Shown: one piece after another, positions 1-64,000 of the stretch
Position numbering within the stretch: position 1 is the first letter of the stretch
Layout of the letters: every line of letters begins with the position of its first letter
NCBI RefSeq assembly: GCF_029873635.1
Contig: NC_080427.1
Location: 74,741,348-74,805,347 of the forward strand
Source of the DNA: Malania oleifera
Lineage: Eukaryota; Streptophyta; Magnoliopsida; Santalales; Ximeniaceae
Reading direction: 5' to 3'
DNA: 64,000 bases
Program-made: the position numbers and the translations under genes
The notes under the pieces: generated by a model
What the model was told of the DNA's origin: nothing
What the model saw: the letters and a program-made list of their open reading frames with translations, nothing else
Database searches by the model: none

Positions 1-930
1 GATGATGATAAAGGTATTCAAAATCTCAAACTTTTTCTATAAACTAAGTTTCAAACCAAAGATTTTGGACTGTTGAAATACTTCTTGGGTATAGAAGTAT
101 CTAGATCTCGTAAGGGAACCATTTTGTCACAAAGGAAGTATGTTCTTGATATGTTGGATGAAGCATAAAGCCATAAACCAATTGATACACCCATGGATCC
201 TAACGACAAGTTAGTGACAGATATGGGTGATTAGCTACCTAATCTTGGACAATACCAGAAACTTATTGGAAAGTTGAATTATCTCATAGTCACTCAGACA
301 GATATATCTTTTGCGACAAGTGTTATGAGTTAATTTTTAGATTCTTCAAGGGACAAGTTATTGGGACGCAGTAATTAGCATATTGAGATATCTCAAAGGT
401 GCACCCAAGAGAAGTTTTTATATCGTGATCAAGGTCACACTTATATCCATGGACATATAAATATGCTGATTGGGTTGGGTCGCCTTCCAAACGGAGATCC
501 ACGACCGGGTACTATATTTTGGTTGGTGCTAATTTAGTTTCTTGGAATAGTAAGAAATAAACTGTGGTGGCAAGGTCAAGTGTTGAATAAGAATATAGAG
601 CTATGGCTCACACTGCTTCTGAACTTGTCTAGTTGAAGAACATGTTGGAAGAATTGGGTATTTCTCATTCTCAACCTATGAAATTGATGTATGACAATCA
701 AGCCGCTCTTCATATTGCCTCCAACCCAGTCTTTCATAAGCATACGAAGCACATTGAAGTTGATTGCCACTTTGTTTCAGAGAAACTTATGCAGAAGCTA
801 ATTACTGCCACTTATTTGAAGTCAGATATGCAGCTTGCTGATTTGTTTGCCAAAGTGTCAGGGGTGCTTATGTTAAATTCATTTTAACAAGCTAGGAGCA
901 TATGACATTTATGCTCCAACTTGAGGGGAT
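1..930 (+). mobile_element. Ty1/copia fragment A: RT C-terminus, RNase H, PPT
   Basis: Translation starts inside the copia reverse transcriptase (motif LLKYFLGIEVSRS near 70-110) and runs through the RT-RNase H connection (KLIGKLNYLI near 260-290) to the RNase H/C-terminal block at 633-880 (YDNQAALHIASNP, then KHTKHIEVDCHF). It ends at a polypurine tract (ttgaggggat, about 921-930). Stops and frame changes (for example near 165, 232 and 330) show it is dead. The 5' part of the element lies outside the window. It sits in what is probably an RPN8 intron, on the same strand as the gene. Confidence 0.85.
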
Positions 931-1100
931 AGAGGTTATTTATTTCTTTTAGTAGAATTATTATTAAGTGTGTTAGTAAGTTAATTAGTGAGAGTTAGTA
1001 AGGGTTATTATTGTCGTTAGAATGTATTTAATTTGTGTTATAAATAGAGGGAAAGAACTATCTTCAAGTGAGGTCATTCATTTTAATCAAATCTTAACAG
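931..1100 (+). repeat. Copia LTR (copy A), degraded
   Basis: This lies directly after the polypurine tract of fragment A. It resembles the LTR at 3135-3304, sharing the 'gtgagttagtaagggt' block and a TATA box (ttataaataga, near 1039) followed by 'gggaaagaac'. The left TG end is mutated. The right end is placed by the switch to integrase coding sequence near 1100 and is approximate. Confidence 0.6.
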
Positions 1101-3134
1101 TCCTCATAGTTGTTTTAAGTGACGTCATGCTCGTTGCTTGCTCCCTTATTAATAAAATGTCATCATTTGTCCTTGGTGGTAAAACCTCATATTTAGTTGT
1201 CTTCCCTAAGGCTCCTTTGTTCTCCCTTCCTTTTGTATATTCGGTTGCATGTCTTTTATCCATCCATTAACTCCACAAACAAATAAGTTGGATCTTCATG
1301 CTATCAAATCTTTTTTTCTAGGCTTTTCCTATACTCCAAAGGGATATCAATGTTATAACCCTACTTTACATCGATTCTTTGTCTCTGTTGATGTCGCCAT
1401 TTTTGAGTCTACACCATACTACTCTGATTCCTTGAGTTCTATTGACCTTAATGAGTCCCTTTCTTTGCCTTGCCTTCTAGATCCTAACCAAATATCTGTA
1501 CCTAGTCCTCCTACATCTTCATCCAGTTTGAGTCATTCTCGTCACTTGGATCATCCCAATTCGTAGGTATACATACGGAGACTCCAGGGAGGAGAGTCTC
1601 CTCTAACTTACACTTCTATGCCTTTAGTTCCCTTGTTAGATGATCCTATTTCCCAAGATTATGATCCTCCCATTGCTGTTCAAAAAGGTAAACATAGTTG
1701 TACTCAATATCCAATCTTTAATTTTGTTCGTTATGATTTCTTGTCACCCTCGTAATACTGTTTTATTAGTACTTTGTCTTTGTTGCTCTTCCAAAATCAA
1801 TTTATGAAGTCGTGTCCCATTTTAGGTGGAGGAATGCAATTATTGACGAGATACACGCACTATAGGATAGTGATACTTGGGAGTTGGTGCCTCTACCTCT
1901 TGATAAGTCTATGGTTGGTTGTCATTGGCATGAAAGTTATCCAAATGGTTATTTGGTTCAATTGAAGGTCTGCTTTGTATATAAAGGATATACTCAAGTG
2001 TATGGTTTGGATTATTTAGACACATTCTCTCCAGTTGCTAAACTTGCTTCAGTATGTTTGTTCATCTCCTTTAGCGACTACATGTCATTGGTCTCTACAT
2101 CAGTTAGATGTGAAGAATGTTTTCCTAGATGTTGATCTTTGAGAGGTCTATATAAAGCAACCACCTAGGTTTGTTTCTTAAGGGGAGTCAAGCTTAGTGT
2201 GCTAGCTCAAGAAATAATTATATTGTTTAAAATAGTCCTAAGAGCATGGTTTGGTCGATTTCAGTGTTGTTGTACTTGAGTTTGGCCTCCAACTATGTGC
2301 AGTGGATCACTCTGTATTTTATCGTCATACTCCATCTAGTCGGATTTTTCTTATTGTGTATGTGGATGATTGTGATTATTGAAAATGATGATTAAGGCAA
2401 CCAAGTTCTAAAAGTTTTCCTATAGACTAAATAATAGACCAAGGATTTGGGACTATTGAAGTACTTCTTGGGTATAGAAGTATCGAGATCTCGTATAGAA
2501 AGAGTCTTGTCACAAAGAAAGTATGTTCTTGATCTTTTAGATGAGACTAGGCTATTGGGATTCGAACCTGTTGATACACCCTATATCCCAGCAGTAACCA
2601 AGTGCCAGATATGGATGCTTTGTTGACTAATGTAGGATGGTACTGAAAACTTGTTGGAAAGTTGAATTATCTCATAATTACTTGACCAGATATATCTTTC
2701 ACAACAAGTGTTGTGAGTCACTTTCTTGATTCTCCGAGAAAAAGTCACTAGGACGCAATAATTCACTTTTTGAGATATCTTGAAGGTGTACCAATGAGAG
2801 GTCTTTTATATCAAGATTGGGGTCACTCATATTGAGGGATACATAGATGCAGAGTGGGTGTTTTTCACATTCTCGGCCTATGAAGTTGATGTGTGATAAT
2901 CGAGCTTCTATTTATATTGCCTCCAACACAATCTTCCATGAACAGACAAAGCACATTGAAATTGATTGCCACTTTGTTCAGGTCAAAATTGTACACAAGC
3001 TCATTACAGCCACTTATGTGAAGTCTGATTTTCAGCTTTCTGATTTATTCACTAAAGCCTTGGGAGGTGCTCATGTGAAATTCTTTTGTAACAAGATAGG
3101 AGCTATGATATATATGCTCCAGCTTGAGGGGCAG
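1100..3134 (+). pseudogene. Ty1/copia pol remnant (copy B): integrase C-term, RT, RNase H
   Basis: The integrase C-terminal region is visible at 1130-1440 (LTPQTNKLDLHAIKSFFLGF, then GYQCYNPTLHRFFVS). RT begins near 1880 (GYTQVYGLDYLDTFSPVAK) and continues in shifting frames through the cassette KYFLGIEVSRS near 2460. RNase H is at 2860-3110 (CDNRASIYIASNTIFHEQTK). The end is a polypurine tract (cttgaggggca). Gag, protease and the integrase N-terminus are missing, so LTR A is joined straight to integrase. Many stops and frameshifts make it non-functional. It is closely related to fragment A over their overlap. Confidence 0.85.
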
Positions 3135-3304
3135 TGTTAATGGTTATTTGGTCATTTTGTATTATTAGTAAGTGTGAGTTAGCAAGGGTGTTATGATCAT
3201 TGGCATTGTACTTGACATGTATTATAAATAGAGGGAGAGAGACCTATCATTGATGCTAGAACTTCCATTTTACCCAATTATTCAACCCTTTATATTATTT
3301 CCTC
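3135..3304 (+). repeat. Copia LTR (copy B)
   Basis: It starts TGTTAATGG right after the polypurine tract of copy B. A TATA box (tataaatagag) lies near 3222. It aligns by eye with LTR A at 931-1100. The right end (near 'ttcctca') is uncertain, and the RPN8 splice acceptor follows within about 50 bp. Confidence 0.55.
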
Positions 3305-3355
3305 ACGAGCTCTCTGTTTGTTCTTAGGTTTGATTTTGCTTTGTTATGTCTGCAG

Positions 3356-3428
3356 AATGCTATTCAGAAAATTCAAGACTTTGTTCGTGTGCCTTCAGAA
3401 ATTGCTGCTAGTGAAGAAGAGGAAATTG
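3356..3428 (+). CDS. RPN8: RPN8 exon (first in window)
   Basis: The acceptor is tctgcag|AAT and the donor is ATTG|gtatgc. It encodes [19 protein letters not shown] and then EEEEIG, matching the linker after the RPN8 MPN domain. It ends in phase 1, and the next exon supplies GA to complete Gly. Confidence 0.82.
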
Positions 3429-6400
3429 GTATGCCAAGTGAGGAAAATCTAGGGCCCATCCACTTGTATAAAACTATTTTCCTTTTCAGTTTTTAGTTTT
3501 TCAAATAATTACAAAATTACTACCTGTTTTTCAGTTTTCCAAAATTTTGCAACATTTTTAGTATTTCAAACCCAGATTTAACTGGCTGGTCTGACCAGTC
3601 CATTCTTGCTCCAACTTGTCTAATGAAAATTCAGTCAAACTCAACAAGAACCAGATGACCTGGAAAGAACCAAATAGAACTGTGTTTCAAGTTGTTTTAT
3701 TGCTTTTTGATAAAATATCACCCCCAAACCACCAAATACTTATGCTTGGCATTAAATCTGAAGGAACAATGATGTTAGGGGGGAAATGTAGCCAAGAAAC
3801 AATGTGAGGGAGGGACAGGCAGAGAAAGAGATAGGGAGAGGGGTCACATTTGGGAGATCTGGAGGCTTGGTCTCTGGAGGATAGCCTGGGGCCTGTTGCT
3901 GTTGCGGAAAATGGCTTTCATTTTCCATTGTTAGTTTCTAAAAAATTACAAAAATAAATAAATAAATAAATAACTGGAAAGCTGTAAATAGTATTAGCAC
4001 TATTCATTAGTCGAACATAGTTTTATTTTTCATGTCTAATTTTTCCAATAATTACAAAAATTTCACTTTTTTTCCAATTTTCTAAATTTGTAAAGTTGGA
4101 AAACACCTTTTTATTGTTTTTTGGACTTCTGATTTCTTAAATGATTTTTGTAAAACAGAAAAATAATCTTTTGTAATTATTTAGAAATTGAGAAATGAAA
4201 AATGAAAATTTTTTCCTATACTGAACAAACCTTTATTTACTACACTTTAAATACAAATATTGGAAAACTGAAAAATGAAAGCCAAATTGTTTCCCACAAC
4301 TAAACAAGCCCTTAGTTTTTAAGCTGCATAGGTACACACTATCAGACTTCATATTGAAGAAGTCAGATAAATTATATAATAAATAACAGAAATGTGATAT
4401 CTCAGATACACTGGGTTGAACTAGTCGAGCTGCTCAATGCAAGACAACCCTCTGGTTCACTGTCTGGCCCAAGTTTATGAACATATACATAGATAAACTT
4501 GGAGAATATCTTTTTAATATTTTCAGTGTTCCCCACATTTGGAGAACTTTGGGAAACTGGAAAACAAGGAGTCGTTTTTGCAGTTATTTGGAAAGGTAAA
4601 AATTTTAAACAAAAAGGAATTCTCCCACAGTTAAAAATCATTTACTTTTTCCAGCAGCCTAACCTTCCCAGACCCACCATGAAAACAGAAATAGGAAAAG
4701 AAAGAAGCAGGAAGAAAATTTGAAAAAAAAAAATTCTAAAAGCAGCAAATATGTTAATAAGTAAAATGCAAGAGAAAGGAAGTAGGAAGTTTACTTTTTA
4801 AACGAATATGTGGTTCTCATGGTCTTAAATTTTGATAATTTCGTCGAATTTTCGAAGAACTTTTGGATTTTGGAAGGGTTCAAAATGAAATCAGGCCCAA
4901 TTTACTTATTTATATGCAAAATTTCTGCCAAGAATCTGAATTTGCATTTGTTTTGTTTCTAAATTATTCAAATAATCTCTTCTAATATTTCCAAAGTTTT
5001 ACCCTCAATTACTGTTATTATAAGTTTCAGATGTTTCTATAAATTGGAATTGTAATTTCTGTTGGAATTTTTTTTAATTGAGACCCTTGAAATTTTTGTT
5101 AAAATCAAGTCCTTGGTGGTGCATATTTCATTACTGATGAACTGCTCACTGTCGAATAATTGACAGGAGTTGAGCACTTGCTGAGGGATGTTCAATATAC
5201 AACAATCAACTCACTTGCAACAGATGTTTGCCCCTTTGCTGTTTCTCATTCCAGTTGATGATGCATCTTCTGTATTAACTTCAGGAATAATTAGTGGTTC
5301 AAATTTTAGCTTATAAATTATTTCTGGAAAATAGAGCACAAAAGAAATGCAGGTTGTCAACTTTCTTGTACAGGTTACTGGAAAATTCACAGCCTTGCGT
5401 GATTTGGATAAACAGCTGTGGGTGATTCATCGTTATCTTGATGCTCTTATTGATGGTAGAGTTCCATTAAGTCATGAGATTCTTTACCATATTCAGGTAC
5501 AAATTGCCTTATTTACTTATGTTTGTGTCCTATCAATCCATCTGTTTTTTCATACCTTGATTAATCAACACTCAACAGTCCGCCTCAAATTTAATTGTGC
5601 TGCATGCTGTCTGTCTCTTTTTTGGTTCTATTGGTCTCTTTTTGTATCTCTTGGTTCTATCTGTCTCTTTTTGTATCCTTTGGTTCTATCACAGGAAATA
5701 TGTAGCTGATCCTGGTAATTGGTCACTAAGCCTCCCTTCATTATGTTGACATTATTAGTTTCTAATGGATGATGACAAAACCCTCTGGTAATTATGAATT
5801 TGGAATTGGAAATACATACTGGAGAACTGGAAAACTTACAGATCATGGTAATTGTTAACTAAGCCTCCCATCATCATATTGACATCATTAGTATCTAATG
5901 GATGATGACAAAACCCTCTTGCAATTATGAATTTGGAGCTGGATTATGCACTGGAAAACTTTTTTGCTGATACAAGTCCACGTGTAATGCATGCTATGTG
6001 TCACATAAACAAATGACAGTTTGTCTCAATACTATCTTATATTAGGAGTTTTGTCAGCCATAATACTAATACTATGTACTGACAGAGGATTGTCTCCATC
6101 CTTTAGACCACCCATTTGGCACACCTATTTTAGGCGTAGATTTAGGAATTTGTTCTTGTATTAGGATTTCCTTTGTATTGTTTACTGAGTTTTGTTGGTA
6201 TTGTGTAATTTCATGTTTCATTGGGGATTTTATGTAAATATGTTAGTAGTAGTAGCTACAAGTGCTGAACATGTAAGTTATCGTAGTCATTGATTGAATA
6301 CGAATTGCAAGTACAGTTCTCCCCTCCTCTCTCTCTCTCTCTCGTAGGTTCTTCCTTCCCTCCTCTGTTCTCTTCTTCTCTCTCTTCTGTTCTCTCCCTA

Positions 6401-9400
6401 TTCTGTTTAATTGTCTGCTGTCCAGCCATCCCTTCTTTCTTCTCTTCTGCTGTGTTCTTCATCTCCGCGTCTTCTTTATCTTATTCATTACTCTCTCATT
6501 TCTCTTTCTGATTTCTGAATCATGTTGCTTGTCCTACATCAAATTGGTACCAGAGGAAACCATGATCACCAATTCACCATGCAGCCACTGTCCATCAGCC
6601 TGCAACTTCTCCAGAAATTACAGCCATGCCCCCGAATTTCAATCACCAACATCCACGAAGACAAAACCCTTTGAAGCACCATGCACACTATTGAAGACAA
6701 AACCCTCTGAAACACCACCCCCTGAAGTTTCATTGCGATCCGACCAGCTGAGAGTCCCATACGCTAGCTGAAACTTTTCCAGCCGACCCCCTGTTAAATT
6801 CCTATGCTTCCTGCAGTTTTCTTGATAGACTGCCACCCTCAATGGAGTCGCCACCTCTTGATCTGGCACCATCTGTAGCACCATTGCCAGAACACCCTCG
6901 CCAGCAGCATATATGCCCCATGTGCTGGCAACCTGCAAGTGAAAAACTTTGAGTGTTCTCCTGCCTCCAGATTCTTGAGAAATTGCCTTCCAGCCTCAGT
7001 GAAATGTGTTTTTCCTTGTTATTTTAAAGCAGAATTGGGAGAAATTCATGTGTTACCTATGATAAGTGCTTTTTGAGGAAAATCTCATAGCCAACCTGGG
7101 GTTCAGTCCTATCTGTTGGTGTTTTAAGGCTGTTTCCTGGGGATTAGGAGAATCGGGAGTTGAGGAATTGCATGATTATGCTGATAATTTGATACTCAAT
7201 GCAATTAGTGTTCAAAATCTTTGGTGACATAACCAAGTTCTCACATTTCTCTTGATTAATGTTTGCAAGATTAGGGAAATTAGTGATTTGCATAATTCCA
7301 AGTTTCTTGTTACCATTTTAAAAAAAAGAAAACTCTTCCCTTTTTTCTTGTAAATTCCTCTTGTTCATTCATTGCTTCAATCCTTGTTCATACCTATACC
7401 TCCTTGTTGTCACATTATGTAGGGCCATGTCAATTCATATGCCTTATGTTCAATAGCTTCATGCATGTGCATTGTAGCAAGTTTAACGTTCATGCCACTT
7501 GTAGTCAAGTTTAGTCTCATTGTAACGTATTGCATTACCCATCGCTAAGAAAAATATTGAGACCATCCCATTGAACTTGCACCCGTTAATGATCAATCAT
7601 TGTCTATCCAATTAGACACTCTTTAGGGGTCAGCGGACCAAAAATTTGAGCGCATCACAGGATAATTTACCCAAGTCATGAAGTTTTTAGGTAAATTCCC
7701 TATTGTAGATGATATAGGAAAATTAGTGAGGTACTCTAATGAGTCCCCATATTTAGTTGGGTCAGCCCAGGGTATCCTTCCTACTCCAGGAATTCCTATT
7801 GCACCAAACAAGATGACTCAAACTCCAAAACAAACTAGTAGACCATTTCAACCCCTTCAACCTCAAGCCAATCTAGAGTCTAGATTTGAGGAAGATAACT
7901 TTGAGGAGTTGGCCGATAAGGTACCAAAATAACCCTATACTTGCTCCACATTCCCCTTGGCATGATTGGAAGGACTATGGATATGCTTCAAAAAGGGTCA
8001 ATGTAGATGTGTGTGCTTCGGCCCGGATGTAGAGTCTAGAGAGGGGGGGGGGGGTGAATGGACTCTTTCGCGTATTTTTGACTTTCTCTACAAAATCAAA
8101 TCTTGCCAAGATTGCAAGCAATTATATCACAATATATAAAATGCAAATCATACACAAGACACAAATTAAAGAGTATAGGGAGAGAAAACTTAACACCAGT
8201 ATTTTAATGTGGTTCGGCACCAAGCCTACGTCCACGCTTTGAGACCAACTCAAGGATTCCACAATCCACTAAAATACTCCTTCACCAGCGGAGAAGCCTT
8301 ATAGCAAGAAAACCAATCCCTCAACGCTCACCAAGAGCCGCAAGGTTCACCAAGAAGCCTTGCAAGTTGGTTCACCAAGAACCTTCACTAATTGGTTCAC
8401 AAAGAACCTTTACAATTTGGTTCACAAAGAACCCTTTGCTACAAGAAGATGATTACAATAAAATGCTTCTTGTTGAGCTAATATCAAATACAAATCAAAC
8501 CTCACACTATTCTCTCAAGTAATGAATCAAACAAGATTGGAGAGCAAGATAGAATTTGAGCACTTGTAATGAAGAACTAAAATGCAAAGGTTTTGTATTC
8601 AAAGATATTTTTCACTAAGAACTTGTAAAATCACCAAAACCCATCCTAAACAAGTCTATGGACTTGTTTTTATAGCCAAAACCACGAGCTAGCCATTATA
8701 TGACCATTGGGAGTGAATCCCAAATGATTTGCTCGAGAACCAGCCATTGGTGTTCAGGTCCCGATGTTAATTGTTGACGAATTGCACCCAATTGTCAATG
8801 AGTGACCTTCAGTCGTTGACGAATCTACCCTTTTCGTTGACGAGCCACCTAGGCTGAAAAACATGTTTTGCTACTAGAAAAATTTGTCGACGAGTCAAAC
8901 TCATTCGTCGACGAGTCTCTGCAATTCATCGACAATTCAATGCCATTCATCGACGATTGCCCTATTTATCATACTAATAAGCCTTTTAATGACTTAGCCC
9001 ATTCTTGGACAAAATATATGAAAGGTACTAAGTCTAATGAAGATTAATATTTGTCTACATGAATTTCCCTTTGAATATAAGATATCTTGTTTATGAAAAC
9101 ACATTTGAAAGCTCATTTTGATATCTTATATGCTAGTATTTCCTTTATAGAAAATTATACTCGACTTCTTTGAACCTTTTAGGACATGAACTTGTTTTGT
9201 CAAAACCTGGACTAAGTATGTAAAAGTTTATAACACAAATACCACTTAACACTTGTCCCATTTGAAAACATATTTGAGTATAGGATTCTTTTGTCAAACT
9301 CTTTGATTTAACTATGAAAACTATGAATGTTGAGTTTGTGACTTAGTGAAATCCTATATACTCTTGTGACCTAGTAAGCATGTGTATTTTGCTCAACTCT

Positions 9401-12400
9401 TGCTGTGAAATCATGCATGAAACAAAACCGCAAGAGTTACAAAATATAATACCTCAAACACTCCCCTCTACATATAATTCTACATTAAGCGTCCTTGGAT
9501 GTGCTTGAGTTCTTTCGAGTGAGTGTCCTTTTGATCTTTCCTACTTGACGTCTACTCAGTCCGATCTTTGGCTCTGATCTGGTACTTCATGTACTTGTCA
9601 TTTGTACCTGTACTTATCAAGATCTGCAAAGATGGGAATACACTAGGAACAACAAATAGGTTAATATCGTCAAAACATATTAGACATGATTATGTAGCCA
9701 CCAAGGCTAACAATCTCCCCATTTTTTATGATGTCTAACCTATTAAGAATTTACTTAATTTTTGCATTTGTGTTTGTACTTACCATAGCTTAATATGCAA
9801 AGATTAGTTCACCTAGAACCGCTAATGGATTGTTATCATCAAAACATGACAATTAAGCTCATGTAGCCACCAAGGCTAACAATCTCCCCCTTTTTGATGA
9901 TGGCAGACCATTGGTGTTCTCTATAGGGTATAATTTCAAAGCTGCCCCTCAATTTATGCATATTATTAAATGGGACTAAAATATGCTCCTCCTTACTATA
10001 TGCATATGTAAAATTGGCTCCCCCTTACTTTATGCATATAAGTCATAATAAAGATATTTATATCTATTGGAGCTTTAACATGTAATTAATAAAGTAGAAA
10101 GTTCATTTAAGATGAAACAATAAGCAAATTGAACTTTCATATTACCACATGCATTCTATCCCACATATATAACACCAAATATCTTCTCCCCCTTTGATCA
10201 TCATCAAAAAGAGAGGTGCTATCCTTTTATTTTGAAGTTGCTCTAAAAAGCCTACTAAGACTAATTTCCATGTTGGTGAGGTGAGTATGTGCTAAGTTCA
10301 TATACCTATTGTCGGTGCTATATCATAACATCTGAAAAACCTAGAGTGGCTTCCATCTTTATTCATGAATGATGATCTTAAAGTTTATTAGAATGATACT
10401 ACTTCTTGTTGGATCAATCATTCAAATATGGACATTTTCCATGAAGAATTCATGCTAGGTATTCTTCTAAACAAAGCATATGCTCTCAATGATATTACAA
10501 ATAGATGCTTCATTTGAATACCACTTGTTGTTATGATAAGCTCTACTAAAACTCAACTTCATGAATGCTATGTTTTAGATATTCTAACTATGTATCCAAA
10601 CAAGCATATATCATCAAAACAAATTTTATTACCAAGGAATATATCTTTTGTCTAAAAGGGATGGACTAACCTATCATAGCATGCTTTTGAACCTTTATTC
10701 ATACAAGGTTTTTCAATTTACTACTCATAAATTTTATTCCTAAAGAATAAGCCTTGAGCACATGCTATTTCATCTCATAAACAATAGCCAATACTTTTAA
10801 AAGAGATAAACCAATTACCAATATATAAAAAACAAATCAAATTGGTTTCATAATTTGAACTCATCAATATTGGCATGAATCTCTAAAAGGTTCCCAACAA
10901 AGAAATCAAATCATTTAAAATGCATATTTTGGGATTTTAAACTTTGAGCACATCATATTCATCATATTCTTTTTAACTATGTAAAGTAAAGTCTACCTAA
11001 ATCCTATTTCGTAATCCTAGGTTCTAAGGAAGCAATAATTCACAAATCATGTGTTTCCTTTTGGTACCCATTCTTCCTTGGGTGCCAATGTGTTGGTTTT
11101 ATTTACTACCCGTTCAAGCCTCCTTTCTTTGCTTCTAGCTCCTCTAACCCTTTCTTTCACAATATAAACAATTTTTGTTTGTGTGAGAGGGTTTTGATTT
11201 ATTTGCACTATCTTTGCTTGATGAGGCATAACCATGTGATTTACAAGAGGATTTTAAATTCTTTTTGGAAAGATTATTTCTTTTAACTCCCAACAATTTA
11301 TTGGAGTTTTCTTTTCCTCTTATGGTTTTACCATGATTTTCAATTTTGTTTTTCAAGAGAGCATTTTCTTTCAAAACATTTCCAATTTGATTTTTCAATT
11401 TTCCTACCTCTACTTGAAAAGATTCATGGTCTTTTTGAGCTTTTTCAATAAACTCCTCAATTTCCTTTTTAAGGGAAGCATTTTCATCTTTTAAGGTGGA
11501 ACAAAGACAAGGTTCTTTTTCTTTGCATTTTAACAATTTATCTTCTAAATTTTCTACTTTTACTTTTAAGGCTTCATGCTTTTTTTCAATATTTTTGTTC
11601 CTTTTTTACTAAAACTAATTCATTAAACAACTTAGCACAATTTTCCACTGCTTCATCATAAGAGTGTTCATAATTATCCTCATTTGAACTTACTTCCTCT
11701 TGTTTGTTAGCCATGAAGCACAAGTGTGCTTCTTCCTCCACTTCATCATTGGTTAAGGTTCATCAATTTCATTGTAAATAGTAGTATTCATAACATTATA
11801 ATCTTATTTTTGAAATTTCCCTTTGTGTTTGATTAAGGGACAATTTGTTATGAAATGACCAACCTTTTTGCAATTGTAGCACTTAATGCTATCATTTTTG
11901 CTTGTTTCCTCTTTTCTAGCTTGCTTACTAAACTTTGGTCCTTTTACTAAGAATTTTCTAAATTTTCTTGTGAGTGATTCTATATCATCCTCACTGTCCT
12001 CATCATCATCCTCTAGCATTTCTTTGTATTTTGGACTAGATGATTTTAAAGCAATACCTTTATCCTTCCTTGGCTTCTTAGAATTTTTTCTTAATTTCAT
12101 AGGTCATAAGTGACCCAATTAGCTCATCAAGTGTGACTTTGGTTAGATCCTTTTCTTCCTCAATAGCGGTTGATTTAGCATGCCACGACTCAGGTAAAGA
12201 TCAAAGAACTTTTTGAACATTATCCTCTATAGAATAAGTTCTACTGAGTGCTTTTAAACCATTTGTGATGTGTGTGAACCAAGTGGACAGGGATCTGATT
12301 GATTCTCCCTCATCCATTTTAAACATTTCACACTCATTAACTAGCTTGTATATTTTGGACTTCTTAACTTGGGATGTACCTTCATGTGTGACGTCAAGCT

Positions 12401-15400
12401 TATCCCATATTTCTTTACCGGTTTCACATCCACAAATAAAATTGTATTCATTGTCACTTATAGCACAATAAAGAAAATTCTTGGTTTTAAAATTAAGTTC
12501 TACTAACCTTATTTCGGTGTCCGACATCTCCCCAAGTTGTTTTGGTTCACCTTTGTCATTTTTGAACTCATAATCTCCCTTTGTGATGACCCCCCACATT
12601 TTAAGATTGTGTGCTTGTTAGAAGATGGTCATTTGAGTTTTCCAATCCGGGTAGTTGGAACCGTTGAACATTGGTGGTCTGGTCACAAATTGTCCTTGGG
12701 AAGAGGTATCCATCAAATATGTCATTTGATCTTTACGCTCTGGATTTTACTCCAAAAAATGCAAGCGCCTTGCTCTAATACCACCTGTCGGCCCGAGTGT
12801 AGAGTCTAGAGGGGGGGGTGAATGGATTCTTTCGTGTATTTTCGACTTTCTCTACAAAATCAAATTCTTGGCAAGATTGCAAGCAATTATATCACAATAT
12901 ATAAAATATAAATTATGCACAAGACACAAATTAATGAGTATAGGGAGAGAAAACTTAAACCCGGTATTTTAACGTGGTTCGGCACCAAGCCTAAGTCCAC
13001 GCCTTGAGACCAACTCAAGGATTCCACAATCCACTAAAATACTCCTTCACTGGTGGAGAAGCTTTACAACGAGAGAACCAATCCCTCAACACTCACCAAG
13101 AGCCGCAAGGTTCACCAAGAAGCCTTGTAAGTCGGTTTACCAAGAACCTTCACCAATTGATTCACAAAGAACCTTTACAATTTGGTTCACAAAGAACCCT
13201 TTGCAACAAGAAGATGATTACAATAAAATGCTCCTTATTGAGCTGATATCAAATACAAATCAAACCTCACACTATTCTCTCAAGTAATGAATCAAACAAG
13301 ATTGGAGAGTAAGAGAGAATTTGAGCACTTGTGATGAAGAACTAAAATGTAAAGTCCCTAGGTTTTGTATTCAAAGATATTTTTCACTAAGAACTTGTAA
13401 AATCACCAAAACCCATCCTAAACAAGTCTATGGACTTGTATTTATAGTCAAAACTATGAGCTAGTCGTTATGAGACCATTGGGAGTGAATCCCAAATGAT
13501 TTGCTCAAGAACTAGCCTTTTTCTAGCCATTGGTGTTCAGGTCCCGATGTTAATTGTCGACGAATTGCATCCAATCGTCGATGAGTGACCTTTAGTCATC
13601 GACGAGTCTGCTCTTTTTGTCGATGAGTCACCTAGGCTGAAAAACACGTTTTGCTACTGAAAAAATTCGTCAATGAGTCCCTACAATTCATCGATGATTG
13701 CCCTATTTATCATACTATTAAGCCTTTTAATGACTTAGCCCATTCTTGGACAAAATATATGAAAGATACTAAGTCTAATGAAGATTAATATTTGTCCACA
13801 TGAATTTCCCTTTGAATATAAGATATCTTGTTTATGAAAACACATTTGAAATCTCATTTTGATATCTTATATGCTAGTATGTCCTTTATAGAAAATTATA
13901 CTTGACTTCTATGAACCTTTTAGGACATGAACTTGTTTTGTCAAAACCGGGACCAAGTATGTAAAAGTTTGTAACACAAATACCACTTAACACTTGTCCC
14001 ATTTGTAAACATATTTGAGTATAGGATTCTTTTGTCAAACTCTTTGATTTAACTTTGAAAACTATGAATGTTGAGTTTGTGACTTAGTGAAATCCTATAT
14101 ACTCTTGTGACCTAGTAAGCATGTGTATTTTGCTCAACTCTTGCTCAGAAATCATACATGAAACAAAACCGCAAGAGTTACAAAATATACTACCTCAAAC
14201 ACTCCTCATTACATATAATTCTACATTAAGCTTCCTTGGATGTGTTTGAGAGTGAGTGTCCTTTTGATCTTTCCTACTTGACATCTACTCAGTCCGATCT
14301 TTGCCTATGACTTGTTACTACATGTATTTGTCACTTGTACCTATACTTATCATGATCTGCAAAGATAGGAATACACTAGGAACAACAAATAGGTTAATAT
14401 CATCAAAACATATTAAACATGATTATGTAGCCACCAAGGCTAACAGTTCCTATAAATGGAAATTGGACCCAAGCTCCTTTTTAGATTGGGTAAAGGAGAT
14501 GGAAGGTATCTTTTATTCGAACTATATATGTGGTGAGGACATAGTTAGGTTTGTTGTGATGAAACTTGTAGGACCAAAAAAAAAAAAAGAAGAAGAACTG
14601 AACCAACAAATCTTGGAGCAGTTAGGTGAACCTCTTATTACCATGTGGGAAGCAATGAGACAAAAATTGGAAGAGAAGTACCTCCTTCCTTCCTATAAGT
14701 GCTTTTTGTTCGATGACCTCCTAAACCATCAACAAACCACCACTATAAAAAGCTATATTAAGTGGTTCAGGGAGCTAGTGCTTGGGGAGTGGTATTGTTA
14801 AGGTCAGGCATCACACTGCAACTGGGTTCGTGAATGGTCTTGAGGAATATGTTAGGAGGGAGGTTGAATTGCTTTCATTTGTGTTTACAGGTAGTGTATC
14901 AGAAAGATCTTGCCATAAAGTACCACAAGATCTATTATAGATCTTCATCTCGGGTGAGTGAGTCTCATCATTCCAAATCCTTTCCTTAGTCTAGGTCTAT
15001 CATTCCTCACGCTACCCCCAGAGAAACTTCTCCAAAGCAAATAAAGTTCCACCATGTCATTCACTCTAGTGGATATTTTATTCCTCAGGCTAGTGGCTCA
15101 CATGTCTAGCGTCATCATTTGCACGCTAGAGATCACATTGTTGCTCATTGTCCCCAACGAGCCTTAGCTTTAGAGTGTGAAACTGATTACCTACCTAATC
15201 GTGAGGATTAGTTTGTAGATGCCTTTGAGTAGTTGGGTGATCAAGGTGAGCTTGATGATTTTTGGGAGGATAGCCACCATGTTAGGTGGGTAGGCATGTC
15301 TTCTGCACTATTATGGATAATGAGAAGGGGAAAAAAACCACTATTTTTCGCACTTCCATTCACTGTTGGGATAGGGCATGTAAGCTAGTTATTGATGGGG

Positions 15401-18400
15401 TATAACATAAATGTGATCTCCAAAGATGCTATAGGAAGATTGAACCTTGAAGGAGAGGCACACCCTCAGCCTTTTTACATGATTTGGTAAACAAGACAAA
15501 TCTATCAATATACTAAGGGAGATTATAAGGATAGGGTCTATTGTGATGTACTCAGGATGGATGTGGCTCATGTCTTGTTAGGGTGACCATGGTTATTTAA
15601 TCATGATATAACCAATTATGGTGGGGAACCTATGCGTTCAGCCACAAAGATAATAAGATCATCTTGACCCCTACCACACCCATTCCCGAGAATCCCAAGT
15701 TAAGGAACAAGATTTTCAAAGAAGCATTCACTTGCTAGATCATATGGATTTTAAGCAAGAGAGCTTAGAAAAAAAGTGTATTTTAACAATCATCACACGA
15801 GAAGTTCCTTATGAGGATCAAGAAATTTTATGTGTGCATCCATTTGAGGTAGGAGAGTTATATGAGTTTTTTGATGTTGTACATTGACCTACCACCTATG
15901 CAAGACATGTAGTATGCCATAGATTTTATTCCAGGTTCACAGTTATCTATTTTGCGACATGATAGGATGAACTCTAAAGAGTGTGTTTAATTGAATAGGC
16001 AAGTATGAGAACTCTTTGACAAGGGATTTGTAAGGCATAGCCACACTCCTTGTGTATTAGAGCCATCAACAAAATCGCCATCAAGTATAGGTTCCCTATC
16101 CCTAGACTTGAGAACATGCTTGATATGCTAGTTGGCTCTAGTTGTTACTCCAAGATTGACCTGGTGAGTATCATCAAATTAGAATTAGACTAGGGGGTCT
16201 TTGTCACTTTAAGGGAAGCAAAGTTGTTTGCTAACCTCAAGAAGTGCAGCTTCTTATAGTCTAGCGTGCTCTTTCTTGGTTTTTTGGTCTCTGCATTGGC
16301 AATATTTATTGATCCAGATAAAGTTAAAGCCATTAGAGATTGGTTTGAGCCTAGGAGTATTATTGAGTTTGTAATTTTCATGACCTTGCTACTTTCTTTA
16401 GGCGATTCATAAGCCATTTGGGCACCATTATGGCTCCCATCATTGAGTGTTTGCAGAAAGCGGAGTTTCGTTGGACCCTGGAGTTGGTAGAGCTTTTAGG
16501 GAGGTCAAATAGTAGATGACTGAAGCACTTGTACTTAGGCATCAAAACTTTAGAGGACTCTTTAAGGTGGCTTGTTATGCCTTTAGGATAGGTATAGATG
16601 GGGTCTTGAGTTGGGAGGGATATCCTATAGCATTTTTCAATGAAGAAATCTTAGATGCTAGACAGAGATATTACACATACAATGAATCTTTGTTGTAGTG
16701 AGATCCTATCAACATTGAAGATATTGCTCGCTATATTAAAAAAAAAAAGTTTGTGTTGACCACCTTACTTTGAGATATTTGAACTCACTAAAGAAGTTGA
16801 CTGAAGCATGTTGGTTGGGTAAAGTTCCTTAACAAACACACCTTTGTTCTTTAGTATTGTTCCAATGTTGAGACGTGGCCGATTGCCTTAGTAGAGTAGC
16901 AATTATTCTCCATATCATGAGAGCTGAGGTCATTGGGTTTGATCGTTGGCCGATGAGTACTCTACTTGTCCTTATTTTGGGATTATCTTTCAAGAGGTGA
17001 GTGAGGGCCATCGTGGAGATTTTTCAGATTTCATCATCTAAGAGGGATACCTATTTGGAGGTACCAGGTTATGCATTCCCCACACTTCTCTTTTAGAGGT
17101 CTTTTAGTTTGGGAATTGTGTACTGGAGTGTTAGTTGGTCCTTGTAAAGAGAGACAAAACCATTGCCTTAGTTTAGAATAATGTCCTTTTTTGAAGAAGG
17201 TTATTGCTAGAATAATGTCTCAATGTTGCAAATATCAATTATCCAAACCTAAGAGACACACACTAGTCTTTATACCTCTCTTCAATTGCCACACAAACCT
17301 TGGAGAGACCTAAGTATGGATTTTGTTCTTGGACTCCCAAAATAACCTAGTAACATGATTCCCTGTCCGTTGATAGATTCTCCAAGATGGCACATTTTAT
17401 CCCATGTGAAAAGACTTCTAATACATCTCATGTGGCTAAATTGTTCTCTAAAAGGTCATCAAATTGCATGGGTTGCCAACTTCCATTGTAACGACTCGAT
17501 TTTTAATGCCATTTTTTTTTCCCCACATATATGAATTGTAAAATTTCACTGCTCTGATACCTTCTGATATAAACCAACCCATCATCACGGACCAAATAGG
17601 TATTGTGGAATCTGAAACTCAATAAACTACCTATGCAGCTGAAAGAAGAATACATATAACCATGTCAATATATACAATTCCAGAGTGTCAAAATTTCCCA
17701 GAATATGCATACATAGTCATTCCCAAAATGCCCTCACCTAGACCTAGGGACTACTCAAAAAGAGACTTCCCAAAAATACTCACCCTACAGACAGGGCAGT
17801 ACTGTAGTCCCCTCTATCTGCGAGCCTAATATGCTCACCTAGCTGGATCACCTGAAAAATGTTAAATCACTGGGATAAGACAATGCTCAGTAAGACGAAG
17901 TATGCTATTGCTAGTGTGTGGCAGATAAGTTTACATAATTGTAAAATCTGATTTAAAAGTACTACAAATAACTGAGTCTGAGGAAACACGTATAAATAAT
18001 ACACAGTATAACTCATACCTAAGTTGCTTAACATAAACTGTTTTTCTAAATATTCTATTCATAATACTTCTAATATTCATAGGTATGTCTATGGTTTCTG
18101 TAAATCTGGATACATATATAATAACTGAGAAAATTCCCTAGATGGATAACTGAAAGTCACGATTTAACCCCTCATGACAGGGTTGTGCGGCCCGCAGGAG
18201 AGACCTATTACTGGCTGGCCGACCAAGATAAGTCAACTGAACTCTGAAAGTCAGATCAGCTTCCTCAACCCTAACTTCCTCAACCCTAACTGACGGGGAG
18301 CCTATCCACAACATAGGCACGATCGACTACTGAAAATCCACACACTATCTTAGTTATGTGGTTGCACTCTGAACTGAAAATAGTTACGGTACCGTGCTCT

Positions 18401-21400
18401 GCTGACTAAATTTGGTCCATCAGGGTTTGATACTATATATATATATATATATATACGTAACTGATATTTCTATATTGTTGTTTTTCCATGATTCTAATAT
18501 TACTAAAATAACTATAACATGAAATAACTTATCTAAATATGCTGTGTAATCTGAATACTAAATATCTTAATACTAAATATCTGAAGTGTTATGGTTCTGA
18601 AATATGAAAATCATGGTATACTGAAAATGCTGTATTATTTATTTTATTGAATATATTCCATAAAATATGATTCTGCAAAATCTGAGAATATCTATCTATC
18701 TGTAGATATTTTTATGTGCATATATATACCGTACATCATGATATTCTCAAATTCGTGTAAATTCTATATAATAATATTTTCTGACAATATACTATAAATC
18801 ATGATATCTAAAAGCTATATAAAAATACTATATTGTGTTGATACTAACTCATGCCACACAACTAAATAAAATGCCTCTGTACTGAAATCTATACTTTCCC
18901 GAAAACACATGAAACTACAGATAATATTACTAATTTAACTGGCATAGCATATTTCCCTTACCTGACTATCTGAGCACTAAATTCTATTTACAATCTCACG
19001 CATGCGGCATTCATAATTTCAACATCCTGAGATAACACGCGTATAATTTCTCAATCAAACAACTAAATTGACCTAGATAATTATCACATACATATTCTCC
19101 CCAAATCCACATATGCACAATTTCTAAACTATAAATCATTTATCATTTTACCGGGGTTCCTGAAACATCACTCATTGGGGTCCTCAACCCATGCCTGCAA
19201 GTTCTCAAAACACCCTATTCCTGAAAATATAATACCCTAATTTTACTTCACAAAACTCTAGTATATTCTTATATAATATAAAATCTAGGCTCAAACAACT
19301 TGGTAATACTAACAATACCCAAATAATCTACTTACCCTGATTTTGGGATGGTTTTCAAGTTGGCCTAACCAACAAATTACTCCAGCAGATTTGTAGATAA
19401 TTCTCCCAGGAGTAACGTGACAGCTTTGGATCGTCGAATCGGTGAAGAATGGGTTCAGAATCATAGAGAGAAGGTAGAGGAACCGAGCTAAAGAGAAAGT
19501 GAGAGAAAATCTAATTTTTCCTTGCAAAGAATGGGTTTTCGGCCTTTTATAATGTGCTTGTCCACGTGGCCTTGTTGATGAGCCACGATACCTCGTCGAC
19601 GAGTCCATGAAGGAGATTCGTCGACGAGCACTTAATCCTTGTCAACGAGTTTCAGGCTCTGGAAATAGGTCTCTCGGTAAGTTCTCATCAACAAGTCACG
19701 CGTCCCCATTGACAATCCCAAGCTCATCGACGAGCACTTCTACACTCGTTGATGAGACCCTACTAAACCTTTTTTTTAAAATTCATTTTCTCTCTTTTCT
19801 TTCATTATTTAATTACTGTAATTCTTCGGGTCTCTACGTCCATTGTGTCTGATAGGGATGTCAAGTTTCAAATTACTTTGGGATGACACTTTGGAAAATG
19901 TATGGGACTCACTTTAATGGTCAGGCTAAGGTCGTGAATCGTAGTCTTGGTGACCTACTTAGGTGTGTTGTGGGAGAAAAACATAGGAATTGGGACTTAA
20001 TTTATGTTTTCTTTTGCTTGCCACCCCTAAATTGAAGGCCAAATTGAGATTGTGAATCATAGTTTTGGTGACCTACTAGGTGTGTGATGGGAGAAAATAG
20101 GTCAATTGGAACTTAGTGCTACTTACTTTTGAGTTTGTGAATAGGTCATTGATGTTGTTCAATTGCCTCCAAATGCCTGATATTAGAGCTTGCTGAGTCT
20201 TTTATTCATCAGACTCTTGATTTGTATGCTGAGGTTAGGCAAAAACATGCTATGAGTAACACGGACTACAAACTTGCTGCAGATGCACACCATAGAGCTA
20301 GAGACTTTAATATAGTGTCATGGTTCAAATTAGACCAAAACACTACCCTAGATATTCATTTAAAAAGCTCCATGCTTGTGCCTTTGTCCCTTTCACCCCA
20401 TTGAGAAACTTGGACCTGATGCATATTTCCTTGATTTTCCTACTCATATGACCATTAATCTAGTGTTTAATGTTCAGGATTTGACACCTTACTAAGGCAC
20501 CTTTAAGCCTCTTGCTTTTCCATCTAGTGCTGATGTAAGGTCAGTAGCTCCTCAGCCTCCATATATTTCTCAGCCACAGGAGACATTGGAGTCTATTTTG
20601 GATGATGGGTTTGTGACATTCCCTCAGGGTAGTTTTCTTTGATACTTGGTATGGTGAAGAGGTTGTCCCTAGTCAGCTGCTATATGTCTATCTGAGGATA
20701 ATGTCTATGTTCATGAGAACACACTTGAGTTGCTAGAGTCATATTTACAGTGCCACTCTTTCAAGCTGAGTTCCTTTGAGGACGAGGATTATGACAGATG
20801 ATCATCTACGTCCTTTAGGGCCACCCATTCAACACACCTCTTTTAGGCATAGATTTAGGAAATTGTGCTCGTATTAGGTTTTCCTTTGTTTTGTTTGATG
20901 ACTTTCCATGGTATTGTGTAATTTCATGTTTCATTGGGGTTTGTATGGCATATTTGCAGTCCCACTTTTTGGGGCTGAGTTCCTTTCAGGCCAAGGAATA
21001 TGACAGAGGACCGTTTACGTCCTTTAGGCCGCCCATTTGGCACACCTATTTTAGGCATAGATTTAGGAAATTGTGCTTGTATTAGGATTTACTTTGTATT
21101 GTTTAGTGACTTTCCCTGGTATTGTGTAGTTTCATGTTTCGTTGGGGTTCTTATGTAAATATGTATTAGTAGTAGTATCTTGAATCCGAAGATCATTTGA
21201 ATCAGAATTGCAAGTACACTTTCCCCCTCTCCCCTTCTTGCAGGTTCTTCATCTTCTGTCTAAATCTCTGTTCTGTTCTCTCTTTTTGTTCTCTCCCTTT
21301 TCTGTCTAATTCTCTGCTGTCCTGCAGCCCCTTCTGTCTTCTCTTCTCTTCTCTTCTTCTTATTCTCTCCCCATTATTCTCTCATTCTCTCTGATTTCTG

Positions 21401-23479
21401 AATTCTGTTGCTTGTCCTAGATCATGTAAATAGGCTAAGGTCCCCCCCCTTTTTGGTCAGCCTTATTTCACACTTGTGTTGCATCAGCCTATATGTTCAT
21501 ATTTGTAAATAGGTTTAGAGTTCTTAATCTAGCCTAGTCTAACCAAGCCATCAAACATGGATTATATAGTTGTTTGTGTTGTGTTGTGAAATAAGCCAAG
21601 ACATCCACAAAGATCAGGATGCTTTAGACTATTCGTCCTTTAGTTCAATTTGTGCATATCAATCAAAATATTCTGTTATTGTTGGAGAATGGAGACTTAG
21701 CTGCCTTTCTGATTGTCTATTCTTACATATGTTCCATGCCCATGTCTGTTGAGTGTGTGTGTGTGGCAGTGTGCATTTGCTCGCAATTATACTTGAGTAG
21801 ACTCAAGCTTCTGCTATGTCATCCATGGCTTTGAGTAAACAACAGATCCAACATAACACATTCAAGTTCCAATACTATCTTATATTGGGGGTTGATTTTG
21901 TTAGTTACAGAAACAAATGACAGTTTGATCTGATCATATTGCATTGTTCCTTTGAGGGTTGTAGAAATTGTCCTGCTTCATATTTTGGTCATGTTATTCT
22001 GAATGCTAAAATCAGATGTAAAATTAATTGTAAAAAATTGGCACGTACCAAAGGAATAAGTTTTACCATATGCAAAAATCTATATGGTATTTGTAGTTTG
22101 GTTGTGATTCAAAAAATCATTCACACCCCATGACACTGTGACAGTTGATGCCTTGTCAATGTAAATTATGAGGTGGATGCATTTCTTAACTGGACGATCT
22201 GTGGGGAATTATCAGACCTAATATAGATTTCGGACTAGTTGGCAATTTTACACTATCCAAAGATTTATCTTAGTCTTTGAATAAAATTTATGCTTAGGGC
22301 TATGATGGCTTTGGTAAGGGTGTGTAATTTAAAAGGATGGTAGAGTTGATTCTTACCACACATCTCGGAAAAGAAAAGAAATATATTCCTTGTTTTCATG
22401 CATCTTTATTTTTTTCGGGGTTGTTTCCCCTTAAAATTTTCATATGATTAATGATATACCTTACATTTTTTGTTGGTTCATGTTCATGTTGTGAGAGTGA
22501 TGTGTCACATTGTCTTCTAACTATGATAACCTTCCCCTGGAATCTGTATAAAAAATTAAAACAATGACCATGACATGACCCTAGCAGAGTTAAATTGAGT
22601 AGCCTGTTTTGGTCATGTCTAATGTGCCAACATATAGGCGTACCAGAAATCATTCTAGCACCTGTAATGTCATTACTTGATTCAGGAAGAACTAAAATTG
22701 TGATTAGTCTTTGACAATGAGTATAATTGTTTCTCACGTGCCAACTTTGCCAGCCCAATCATTTCCTGTTTGTTGTAACACCCCCCCCCCCCAATGTTTT
22801 TTTAACCTTTTTTTCTCCTTGAATAAAATTGCAGGATATGTTCAATCTTCTTACAAATATCAATGTAACCGAGTTAATCAGAGCATTTTATGGTAAACCA
22901 GCCAGAGATGTTTATTATCCTCTGTTCCTTGTATCTTCACTGGTTCAAGTCTGTTTACAACCAGATCTTTGACCTTTGTTATCCCTTCTGTATGCAGTGA
23001 AAACAAATGATATGATGTCAGTAATATATCTTTCATCTCTCATCAGAAGTGTTATTGCACTCCACAACCTGATTAATAACAAGGTAACATGCTGCTCCTT
23101 CAAACGGTTTGTTTCATGATAAAGTACTAATAATTCATTTTGAGATCATATGAGGACAGTTGGAGAATGTTATCATAAACCAGCCTTCACATGCTGGAAT
23201 GATGATCATGATGCTGCACTTATTGTGGCAGGTTTTGTCACTGACAAACTTGCTGCTGGATCTATCCAAGCATTTACTTGATTATGATAAGAATAAAAGG
23301 AACTCATGTGCTTCATTCATCCCTTGAAATTCTGTCAAAGTTGTAACTTGTAAGTTAACCATGCTTGTATATTTAGATGATTTACATATTTGAGTATTTG
23401 ATTTCAGTCGTTAAACAAAGAGCACGAGGAAGCTGAGGATGCAAAGACAGCAACCATTCCTTCCGTTGCCAAAACCTGA
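3356..23479 (+). CDS. RPN8: 26S proteasome non-ATPase regulatory subunit 8 (RPN8/PSMD7), C-terminal half, six exons
   Basis: RPN8 is the catalytically dead MPN partner of the deubiquitinase RPN11 in the 26S proteasome lid. Coding segments are 3356-3428, 5167-5225, 5374-5496, 22835-22892, 22998-23083 and 23408-23479 (TGA). All introns are GT-AG and phase is continuous, giving 156 residues, about half of the roughly 310-residue family length. Diagnostic motifs in order are [51 protein letters not shown] with ALHNLINNK, and [10 protein letters not shown]. The part present is the linker and C-terminal helical region. The MPN domain exons must lie upstream of the window. Exons 1-3 here look more diverged than expected for RPN8 (for example [18 protein letters not shown]), so this may be a second RPN8 paralogue. 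No exon carries a stop. The third intron is 17.3 kb and full of retrotransposons, so correct splicing is inferred, not shown. Confidence 0.88.
3429..5166 (+). other. RPN8 intron (between first and second exons in window)
   Basis: This is an AT-rich intron of 1738 bp. Besides the MITE it contains a (taaa)n run near 3953-3972 and several stretches of 'ttttcca.taattacaaaa' type. No coding exon could be supported inside it. Confidence 0.7.
3888..4311. mobile_element. MITE with imperfect terminal inverted repeats
   Basis: The left end (gggcctgttgctgttgcgg, then aaaatggctttcatttt) matches the reverse complement of the right end (gggcttgtttagttgtggg, then aaacaatttggctttcattt) over about 45 bp with gaps. 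The 424 bp interior is AT-rich with no coding capacity, and partial self-complementarity continues inward. The 'gggcctgttt' style of end is common in plant hAT-like MITEs. I could not fix a target duplication. It lies in an RPN8 intron. Confidence 0.6.
5167..5225 (+). CDS. RPN8: RPN8 exon
   Basis: The acceptor is gacag|GAG and the donor is CAGAT|gtttgc. With the carried G it encodes [20 protein letters not shown], the conserved RPN8 block that follows the SEIAA motif. It ends in phase 0. Confidence 0.85.
5374..5496 (+). CDS. RPN8: RPN8 exon
   Basis: The acceptor is tacag|GTT and the donor is ATTCAG|gtacaa. It is exactly 41 codons, starting [15 protein letters not shown] and ending [11 protein letters not shown]. 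An upstream AG at 5351-5352 is the other possible acceptor, but the family alignment favours 5374. Confidence 0.86.
5708..5965 (+). repeat. Tandem duplication, about 133 bp unit
   Basis: Unit 1 starts at 5708 (gatcctggtaattggtcact) and unit 2 at 5841 (gatcatggtaattgttaact). Both continue through 'ctaatggatgatgacaaaac' and 'aattatgaatttgga'. It sits in the large RPN8 intron just left of the chromovirus. Confidence 0.85.
6080..6541 (+). repeat. 5' LTR of the chromovirus
   Basis: It starts TGACAGAGGA and ends in ...CTACATCA. It aligns with 21001-21424 over shared blocks such as 'cacacctattttaggc', 'gtgtaatttcatgttt' and the pyrimidine-rich 3' half. A CT-rich stretch (6320-6480) lies before the end. 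Confidence 0.8.
6545..6556 (+). promoter_or_regulatory. Primer binding site (initiator tRNA-Met type)
   Basis: TGGTACCAGAGG starts three bases after the 5' LTR and matches the usual plant iMet primer site TGGTATCAGAGC at 10 of 12 positions. Confidence 0.75.
7678..8013 (+). pseudogene. Chromovirus gag, N-terminal part
   Basis: A proline- and glutamine-rich segment (7678-7932) is followed, after a frame change, by [17 protein letters not shown]. This is the usual lead-in to the gag core, which resumes at 14446 after the nested element. The region 6557-7677 is 5' leader and decayed gag without a readable frame. Confidence 0.6.
8041..8054. repeat. Poly-G run in LTR
   Basis: Positions 8043-8054 are G only. 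The sister LTR has a shorter G run near 12812-12819. This suggests slippage, or an assembly-sensitive homopolymer. Confidence 0.8.
8773..8958 (-). promoter_or_regulatory. Phased palindrome array, eight sites, 21 bp period
   Basis: Copies related to TCGTCGACGA have six-base cores starting at 8773, 8794, 8815, 8836, 8886, 8907, 8928 and 8949. The spacing is exactly 21-21-21-50-21-21-21. It lies about 100 bp upstream of the LTR TATA box on minus. Confidence 0.85.
9713..9890 (-). repeat. Duplicated LTR-end/polypurine segment
   Basis: The LTR end and purine tract (caaggctaacaatctcccc, 9702-9720) recur at about 9870-9888, preceded by a diverged copy of the last ~160 bp of LTR ('gcaaagatta', 'gttatcatcaaaacat', 'catgtagccaccaaggctaa'). 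The second copy has the more canonical purine tract (aaaagggggagatt on minus). Confidence 0.7.
11047..12725 (-). pseudogene. SIRE-like copia gag polyprotein, disrupted
   Basis: On minus, ATG at 12725 begins [13 protein letters not shown] followed by [14 protein letters not shown]. The UBN2-type gag core is at 12599-12201 ([20 protein letters not shown]). A zinc knuckle [14 protein letters not shown] lies near 11850. A lysine-rich coiled-coil segment follows at 11536-11144, and a last piece ends near 11047 with [10 protein letters not shown], which normally precedes protease. Frame changes between these pieces show decay. In an intact element pol would follow, but here it is absent. The coiled-coil tail is typical of the large gag of SIRE/Maximus elements. 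Confidence 0.82.
12769..12783 (-). promoter_or_regulatory. Primer binding site of SIRE-like element
   Basis: The reverse complement reads TGGTATTAGAGCAAG, starting two bases inside the 5' LTR boundary at 12786. It matches the iMet primer site with one change. Confidence 0.85.
12786..14445 (-). repeat. 5' LTR of the SIRE-like element
   Basis: On + it starts TGTCGGCCCGAG and ends CCAAGGCTAACA; length is 1660 bp. A reverse TATA (tttata) is at 13441-13446. It is somewhat shorter than its partner, partly because of a 42 bp loss in the palindrome array. Confidence 0.88.
13556..13699 (-). promoter_or_regulatory. Phased palindrome array, six sites
   Basis: Cores begin at 13556, 13577, 13598, 13619, 13669 and 13690, spacing 21-21-21-50-21. 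Compared with the array at 8773 it lacks exactly two 21 bp units in the second group. Confidence 0.85.
17487..19838 (-). mobile_element. Solo LTR of a Tekay/Del-like gypsy element, target duplication TCCAT
   Basis: The insertion splits chromovirus integrase. TCCAT occurs at 17482-17486 and again at 19839-19843. On + it starts TGTAACGACTCG and ends GGGTCTCTACG (the terminal A is changed). It shares LTR blocks with the Tekay-like LTRs elsewhere: the 'gacagggttgtgcggccc' block near 18178, 'ctcagtaagacga' near 17889, 'cttaccctgattttggga' near 19332, and a palindrome array. No internal region remains, so it arose by LTR-LTR recombination or is a truncated copy. Confidence 0.85.
19574..19757 (-). 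promoter_or_regulatory. Palindrome array in solo LTR
   Basis: Cores start at about 19574, 19595, 19620, 19641, 19687, 19708, 19726 and 19748, spacing 21-25-21-46-21-18-22. On minus they lie just upstream of a TATA-like 'ttataa' near 19547. Confidence 0.75.
20739..21000 (+). repeat. Tandem duplication across the chromovirus 3' LTR start
   Basis: The segment 'tatttacagtgccactc...gagttcctttgaggacgagg' plus the first ~154 bases of LTR (20792-20945) is followed directly by a second copy, 'tatttgcagtcccac...gagttcctttcaggcc', and then the full 3' LTR at 21001. So the LTR start (TGACAGA) occurs twice, about 209 bp apart. Confidence 0.85.
21001..21424 (+). repeat. 3' LTR of the chromovirus
   Basis: It starts TGACAGAGGA, ends CTAGATCA and is followed by TGTAA. 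It is a homologue of 6080-6541, with visible substitutions and short indels. Confidence 0.82.
21425..22834 (+). other. Remainder of the large RPN8 intron
   Basis: No coding or TE domain was recognised in these 1.4 kb. A C homopolymer lies near 22780-22793. The segment 21871-21927 repeats two short blocks also found left of the chromovirus (6007-6054). The intron ends with a good acceptor (ttgcag, 22829-22834). Confidence 0.6.
22835..22892 (+). CDS. RPN8: RPN8 exon
   Basis: The acceptor is ttgcag|GAT and the donor is TTTATG|gtaaac. It encodes [19 protein letters not shown]. It joins in frame to the exon ending HEILYHIQ across the 17.3 kb intron. It ends in phase 1. Confidence 0.87.
22998..23083 (+). 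CDS. RPN8: RPN8 exon
   Basis: The acceptor is atgcag|TGA and the donor is AACAAG|gtaaca. It encodes [18 protein letters not shown], then [11 protein letters not shown], the most conserved C-terminal block of RPN8/PSMD7. Confidence 0.92.
23408..23479 (+). CDS. RPN8: RPN8 terminal exon
   Basis: The acceptor is tttcag|TCG. It encodes [20 protein letters not shown], then AKT and TGA at 23477-23479. This resembles the short acidic tail of plant RPN8. The 3' UTR should follow, but no canonical AATAAA is evident nearby. Confidence 0.88.
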   Translation, partial: SLNKEHEEAEDAKTATIPSVAKT

Positions 23480-24686
23480 ACATTAGTATTTTCACTGGGT
23501 TTTGGGACATCAATGTTACAGCTCCAGTTCTTGGCGAAGGGGAACTTGGTTTAATGTTACTTCAAGAGTCATCTTTCCTTCATGAGGATTTTGTCGTCTC
23601 TGCAGTGCAGTTGTGGACGTTCAGGGTCCACCCCCATTGTTTTGTTATATTGTGATGTTTGTGAAGTGCAGGTGTATGACATGTTATGGCATCTTAAGAT
23701 AGCCATGATGTCAAAATATCTTTCCTCCCCAAATTTCTATCCATTTCCAGCAATTGAGCTAGGTGTCCCTGCTGATGCATTTGTTGTTTTTGGCATTGTC
23801 ATTGAAATCCACCAGTCATTTGACCATTAAAGCTTGTACAAAATGTTCCTCAAACCTTAATTTGCCTATGTAGAAATGAATCCCCTAATGCTTGCCCTGT
23901 CTAATTTTTTCTCGTGCAGTAATGTCTTTTTTTTTCCGGGCAATGGTTACACATTTTCTCTACATTTAGCACAATGTTGTTTTTTACATGTTTGTGTTTT
24001 ATTATTTCATGTTTTGATAAACATTTGAAACTCAAATGACTCCTCTTCAAAGAAGTTTGGTTTCTTCTTAGGTTTGAAAAAGTGCGGATCTCTCCCTAAG
24101 TTTTGAAAATTTTGGGCCGCTCATAGTTTGATTAAAATTTTTAATTTTCTAACCTCAAGAAAGCTTAATATATTTTTTTAAGAAAAAGAAAATAAAAAAA
24201 AAAAATCATCAAATGAAAGTGTCATTAGATGGTGCGAAATAAAGGGATCTAAATTTGTAATGAATGTTTTGTTAAAAATATTATAGTTTATAATTTTTTA
24301 CAAACTAGCAATGACAAATTTGATCCAAAAAATAGAATCAATCGAAAATTATATATATAAGTCACTATTATTAGATTATAAATTATAAATATGATTCTTA
24401 TAAAATGTGTATGTATGAGCCTATAAATACATGGTTTTCCAAATCAAAACTCAACAAAGAATTGAAAAATCTGTTTGAGAAACTGAAAATACTCTTATAC
24501 TTCCAAAGTTCTCTTGTTCACTCATTGAAAAAATTTTTTACTGAGATATTTTGAAGTGCTAATCCTTCTTCCTTTGAATTCCTATTGCTAATCTTCCTCT
24601 AAGAAGGATATTGGTGAATTTTATACTTAAGCTTCATTCTATTTCATATGGTGCACATTGGGATATATATGGTGAGCTGGTGAATA

Positions 24687-24720
<34 letters not shown>

Positions 24721-26125
24721 ACAGTTTGTACAAAAATATATATTCAAATACCTTCATTATGTACTACTGTATAGTGTCATAGTCTTGTGTTCTAACATTT
24801 GCACATATATAAGAATAAGAAGGTCGTGGGCAGCCTTATAGGCTGCAATGAGCTTGCGTATGTGGTCTCTTGGAAGTAACTATTATGAACATGAATTCAA
24901 TTATGAAGATGTCACAAACATACCGTGGGTGTTAATAAGACCTTATGGCGTATATATTATCAATTTAAAGGTGCGTTCTTAGTCGAATAAAGTATGATTC
25001 TTTGTACTCACAAATGTTTCCTCATGTTAGTATTTAAATAATACGAATACTTTTACGAGGGGCACTAGGAAAGCATCCCTACCATTCTTGATGTCCTTTG
25101 ACTCCTTTCAATACTACATTAGCATCCTAAAAGAGTGCTTGGGATGGACTATTGTCATTCTTAAGGAATGTCTTAAGCCCCTACTTCAAATTGGGAACCC
25201 TTTGATTCCATGGCCAACTTATTCAAGAATTGCCTTGCACTTTTGATCCGGGATGGGCATTTGTGGTGATTCTAGGATTTATCCTTGGGCAATGTCATTC
25301 TATATTGATTGGACTATCTAAACATTTATATATTTCTTTGTGTAGTGTAAGTTGTTACTTCTCCAAACTTCGAAATTTGTGTGTGGTGTTAGGTATGCTT
25401 GCACCAAAATTGTGCTATTGAAATGATAATTATCTTTAATACTTCTGAGATGTGAGTGGTGATTCCTGACCTTCTCAATTAAGTCGAGGGATGCCATGTC
25501 GTGAATACTTAATATTGATAAAATCCATGAGTATATTTATATATTTGGATGAGTACGGTTGGACTCGATCGTACAACTCATGGGTGTGATTCCATCAGCA
25601 AATTAAAGGTGATTCATTTTGCCTTAGGATTTTATCATTTCATTGCACGTCACAATAATTTTTGCCATGCTTAAATATTTGTCACATAATTATAGGGTAT
25701 TCAAAATTTAAAATTTATGTTTTTATGGAAACTAATAAATTTTGCCCAAACTTTTGCTTGACCCTATACCTTTTTCCAAATGACAAAAAAGTTAAAATGA
25801 AAATTTAAAAAATTCGAAGTTAGAGGCAATTTAAATTTTCAAATTTATGTTTTAAGGAAAATAATTTTTTTAAAAAAAAAAAAAAAAATAGTGGGTACCA
25901 ACTACCATGTCGAGTCATCCTCCCAATTAGTACCATGAAAGCAATACCCAATATTTTTCAGTGTAATTAAGCGCATAAATTCTCCTGAGCCAAAACCCCT
26001 TTTGTAATTACTAATTGGCTTGAGAAAGCCAGTCAGCTATCCTTGGTCTTTGGTTCAGAGCAAGAAGATTTTGAATGTAATCAGGGATTTGAGCGTTCGA
26101 GGTCAGAAAAGGGTTTGAAGAATCA
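23480..26125. other. Intergenic region between RPN8 and RNase H2C
   Basis: This contains the presumed RPN8 3' UTR (from 23480), poly-A/T tracts, a (TA)n microsatellite at about 24695-24720, and an AT-rich stretch up to the RNase H2C start. TATA-like words occur (cctataaatac near 24421), but I cannot assign them to a gene. No open frame here resembles a known protein. Confidence 0.6.
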
Positions 26126-26303
26126 ATGGACGAAGATGGTAATGGCAGCTTGGAGATAGGAAGTAAAGGTAAAGGGAGCATCAAGTTTGGGTGCCCACAG
26201 GGCTCAGTTGTGGATCTGGACGGTCAGATCCACCAGCTTCCCTGCGGCATCAAGTACGATGGCCCTTCTTCTGTTTCTCACTACTTCAAACCCAAACACA
26301 CTG
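26126..26303 (+). CDS. RNASEH2C: RNase H2C exon 1
   Basis: It begins ATGGACGAAGATGG and has donor CACACTG|gtatcc, ending in phase 1. It carries the LPCGIKYDGPSSVSHYFKPK block. The upstream flank contains no in-frame ATG that extends the homology. Confidence 0.9.
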
Positions 26304-29300
26304 GTATCCAACTCGTTTCTCTATCTTTCTGCCTGCCTCATATGTGTATTGTATCTGTATATTGTATTATATTTATACTGTATAATGTATAATGAATAGT
26401 GGGTTTTACTTTTTTTTGTTGAATATTATTAGGGATTGAGGTTGATGGGTTAAGAGTGGAGGAAGCTCACTTCAGGGGAAGGAAGCTGCAAGGAGCGAGA
26501 GTTCCTCTTCCTGAAGGGTATTGTGGTATGGAGATTGTTCTCTTTTATTTGTTTTGATATTTTGTTTCTTGGGATGGCACAGATTTTCATCTTAATTTCT
26601 TTTTGGTTGTTGGGAAAATGTAGCGTAGGGGAGGAAATTGAAATTTTGAGATAGTGGACTTATAAAGATTTTGGATTTTTTTTTTTTTAAAAAAAAAAGG
26701 AAGAACAAGAAGACAAAAGGAGGAACTTTCATTTATCGGTGTCTAGGACAAGTATTTGGCTTATTTAATTCAGTTTTATCTAAAATATTAATTACAGATT
26801 TCCATTGCCCCTTTTTCCATCAAACAAACAGCAGGTCAATTTAGATATGGTTTCTGTGGAAAATGAAGGAAAATTGTTTTTAAAAATGGAAATTTTCTGG
26901 CTTTATCTAAGTATAGTTTTTCAAGTCTTTTATAAACCAAGAAATAAGGGCAGCACTGCAGAAAAAAAAAATCTGTTTTTGTTCTTGTTTTTTGGTTTAT
27001 AAAAGATTTGGAAAATTATATCTAGCTAAAAGCAATAGAAGTTTTACTTAGTTACTTGAGTGGTGTTTTTTTTTTTATTTTTTCGAATTGAATTCTGAAA
27101 TCATGATTTGTTTTTTCCTGCAACCAAATAGTACACTTGTCGAGAGCCCATATTTGATATTTAGTTGTTGTGGAATTGTGTGCTTTTGAATGAAGAGTAG
27201 TTTTTATTGAAGGAACTTCATTTATGTTTGTCACATGGGATTGACATACTTCATGAATTTACTTGGGAAAAAAAAAGGAAAAAAAGAAAAAAAGAAAAAA
27301 AAAAAAAAAAATGAGATACTTCATCACTTGGTTTGTTGGAGTACTCATGCATCATTATGAAGCATTTAATTTTTCAATTAGAATGTAGATGATATAAAAT
27401 ACCTACTGCCATGGTATTGTTCAACCAATGTTTACTGTGTCAAAATATTACTATACTTCTTTAAGTTACCTAGATAAGAGGGTAGGAATTGGTTGCTCAA
27501 ACCATCAAAATTATCCAAGTTAATAGTGTGGAGGTTGGGAGTATATAACAACCAATGATCTAGTAAACTTGTAATCATGTGGCTTGATTACTTATATATA
27601 ATTGTGTATATGTTTGTATGTATTTATGTATAGTTTTTTGTCTTTGTTTTGCTTCAACTTTGAAGCTATTTTTTGTTCGTGGAATGTCTATTTCTAGGAT
27701 TATACGAATGATAAATAAGAATTTGATAGCTTTCAAATGAACATGTACTCTAATCATATTATCATAAAGCAAATGACAATTCAAAAATGTTTATTAATCC
27801 AAATCATGGTATAAACAAGGAATGATTATTCTGAAGTTTTACCATGGGAATGTGTATTCATTTACTATTCCACAGATTGTATAACATAAGCTTTTGCATT
27901 AGTGATTATTTTTTTTTTAATCTATAATATTAATCCCTATACAATTTAATGACATTTTCAACTCATTCCATTTTATTCCCAAGATGAGCCATTCAATGAA
28001 CCAAATGCAACCGTAGTTTCTTTGTTGTTATTATTGCTTTGTTGTTGTAGTTGTTGTTTGTGTGTCTTTTTTTTTTTTCATAAACAAACCAGAGCATGTA
28101 AAAAAAATAGCTGATAACAATCCAAAATCCTAAAGCGTAAGCCTGTACTAAATCATGGTGGCTGTGCATACCATGTTTCTGTCAGTATGGTGGTGTTTGA
28201 TCTCGTCTCTTGTGGGGCTCTGCTTGCCTCATGTAAAATTTGAGGTTCGATGGAACTTCATTATTTGTTTTGGATGCTTATGCATGTAGGGACAATGCAA
28301 AATTCTAAATATTACCATCTTGGATGTAGATTTTTTGTTGGAAGGCCCTCAGCACTGGAGCTCTTTTGATGTGGTACGGCTTCCAAGAGGAAGAAGAGAG
28401 AGAACATAGGAGGAAGAAGAAGATAAATAGGGAAAGCGACATGGTTACTCCATTCAATTTCCAAATAATCATCCTGTTTCTACATTACAATAGCGTTCCA
28501 TGAAAAACCAAAAACAGGAAAATTACAGTTTTGAGACACATCATCCAACTCCCGCATAAACATAAGCCTGAGTGCCTAACTAATTAAATCTGTAAAGTAA
28601 GTTAACCTAACAGATTTGGGTTTAGGACCCAACAAGCTGTTGACCTCATCCTTTTGAATTGGCCTCCAAATAGGTTCAAATTGATCTATTCAATGGCCCC
28701 TTCCCTTCCTGCATCACTTTGGTTGTCCTGAAACGGATTTTTTTCCACTTTGCAGGCTTTATCTTAGGTAAGAACAGTGTCAAGAAAAGAAAATTTGAAT
28801 TGTCTGAAGAAAACTCAAACTGTTGGGAGGCGAAAGCAAAATTTCAGAGCATAACATTTTGGAATCACGAGAGTCTTCCTTCACAAGATGATGTGTGCTT
28901 GCGTTCTTTTCACTGGTTTCCAGTTGCGAATGCAGTAAGTTTCTGTTTGATAAAGTTCCAGTGACATAATTTGCTGCATTTTTATATGGCTGCCTAGCTA
29001 TCTTGGTGAACTTAAATAAACAATATCACTATTAAAACTGTGATCTTGAAACTAATTAACATACAGGGGCATATTTACTAGGGTCATTTTCCATTTGTGC
29101 ATCCGTCCCATTGACTGATAACAGCATGAGTATGGGTTGAAAACCAATTGGGATGGTTCAAAATAAGATTTGGGAAATAGTCCTGTTTAGAACCAATCAA
29201 TGTTTTAATTATTTCCATGAAGTGGTATTGTCTTGATGATAACTTGAAGCATTTCTACAATTGAAGTTTTGTTTGGATTGTTTTAATTTCTTGGTTTGCC

Positions 29301-29577
29301 CCCAAGCAACTAAAGCTTTTAAATACACGGGCAAGTATGCATAGCCATGTGCAGGAAGGAGGATTATCAATCGATATATGGATTGTGAAGTTTCTAAATC
29401 TATCGATTATGTCATTTTTTGTTTGGTCATATAGGTAGACTTCATTTTATGAGGTATGCATGGTCACATGTTCTTGCTGCTACCTTACTTCAATCCTCTT
29501 TGTGCATGCAGCTGCACAAGCCAGTGACAGCTGAGGATTTGGCTTCTGTACTTCCAATTGTTCAAGGGAAAGATTGA
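26126..29577 (+). CDS. RNASEH2C: Ribonuclease H2 subunit C, four exons, 171 aa
   Basis: RNase H2 is a nuclear heterotrimer that cleaves the RNA of RNA-DNA hybrids and excises single ribonucleotides from DNA. Subunit C is a non-catalytic scaffold that pairs with subunit B. Coding segments are 26126-26303, 26433-26525, 28756-28934 and 29512-29577 (TGA), all GT-AG, total 516 nt. Diagnostic stretches are QIHQLPCGIKYDGPSSVSHY with FKPK (residues about 36-58), then GIEVDGLRVEEAHFRGRKLQ, then PLPEGYCGF, then TFWNHESLPSQDD, then LHKPVTAEDLASVLP near the end. The human homologue has the matching LPCxVxxDGPAPV, FRGRxLxG and PPGxxGYV pattern. The first ATG fits the family start. It lies tandem to RPN8 on the same strand. 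Confidence 0.92.
26433..26525 (+). CDS. RNASEH2C: RNase H2C exon 2
   Basis: The acceptor is attag|GGATTGAGG and the donor is TATTGTG|gtatgg. It has 31 codons with phase 1 at both ends. It encodes GIEVDGLRVEEAHFRGRKLQ and PLPEGYC. Confidence 0.9.
26526..28755 (+). other. RNase H2C intron 2
   Basis: This 2.2 kb intron has several A/T homopolymers (for example 26678-26698 and 27274-27311). A purine-rich block at 28385-28440 may be a decayed insertion. No TE domain or exon was found. Confidence 0.65.
28756..28934 (+). CDS. RNASEH2C: RNase H2C exon 3
   Basis: The acceptor is ttgcag|GCTTTATC and the donor is AATGCA|gtaagt. It has 60 codons with the carried base. It encodes GFILGKN, a lysine-rich linker, and FWNHESLPSQDDVCLRSFHW. 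Confidence 0.9.
29512..29577 (+). CDS. RNASEH2C: RNase H2C exon 4
   Basis: The acceptor is atgcag|CTGCAC. It encodes LHKPVTAEDLASVLPIVQGK, then D and TGA. Confidence 0.9.
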   Translation: MHKPVTAEDLASVLPIVQGKD

Positions 29578-31344
29578 CTTGGAAATCTGACAGCATCATG
29601 TGTATTCAGCCATAGTTTCAATGTGCTTCATACATTTAAAGACAGTATTAGAATTATTTGTCCTCCTCTCTCTCTCATATTAAATGACTGTGTGCTTGGA
29701 AGAAATGGGTTTAAATATGATTCATTAGATGTATGCCAAAACATGGGTGGGTGGTGTAGGGGAACATTGACCACAGCTTCCGAATTGCCAGTTTCTTGCA
29801 TTTGTATTCTATACCGTGTCGACATTTTTGAGTTCAGCCATCAGCCTGCCCTGTAAATCATGGCATTTTCGGAGTGCAAACCAGTCTTGCAGTTTCCCAA
29901 ACTTGAAGTGGGGAAACTTAGGCTTCAATTGATGAAATGAAATAGAAATTAAAATTAAAATTGTATAGGGATATACTAATTCAAACCAAAAAAAATAGTA
30001 AGCAAAATGGTGTTATTTTATCAAATACAAATGAAAAAAGTTGTGACAAACACATCTATTATCCTTGAGAAATTCCCGGGTATGCTAAGCAAAGTATGCA
30101 GGACACATCATCATCGATTTGATGTTTCTTTATACTGATTGTGGGACCTGTCAAGTGAACGGCGAAATGTCCAAAATTTGTCTATATATAATTCCAAAAC
30201 GAAACCATCTGGATTGTAATTGACCCCTTATAGGGCATGCTTTTCTTCATACCAGTATTCCTAGCAAGCCACTAGATTTGAAAGGCATGCCTCTTTCTCA
30301 GGACTCCTGGCTGAATGACCCTCGTATATTTTCACTTATCTTCTGAGCCTCAAATGCACACGGGTTTCTTTCCCTTAGAAAATTGACGAGGCTCTTTAAA
30401 CCCTTTTGCCCATTCTTGGAGGCTCTTCGAGCAATAATGAGAGTTGAAACAGCCAAACAGGCCATGGCAAAAGCAAGCCTAGTTCACTGGTGACATTCCT
30501 GTTGTGGCCAATTTTGTAGATCTTCATTCGCATTTGTTGATTTTGAAAAGGACAATACTCAAAGGCGTCTCCTAAGGTCTTTGGAGTTCCTAAAAACCAA
30601 CAAAGAATACTCTTAACATTAAAATGTACTGATAAAACGACCTTGCATTTGCTGGTTATTAGTTGATAAAATGATTTACTCTTTATGTTTTTATCATTTC
30701 ACTCAATAGAATATTTATCATTCTACTTAAGTTTTACACAAGGAAACACCACAAGGCCATAAAACATATGGCAGGAGGCCCTGCAACAAGGCTACACAAT
30801 ATGCATTGATAACCCCCATAGGCCAAAGATTGTATAGGTAAGCAATTTTTATAAACTAAAATGATCATATTTACTTATTTATTGCCACTAACTTAAGGTA
30901 GGAGACGATCCCTAAAGGTGATCATGGTCTCTCCAATTTGTTTTTTTCTTAGTTGCATGTGATTGCCAATAGAATGAATGTCGATGTTCAGATAACATTG
31001 TGTGTGACAGTATAATAGGCATAGGATATTATTATTTAAAGGGTTGTATTTTGATAGAGCATATACAATACTTTTATTCTTTTTATAGAGGTCTGTAATT
31101 AATTTATTTTATAAAATTTTTGTGTAAAGCATGTGAGTACCTGCTTAGTTGCAAAAAATATTTTTCATTTTTATTTCTTATTTTTCTAAAAAATTATACA
31201 TATTTTAGCTTATTTTTATTTTTCCAAGATTTATTTTAAGGAATTAGAAAATTAAGAGTTTGTTTAAATGTTTGAAATAAATTTTCATTTTTTTTCATTT
31301 TTATATTTTATAATAATTTAAAAAAAAAAAAAAGATTTGAAGGG
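29578..31344. other. Region downstream of RNase H2C
   Basis: This contains the presumed 3' UTR followed by AT-rich DNA with no gene, TE protein domain or RNA gene that I can support. Confidence 0.6.
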
Positions 31345-31490
31345 ATGGCTTCGCTGCACTGGCTCAAAGTGTGGGAACTACCTCTTACAAAAATTTAAGG
31401 TAAGGTTGTGTACTATAGATTCATTGTGATTCATCTCTTCCGCGGATCCTACATAGGCAAGAGCTCTACACACCAAGCTACCTTATATAT
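31345..31490 (+). mobile_element. Au-like SINE, 3' part
   Basis: 'aaggtaaggttgtgtactat' followed by 'catctcttccgcggatccta', 'gagctctacacaccaagcta' and 'cctta' matches the conserved 3' region of plant Au-type SINEs (ggtaaggctgcgtacaatag, ...cttccccggaccc, ...gcaccgggctgccctt) at most positions. The tRNA-derived 5' half with A and B boxes is not recognisable. Confidence 0.65.
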
Positions 31491-32059
31491 AAAATTTGAA
31501 AATTATTACAATAAAGATAATTTATTTTTAAATTTTTTTTAAAAGGTAATATTGGGATCATGGATTTTGGGGTTTGAAATTCAATATATAATCCACAAAA
31601 ATTAAAGTGTAAGATCTGAATTTCATGCTCCCATATAAAAGGTAAGGAGTTAGAAATTTAGAAAATAGTAATAAAAATATTTATTTCTAATTTTTGTATA
31701 TGAATATAGAAAATTTAAAAATAAGGTGTAATTATTGCACCTCTTCACACATCAATTTTGGTGAAGGGCTTCAACATCATCTTTGTTTTCCATTTAGTTC
31801 AAATTTTTATTGATGAGGATGCATGCAGAAGAGGCTTAATCGGATGGGTCGGTCAGTCTCCTTTGGATAAGACTTACGGTATTACAGTCGAGCAATCGTT
31901 CAAGCTTACAACAACCTGTTATGTGGAGGGTAATCTACACATTATCTTGAGGAAAAGGGGTAGTGGTTCATAAGGTGGTTGTCATTTATCCACGAAGGCC
32001 TTGGTTTCTCTTTATCAATTTTATTAAATTTTTGAAGTATATTAATGAGGAAGCCCGCA

Positions 32060-32494
32060 TGTGACGACAGATGGCATGGTATGCAAGTAGACAAGAAAAC
32101 TAGGATTTTAGGATGCTTCGAGATAAAATCGTCGATGAAATCATTGACAATTATAGTGAATTTATCGACGGTTTGCATTCAATTTGAAATCGTCGCAACG
32201 ATTACATTAAATTTATCAACGATTTTGTTTCTGACTGAAACCGTCAATGGTTTTCCCTATAACCATCGAAGGTTTCCAATCTATTAAGTTTGTTATCTGT
32301 TTTCAAGTTAGTTTCTTGTTAGTTAGTAGTTAATTGGTTTGACAATTATCATTTTATGTGTATATGTACATGGTTTGTTGATGTACAAAGAAAATATGCA
32401 AAAAATAATACAAGTTGGAGTTTTCATTTTCCTCTCCAAGATTCTATTTTTCTTTCTTTGTTTCTTGCAATATACCTTTTCCTTTATTCTGATA
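32060..32494 (+). repeat. Copia 5' LTR (left end approximate)
   Basis: The right end is set by the primer site at 32495. The left end is guessed near TGTGACGACA (about 32058). The partner LTR is not in the window. It contains a loose array of GTCGA-type palindromes at 32131-32270. Confidence 0.45.
32131..32270 (+). promoter_or_regulatory. Loose palindrome array in copia LTR
   Basis: Sites of type atcgtcgatga, tcattgacaat, ttatcgacggt, atcgtcgcaacgat, ttatcaacgat, accgtcaatggt and accatcgaaggt. Several neighbours are 21-23 bp apart (32143/32164, 32192/32215, 32243/32264). Flanks differ from the Tekay and SIRE arrays. Confidence 0.55.
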
Positions 32495-32506
32495 TGGTAT
32501 CAGAGC
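32495..32506 (+). promoter_or_regulatory. Primer binding site of copia element
   Basis: TGGTATCAGAGC, followed by AAGG, is a perfect iMet primer site. Confidence 0.88.
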
Positions 32507-32549
32507 AAGGTTCTTGTTTTTTGATTGAAGATTTTTCGAATCCATATTT

Positions 32550-33787
32550 TATTTTCATAGAGAAAGTCCTGATTCAATCTTGGTTTCTCAGCCTTTGAAT
32601 GGTGAGAACTATTATACGTGTAGCAGATCAATGTTGACAACTCTTAATGCCAAGAACAAGACGGGTTAATTTTGTGGATGGAACGTTTTCTTAGCCTGAA
32701 GATTAGTTTGATCCACTATACATTCTATGGTTCCGTTGCAACAACATAGTTCTTTTGTGGATCTTGAATTCTCTCATACGTGAAATTACTACTAGTGTTA
32801 TCAACACTTCGATTGCTCAAGAAGTTTGGGGGAATCTGAAAATTGGATTCACACAAGGTAATGGCCCCAATTTATTTCAACTCAAGAAAGATCTTGCTTC
32901 ATTAGTTCAAGATCAATCTTTTGTTAGATCTTATTACACAAAATTGCAAGCTGTATGGAATGAATTTTCTACTGTGAAACCAATTCCTAATTGTTCTTGT
33001 AATCCAAGATGTTCTTGTGGAGCTTTAAAAACAGTGATTGAGCAACATCAAAAGAAATATGTTGTTCAATTTTTTATGGGTCTCAATGATTCCTTTACAC
33101 ATATTCAAGGGCAAATTTTTCTCACGGATCCAATTTCATCCATTAATAAAGTTTTATCTCTTACCTTACAAGAAGAAAAGTAAAGAAATGTGGTGGGATC
33201 ATCCTTGATGACTGAAAGCAAGAATGTTCCTGGAACAATGGCCAAGAATTATCAGAAGCAATGTCCCAAGCTAGTTTTTACTCGTTGTGGTCTCACCAGG
33301 CATACAGTTGACAAATGCTACAAGTTACATGGATGTCCACCTAGATATCGTCAGAATCCAAGAACCAAAACATCTTCTGCCCATCAAGTTTCATTATCTT
33401 CCAATGACCCAAATTGTTCTTCCACAACTCCTCGGTTTCATTTCACCAAAGAACAATGTCAAGAACTTCTTTCTTTTATACAACCCTCTTCACAAACACC
33501 TCAACCCACAGCTATGAATGCCATGAGCTAATCATTTGCTATTTCAAACTCTTTGAGTTTATCAGGTATGATTAATTTACCTGATTTTGTTTCTAAGCAA
33601 TCAAATTCTTGGATAATTAATAGTGGTGCTACTTATCACATGGTCAATTCTATTTCGCATCTCATTACAATAACCTCTGTTATAAACACATCAGTAAAAT
33701 TGTCTAATGGAACATGTGTTCTTGTTACACATATTAGAACTGTGAAAATATCAGATTCATTAGTTCCTTATAATGTTTTGTACGTTT
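32550..33787 (+). pseudogene. Ty1/copia gag and start of protease, truncated
   Basis: The gag core at 32755-33183 reads VWGNLKIGFTQGNGPNLFQL and KKYVVQFFMGLNDSF. A zinc-knuckle region near 33265-33345 reads CGLTRHTVDKCYKLHGCPP, the pattern common in plant copia gag. An aspartic protease start at 33600-33650 reads SWIINSGATYHM, where the usual Asp of DSGA is Asn. The frame is broken at 33183 (stop) and again near 33530. The element stops at 33787, where a different LTR (TGTAGACACCCC) begins, and its integrase, RT and 3' LTR are not found in the window. Confidence 0.8.
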
Positions 33788-33917
33788 TGTAGACACCCCA
33801 TTTTTTCTAGGCCAAGTATAATAATAATAATAATAATAATAATAATTGCTACTACTATTATGATCATTAATATTATTATTATTATTACTACTACTACTAG
33901 TTTACTATTATTAATAG

Positions 33918-33982
<65 letters not shown>

Positions 33983-34980
33983 CACAACAAAAGAACACAA
34001 AAAGAAGAAACAAAATAAATACCAAAATACAAAAATTCAAAACACATGTAAATAAGAAAGCAAAGTGCTAGAAGATAAGGAAGTTGGTACAAGCAATGGG
34101 CGTGGACAAAAAGCACGGGGTTCATGCAAATTACATATAGTTAGAGAGATGCCCAAGTAGCCTATATGAAGGCAAGCCTACACTCGCACAGGCCGGGGGG
34201 GGGGGGGTCTTTCATCATTGTTCACGCGTCCTTTTCTCTATGGCATTCTCCTAGAGCCTCCATCATCGTCCTCGCCACCCTCGAGTCACCCTCCATTATC
34301 ACCACCGCTTGCAAATGCCACCCCGACCCAACACCACCATCCTCCCTCTACGCAACCCAAGACCACCATCTCAACCTTCGTTCGCAACTTCTCTCTCAGC
34401 TCCCGGCACCACCGTCTCTCCTCACCTCTACCATCTCAGCCTCACAACCACCTGTTCTGCCTCTCTCACCGAGCATCTTTCCCATTCTCCTGTCTCTCTC
34501 TCTCACCAGCGTAACCACCAACTCACACGAACGCACAGCTCCATCCTCGCACAAGACTCATCTCCAAACCTCCATTTCTCTCCTTTCTTCCGCTGACTCT
34601 CACACCCTGAAAACATCCTCCACCCTCGGCATCTCCGATCTCAATTTCTATCCTTCATCCTCACTCCCTCTCTGAATCTCTCCATTTTTCTCCCAGCTCT
34701 CTCCCTTTTCCTCTAATAGATTGTTCACCATCATCTGAACAACATCACTCCCACCCCATTCTCTTCGACTACCCCACTGCAATCGTCACCATTCCCTAAC
34801 CACTTGCACGAGCCTTCACTATTCACACCCCACCCATACACATCTTCGTCAGTCCCTCATCTTCGCCTCTAACCGCGAGCCTCATTCTCCATTCTCTTCC
34901 CTCTCATTCTACATTCTCTCTGGCACAAGGGGGATTTCCACTTCATTTTCTACTGTTCATGCACACAGGGGAGGCTTGGT
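33788..34980 (+). repeat. LTR fragment of an unidentified LTR element (TGTAGACACCCC start)
   Basis: It begins TGTAGACACCCCATTTTT inside the copia protease, a start sequence typical of an LTR. It contains a long trinucleotide microsatellite and then a C/T-rich leader-like stretch (34200-34960). It ends where the next LTR (TGTAAGAACCCG) starts. No internal domain was recognised, so the family is unknown. Confidence 0.5.
33818..33984. repeat. (TAA)n/(TTA)n compound microsatellite
   Basis: TAA repeats at about 33818-33846, mixed ATT/ACT units to 33920, then uninterrupted ATT/TTA units to about 33981. Confidence 0.95.
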
Positions 34981-35480
34981 GTAAGAACCCGAACCGTGAT
35001 ATAGGGAATTAATTAATTAAGCGAGGGGTAAATTGGTAATCAAGCAAGCTTTGTCAACGAAGCCAGAGTTCGTCGACGAAGTCTTTGTAGTTCTCAGCGA
35101 CGAAGTGCAGAGTCTCATCGACGAGGAGTGGCCAAGTCAAAGGATTATAAATAGATATTTTCACTAATTCTCAGTTAAGAAAACTCAAATTCTCTCTCTA
35201 TCTCTCTAGAAACTCAACCTATTCTCTATCTCTCTAGATTTCTTCGCCGTATGTAGCGGGAATCGTAGATCTGACGTTACCACAAGGATCAGGGAAGGAT
35301 TCTCTATAAGTTCTATGGATTGGATTTTCGTTTCGGGCATTCTCTGGTTTTTTCCCAAGATAGAGGTAAGGCTCGATTTTCAGTTCTGATTAGGTAGTCT
35401 TGTAGGTAACAGAGTTGTGAGCGAGTTTTGTACTGTGGGTTGTAAGTTTTGCAACCCGGTTCGCGGTTTAGGGGCCTTGG
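34981..35480 (+). repeat. Tekay-like LTR, 5' part
   Basis: It starts TGTAAGAACCCG and has a four-site palindrome set (cores 35053, 35072, 35096, 35117), a TATA box (ttataaatag, 35145) and CT-rich leader. It is truncated at 35480 by the full Tekay element. It is the same LTR family as the reverse solo LTR at 43836-46132 (TAAGAACCC end). Confidence 0.75.
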
Positions 35481-35729
35481 TGTAATAACCCAAGGAATTT
35501 TTTAGCATCTCGTCGATGAACACATTGAATTCGTCGACAAGGATATAAGAGGAGCTTGTTGATAAGGACAGGTTTCGTCGACGAGAAATGACTAAGAGAG
35601 GTTTTGGGTAGTCTGAAATTCGTCGACAAAATTCCTTAAAGACTTTTCAACGAGATGACGTGTCTTGTCGACGAATCCGGGGCTATAAATAGTGAAAATC
35701 CAAATTTTTCAGCAGAAAGTTAGAGCATA

Positions 35730-35789
<60 letters not shown>

Positions 35790-37547
35790 AAAACGCACCC
35801 CTCCTATTCTCTCTTCGATCTTGGCTCCGTTTCTCGCCGGATTGAAGATCTGAGGCCATCACGACGCTCCTGGCAAAATTCTCTGCAAGTCTGCCAGAGC
35901 TCATTGTGGGAGAAATTGGTTTGAGATTCATCCCAAATTCAGGGTAAGGTCTTTTATTCAGAATCTGGTTTTCCTATGGTTATAGGAAATGTTGTTTGTA
36001 GGAAAATACTGACGTTTTGTTATGGGAGATATCGTTTTCAGGGTGTTGATTAGAGAACCTTACAGGTGTAGGGCCAGAGTTCAGTGAAGGCTTTTTGGAA
36101 ACTAAGTAAAAGAAATATGCTATGCTAGCCAATTCTAGTAAATTTTTAGCATAAATTATACGCTTTTACCAGATTATTATTTATAGCAGAAATTTATATA
36201 TATATATATATATGCATATATACCAGTTATTATACAGAATATGAGTTTTAAAGTAAGTGTGGCCTGAGTAGATATTATCTGATATGGAGTTTTTATACAT
36301 TTTTCAGTATATCAAGTTATGCAGATATAGTTAGATATTTACAGATTTTATACAGACAGAATACATATACATATACAGTTTTATTTAAATGATTACACAG
36401 ACAGATATATATATATATATATATATATATGTATAGCAGCATACATATGTTTATTCAAATCAGTATATACAGAGTATATAGAAAGTTATGTTTTCCTAAA
36501 TGTCATAACACTCAGAGTATACAGATAGATTATACAGATAGAAGATATAGATAGATTTTATAGTTATAGCATCAAGATGCTACAGATATTACAGTATTTA
36601 CAATACAGAATTATAGTATTATGGTTATTTTGGAAACATGATGAAAACAGTAAAAGAGAGTATATATGTAAATATATAGTATTAAATCCCTGTGAAAAGA
36701 CTACAAACAGATACAGATATAGAATACAGAGCACAGTACCGTTGCTAATATAAATAGAGTGCAACCACATATCTCAGATAGTGTGTGGGTACCATCAACT
36801 GTGCTCGAAGAGTATGCAGCTCCCCAGTTCACTGGGTTGAGGGGGCCAGTTTGACGAGGTAGCAGCCAATCCCATGCCTAAGAGAGTATGCAGTTTGGCC
36901 GGACTAAGGTAGTGTAGAGTATAGTGACTTTCCTGGAGGGCCAATCAGGTTAAGTCTCACCTACGGGCCGCACAACCCTGTCATGAGGGGTCAAATCATG
37001 ACATACAAAGTTTCAGGGATAAAGCACAATTATGTATATGTATACAGTTTTACAGTATTTGATAAATATAGTATGATACTAGCAGTATGAATAGTAGAAA
37101 AATTCAAATGATACAGTTATGTTTTAAACTGCGAAAAATATAAGATAAGCTTTACAGACTTATTTTTTTATTACAGCTCAAATATTATTTGAAGTATATA
37201 TGTAACTTAGTCGCCACACACTAGGAATAGCATATTTCCACTTACTGAGCGTCGTCTCACCCCATTACTTTATCACTTTTTAGGTAAGCCAACTAGGCGA
37301 GCAGATCAGGCTCGTGGATAGAGAGTTGACTTGGTTACCCTGGTTGTAGGGTAAGTTTGTGATAGGGTTTTTGTATTTTTTTTGGGGGCTAGATGATACT
37401 AGAGGGAGTTATTGTATATGGCTTTGGTCTGAATGTACTGAATTATGATATTGTATAGTATATGTGATTGTATGACTTATGTTTCCGCTGCATAGATATG
37501 ATTATATATATTGATAAAAAAAATGATATAATTTTGAGGTCGTTACA
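35481..37547 (+). repeat. 5' LTR of the Tekay element
   Basis: TGTAATAACCC...GAGGTCGTTACA, 2067 bp. It holds a palindrome array (35512-35676), TATA (ctataaatag, 35683), a long (TC)n tract (about 35733-35785), TA microsatellites near 36195 and 36408, and the conserved block 'cttactgagcgtcgtctcac' near 37245. Confidence 0.92.
35512..35676 (+). promoter_or_regulatory. Palindrome array, seven sites, 5' LTR
   Basis: Cores at 35512, 35533, 35558, 35577, 35622, 35646 and 35667, spacing 21-25-19-45-24-21. It has one 20 bp unit fewer than the 3' LTR array at 42620. The last site is about 16 bp before the TATA box. Confidence 0.88.
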
Positions 37548-37550
37548 ATT

Positions 37551-37562
37551 TGGTATCAGAGC
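37551..37562 (+). promoter_or_regulatory. Primer binding site of Tekay element
   Basis: TGGTATCAGAGC begins three bases after the 5' LTR and is a perfect iMet primer site. Confidence 0.93.
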
Positions 37563-37870
37563 CTAGGTTACTAGGTTCTGCATACTCTAGAGTGCAACGA
37601 GAAACAATAACAGAATTCATGAAAATAGATTTGAGGTTTTGTTCTGTAATTTGGATACAGGATTTTCGTGGTGGTTTCTATGTTTTTCTTGGGGTGACGA
37701 TTTCAGGAAAGTCATAGTAAACTATCGACGAGTCGTGTGTTTGGGTTGCAGGATTGGATTTTGGGGCTAGGATCAGGGGAATGGTTAATAGAGGATCTAA
37801 AGTTCTAGTTAAATAAGTTAGGTATATATGGGGTATAGGATTTTGAAACGGTGTTCCATATATTTGTAGG

Positions 37871-38815
37871 ATGGACCCAGGAGGCAGTAGCGCTCACGCT
37901 AGTGGTGATGATGGAGCGGGTCCTTTTGGCTTAGGGGGTGAAGATTCAGATGTTGTGCTACATAGTGTGACTCAGCAAGTTATGGCTGAGATAGCACAGA
38001 GTTCTAGAGAGCAGGGAGGTCCATCTCCAATTCAAGGATGTACCATAGAGAAATTTATGAAGATGAACTCGCCAGCGTTCTCTGGAGCAACTTGCTCTGC
38101 AGTTACAAAGAATTGGTTATAGAAAATGGAGAAGATTCTGTTAGTACTTCACTGCACCGGCAAGCAGAGAGTCTTATATGCCATGTATAGGCTGGCGAGG
38201 GAGGCCGAGAGATGGTGGTCAGCCACCAAACTGTTGGAGGAGCAGAGGGCAATTCTAGTACTGATGACCTAGGCACGATTCCGGGACGTGTTCTTCGATA
38301 GATATTATCTTGCTTCGGTTAGAGAGGCTCAAGTACAAGAGTTTTTGAGTCTGTCCCAGGGGTCGATGACTGTCCAACAGTATGCTTCGAGATTTATCAA
38401 GCTTCGTTTCTGCCCATATATTATCCTTGATGAAGTGAATAAGGCAAGAAAGTTTTAGAGGAACCTAAGGCGAGATATTTACAGAAAGGTGGCAACACTG
38501 AGGATCCAGGATTTCTTAGAGTTGGTTGTCAGAAGTATTATAGCAGAGGAAAGTTTGCTGAGGGAGACTAAGATGCAGAGTCAGAAGAAGAGGACTGCAC
38601 CCTCGAGTTTTCAGGCAGGTCCCAGTCGAGGCCCTTGGAGAGGAGGTAGATTTGGCGGAAGTCAGAGACAGATGGTAGAGCAGGGTGGATTTCAAGGTGG
38701 TCAGCCTCCCACCATTTGTACCAAATGTGGACGGAGACACCCGGGTGAATGTTTGTTGGGGGAGAATGTTTGCTTTCACTGCGGGAGGCCTAGCCATATG
38801 GCTCGATCATGTTAG
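37871..38815 (+). pseudogene. Tekay gag, disrupted
   Basis: It starts MDPGGSSAHASGDDGAG. The retrotransposon gag core follows ([15 protein letters not shown], then FRDVFFDRYYLASVREAQVQ, then LSQGSMTVQQYASRFIKL). The C-terminal nucleocapsid has two cysteine motifs, CTKCGRRHPGEC and CFHCGRPSHMARSC, the second a CCHC knuckle. Stops at 38120, near 38270 and at 38458 break it. Gag would form the cytoplasmic particle that packages the element RNA. Confidence 0.88.
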
Positions 38816-38914
38816 ATGTCATAGAATTACGCATTGGCTCCTAAGCCGTCTTGAGGTGGTTATCAAGCGCCCCGCGGAGGCCAGCAGAGGAATACTGGGC
38901 CGGCGAGGGTCTAC

Positions 38915-39400
38915 GTGTTGACGCCAGGTGATGCTAAGATGGTTGGAGACGTGGTCACAGGTACCATTATTACTTTCCCATATAAAATTGTTATTTTTTT
39001 TTATACAGATGCCACCCACTCTTTTATATCGGTGAGGTATGTCAGAATAATTGGGGTAGAGACACAGCTATTAGAGGTAGAGTTATCTGTGGGTACGCCG
39101 ATGGGATCTGTGGTAAAATGTAGGAAAGTGCTTCGAAATTTTTCAGTAAGTATTCAGGAGAGAGTGTTGTTAGCCGATCTTATGGTCCTAGATATGTAGA
39201 GGTTTGATGTGATACTGGGCATGGACTGGCTAGCTACTCATTATGCTAGCATAGATTGCCACCAGAAAGAAGTGATTTTTAAACTCTCGAATGAGCAAAA
39301 ATACAAATTCATGGGTTCACGTGTACGTGCCTCACCACAGCTGGTGTTGGCTATTCAGGTAAGGAGATTACTACAGGGTGGTTGTTAGGGGTATGTTGCA
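38915..39400 (+). pseudogene. Tekay aspartic protease region, disrupted
   Basis: The read-through FFYTDATHSFISVRYV aligns with the LxDxGATHSFIS protease motif of Tekay-type elements, and FDVILGMDWLATHYASIDCH follows after a stop at 39199. The catalytic Asp is present, but the following Gly/Ser is altered (YTDATH), so activity is unlikely. Confidence 0.8.
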
Positions 39401-39559
39401 TACATAAAAGAATTGCCAAAAGAAGAATTAAGATAAGTTGATATACTAGTAGTGAGGGAATTCCCAGATGTCTTTCTAGAAGAATTGTCTGGTTTGCTGC
39501 TTGACCATGAAATTGAGTTTACTATAGATCTGTTGTCGGGATCTGCACCAGTATCTAAG

Positions 39560-40690
39560 GCACCGTAATGTATAGCTCCAGTGGAGTTGAAAGAATTGAA
39601 AGATCAGTTACAGGAATTGCTGGACAAATGGTTTATCAGGTCCAGTGTATCGCCTTGAGGAGCAGCGCCAATTTTGTTCGTGAAAAAGAAATATGGAACC
39701 ATGAGATTGTGCATCAATTATAAGGAGATAAACAAACTGACAATCAAGAATAAATATGCTTTCCCTAGGATCGATGATTTATTTGATCAGCTTCAGGGGA
39801 CCCAGGTTTACTCTAAAATTGACTTGCGGTCGGGTTACCATCAGGTGAAAATAAGAGCAAAGGACATTTCGAATACCGCATTTCAAACCAGATATGGGCA
39901 TTAAGAATTCTTAGTGATGCCATTTGGGTTGACTAATGCACCAGCAGTATTTATGGATTTAATGAATCGGGTGTTTCATCAATATTTGGACCAATTTGTG
40001 GTTGTCTTCATTGATGATATACTGGTCTACTCGAGGAGTTTTAAGGAGCATGAATATCATTTAAGACTGGTGTTGCAGATATTGAGAGAAACGAAATTGT
40101 ATGCAAAATTCAAGAAATATGAGTTCTGGCTAAGGCAAGTTACCTTTCTCAGCCGTATGATCTCTAAAGCAGGTGTATCAGTTGATCCGAGTAAAATAGA
40201 GGTGGTAATAAGTTGGGAAAGGCCAGGTAGCATTCAAGAGGTCAAGAGTTTTCTAGGATTAGCAGGCTATTACCGGCACTTCATAGATGGCTTCTCTAGA
40301 CTATCAAGTCCATTAACACCGCTTACGAGGAAAAATGTGAAGTTTAATTGGACCGACGACTGTGAACAAAGTTTTCAGGAGTTAAAGCGGCGGTTAGTTT
40401 CAGCTCCGATATTAGTTATTCCATCAGGGGAGGACAGGTTTGTAACAAAGTGATGCCTGTTTGAAGGGTCTTGGATGCGTGTTGATGCAGCACGACAAGG
40501 TTATTGCGTATGCGTCTAGACAGCTTAAAGAGTATGAGAGGAATTATCCTGTCCATGGTTTAGAGCTTGCTGCGGTAGTGTATGCTCTCAAGATCTGGAG
40601 GCATTACCTATATGGTGGAAAGTGCGAGATTTTTGTGGATCACAAGAGCTTGAAGTATTTGTTTACTCAGAAGGAACTAATATGAGACAA
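39560..40690 (+). pseudogene. Tekay reverse transcriptase and RNase H, disrupted
   Basis: RT motifs in order are [55 protein letters not shown] and the catalytic [12 protein letters not shown]. The connection reads [19 protein letters not shown]. RNase H resumes in another frame at 40461 ([20 protein letters not shown], then [20 protein letters not shown]). A stop at 39902 and a frameshift near 40450 disable it. The YxDD-type box (IDD) itself is intact. Confidence 0.9.
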
Positions 40691-42333
40691 AGAAGGTGGT
40701 TAGACCTTATTAAAGACTATGACTGCACCATTAGTTACCACCCAGGGAAAGTGAATATGGTAGCTGATGCTTCAAGTAGGAAATCAATTGGACCAGTACT
40801 AGCAGCCATGGAGATTCCACATTCAATTTTGATAAATTTGGAGAGACTCGACATAGAATTAATAGAGGAAAGTCCTCAGGCAGCCATTGCCACTCTAGTG
40901 GTTCAGCCCACACTATATGAGAGGATTAAAGTAGCCAAAAGTGATGATGCAGAGTTGGTAGAGGTAATGGCTAGGGTGTGAGATGGTCTGGGTGAGGAAT
41001 TTAGCATATCAGATGACGGAACTTCACAGTTCCGTACTAGGCTCTGTGTTCCCGCAGATACTGAGATTAAGAGAACTGTATTGGAGGAGGCTCACAGATC
41101 CCTATACACCGTACATCAAGGTAGCACTAAAATGTATCAGGATCTGCAGGAGTGCTTTTGGTGGAGTGCAATGAAGAGAGAGATAGCCGAATTTGTACAG
41201 CAGTGCTTGACATGCCAGCAGGTTAAAGCTGAGCACTAGAGACTAGCAGGGCAGTTGCAGTCATTATTTATTCCAAAATGGAAATAGGATCACGTTTCTA
41301 TGGATTTTGTTACGGGATTACCATTAGTGCGTCAAGGGTTGAATGCAATTTGGGTGGTTGTGGATTGTTTGGCGAAGACCGCTCATTTTATCCCTATTAA
41401 AATTGGCTATTCCATGGACAGACTGGCAGAGATATATGTTCATGAGATAGTTCGTGTTCATGGAGTACCAGTATCCATAGTCTCGGACTGAGATCCTCGG
41501 TTTACTTCACGATTCTGGTAAAGTTTTTAGGAGACTATGGGTTCACAGTTAGCATTTATCACTACTTTCCATCCCCAGACAAATGGACAAACTGAGAGGA
41601 CGATCCAGACATTAGAAGATATGCTTCGTGCGTGCATGCTGAATTTCGGGGGTAGCTGGACTCAGTTTCTACCACTAGTTGAATTTGCTTATAATAACAA
41701 CTACTAAGATAGTATCGGCATGGCTCCATACGAGGCATTGTATGGTAGGAGATGTCGTTCTTCTCTCTTATGGGACAAGGTAAGCGAAAGGCGAGTTTTG
41801 GGTCCAGAGATAGTACAACAGGCTTATGACAAGGTTCTACTAATTAAAGAAAGAATTAGTACCGAGCAAAGTCGACAGAAAAGCTACGCAGACACTCGCC
41901 ACCGAGACTAGAATTTGATATAGGAGATCGAGTATTTTTGAAGATAGCTCCTCTGAAAGGAGTAATGAGGTTTGGAAAAAAGGGCAAGTTGAGCTAGGTA
42001 TATTGGCCCTTTTAAGATACTAGAGAGAATAGGGTCAGATGCCTATAGGCTAGCTTTGCCGCCAGCTTTGGTTAGAATTCATGACGTGTTTCATGTTGTT
42101 ATATTAAGGAAATACGTCCCAGACCCGTCCCACATAATCAGCTATGCAGATATAGAACTCAAGGATTCACTAGCTTATGAAGACACACCGGTACATATTT
42201 TAGACAAAAAAACACAAGAACTGCATACTAATGAAATTCAGCTAGTGAAGATTTTGTGGAGGAACCATGCTATGGAAGAAGCCTCATGGGAACTTGAGGA
42301 TGAAATTAAAAAGAAATACCCACATTTGTTCTA
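40690..42333 (+). pseudogene. Tekay integrase and chromodomain, disrupted
   Basis: The HHCC zinc region lies near 41090-41220 (LYTVHQGSTKMYQDLQ, then CLTCQQVKAEH). The catalytic core is at 41300-41700 with D (SMDFVTGLP), D (SIVSD*DPRFTSRFW, with a stop inside) and E of FHPQTNGQTERTIQTLE. The C-terminal GPY-like part reads [20 protein letters not shown]. The tail [20 protein letters not shown] is a chromodomain of the type carried by Tekay/Del chromoviruses, which targets integration to heterochromatin. It ends at TAA 42332-42334. Confidence 0.9.
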
Positions 42334-42573
42334 AGAGTAATCAGGTAATGTAAATAGTTAGATAGTGTTTCTTTCGCAGGTACATGTATTATTTAGTTAG
42401 TAAGTAGTTTTTAATTTTATATGTGTAATCTCCTAGAACATAGAATGTAACTACGGTATTCCTCCGCCATAAGTGAGGGTAAGTAATAAAATAAGTAGAC
42501 CCTTTACCTTTATGAGATGGTAGAGTGTATAATGGTGTTCAATCCATATAGTAAATTTGGAGGACAAAATTTT

Positions 42574-42588
42574 ATAAGGAGGGGAGAA
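42574..42588 (+). promoter_or_regulatory. Polypurine tract of Tekay element
   Basis: The purine run aaggaggggagaa lies immediately before the 3' LTR start at 42589 and primes plus-strand DNA synthesis in this family. The same tract precedes the LTR at 50406. Confidence 0.85.
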
Positions 42589-42619
42589 TGTAATAACCCA
42601 AGGAATTTTTCAGAATCTT

Positions 42620-42805
42620 GTCGACGAACACAGGGAATTTGTCGATGAGGATATAAGAGAAGCTCATTGACGAGGACAGGTTTCATCGACAAGAAAATAC
42701 CGAGAGAGATTTTGGGGCAGTCTAAAATTCATCGACGAAGGAGGAAGTTTGTCGATGAAATTCCTTAAAGACTTGTCAATGAGATGACGTGTCTTGTCGA
42801 CAAAT
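42620..42805 (+). promoter_or_regulatory. Palindrome array, eight sites, 3' LTR
   Basis: Cores at 42620, 42641, 42666, 42685, 42731, 42751, 42775 and 42796, spacing 21-25-19-46-20-24-21. TATA (actataaatag) starts about 15 bp after the last core. Confidence 0.88.
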
Positions 42806-44499
42806 ATGAGACTATAAATAGTGAAAACTCGGATTTTTCAGCAGAAAAATGGCACAAACTTTATCTCTCTCTCTCTCTCTCTCTAAAATGCACCCCTCCC
42901 CTTCTCTCTTCGATCTTGGCTCCGTTTCTCGTCAGATTGAAGATCTGAGGGCACCACGATGCTCCTGACGAAGTTCTCTACAAGTCTTCCGGAGCTAATT
43001 ATGGGAGAAATTGGTTTGAAATTCATCTCAAATTCAGGGTAAGGTGTTTTATTCAGAATCTGCTTTTCCTATGGTTATAGGAAATATTGTTTGTAGGAAA
43101 ATACTGACGTTTTGTTCTAGGGGATGTCGTTTTCAGGGTGTTGATTGGAGAACCCTACGGGTGTAGGGCTAGAGTTCAGTAAAGGCTTTTCGGAAACTAG
43201 GTAAAGGAAATATGCTATGCTAGACAATTCTAGTAAATTTTTAACATGAATTATATGTTTTTACTAGATTATTATTTTTTAACATGAATTTTTAACATGT
43301 ATACCAGTTATTATATAGAATATGAGTTTTAAAGTATGTGTGACCTGAGTAGATATTATCTGATATGGAGTTTTTATATAGTTTTTCAGTATATCAAGTT
43401 ATGCAGATATAGTTAGATATTTACAGATTTTATACAGACATAATACGTATACATAGACAGTTTTATTCAAGTGATTACACAGACAGATATATATATATAT
43501 ATATATATGTATAGCAGTATACATATGTTTATTTAGATCAGTATATACAGAGTATATAGAAAGTTATGTTTTCCTAATTGTCATAACAGTCAGAGTATAC
43601 TAATAGATTATACAGATAGAAAATATAGACAGATTTTACAATTATAGCATCAAGATGCTACAGATATTACAGTATTTACTGTAAAGAATTATAGTGTTAT
43701 GGTTATTTTGGAAACATGATGAAAACAATAAAAGAGTATATATGTAAATATATAGTATCAGATCCCTGTGAAAAGATTATAGACAGATACAGATATAGAA
43801 TATAGAGCACGGTACCGTTGCTAATATAGATAGAGTGTCACGCCCGAACCTGCAGATGGGTCCCAAGTGTGAATTTAGTAACCTAACCTGTCTCTGTATC
43901 AATTTAAAACATATGTGATACCATACAAAAGAGGGTCCGACCCCGTGGGATGAATGGATGCTTCCATACATACACACAATCATCCATACTCATCCAATAT
44001 ACGTAGCGGAATATAGTCTTTTATACATAACCAGGATCATACCAGAGTCTATACAACTAGGATATACATTCCCATAATTACAACACATGCCCCAAGTGTC
44101 CACAAAACTATCCCAACAACCTGGATACCAAAACTCGTACCTAGTAGGTAATAGCAGTAGCTACGACACCCTTGCTTCCAAATGCTAGGATGCTACTTAC
44201 GGCTACTTGAGAGACCTGAAAAAAAACATTGTACGTACATTCGGGGTGAGACACCTCTCGGTAAGGAAGAAAGTAGGTTATATCAGTGTGTGACATACTA
44301 GTGTTATTTTACACACTTCATAACACTGTAAAATAAGATACAATTCAAAACATTTACCTATAGTTTCATATATATACATACAATTCCATACAGTTCCAGT
44401 ATTTTCCCAAAAACCATTCTAGTACATACGATACCTAAAACATACGGTCAGTGTCATCACACTAGTTCGCAACTACATAAGAGCACCTCATCTCACAGC

Positions 44500-44988
44500 G
44501 ATTACATTGCTACACACGCAACTACGCTGCGATGACTGAGGCCCACAGTGATTACATTGCTCCATACGCAACTACACAAGGTCACCTAGTCTCACATCGA
44601 TTACATTGCTACATACGCAACTACAATGCGATGACTCAGACCCACAGTGATTACATTGCCACATACGCAACTACACAAGGTCACCCAATCTCACAGCGAT
44701 TACATTGCTATACACACAACTACGAAGCGACGACTCAAGCCCACAATGATTACATTGCCACATACGCAACTACATAAGGTCACCCAGTCTCACCACGATT
44801 ACATTGCCACATGCACAACTACGCTGCAACGACCACAATGATTACATTGCCACATACGCAACTACATAAGGTCACCTAGTCTCACCACGATTACATTGCC
44901 ACATGCACAACTACGCTGCAACGACCTCGGCCCATAGTGATTACATTGCTATATACGGTGTAGAACACACCCTTCGGTGACCAGCCGT
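44500..44988. repeat. Minisatellite, ~49.5 bp monomer in ~99 bp dimers
   Basis: The word gattacattgc begins at 44500, 44550, 44599, 44649, 44698, 44748, 44797, 44840, 44889 and 44939. Monomers alternate between a type with 'gcaactacacaaggtcac' and a type with 'caactacgctgcgatgac', so the true unit is a 99 bp dimer. One monomer (44797-44839) lost about 7 bp. Confidence 0.93.
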
Positions 44989-45874
44989 CACATACTGGTG
45001 ATATTTCACAACCCGGATATAGAGCTGGCCACTCTCGCCCATGGTAGCTAACCAATACATGGTTGTTTTTACAAATCCTTGAAATTATTTTGGAACTCAC
45101 ATTCCTATACGTTTCAGCATGGTAATTAGCCGCCGCATAGCTGTTTTACAAATATCTAGAACAATTACATACAACCATGCATACCACACTTATTTGGTTT
45201 ACGGAAAATCATATCGTTTACAATTTCAAGTACACAGTTTATACAAATATGGATTACGGTCACCTCAATAATACAATTTTAACATAACAAACAGTTTTCC
45301 AAACCAAGTAGAGATGGTACCCGAAATCCCCAATATTCCCGAAAACTATAACCCAAAAATCCTACATTTTTACCTTATAGATTTCCTTAAATAAGTAGCC
45401 AAAACATACATACGATCATAGCATACAAGCTTACCAATCCCGATTTCGAAAATGAACTGATATAAATAGAATCCCCTTACCTTAACCCGAATTCCAACTA
45501 CGAACTCTACGGTCCTCAAAACTATGAACCGAGACTCCAAAACCTACAAACAGTAATACAATACTTACTTACAATCCGTACTACTACACATATACTGAAT
45601 CAGAAATGAAAACCGAGCCTTACCTCCATTTTAGCTCGAAACCCGAAATCCTCTGAAATGAGATTTCGATCCGCTAAAAACGTAGAGAATCCTTCACTGA
45701 TCCTCGCAGTAACTTCAGATTTGCGATTCAAGCGACAAACGGGGCGAAGCAATAAAGGAGAGAGAGAGAGAGCTTCAAATCCTAGAGAGAGAGAGAGAGA
45801 GAGAGGAAAACCATAACTTAGCCAAGAAGAAAACTACAAATTTCCTTATAAAGACCTTTGACTCGAGGGATTTC

Positions 45875-46063
45875 GTCGACAAAATGGTGTTCTCATCGAT
45901 GAATCTTTCACAGACTTTGTCGACGAATAGGTGGCCTCGTTGACGAATTTGAGATTGCCGGTCTTTCCGAGACTCCTTGGCTTCTCCTCTTTGACGAATC
46001 TCTGAATTTCGTTGACGAGAAGAACAATGACTTCGTCGACGAATTTTGGCTTCGTCGACGAAA
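45875..46063 (-). promoter_or_regulatory. Palindrome array, eight sites, in nested solo LTR
   Basis: Cores at 45875, 45895, 45919, 45939, 45990, 46011, 46035 and 46054, spacing 20-24-20-51-21-24-19. Confidence 0.87.
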
Positions 46064-46925
46064 TCCGCTCTTTTACCAAATGTCCCTCTCTTTTACATAA
46101 TAAATCCACATATCACGATTTGGGTTCTTAGATAGAGTGCAACAACATATCTCAGATAGTGTGTGGGTAACGTCAACTGTGTTCTGCAAGTATGCAGCTC
46201 CCTAGTTCACTAGGATGAGAGGGCCAGTTTGACGAGGTAGCAGCCAGTCCCATGCCTAGGAGAGTATGCAGTTTGGCCGGGTTAAGGTAGTGTAAAGTAT
46301 AGTGACTTTCCTTGAGGGCCGACCAGGTTAAGTCCCGCCTACGGGCCGCACAACCCTGTTATGAGGGGTCAAATCATGACGTACAAAGTTCCAGGGATAA
46401 AGCACAGTTATGTATATATATACAATTTTACAGTATTTGATAAATATAGTATGATACTAGCAGTATGAAAAGTAGAAAAATTCAGATGATATAGTTATGT
46501 TTTAAACTGCGAAAAATGTAAGATATGCTTTACAGACTTATCATTTTATTACAGCTCAGATATTATTTGAAGTATTTATGTAACTTAGTTGCCACACACT
46601 AGTAATAGCATATTTCCACTTACTGAGTGTCGTCTCACCTCATTACTTTACCACTTTTTAGGTAAGCCAGCTAGGCGAGCAAATTAGGCTCGCGGATAGA
46701 GAGTTGACCTGGTTACCCTAGTTGTAGGGTAAGTTTGTGATAGGGTTTTTGTATTTTTTTTGGGTAGATGATACTAGAGGGAGTTATTGTATATGGCTAT
46801 GGTCTGAATGTACTGAATTATGATATTGTATAGTATATGTGATTGTATTGTATGACTTATGTTTCTACTACATAGGTATGATTATATATATAGATAAAAA
46901 ATGATATAATTTTGAGGTCGTTACA

Positions 46926-47098
46926 CTTGGACTGCCATAAGTCTATTGGAGAAGCAGAGGGCTAGTCATGTGGAGATGTGTTGGAGCCGTTTCGAGGAAG
47001 TGTTCTTTGACAAATACTTCCCGGCTTCTATACGTGACGCTAAGGCAGATGAGTTTTCTATGCTAACTCAGGGGAGTATAATGGTGCAGGGGTATGCT
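46926..47098 (+). pseudogene. Gypsy gag fragment
   Basis: WSRFEEVFFDKYFPASIRDA, KADEFSMLTQGSIMVQGYAA and similar match the Tekay-type gag core (compare 38280-38400). It is cut off near 47100 where a reverse LTR fragment begins. It is the right-hand target flank of the Tekay insertion. Confidence 0.75.
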
Positions 47099-47636
47099 GC
47101 TACCCTAATTTTGGAGTGGTGCCCAAGTACTCCAAATTGAAAATCTGCTCTGCCTATGGTGCAGGGAATCTTCCTAGGAACCTTGTGGTAGTTTCTGATT
47201 GTCGAATCGAGCTAAATTCGGGCCGGATTCGAAGCAAATAGATAGGAAAATTGAAACCCAAAGAGAGAAAATGAGAGAGGAGAGAGAAATTCGCGGAAAA
47301 GAGGATTCAAAGCCTATTTATAACCAGGCCTTCGTTGACGCGACACGTGAGTTCGTCGACGAAGCCAAGAAGAACATTTGTTGACGAGGTCAAAATATTT
47401 GTCGACGAAACATTTAAAAACCTAATTTTTCCTGCTCTTGGTAATTCCTCGTCGATGAAACACGTGCACTCGTAGACAAAACCTAGAAGGATGTTCATCG
47501 ACGAGGAGAAAAAAATCATCGACAAGTCCCTACTTGATACCCTTTTAAACTTATTTTCCCCTTTCTTTTATTTTCCCCCATTTACCTTTTATTTATTTTC
47601 TTTTATTTTTATGAGTTTGGGTTATTACACAGAGGC
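47099..47636 (-). repeat. Tekay-like LTR fragment, 5' portion (reverse)
   Basis: It runs from 'cctaattttggagtggtgcc' (compare 19332 and 53940) to 'gggttattaca'. It includes a reverse TATA (tttataacc, about 47317) and a clear palindrome array at 47334-47527. Confidence 0.78.
47334..47527 (-). promoter_or_regulatory. Palindrome array, eight sites, symmetric spacing
   Basis: Cores at 47334, 47355, 47380, 47401, 47451, 47472, 47497 and 47518, spacing exactly 21-25-21-50-21-25-21. Confidence 0.9.
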
Positions 47637-47995
47637 TTACAACATAAACTACTCACATATGAGTTCTTGAAGACACTTTTACAAAAACTATACTAGTCTC
47701 CACCTCCTGGTTATGCTAAACTCGATCTTTTGGATTTCCTGAAAAGATATGTTGTATAACTATGTAAGACGCCTCTCAGTAAGGAAGATTAAGTTAATAA
47801 CAGTGTGTGGTCAACATGCATTTCAGTGTATACAGAATCATACATCTCTCTTTTAATTGAAAATAGTATGTATATTCATTGCTCATTTCTCATAGTATAA
47901 ATCAGTACTGAAATTATTGCCTCATTTATATAAATATACAGATATGCATAAAAGACTCTCCCTGGAACTAAACACCATGTATAAACCCCCATGGT
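47637..47995 (-). repeat. Tekay-like LTR fragment, middle portion (reverse)
   Basis: It contains the reverse of the conserved LTR block (agacgcctctcagtaaggaa near 47766, then 'aacagtgtgtgg'). It ends where + strand pol sequence begins near 48000. Confidence 0.6.
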
Positions 47996-47999
47996 CAAG

Positions 48000-50152
48000 G
48001 TTTTGTCGCCGGAAGGCTGGACTAAAACTGCCGATTTCTAAAGTACCTTATCGTATGACGCCAGTAGAGTTGACAGAATTGAAGAATCAATTGTAAGATT
48101 TGTTAGATAAAAGATTTATATGACCTAGTGTATCTCCGTGGGGAGCTCCATTTCTATTTGTGAAGAATAAAAATGAGTCTATGAGGATGTGTATAGATTA
48201 TATGGAGATTAACAAGGTGACAATCAAGAACAAATATCCTCTACCCCTTATAAATGATTTGTTTGACCAGCTCCAGGGTACACGAGTGTATTCAAAGATT
48301 GACCTTAGATTCGGCTATGCAGTGCGGTGGTGTATGCTTCCAGGTAGTTGAAAGAATATGAAAAGAACTACCATACCCATGATCTTGAATTTTTTGCAGT
48401 AGTACATGCATTGAAAATTTGGAGACATCACCTGTATGACGAGCGGTGTGAGATCTTTTCCGACCATAAAAGTTTAAAGTACTTTTTCACCCAGAAGGAA
48501 CTGAACATGAGACAGAGAAGGTGGTTGAAGCTAATTAAGGATTTTGGTTGTATCATCAGTTATCACCCAGGGAAAGCAAACGTGATAGCTGATGCGTTGA
48601 GCAGGAAGTCTAGGGAATCAGTGTTGGCAGCTATAAAGATCTAGTATCCAATCATGATGGATCTGGAGAGACTCAGCATCGAATTACGTGAGAGTGATTC
48701 TCAGGTATGTATCGCCAGTTTAGTTATGCAACCTACTCTGTAGGAAATGATTAAAGCTGCTCAGAAGGAAGACCCAAAATTAGCATAGGTGATTAACAGA
48801 GTGCAGAGTGGTCAGGGGGAGGAATTCAGTATTGTAGATGATAGAGCTTTGCAGTTTCGTTCCATATTATGTGTTCTTGCCGATGTGGATATCCGGAGGA
48901 CCATTTTAGAGGATGCTCACAAATCTTTATACACAGTTCATCCTGGTAATATGAAAATATATAGGGATCTACGAGAGTTGTACTAGTGGAGTGGTATAAA
49001 GAAAGAGATTGCCGAGTATGTAGCCCAGTGTTTGACGTGCCAGCAGGTAAAAGCTGAGCACCAGAGGCCAGTAGGGCAGTTGCAGCCATTATTTATCCCA
49101 AAGTGGAAGTTGGATCATATATCTATGAATTTTGTGTCAGGACTGCCGATGGCATTGTATGACTAGAATGCCATTTGGGTGATTGTTGACCGGTTGACTA
49201 AGACGGCCCATTTCTTACTTATCAAGATCAGCTACTCCCTCAACTGGTTGGTAGAGATTTATATTCAGGAAATAGTTTGTTCGCATAGGGTACCAGTATC
49301 TATTGTGTCAGATCGAGACCCACGCTTTACGTCACATTTTTGGAGGAGCTTGCAGGAGGCTCTAGGGTCTCAGTTGTCTTTTAGAACATTATTCCATCCT
49401 CATTCAGACAGGCAGACTGAGAGGATAATACAGATATTGGAAGGCATGCTTCGAGCATGTGTGTTAGATTTCGGGGTTAGTTGGATTCGATTTATGCTGC
49501 TAGTGGAATTTGCGTATAATAATAGTTATCAAGCCAACATTGGCATAACACCGTTTAAAGCATTGTATGGCAGGAGATGTCATTCTCCTTTATTTTGGGA
49601 TGAAGTGGGTGAGCGGCGAACTGTTGGATCGGAGCTTGTTCAACAAGTACATGATAAGGCTCAGCTTGTTAGAGACATAATCAGTGCAGTTTAGAGCCGA
49701 CATAAAAGTTACGCTGATACCTGCCGTAGGAAATTGGAGTTTGACATCGGTGATTATGTATTTTTTAGGATAGCTCTGTTGAAAGGGATTATGGGATTCA
49801 TAAAGAAATGTAAACTTAGCTATAGGTTTATCAGTCCATTTGAGATTCTAGATAAAGTGGGGCTAATTGCCTACAAGTTAGCTTTGCCATCTGTATTATC
49901 CAGAATGCATGTGTATTCCACGTTTCCATGTTGAGGAAATACGTTCCTGACCCTTCTCATATTATGAGTTATGGTGAATTAGAGCTCAGTGATTCACTAG
50001 TATATGAGGAAGTGCTAGTACAGATTCTAGATAGGAAAGTGCAGGAGTTACGTAACAAGAAGATTACTCTGGTAAAAGTTTTGTGGAGGAATCATACAGT
50101 GGAAGAGGTTTCTTGGGAGTCTGAGGAGCAGATGAAGCAGAAGTTTCCATAA
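48000..50152 (+). pseudogene. Second Tekay-like pol: partial RT, RNase H, integrase, chromodomain
   Basis: The RT start at 48040-48320 reads [20 protein letters not shown] and [11 protein letters not shown]. It then jumps directly to RNase H ([20 protein letters not shown]), so the RT palm with the catalytic IDD box is deleted. Integrase spans 48850-49700 (CLTCQQVKAEHQRP, KTAHFLLIKISYSLN, SIVSDRDPRFTSHFW, FAYNNSYQANIGITPF). The chromodomain tail reads VKVLWRNHTVEEVSWESEE, with stop after QKFP near 50152. Stops at 48650, 48986 and 49694 and a frameshift near 49930 also disable it. It is related to, but clearly distinct from, the element at 35481. Confidence 0.9.
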
Positions 50153-50405
50153 TTATTTCTAGAAACTTAAGTAGTTAGCTAATATTTCTTTTGCAGGTAC
50201 ATGTAATAGTTAGTAAGTAGCATTTTAGTTTTGGGGGAAATTTTCTTTTGTATATGTAATCTCCCATGACTCAGAATGTAATCACAGTATTCCTCCGCCA
50301 TAAGTGAGGGTAAGTAATAAAATAAGTAGACCGTTTTACTTTTAAGGGATAATGAATCACATGAATAGAAAATTTCGAGGACGAAATTTTATAAGGAGGG
50401 GAGAA

Positions 50406-51095
50406 TGTAATGACCCAGAGAAATTATAATATTATAATAATAAAATAAGGGGGAAAGGGAAAAGGAAAACAGGGTCTCGTCGATGAATTCTGGGGGTTCG
50501 TCGACGAGAGAGCATAGAGGGCTTGTCAACGAGGGAGTGTTTCGTCGACAAGAAAGTACCGAGAGGATGTTTTGGGCATTTCTAAATTTCATTGATGAGG
50601 GAAAAGTTCGTCGACGAGTTGTCTTCTTGACCTCGTCAACAAGGTGATGTGGCTCATCGACGAAGGCCAGCATATAAATAGGCCTAAACCTCATTTTTTT
50701 CTGAAATTTCACGCACTACTTCTCTCTCTCTCTCTCTCTCTCTCCCCTCCTTTTTGGTTTCCACACCTTCTCTCTAGTTTTCTGGGTCCGTTCTTCACTG
50801 GATCGACGATCCGAAGCCACCACAACACTCCTAGAGAAGTTCTCTACATATCTGTTGGAGTGGATCATCAGTTGAGCGAGCTTGAAATTCACCCCAAATT
50901 CAAGGTAAGGGTTTTACTCAAAATTTGGCTTTATTGTAGTTGTGGGAAATGTTATATCTGAAGAAATACTGAAGTTTAGTTCTGGGAGATGTTATTTCCA
51001 GGGTGTTGAACGGGGAACCCAACGAGTGTTAGACTGATATACTTGAGGGGCTTTTTTAGGGATCAAGTAAAGGGACAAACTAAGCTGGTCATTTT

Positions 51096-51139
<44 letters not shown>

Positions 51140-52382
51140 TTTACAACATCTGATTTCAGTAAAATAAATATATATTTATATATGCGTTATGTTTGGGAAA
51201 TACTGTTGTAAATGATGATATGTTTAAACATACGCAAAACCTAATTTTGTGTGGCATGAGTGGAATTTGTTATAAATTACTGTTTTATGGGATCATAATA
51301 ATGATATGGATATGTTTTACCGGCATATGGGCCGAGCTATGGATATGATTTGCCGGCGTATGGGCCGAGTTATGTTAAAATATGAAATGCCAGCGTACGA
51401 GCCGATGATTTTCATGACATATATATACATTTGCAAAATGATGTGATGATATTAATCTGGAAACAATTAGTATGAAATATCTATGTATCACAGTTTGATT
51501 ATATGTTATATGTTATCAGAACCTGGTTGGCTTGGTTTAGGCTAGCACTTGCATGGTACCGATGCTATGTGTTCATGATCATCATGATATTGTGTTAATG
51601 CTGTCGTATGGGGCGGCGTGAGGACGGATAGTCGATGTGGTTTATAAGAAGTGTGGACGCCCCTAGTGTACGAACCAAGTTTGGCATCGGACTTACAGAC
51701 TGTACTTTTGAGTTGACAGTGGTTGGCCAACCATTGTCAGGTCCCGCCTTCAGGTCACATAGCCCAGTCATGTGGGGGTAATACATGACAATAGTCAGCT
51801 AACCTACCAGGGTTGTTTTCGTATTATTATCATATGAGATAGATTATGCTATGAAAATCCAACATATTTTTCCCCGGAAATGATACAGACATATTTACAA
51901 GATATGCTATGCTTTTATGTATAACACGGATAAACTCATGTTGCCACACACTAGTATTAGTTTATTTCCTTTACTGAGAGGTGTCTCACCCCGAATTATA
52001 TGAACATTTCAGGAGCCCCTAATAGGAGAGCAGATAAAGCTCCGCTGAGATAGTACAACCGATCTGCCCTCTCTGAAGGGTAAGTATTTGATGGGGTCAA
52101 ATGGATTTTTATGAGAAGTGACCCTAGGATTTATTTTGGGTTGTGTATATATATATAATTACAATGGATGTAGTAACTTTGGTATTGTGATGTATGGTAT
52201 TGGAAATATGGTAATATGAAATGTATGAGATTTTATGTTTCCTGCTGCTTAGGCTTTCGTGCAATTTTTTGATGGATCCCTGTTACCCACGGGTTCAGGT
52301 TGATCATGATCTGCTATACTGTTATATCAGTGTTATATTATTATTTGAAAAAAAAAATTAGGAAAATAAGCAGGTCGTTACA
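50406..52382 (+). repeat. 3' LTR of the second Tekay-like element
   Basis: It starts TGTAATGACCC after a purine tract (aaggaggggagaa) and ends AGGTCGTTACA. It includes a palindrome array, TATA (catataaatagg, 50671), (CT)n, a TA microsatellite (51099-51136), three 'atgggccgag'-like repeats near 51310-51400, and the 'tttactgagaggtgtctcac' block near 51972. No matching 5' LTR is present in the window. Confidence 0.88.
50479..50665 (+). promoter_or_regulatory. Palindrome array, eight sites
   Basis: Cores at 50479, 50500, 50525, 50544, 50591, 50610, 50635 and 50656, spacing 21-25-19-47-19-25-21. This is mirror-symmetric about the centre and ends about 15 bp before TATA. Confidence 0.9.
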
Positions 52383-54445
52383 ATACCAGTGTCAGTATTA
52401 TCTGAGAAAATATACCATTCCACATTTACTATCATATAGATATACAAAAGAAGCTTTCAAAAGCTTTTACTTTCATTACCAAAATCATTCAATACAACTC
52501 AAATTTACCCGCGAAGTTCTTAAGAATAGGGACTCGCCCATACAAGTAGCTTCCCTCTGCCTTGATATCTCTGCAGCATAGCTCGATTTACCTGAGGTTA
52601 GCGATAATTGATACTTATCAGAGCACTCACCTTACTCAGTAAGCCCTCAGGCGTTGAGTTTACTTCACTTTAATTATTTATTAACTCATGCTATTCATTT
52701 CCCATTTCATTCCTATTCCTATTCCCTTTTCATGTTCATTTCCATTTCTAGCACATGAGTATTCTCGGTAATCCACACTGCTGTGTCTGTAACTTATAGC
52801 TACCCTGAGGATTTTTCTCCACGCCATGCTTCCCCTCATGGACAGGGTTGTGCGGCCCAAAAGTTGGACCTAACCTTAGTTGGCCGACCTAGTTTAGTTA
52901 AATTTCATCACATATCTCATGTCTGCAGTACGAATGGCCCACCAAAACCCTGATCCGGACTCAGGGGGCACAACAAATCTATTATATGGCTCAACCTACT
53001 GCCACATCACACGCTCCACGAGCCTGTATGGTTGCACTGCTCCACTAGTAACGGTACCGTGCTCTCAATATCATACCCCATCATTAGGGTTTCCATATCC
53101 ATCCATCAAGGTTTCACTGCCACATACCAACAATCATTATGTGGTATTGGCATTTCATCCATTTCATGTATGTATTTCCAGTGCAAAATTCCACATTTCA
53201 TCTCTCACAATTTAGAATACATATTGCAGAATCAACATGCAATATTCACATTTCCCATTTCCTTATTTCTTATCATTATGTTTCACATATTCACATTCCT
53301 TATATTCATATTGCAGAATTTTACATTGCAATATACACATTTCAAAACTAATATTCTCAACACATTTATCATTTCAATAATACTTTCTTAGTTCATGATT
53401 CATTTCACCACATTTATTATATAATCATCTCTTTTCACAAATATTTAGTGTTTTCTCAAACACATTCACATATTTCACATTTTCTCATTTTCTCAGAAAA
53501 TACTTTTCTTGCATATTTCACTTTCATCATTTTTCCACAATTCAATTCTCATATTATAACACATTTCAATATCACATATTCTACAGGATAATTCATTTAT
53601 CCTAGTTTAAACATTTTCCAATATAATTCATATGCTACACAAATTTCATTTGATATTTATATTATAAATAAATTTTAGGTAAACTATCATATACCATTTT
53701 CACACAATGTTTAACCCATAATTTCCTTAAAAATACTGTTATAATTTATTCCCTTTATCTAGCTTACTGAGATGCTCACAACAACACCCAATTTGACTCT
53801 CCTCAACATTCCGAACTCAAAAGCCTAAAAATCATACTTTAACCAAATTTATCACCTCATTTCCCACAACAATTTTAGTAAAGTACTACCTACATTTCAA
53901 ATACTCCAAACAACCATAATACCCTTAAATCCCTTACTTACCCTGATTTTGGGATGGTACCCAAGTTGGCCTAACCAACGAACTACTCTAGCAGACTTGA
54001 AGAGAATCTTCCCAAGAGTAGCGTGGTATCTTCTGATCGTCGATCCGGGCTTTAACGAAGCCGGAATTCTAGAGAGAGGGAGAGGAGAGGGACAAGTTTA
54101 GAGAGAGAAAGAAATGAGCTGCATGAAATTTTCTTGCTAATCCCGAGCACAACTTATTTATAAGACTCAGATTTGTCGATGAGACACGTCACCTCGTCGA
54201 CGAGTCCATGAAGGGAGTTCATCGATGAACTCGTAACTCTCGTCGACGAACTTCAGGCTCTACTGAACCCCTCTCAATAAATTCTTGTTGATGAGACACG
54301 AGTCCCCGTCAACGAGCCCAAGAAGGCTTCTCATCAACGAGCGCTTTGTGTTCGTCAACGAAATCCTGCTAGGTCCCTTATGAAAAAATCATTTTCTCTC
54401 ATTTTCCTTTATTATTTATTTGATATAATTATTCGGGTCTTTACA
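52383..54445 (-). repeat. Tekay-like LTR (reverse), left end missing
   Basis: The right end is CGGGTCTTTACA (minus start TGTAAAGACCCG). It shares 'cttaccctgattttgggatg' (53938) and 'gacagggttgtgcggccc' (52841) with the solo LTR at 17487. A palindrome array lies at 54175-54363. The left end is abruptly joined to the + LTR ending at 52382. Confidence 0.8.
54175..54363 (-). promoter_or_regulatory. Palindrome array, eight sites, symmetric spacing
   Basis: Cores at 54175, 54196, 54221, 54242, 54287, 54308, 54333 and 54354, spacing exactly 21-25-21-45-21-25-21. A reverse TATA-like 'tttataag' lies at about 54158. Confidence 0.9.
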
Positions 54446-54641
54446 CTTCGTCGATGAACCCTAAACCTGATATTTTCAGTTGTTCTGTATCTCTTCATCG
54501 ACAATGCTCTGAATTTCGGCGACAGACCTCAGAAGGGCCTTTGTCGACGAGAATTGAGACTTCGTTGACGAAGCCTGCTGTTCCTCTTTAAAATTTTCCT
54601 TTCCTTTTTTCTTATTAAATTTCTGGGTTCGGGTCTCTACA
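54446..54641 (-). repeat. Tekay-like LTR 5' end (reverse), with partial palindrome array
   Basis: It ends GGGTCTCTACA at 54641 inside copia gag. Five palindrome cores lie at 54450, 54497, 54518, 54543 and 54564, spacing 47-21-25-21. The other half of the array is absent where the LTR at 52383-54445 abuts. Confidence 0.75.
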
Positions 54642-57600
54642 CTTGATGTCAAGATCCATCTAAATACAATGAATTTGAAAAATATTATTTTAGATGGAAA
54701 TATCGCATCCTTGTAGGATTGCATAAAAATCATGATCTTCCTCACACATGTATGTATGAAGGTGTGTGGAAGGTGCATGGAGTGGGCAGCTTAAAAGAAA
54801 ATATTATATATTATTATATACATAATCATGCATGGACTCAAATGTATTTGCCTCTTTTATTTTATATTCAGCTCCCCATGTAATTAATAATTATTCTCTC
54901 TCATAATTGTTATCTCTCTAATTAGAGGAATAAGTAAAGACTGAATACATCACTGTTAAATACCCACTTATCCCACAGAAAATTTTTAAAGCATATATTT
55001 GACAATCATATTTTACCAAAAGTTCAATATGGGTGGTTGCACCTGAAGATGCAAGATTTTAAAAAATCAATAAATATAATTCAGTTCTACATAAAATTAG
55101 CTTAAAGCTAAAACTATGTGGTGAAAATATTACTGACAAAGACATGCTTGAAAAAACTTTTACTACTTTCCATCCCACTAATGTGTTCCTGCAGCAGCTG
55201 TATAAGGATAGAAAATTTAATAAATTTTTTGAATTCATATCATGTCTTCCCGTTGCTGAGCAAAATAACGAGCCAGAAGAGGGATGACCTCTTTAAAGCG
55301 GGATAATCAATGGATATCACATTGAAAGGGATAACCTCTAGAAGAGGGATGACCCCCAGAAGCGGGATAATCAATGAATATCACATTGAAACTATAAATG
55401 AAGGTAGTAAATAATTTCATTGTATTATTTCTATTGTTTCTTGGAAGAAACAAATTTTAGAAAACTATTAACTTTATTTTATAGTTTGTATTATACAAAG
55501 ATTAAAGCAATTGAATCATATAATGTCTTGCACTAGAAATGCAATGACGCAAAGTTATTTACACTTTGGCCTAATCATCTTGGACATCTAAGAGATGTAA
55601 CGATGTGAAGAATCATTGAAAATTCATATGATCATCCACTAAAGAATCAGAAGATTTTTTGTATCAACTGATTTCACGTGTACTACTTGTTCTTAAAGGA
55701 AATTAATTGTCATTTTAATGAAACAGTATTCCCTACATTATGGGGAGAAAAATTAGTACCTGAAGCATAACATGAAATCACATGCAGTGCCATGAGTTTA
55801 TCTTATTTAGATTCTCACACAAATCAAAGTGAACTTGAAGTTCAAAAGATTATGCATTTGCAAGGGATTGCAAATCAATTACCAGATTCTTTTGCAGATA
55901 CCAAGGTCATATTAAAATCTCATATGTTTGCTGCAAATATTTTAGCACGTATTGATATCCTTGAAGGACTATAACCAGCTAATGAACCTAAACCGCAACT
56001 TAAGCGTGGAAGGCCTATTGGTGCAAAAGATAAAACTCACAAAAGGAGAAAATTGAACTATGTAAATACTCCAGAAGAAGTTATAGAGTTGGATAATTCC
56101 TTCGATATTCACAAACCCATTTCTCCTGAAAATAAAATCCCTATTATAGAACCTCTTGAAGAGGAACCTTCTAAAGAGGAATCTCCTGAAGAGAAAACTT
56201 CTGAAGAGACATCCCTTGAAAAGGGACAAGTACCTTGAAATAATAATGAGATCTCAATTCATTACACAGGAAAAATGTGGGATATAAATAAAGTTGTTGT
56301 CAATAACACATTTGTAGTAGCTACTAACATTACCAGAAGTAATGATGACATTACTAGAAGTAATGATATTACCATAAATAATGAGGATCCCGAATCTAAA
56401 TATGTTAATAAATGTTGATATAGAAGTGATTAGCCAAAATGGAAAGAGGCTATCACATCAGAATTAAACTCTCTATCAAAAAGAGAAGTTTTTGGACCTA
56501 TAGTCCAGACACCAGACCATGTCCAACCCATTGGATACAAATGAGTATTTGTGCGCAAGCAAACTAAAAAATAATGAAATTACTCGATATAATGTAAGGC
56601 ATGTGGTACAAGGTTTCTCACAAAAACCCGAAATTGATTATGAGGAGACATATTCTCTCGTAATGGATGGAATCACTTTCAGATTCTTAATTGGGCTAGC
56701 AATTGTTGAACAACTGAGCATGCGCCTTATGGATGTAGTAACAACATATAATTTATATGAAAAATCCCTGAAGGATTTAAATTGCCTGAAGCAAAATCTA
56801 GAAATTTATGTTTAGTTAAACCCCAGTGTTCCTTATCCATTAAAGTACTCTGAATGCATGTGGTACAACCGATTAAGTACCTTGTGAAAGAAGGATTCAT
56901 AAAAAATCCAATTTGTCTATGCGTTTTTATCAAAATCTAGATTTGTTATAATTGCTATTTATGTTGATAATTTGAAATTAGTTGGGACTTTTGAAGAGTT
57001 CACTAAAATTGCTAATGGTGGAATTTGAGATGAAATATTTGAGAAAAATAAAATATTGTCTTGGCCTACAGATTGAACATGTAAATGACGAAATTCTTGT
57101 TCATCAATCTAAATATACTGAAAAAGTATTAAGACAATTTTATATGGATAAAATTCATCATTTGGGATCTCCAATGATGGTGTGATTATGTTAAGAGAGA
57201 TCAATTTCAACTTCATGACAAGGGGGAGAAATTACTTGGTTTTGAAGTACCATATTTAAGCCTCGTGATGAGGGAGAGGAATTACTTAGTCCTGAAGTAT
57301 CATATTTAAATGTTATCTGCTCTTTGATGTATCTGGCAAATTATACAAGACTCAACATTGCATTTTCTGTAAATCTACTAGCAAGATATAACTCTGCCCC
57401 TACTCAAAGATACTAGAATGAAATTAAACACATTCAATGCTATTTGAGAATAAAGCAGACGATTACAACAATATCCTCTAATCATTCTGAAATACTAACT
57501 ATCTATGAAGTTAGTAGAGAATGCATGTGGCTCAGATCAATAATCTCTCTTATCCAATAAAATTGTGATCTTCAATCAATCAAGAATATTCCAACAGTTT

Positions 57601-57879
57601 TATGTGAAGACAATGCTGCGTGTGTAGTTCAACTAAGATGATGATACATGAAGGGTGACAGAATAAAACATATCTCTCTAAAATTCTTCTATATAAATGA
57701 ACTCCAGAAGAATGGTGATATAGATGTTCAGCAGATTCGATCAAGTGATAATCTAGCATATTTGTTCACTAAAGTTTTTCCTACTACAACGTTCAAGAAA
57801 TTTGTTCATTTTATTGGAATGAGACATATTAAAGATCTTAGCAGAAATAATTAATGTATGAGTGACTGCCAAGGGGGAG
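54642..57879 (+). pseudogene. Ty1/copia gag-pol remnant
   Basis: The gag start at 54642-54770 (LDVKIHLNTMNL in a shifted frame) and gag C-part at 55080-55290 (KLKLCGENITDKDMLEKT, then NVFLQQLYKDRKFNKFFEF, then CLPVAEQNNE) lie either side of unrelated AT-rich DNA (54780-54950). The pol linker at 55792-56238 includes NQSELEVQKIMHLQGIANQL, KRGRPIGAKDKTHKRRK and an acidic run. RT pieces are at 56450-57180. The RNase H end is at 57600-57850 (GDRIKHISLKFFYINELQKN, VQQIRSSDNLAYLFTK). Integrase core is largely absent. It has many stops and frameshifts. The purine tract aagggggag is at 57871-57879. Confidence 0.82.
55275..55395 (+). repeat. Short duplication in copia remnant
   Basis: 'gaagagggatgacc', 'gcgggataatcaatg' and 'atatcacattgaaa' each occur twice (from about 55276 and 55341), about 65 bp apart. 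Confidence 0.8.
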
Positions 57880-58302
57880 TGTTATGAATGGATGAGTGTG
57901 ACTGTCATTTATCCATATCTTGTCCACCTTTTCATATCTCTATGAACCTACCCTATATGTCTGCACTAATTCATATCCCTATGATCCAGTCCTATATGTT
58001 TGCACTAATAAAGTTAGTATTAGCTAGCTTGTGAAGGCTAACAATACTTTCTCCCACATAGCCAGTGGAGTAGAAAAAAGGAAGAGTAGGAAAAGAAGAA
58101 GAGAAAGATAGAAGAAGAAAGATAGAGTAGAGATATAAAAGAAATAAGGAGAGATATTTTGCATAAGATCATATCTATATCATATTGTAATTCCTCTCGA
58201 AATAGTGAAACATAAGTAGATCCGAACCATGTAAAATTTTTGTCTCGTTTTTATTTTTTTTTTCCTGCTCATCTCTATTTATTTTATTATTAATTCTTGC
58301 AT
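57880..58302 (+). repeat. Copia 3' LTR (right end approximate)
   Basis: It starts TGTTATGAATGGATGAGTG right after the purine tract. It includes a TATA-like 'gatataaaagaaataagg' near 58131. The right end is near 'attcttgcata' and is uncertain because no 5' LTR is available. It lacks the palindrome array. Confidence 0.65.
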
Positions 58303-58783
58303 AATTTTATAATAGAAAAAATATTTTCAAGGACAAACATAAGTATCATGTTTTAGTTTGATAAAAAATAATGAGATGGATGATTTTTAGTTTTTACTTT
58401 TAATTTTAATTTGATTTTTAGTTTTTACTTTAAATTTTAATTTTTAATTTTCGCTTTTCATGATTTTTGGCATAATAGCCCTAAAATAAAAAAATGAATA
58501 CTTTTCCGCATAACGGTCTGCGATGTCACAGCGACTTTTCGCAGCCCCTTCCACTGTTCACAGCCCTGATTGTTTCGTCTCTCACTCTCTCCCTTCCTCG
58601 ACCGTTGCTGCTGCCCTTTCGTCTTCCGAGCATCCATATTGCCGTTGGTGCCACCGTCCTGGTCCCTTTTTCTCTCTTGAGTCTCACGTTACTCCAGCAG
58701 TTCGTGCACAGTGGCTGAGCGCCATCCGGACCTCGTCCCCGTCCCCGTCCCGTCGTTCTTTTCCATTCTTCGAGTGTCGTCCG

Positions 58784-58825
<42 letters not shown>

Positions 58826-59369
58826 AGTATTGGCTGTTAAAGTGTGCCTGCAATGTTTTTGTGAAAATGCCTGAGTGAATACCATTGCATCAGCTATAAC
58901 TAAATGGCTCTTCTAGGGCACACTCTGTCATGGCACCGACTGTCGAAGATTTCATATAAAGGACCCTTTTTTTTGTCTTTTTAGGTTAGTGGAGATCAGT
59001 AGCTTATGGAGCTGGGGGGGGGGGGGGGGAGGGAAAGAGGTTGCTGATGGGGCTGTGCGAGTGCATGGATATGGTGTGTTTGCGAAAGTGCTTGATTGTT
59101 ACCCATTGCATGAGAGGGGGGCTGTGTCTGTGTCTGTGTCTGTGTCTGTGTCTGTTTTATACAATAAAGGTGCTTAAACAGTGAAGGTACTTTTGGGAAC
59201 CCCTCGCATGTACCATAATCCCGAACCCCCCTCATCATTGCCTCCCTTTCTTTCTCCCCATTCAATTTGATTAGTGTAGTTCATTTAAGGTATAATTCTT
59301 GTCAAAGAAAAAAAATCATCTTTATCTTTTTAATAGAAAAATAACTTCACTAACATAAAAAAGAGAAAA
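58303..59369. other. Unassigned region with GC-richer block and microsatellites
   Basis: 58500-58780 is noticeably GC-richer than its surroundings. (TC)n runs over about 58787-58822, poly-G over 59017-59030 and (TGTGTC)n over about 59123-59155. A block near 58850-58895 (tgtttttgtgaaaatgcctg, then ataccattgcat) is loosely repeated near 59080-59110. No reading frame resembles a known protein. It may be a decayed TE or the 5' region of an unrecognised gene. Confidence 0.5.
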
Positions 59370-61275
59370 TTACAAAGAACGGAGGCATGTATATATAGTT
59401 ACTATAAAGAGAGAACCAAACTTTATTGCATAATAAACATGGGGGTAGGGGGGGTTTGTTTTGTCATTAAAAGCTCTTGCATTCCTTTTGATCCGTGAAG
59501 TCCAAAAAAGAGTAAAAAAAATAAAAGGCTCATCTCCACAAGACCGCCCCATACTCCTCCAAAAACCTCTACACTGTACCAACAAAAAAGCGTCAATCCA
59601 TGGCAACACCATTGGCTCATCTATAACTGAGAATAGATAGGCAGAAAGCTACTTAGCCAATGGACAATGGAGAAACAATGATCGCTAGTTTCACTCAACG
59701 CTAAACACATGATAAAAATATCCAGGCTGGTATATAATGTTTCCTTACCTGCAACAAATCATTAGTATTAAGCCTATTAAGAGCTAGAATCAAAATGAAA
59801 ACTCTGATCGTGAAGGGAACCCTAGCCTTCCAAAAAAAATTATTCAACGGGAAAGAAGAAGAAGAGCTTGAGGATTTTAAACAATTGAGAGAAAAAAATT
59901 TCATGGTAAAAGAACAACCTTGATCCAAATCCTCTAGTCATTTCTCACTTGAAGAACAAAAGAGTCCATCACTCTCAATAAGATGGTTAGATCTTCAATC
60001 TCTTTCATAGAGATTTTTGAAAAAGTTAATCCCAAGAAAGCAGTTTCCCTCCTAAGAATAAAATGCATTCATTGAGGCATTATGAATGGATGACAATCAA
60101 AAAAGACAAGGGACCAAAGACTCCGGCAAAATCTTGTTGACCCAGTTATCCTCCCAAAACTGAATGAGATTAACTAGGGTAAAAAAATGAGCAACCTATC
60201 AAATAAGATTTTGATGATTTGCATGAGAAGCATTGTCACTACCTTTAGTATTTGAACCGTTCTGATGCAAACCATACTTGCAAACAATAACCATGTGCCA
60301 TAACGAGTCAACCTCCATGACTAGTTCCAAACCAGAAAAATGTTTTTAGACACAACATTCCCGAAGCCCAGAGTCCCTTTAAATTGAGGTCTTATAGTCT
60401 TATTCCAACTAACAAGATGATCCTTTTTCTCTTACCCTATACCCGATCACATAAAATCTTTTATAAGCCTATTTAGGGCTATAGCCACACTTATAGGAAC
60501 TCCAAAAAGAGAGAGAAAATTAATAGGAGCATTAAAAAATGCTGCATTGATGAGAGTAATGCAATCCCTTAATGATAAATGCACTCACTTTTGATCCTCC
60601 AACCTACTTCCTAGTTCCCATTCTTTCCATCACAGGATCCCCTAAAGGTAGAGGAATTAGGGTTCCCTCCAAGAGGAAGACTCAAATAAGTTAGAGGGAA
60701 GCTAAAATGCTGTGACAAGATAAAATGGAAAAACCCTTTAGCTCATTGCTCCTTGCATGAATACTTGCCACCCCACTCGTAGACATGTTGTTCTTCAATC
60801 TTAAAAATTTTCAAGGTTAAAAAAAAAAAACCTTTCAAAACTTCACTATTTTTGAGAAAAAGAAGGGTGTTATCAGAAAATTGAAGATGAGACACTACAA
60901 TCACATCTTTCAAACCTTAAGGCCCTAAATCACATCAAAGCCTTCAACATGGCTAATCATCCTACGTAAGACATCTACTAATGTAAATGAAAAAGAGGAG
61001 AGGGGATCCGTTTGAACATTGTGAAGCCTTAAATCACACACTTTGGTCGACCTTTTGTGCTATTATAGATATAGACACCATGGGTAAACACCCTTTGATC
61101 CATTCCCTTAAGGCCTCTACAAACCCATTCTTTGCCATCATTTGGTGCAGAACGGCCCCACTAACCATATCATAGGCTTTTCCAAAATCCAGTTTGAGCA
61201 AAACCCCTCTCCCTTCCCTTCTCCTTACATCCTCCACCACTTCATTGGCAATCAAAACAATATCTAAATTCGTTT
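59370..61275 (-). pseudogene. LINE (L1) ORF2 remnant, 5'-truncated
   Basis: On minus the RT start at 61275-61034 reads VLIANEVVEDVRRREGRG, then VLLKLDFGKAYD, a core RT block of plant L1 ORF2. Further on come EVDSLWHMVIVCKYGLHQNG (about 60300), WKARVPFTIRVFILILALNR (about 59830) and a zf-RVT-like C-terminal part, ending near 59370 with RAFNDKTNPP. The frame is broken in many places. The 5' half including the endonuclease is missing. Confidence 0.82.
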
Positions 61276-61374
61276 TCTGTATTAATAAATTAAATCTAAG
61301 TTAATATTTCTAAAGGATAATTCCTCAAACCCGAGTTTAATATAGTAATAAATTAAATATAAGTTAATACTTTG

Positions 61375-63925
61375 CTGATTACATCACTCAATTTTTCATG
61401 AAATTATACTTTGAGCAACAAGTTAGTCGATCATTCCCAGAAGTCTTAGTATTTCCAAGAATATCCGGTGATAATGCAGATTGGCTAGATAGACCATTTG
61501 AGGAGGAATTTTTGATGTCATACAAAATTTTAATGGTGATAAATCGCCTGGACTAGATGGATTTGCAATGGCTTTCTTCCAAGCTCGCTAGGGGATTCTC
61601 AAACCTGATCTTATGGCTGTGTTCCATCATTTTTTTGCTAAAGGCCAGTTTGAGAAAAGCCGGAATGCTACTTTCATCACTCTCATTCCTTCAAAAAAAT
61701 GAAGCAATTGAAGTAAAGGATTTTTGCCCTATTAGTCTTGTTGGGGGGGGGGGGGGTTATAAGATCATTGCTAAGGTCTTAGCCACCAGACTTTGCACGG
61801 TTATGGAAGATATAATTTCAACTTCACAGAATGCTTTTGTGAGGAACAGGCAGATTCTTGACCCTGTACTTATTGCTAATGAATGCCTTGATAGTAGATT
61901 GAAAACTGGGGTGCCAGGGCAAATTAGATGTTGAGAAGGCTTTTGATCATGTAAATTGGGGTTTTCTTATGCGGTTACTAGAACGGGGTGGGTTCTTTGC
62001 CAAATGGAGGCGGTGGATTTTCTTTTGTATATCTACAGTTTGTTTATCCATTCTGATAAATGGCACACCTTGTGGGTTTTTTGAGAGCTCTAGAGGGTTG
62101 AGACAAGGTGACCCATTGTCTCCTTTGTTGTTTTTCTTGGTTATGGAAGCCCTGGGGAGAATGTTGGATAAAGCTGTCCATGATGGTCACATGACAGGCT
62201 TTGGTGTGGGGCGTATAGAGGGAAGAGCTTTGGTGGTGTCTCATCTTCTCTTTGCGGACGATACTCTAATTTTTTGTGACGCTGATCTGGATCAGATTTT
62301 GTTTCTCCATGTGATACTTATGTGGTTTGAGGCGGTCTTTGGTTTAAAGATAAATTTGGGCAAGTCAGAGTTGGTTCCTGTTGGTATGGTGTTTAATTTT
62401 GACTTATTCTTGAATGTCCTTGGCTGTAAACAAGGTAATCTTCCTATGAAATATTTGGGTCTTCCTTTGGGAGCCAAATTCAAGGATAAGACAATATGGA
62501 ACCCAATTTTGGAGAAGATAGAATGAAGGTTAGTAGGGTGGAAATGTTTGTACTTGTCTAAGGGAGGTAGAGTCACGTTAATTAAAAGCACTTTATCTAA
62601 TTTACCCACTTACTTTCTATCTTTATTTCCTATTCCTGCTGCTGTGGCTAACCGTATTGAGAAACTTCAAAGGAAGTTTTTATGGGGTGACATTGGTGAT
62701 GAACCAAAATTCCATTTGGTTAAATGGGATACTGTTTGCTCTCTCATTTCTTCGGGTGATTTGGGGATAAGGAAGGTAAGACAGTTTAATGAAGCTTTGC
62801 TTGGGAAGTGGTTATGGAGATTTGGGATGCAGAAGGCTGCTCGTTGGAGGCAAGTGATAGAGGTGAAATACGGCTGTGAATGGGGTGGTAGGTGTACTAG
62901 GCCTGTTAATGGTCCACATGGTGTTGACTTGTCGAAAAAATATTAGTCGGCGATGGCCTTCTTTTTCTTGCTACGTTCTATATGATATTGGAAATGGGTC
63001 TAAGGTGAAATTTTGGCAAGACCATTGGTGTGGTGAGATGTCTCTTGCAGTCAGCTATCCTCATTTGTATAGATTTTGCTGAGATAAAGAAGCTAGCGTG
63101 GCTGAGGTTATGAAGTTTGATAATGGAGTCTTGTTTTGGGATGTAAGTTTCTTCAGGGGTATGCATCTTTGGGAATTAGAGGTCTTGATTGGTTTTATGG
63201 ATACCATATATGGTGCATCGGTGAAGGGGTTCGGTGAGGATAAGATGTGCTGGAAATCTGATAGAGAGAAGGGCTTCTTGGTTAAAGGTTATTATGGTAT
63301 TTTAATGGGCTCCAAAGATTGTGGCTTTCCTTGGAAAAGTATTTGCAAACAGAAAATTCCATCTAGAGTTGCTTTTTTCGTTTGGACTGCTGCATTAGGG
63401 AAATGCTTAACGATTGACAATTTACGAAAAAGAAAGGTTTGGATATTGGATTGGTGCTACATGTGCAAGTGTAATAATGAGATGGTTGATCATCTTTTTA
63501 TTCATTGTCCGGTTGCAATGGACTTGTGGGTTATGGTGTTGGGTTTGTTTGGAGTGAGCTGGGTTATGCCACAATCTGTAGTGGGACTTCTAGCATATTG
63601 GCAAGGCAGATTTGGTCGTTATTGAAATGGGTTTATTTGGTTGATAGTTCCTCATTGTTTATTGTGGTGTCTTTGGAGGGAGAGAAATAGTAGGTGTTTT
63701 GAAGACAAGGAAAGATCCATTTCGGACTTGAAGCTATTTTTCTTTACAACTTTGATGGATTGGTTGGCTGCTTTGCGAAACCAATGATTTTCTTCTGTTT
63801 TTGATTTACTAGATTCTTGTAATTTCTGTTTTTGATTTGTTTACCCCAGTACACTCCTTGTGTACTTGGTGTTCATTTTTGATATCAATAAACTTATTAC
63901 TTATCAAAAAAATAAAATAAAATGC
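61375..63925 (+). mobile_element. LINE (L1) copy, 5'-truncated, with poly(A) tail
   Basis: RT begins near 61380 (VSRSFPEVLVFPRISGDN) and continues with [54 protein letters not shown] and the catalytic [11 protein letters not shown]. Then come [19 protein letters not shown], the thumb and connection, and a zf-RVT domain at 63240-63530 (PSRVAFFVWTAALGKCLTID, then CNNEMVDHLFIHCPVAMDLW). The 3' UTR ends 'ttattacttatc' then A-rich to about 63925. Frame breaks and stops (near 61930, 62524 and 62944) disable it. The catalytic FADD is intact. Confidence 0.9.
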
Positions 63926-64000
63926 TTCTACAAAAAAAATTAATTTAAATTTGATTTATTTCTATACTATTGAATGTTCTTTTGGCAGAGACACTTCCAA

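Follow-up and report, generated by a model that had tools for sequence, protein, structure and literature searches.

Arrays of one ten-letter palindrome, TCGTCGACGA, with the core GTCGAC, are present on the LTRs of two unrelated retrotransposon superfamilies, copia and gypsy, in Malania oleifera, usually as eight sites. This is a genome-wide feature and is not confined to the 64,000-nucleotide stretch analysed here (the window): the genome contains 132,361 exact copies of TCGTCGACGA versus 433 of TCGACGTCGA, a palindrome of the same composition, and exact pairs are found 6179 times at 21 bp and 2498 times at 25 bp versus 105 times at 23 bp. We also sampled C1-C10 at 10 and 40 Mb, 10 kb at each point: of these 20 stretches, 11 held at least one site, nine at least two and nine none, with 60 CpG-degenerate sites in total for 2.3 expected. 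Of 49 neighbour distances in site clusters, 35 were 19-21 or 24-25 bp, whereas random placement gives 6.1.

A previous, sequence-only reading of the window had described the array as common to LTRs of both superfamilies, and the array is real, as 75 palindrome matches with at most two mismatches were found in the window versus 5.4 expected and none of 100 shuffles reached this number. Its coordinates referred to the GTCGAC core, 2 bp inside the 10-mer used here, and three of the 75 matches (34762, 50375 and 62944) lie outside the arrays it had listed. The LTRs at 931, 3135, 6080, 21001 and 57880, which it regarded as devoid of the array, contain zero matches. Its superfamily calls and its placement of the array in U3 also agree with our results: a copia gag lies between the minus-strand LTRs, RVP_2, RVT_1 and SH3_Tf2-1 lie between the plus-strand LTRs, and the arrays are located upstream of a TATA box. 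The copia features are as follows.

8015-9712, minus strand: 3' LTR of a Sirevirus-like copia element, 89.6% identical to 12788-14445; PPT-AT-TG junction at 9712, low end approximate
8771-8956, minus strand: copia array C1, eight sites, 21-21-21-50-21-21-21; TATA 96 bp beyond (70 by a looser TATA pattern)
9715-10193, minus strand: six copies of the Sirevirus polypurine tract (PPT) AGGGGGAG, of which three are exact and the others have one mismatch
12201-12614, minus strand: copia gag fragment, Retrotran_gag_2 (Pfam PF14223, E 4.2e-14)
12786-14445, minus strand: 5' LTR of this copia element; GG and the primer-binding site TGGTATTAGAGCA come next
13554-13697, minus strand: copia array C2, six recognised sites; an alignment gap suggests a deletion inside one tetrad

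The element at 8015-14445 carries two marks of a Sirevirus, namely a copia-type coding region (Retrotran_gag_2) and multiple AGGGGGAG tracts upstream of the 3' LTR, six within about 480 bp, of which the terminal copy, with one mismatch, begins 10 bp before the LTR. At this junction, TTAGACAT before the LTR and ATGTCTAA within it were noted by eye as a possible inverted repeat; a reverse transcriptase was not found among the frames scanned. The spacing of C1 is exactly that claimed before. Twenty copia copies were fetched from 12 contigs with an array-containing query, which copies lacking the array would escape, and 18 of them have eight recognised sites; the distance to the TATA box is 86-121 bp, again in 18 of the 20. 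One further copia LTR, in locus L028, turned up by chance. The gypsy-type features, together with one loose array, are listed below.

19572-19755, minus strand: array G19, eight sites, spacing irregular near 19706-19746
32126-32275, plus strand: loose array X32, weak, in a third LTR, copia-like; its palindromes follow the pattern AAAYCGTCGACGRTTT
35051-35124, plus strand: array G34, one tetrad; TATA at +21
35481-37547, plus strand: 5' LTR of a gypsy element, with array G35 at 35510-35674 (seven sites); TATA at +9, CTTGG just before the LTR
38855-42331, plus strand: gypsy pol pieces (Pfam), RVP_2, RVT_1, SH3_Tf2-1 and a weak Chromo match
42589-43837, plus strand: initial portion of this gypsy element's 3' LTR, with array G42 at 42618-42803, 21-25-19-46-20-24-21; TATA at +9
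43838-46128, minus strand: solo LTR inserted into that 3' LTR, with array G45 at 45873-46061
46129-46925, plus strand: rest of the 3' LTR, then CTTGG, the same 5 bp that precede 35481
47332-47525, minus strand: array G47, 21-25-21-50-21-25-21; TATA at +9
50477-50663, plus strand: array G50, 21-25-19-47-19-25-21; TATA at +9
54173-54361, minus strand: array G54a, 21-25-21-45-21-25-21; TATA at +10
54448-54571, minus strand: broken array G54b, its fifth site adjoining the edge of the G54a LTR (by spacing)

The Del/Tekay label of the gypsy-type LTRs derives from the sequence-only reading, from a published survey of clade abundance and from the form of the LTRs, which we take to be a sign of this clade; pol was examined in the 35481-46925 element only, in which RVP_2, RVT_1 and SH3_Tf2-1 are clear and the Chromo match, at 21.4 bits, is below the gathering score of 25.1. 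The exact edges of the solo LTR and its duplication are uncertain, because the flanks share GATAGAGTG. Some of the arrays named before need correction: 35051-35124 is a single tetrad, 54448-54571 seems to be interrupted at its fifth site and the array at 32129 is loose at best, with six relaxed matches to a longer palindrome there versus 26 elsewhere in the window and a downstream gag match (E 0.003) below the cut-off. The claimed gypsy spacing of two 21-25-21 tetrads is seen in G47 and G54a, further arrays use 19-20 and 24 bp, and related Del/Tekay-like LTR families show about 21-25-21-46-21-25-21.

Over 20 gypsy-type arrays, all of which required recognisable sites at allowed spacings and 13 of which came from loci picked for an exact 21-bp or 23-bp pair, the standard deviation of spacing within tetrads is 0.5-0.9 bp and the TATA box follows the array by 9-12 or 20-22 bp in 18 cases. 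Intact arrays are favoured in these samples, since loci were picked by exact pairs, sites by match and spacing, and copia copies by an array query. The idea that the spacing places all sites on one face of the DNA helix holds within the copia tetrads, with a coherence of 1.00, and over all eight copia sites coherence is 0.73. It finds no support in four of the five gypsy patterns, with values of 0.06-0.33 over eight sites; the fifth gives 0.77. Spacings of 25, 24 and 19 bp do not correspond to a whole number of helical turns.

The sites are constrained and the spacers drift, with site changes being mainly CpG transitions. In six gypsy arrays of the window, with sites placed by match and spacing, 189 of the 192 cells in the T/A columns of the sites are intact; at the CpG columns, C to T or G to A accounts for 66 of 68 changes. 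These gypsy counts exclude X32, and the eight-site counts exclude G35 (seven sites), G34 (four) and G54b (four recognised). For copia, transversion diversity over 21 rows amounts to 0.009 in the T/A columns of the sites versus 0.137 in spacers, C2 and CL28 having been excluded from the column statistics for length changes. A functionless U3 minisatellite spread by unequal exchange would fit the duplicated modules of some copies (one more, partial module in L028 and 11 sites in L067) and the likeness of the tetrads of G47 and L029 as direct repeats (0.65 versus 0.43 and 0.41), but whole units should then be shared. Instead, the 10-bp core is shared and spacers differ between families and also between copia tetrads, a contrast by which this explanation is already strained; it further leaves the two superfamilies and the TATA distance unexplained, and we judge it highly improbable.

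The CpG-type decay suggests methylation, and one might ask whether the array is a target of silencing, in which U3 RNA would pair into double strands through its self-complementary sites and so give rise to small RNAs, an idea put forward for the palindrome-rich Sirevirus LTRs of maize. LTR palindromes are described as hotspots of small-RNA mapping in maize in the consulted part of PMC5311732, and the folds of seven arrays are more stable than those of dinucleotide shuffles (z -2.4 to -5.5). However, when the sites of the same seven arrays were kept and the spacers shuffled or permuted, z ranged from -1.2 to +1.5, which indicates no extra pairing, and such a target would not be expected to stay intact at fixed spacing next to a TATA box, so that we consider this very unlikely. 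An RNA hairpin, prompted by the mirror-like 21-25-19-47-19-25-21 pattern, was likewise rejected: the spacers have no extra pairing and the asymmetry between mirror and direct comparison is slight (1.05 versus 1.45).

We propose that the array is probably a proximal U3 enhancer read by a candidate host dimeric protein, which would drive or gate both element types. A dimeric binder is proposed because every site is itself palindromic. The array would usually comprise two modules of four putative sites for such a sequence-specific protein, which in gypsy directly precede the TATA box and in copia lie some 100 bp before it, and would drive transcription of copia and gypsy elements or gate it through CpG methylation. 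Selection may have preserved the sites while the elements were active, with methylated CpGs presumably decaying after insertion, and the arrays probably arose lineage by lineage, through duplication of each lineage's own units around the common core. Location, sequence, number, spacing, constraint and CpG-type decay are observed; protein binding, activation, methylation, the identity of the factor and the independent build-up are what the model infers. Among known plant factors, none was matched to the array. Four of the five gypsy patterns being out of helical phase over eight sites is a counterpoint to the enhancer model.

Differing flanks, which may mean different proteins, are a counterpoint to a single factor. 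Of 16 copia half-sites, 15 have an A at -2; of 136 gypsy half-sites, 133 have a pyrimidine at -1; and the weak X32 has AA at -3/-2. The lineages could accordingly use related but different host proteins with a common core preference, in which case the elements would not be co-regulated. We regard this as unlikely, as the ten core letters are identical in the two main lineages and the flank bias could be a founder effect.

With respect to the origin of the sharing, local recombination is ruled out by the genome-wide spread; copies of the copia array from 12 contigs refute a simple recent exchange limited to this locus. The capture between families suggested before finds no support either as a recent event: for all 18 pairs compared, copia and gypsy spacers are about as similar as shuffled ones, and a recent swap appears unlikely because spacers and flanking letters differ by lineage. 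The candidates are then independent build-up and an old transfer. In the latter, LTR recombination or template switching would long ago have passed the array, or a few of its units, from one superfamily to the other, with spacers since diverged past recognition. The identical core, the same 4+4 layout and modules of comparable size (113 bp in copia, 109-117 bp in gypsy) are in line with such common descent, and the missing spacer similarity does not exclude it, because even between some gypsy families, G45 versus others, clear spacer similarity is lacking although their LTRs align. Against it stand the spacer comparison itself, the internal spacing of 21 bp in copia versus 23-25 bp in gypsy and the different flanking letters, and we hold it to be somewhat unlikely. 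Independent build-up is, tentatively, the reading we put forward as possible: one leading gypsy and one leading copia clade may have evolved the same eight-site palindromic enhancer (4+4, module of about 113 bp) independently and thereby have come under the control of a single host regulator, the array then being a switch common to both, with more than 130,000 exact sites in the genome.

Taken together, the earlier interpretation is partly supported, and the results suggest that one kind of host regulator may control both element types. As the core, the conserved spacing and the TATA distance recur on unrelated gypsy elements, one factor could be searched for once and tested on two superfamilies. 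If true, a single host regulator would be tied to the success of large Malania retrotransposon clades, and whether its loss or methylation leads to silencing of both could be tested. According to the consulted part of PMC6377399, Del ranks first in prevalence among the gypsy clades, with 6.99% of the assembly, and Sire (3.77%) and Tork (1.16%) are the two most abundant copia clades. The word "palindrome" is absent from the main text of that paper and from PMC10199050, and our literature searches found no report of a palindrome array common to copia and gypsy LTRs. Among viral contigs, a reverse transcriptase search confirmed no relatives. The array pattern gave 22 contigs; 21, with 58-72% G+C and pair spacings of 21 or 24 bp, were rejected as probably coding-sequence chance. 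The remaining contig, L016 (40% G+C), resembles a phage operator.

Palindromic Sirevirus LTR repeats are already known, and the sharing with gypsy is apparently new, at least to us. In the sections consulted of Bousios et al. 2010 (PMC2829016), the repeated motifs (RMs) of Sirevirus LTRs are palindromic and reported as Sirevirus-specific among the copia elements compared, and no common binding factor is named; palindromes in the regulatory part of these LTRs were also treated in a 2016 Genome Res study, as cited in PMC5311732, in which, as far as cited there, sharing with gypsy is not mentioned for maize. The Malania array resembles the RMs in being palindromic, CpG-rich, present in at least eight copies per element and grouped within the LTR ahead of the TATA box, but the same palindrome also occurs in gypsy LTRs and is not confined to Sireviruses. 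According to the same sections of PMC2829016, the Vitis motif CGGTCGACCG has the core GTCGAC in common with the Malania palindrome, whereas the maize OPIE-2/PREM-2 motif CACCGGACTGTCCGGTG is unlike it; the RM signature CGG-CCG is absent from TCGTCGACGA, as it is from the Tnd-1 motif. Repeated activator boxes of Tnt1 LTRs are named there as well. In both cases there are repeated U3 boxes, read by host factors in Tnt1 and putatively so in Malania. Unlike the Malania array, the Tnt1 boxes are stress boxes, few in copy number and belonging to one element family.

Matches to TCGTCGACGA with at most two mismatches number 75 in the window, compared with 5.4 expected, and none of 100 shuffles gave as high a count. 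The sequence-only reading had proposed an array of palindromes common to copia and gypsy LTRs, and the site spacings it described were borne out in the window with small variants only. The names of the copia and gypsy clades rest on partial evidence: a copia gag lies between two minus-strand LTRs, and the copia element has the Sirevirus PPT hallmark; a gypsy protease, RT and SH3 domain lie between two plus-strand LTRs, where the chromodomain match is weak, and pol was examined in one gypsy-type element. This element and the insertion within it are as follows:

35481-46925, plus strand: gypsy element bounded by identical CTTGG pentamers
Inside the 3' LTR of gypsy element 35481-46925, minus strand: solo LTR of 2.3 kb with its own array

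The solo LTR of the gypsy-type array G45 contains a 99-bp unit in about five tandem copies at 44468-44957 (alternatively about nine units of 49 bp). At 54440-54460, the fifth site of one gypsy-type array (G54b) adjoins the edge of the LTR carrying another (G54a), which seems to reflect insertion of an element beside a palindromic site; palindrome targeting is reported for plant LTR elements in the accessible text of PMC6911290. A scan of 20 window frames also gave a host-gene-like MitMem_reg domain fragment at 5335-5706 (E 1.6e-6).

Malania oleifera, a species of Santalales, supplies the best four of ten proteins similar to the copia gag, with 60-66% identity. Genome-wide, TCGTCGACGA occurs 132,361 times, compared with 1,383 for the reversed word and 433 for the control palindrome TCGACGTCGA, which has the same letters and three CpGs. 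Exact site pairs number 6179 at 21 bp, 2498 at 25 bp and 105 at 23 bp; the reversed-word control gave none. Twenty 10-kb stretches were sampled at the 10 and 40 Mb marks of contigs C1 to C10. Among their 10-letter palindromes seen at least three times, TCGTCGACGA showed the top excess (20 versus 0.01 expected under a first-order model), and CpG-degenerate sites numbered 60 versus 2.3 expected. Nine stretches had at least two sites, two had one and nine had none. Within ten clusters of at least three sites, 35 of 49 adjacent distances were 19-21 or 24-25 bp, compared with 6.1 (SD 2.3) under random placement.

The gypsy-type LTRs start alike (TGTAATAACCC, TGTAAGAACCC and similar) and show pairwise identities of 43-85% among nine of their U3 regions; we therefore take them as related families. 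Mean spacings in 20 eight-site arrays, 13 of them from loci picked for an exact pair (L025 and twelve of L067-L086), five from the window and two from unselected stretches, were 20.5, 24.6, 20.4, 46.8, 20.4, 24.4 and 20.6 bp, the SD being 0.5-0.9 for spacings within a tetrad and 1.8 for the gap between tetrads. The TATA box follows at 9-12 bp in 12 of these arrays, at 20-22 bp in six and at 62 bp in one, with none near in the last. In six window arrays, whose sites were placed by match and spacing, T/A letters were intact at 189 of 192 positions, and 220 of 288 CpG-column letters were kept, 66 being C>T or G>A and two other changes. Three gypsy LTRs have (TC)n runs some 50 bp past their TATA box (35733-35789, 42864-42884 and 50721-50744). 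Two fetched gypsy-type arrays with a 23-bp interval (L085:1436 and L086:1475) have the same 13-bp spacer, ATTCTCATTAATT, which is exact at at least eight places among the matches listed, with near variants at more.

The window copia U3 query gave 43 matches on C1 to C13 (531 candidates, 40 scored), and 20 copies were fetched from C1 to C12. Eight sites were recognised in 18 of the 20, though array-less copies would have been missed because the query included the array; the other two, L053 and L059, have seven sites each. An array-bearing copia LTR also lies in a stretch not picked for the array (L028). The pattern 21-21-21 / 48-51 / 21-21-21, at most 1 bp off inside tetrads, was found in 17 of the 18 eight-site copies, the gap in the remaining one (L050) being 41. 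For 18 of the 20 copies a TATA box lies 86-121 bp past the final site of the array; in the other two no TATA box was found. Over 21 pooled rows, the non-CpG site positions read T in 165/167, T in 167/167, A in 167/167 and A in 164/166, changes in CpG columns were mostly C>T and G>A, and transversion diversity rose from 0.009 in T/A columns to 0.037 in CpG columns, with higher values in flanks (0.094) and spacers (0.137).

Every array site is a dyad, and site and spacing are better kept than spacer sequence, a pattern for which a putative dimeric DNA-binding protein would select. The array adjoins the TATA box in gypsy LTRs, the corresponding distance in copia LTRs being about 100 bp. The earlier proposal that bound proteins would share one DNA face holds within copia tetrads, where helical phase is perfect (0.73 across eight sites), but not for four gypsy patterns, in which phase across eight sites is 0.06-0.33 (0.77 in a fifth). 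As phase is kept within gypsy pairs (0.83-1.00) and mostly lost over eight sites, the binding unit may be a pair of sites about two turns apart. Site decay consists mostly of CpG transitions, which suggests that inserted copies were methylated. RNA structure added nothing beyond the sites themselves.

Copia-gypsy spacer similarity minus shuffled was -0.06 to +0.03 (18 pairs), compared with 0.36 between two copia copies and up to 0.24 among gypsy arrays. Since certain gypsy-gypsy pairs are likewise at null, these values are compatible with the main alternative, descent of both kinds of array from a shared ancient source. Letters flanking the palindrome differ: copia has A two positions outside in 15 of 16 half-sites, and in nine gypsy arrays 133 of 136 half-sites have a pyrimidine directly beside the palindrome; the flank is AA in X32, a third, weak and loose array of copia-like type. 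We read the arrays as units that would have been amplified separately in copia and gypsy around one core. A pair of exact TCGTCGACGA sites with 21-bp spacing, accompanied by TTGTCGACAA, also occurs at L016:2029-2071 in a viral contig (IMG/VR IMGVR_UViG_3300044612_001891, 40% G+C), with no frame of at least 100 aa listed for the stretch; these look operator-like, as if the palindrome were put to separate use.

Del and Tekay are two names for one clade. Del is the most prevalent gypsy clade in Malania (6.99% of the assembly), and Sire (3.77%) and Tork (1.16%) are the two most abundant copia clades, according to the initial genome paper on the species (PMC6377399). The literature searched, which left most subscription papers outside its reach, gave no report of an array shared by copia and gypsy. 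For 13 Sireviruses, Bousios et al. (2010; PMC2829016) describe palindromic repeated motifs that lie upstream of the TATA box and, in all but one of the elements, show a CGG-CCG signature; they call the motif Sirevirus-specific among the elements compared. In contrast to these motifs, the Malania palindrome occurs on gypsy LTRs also, and the palindrome array common to copia and gypsy is the new part.
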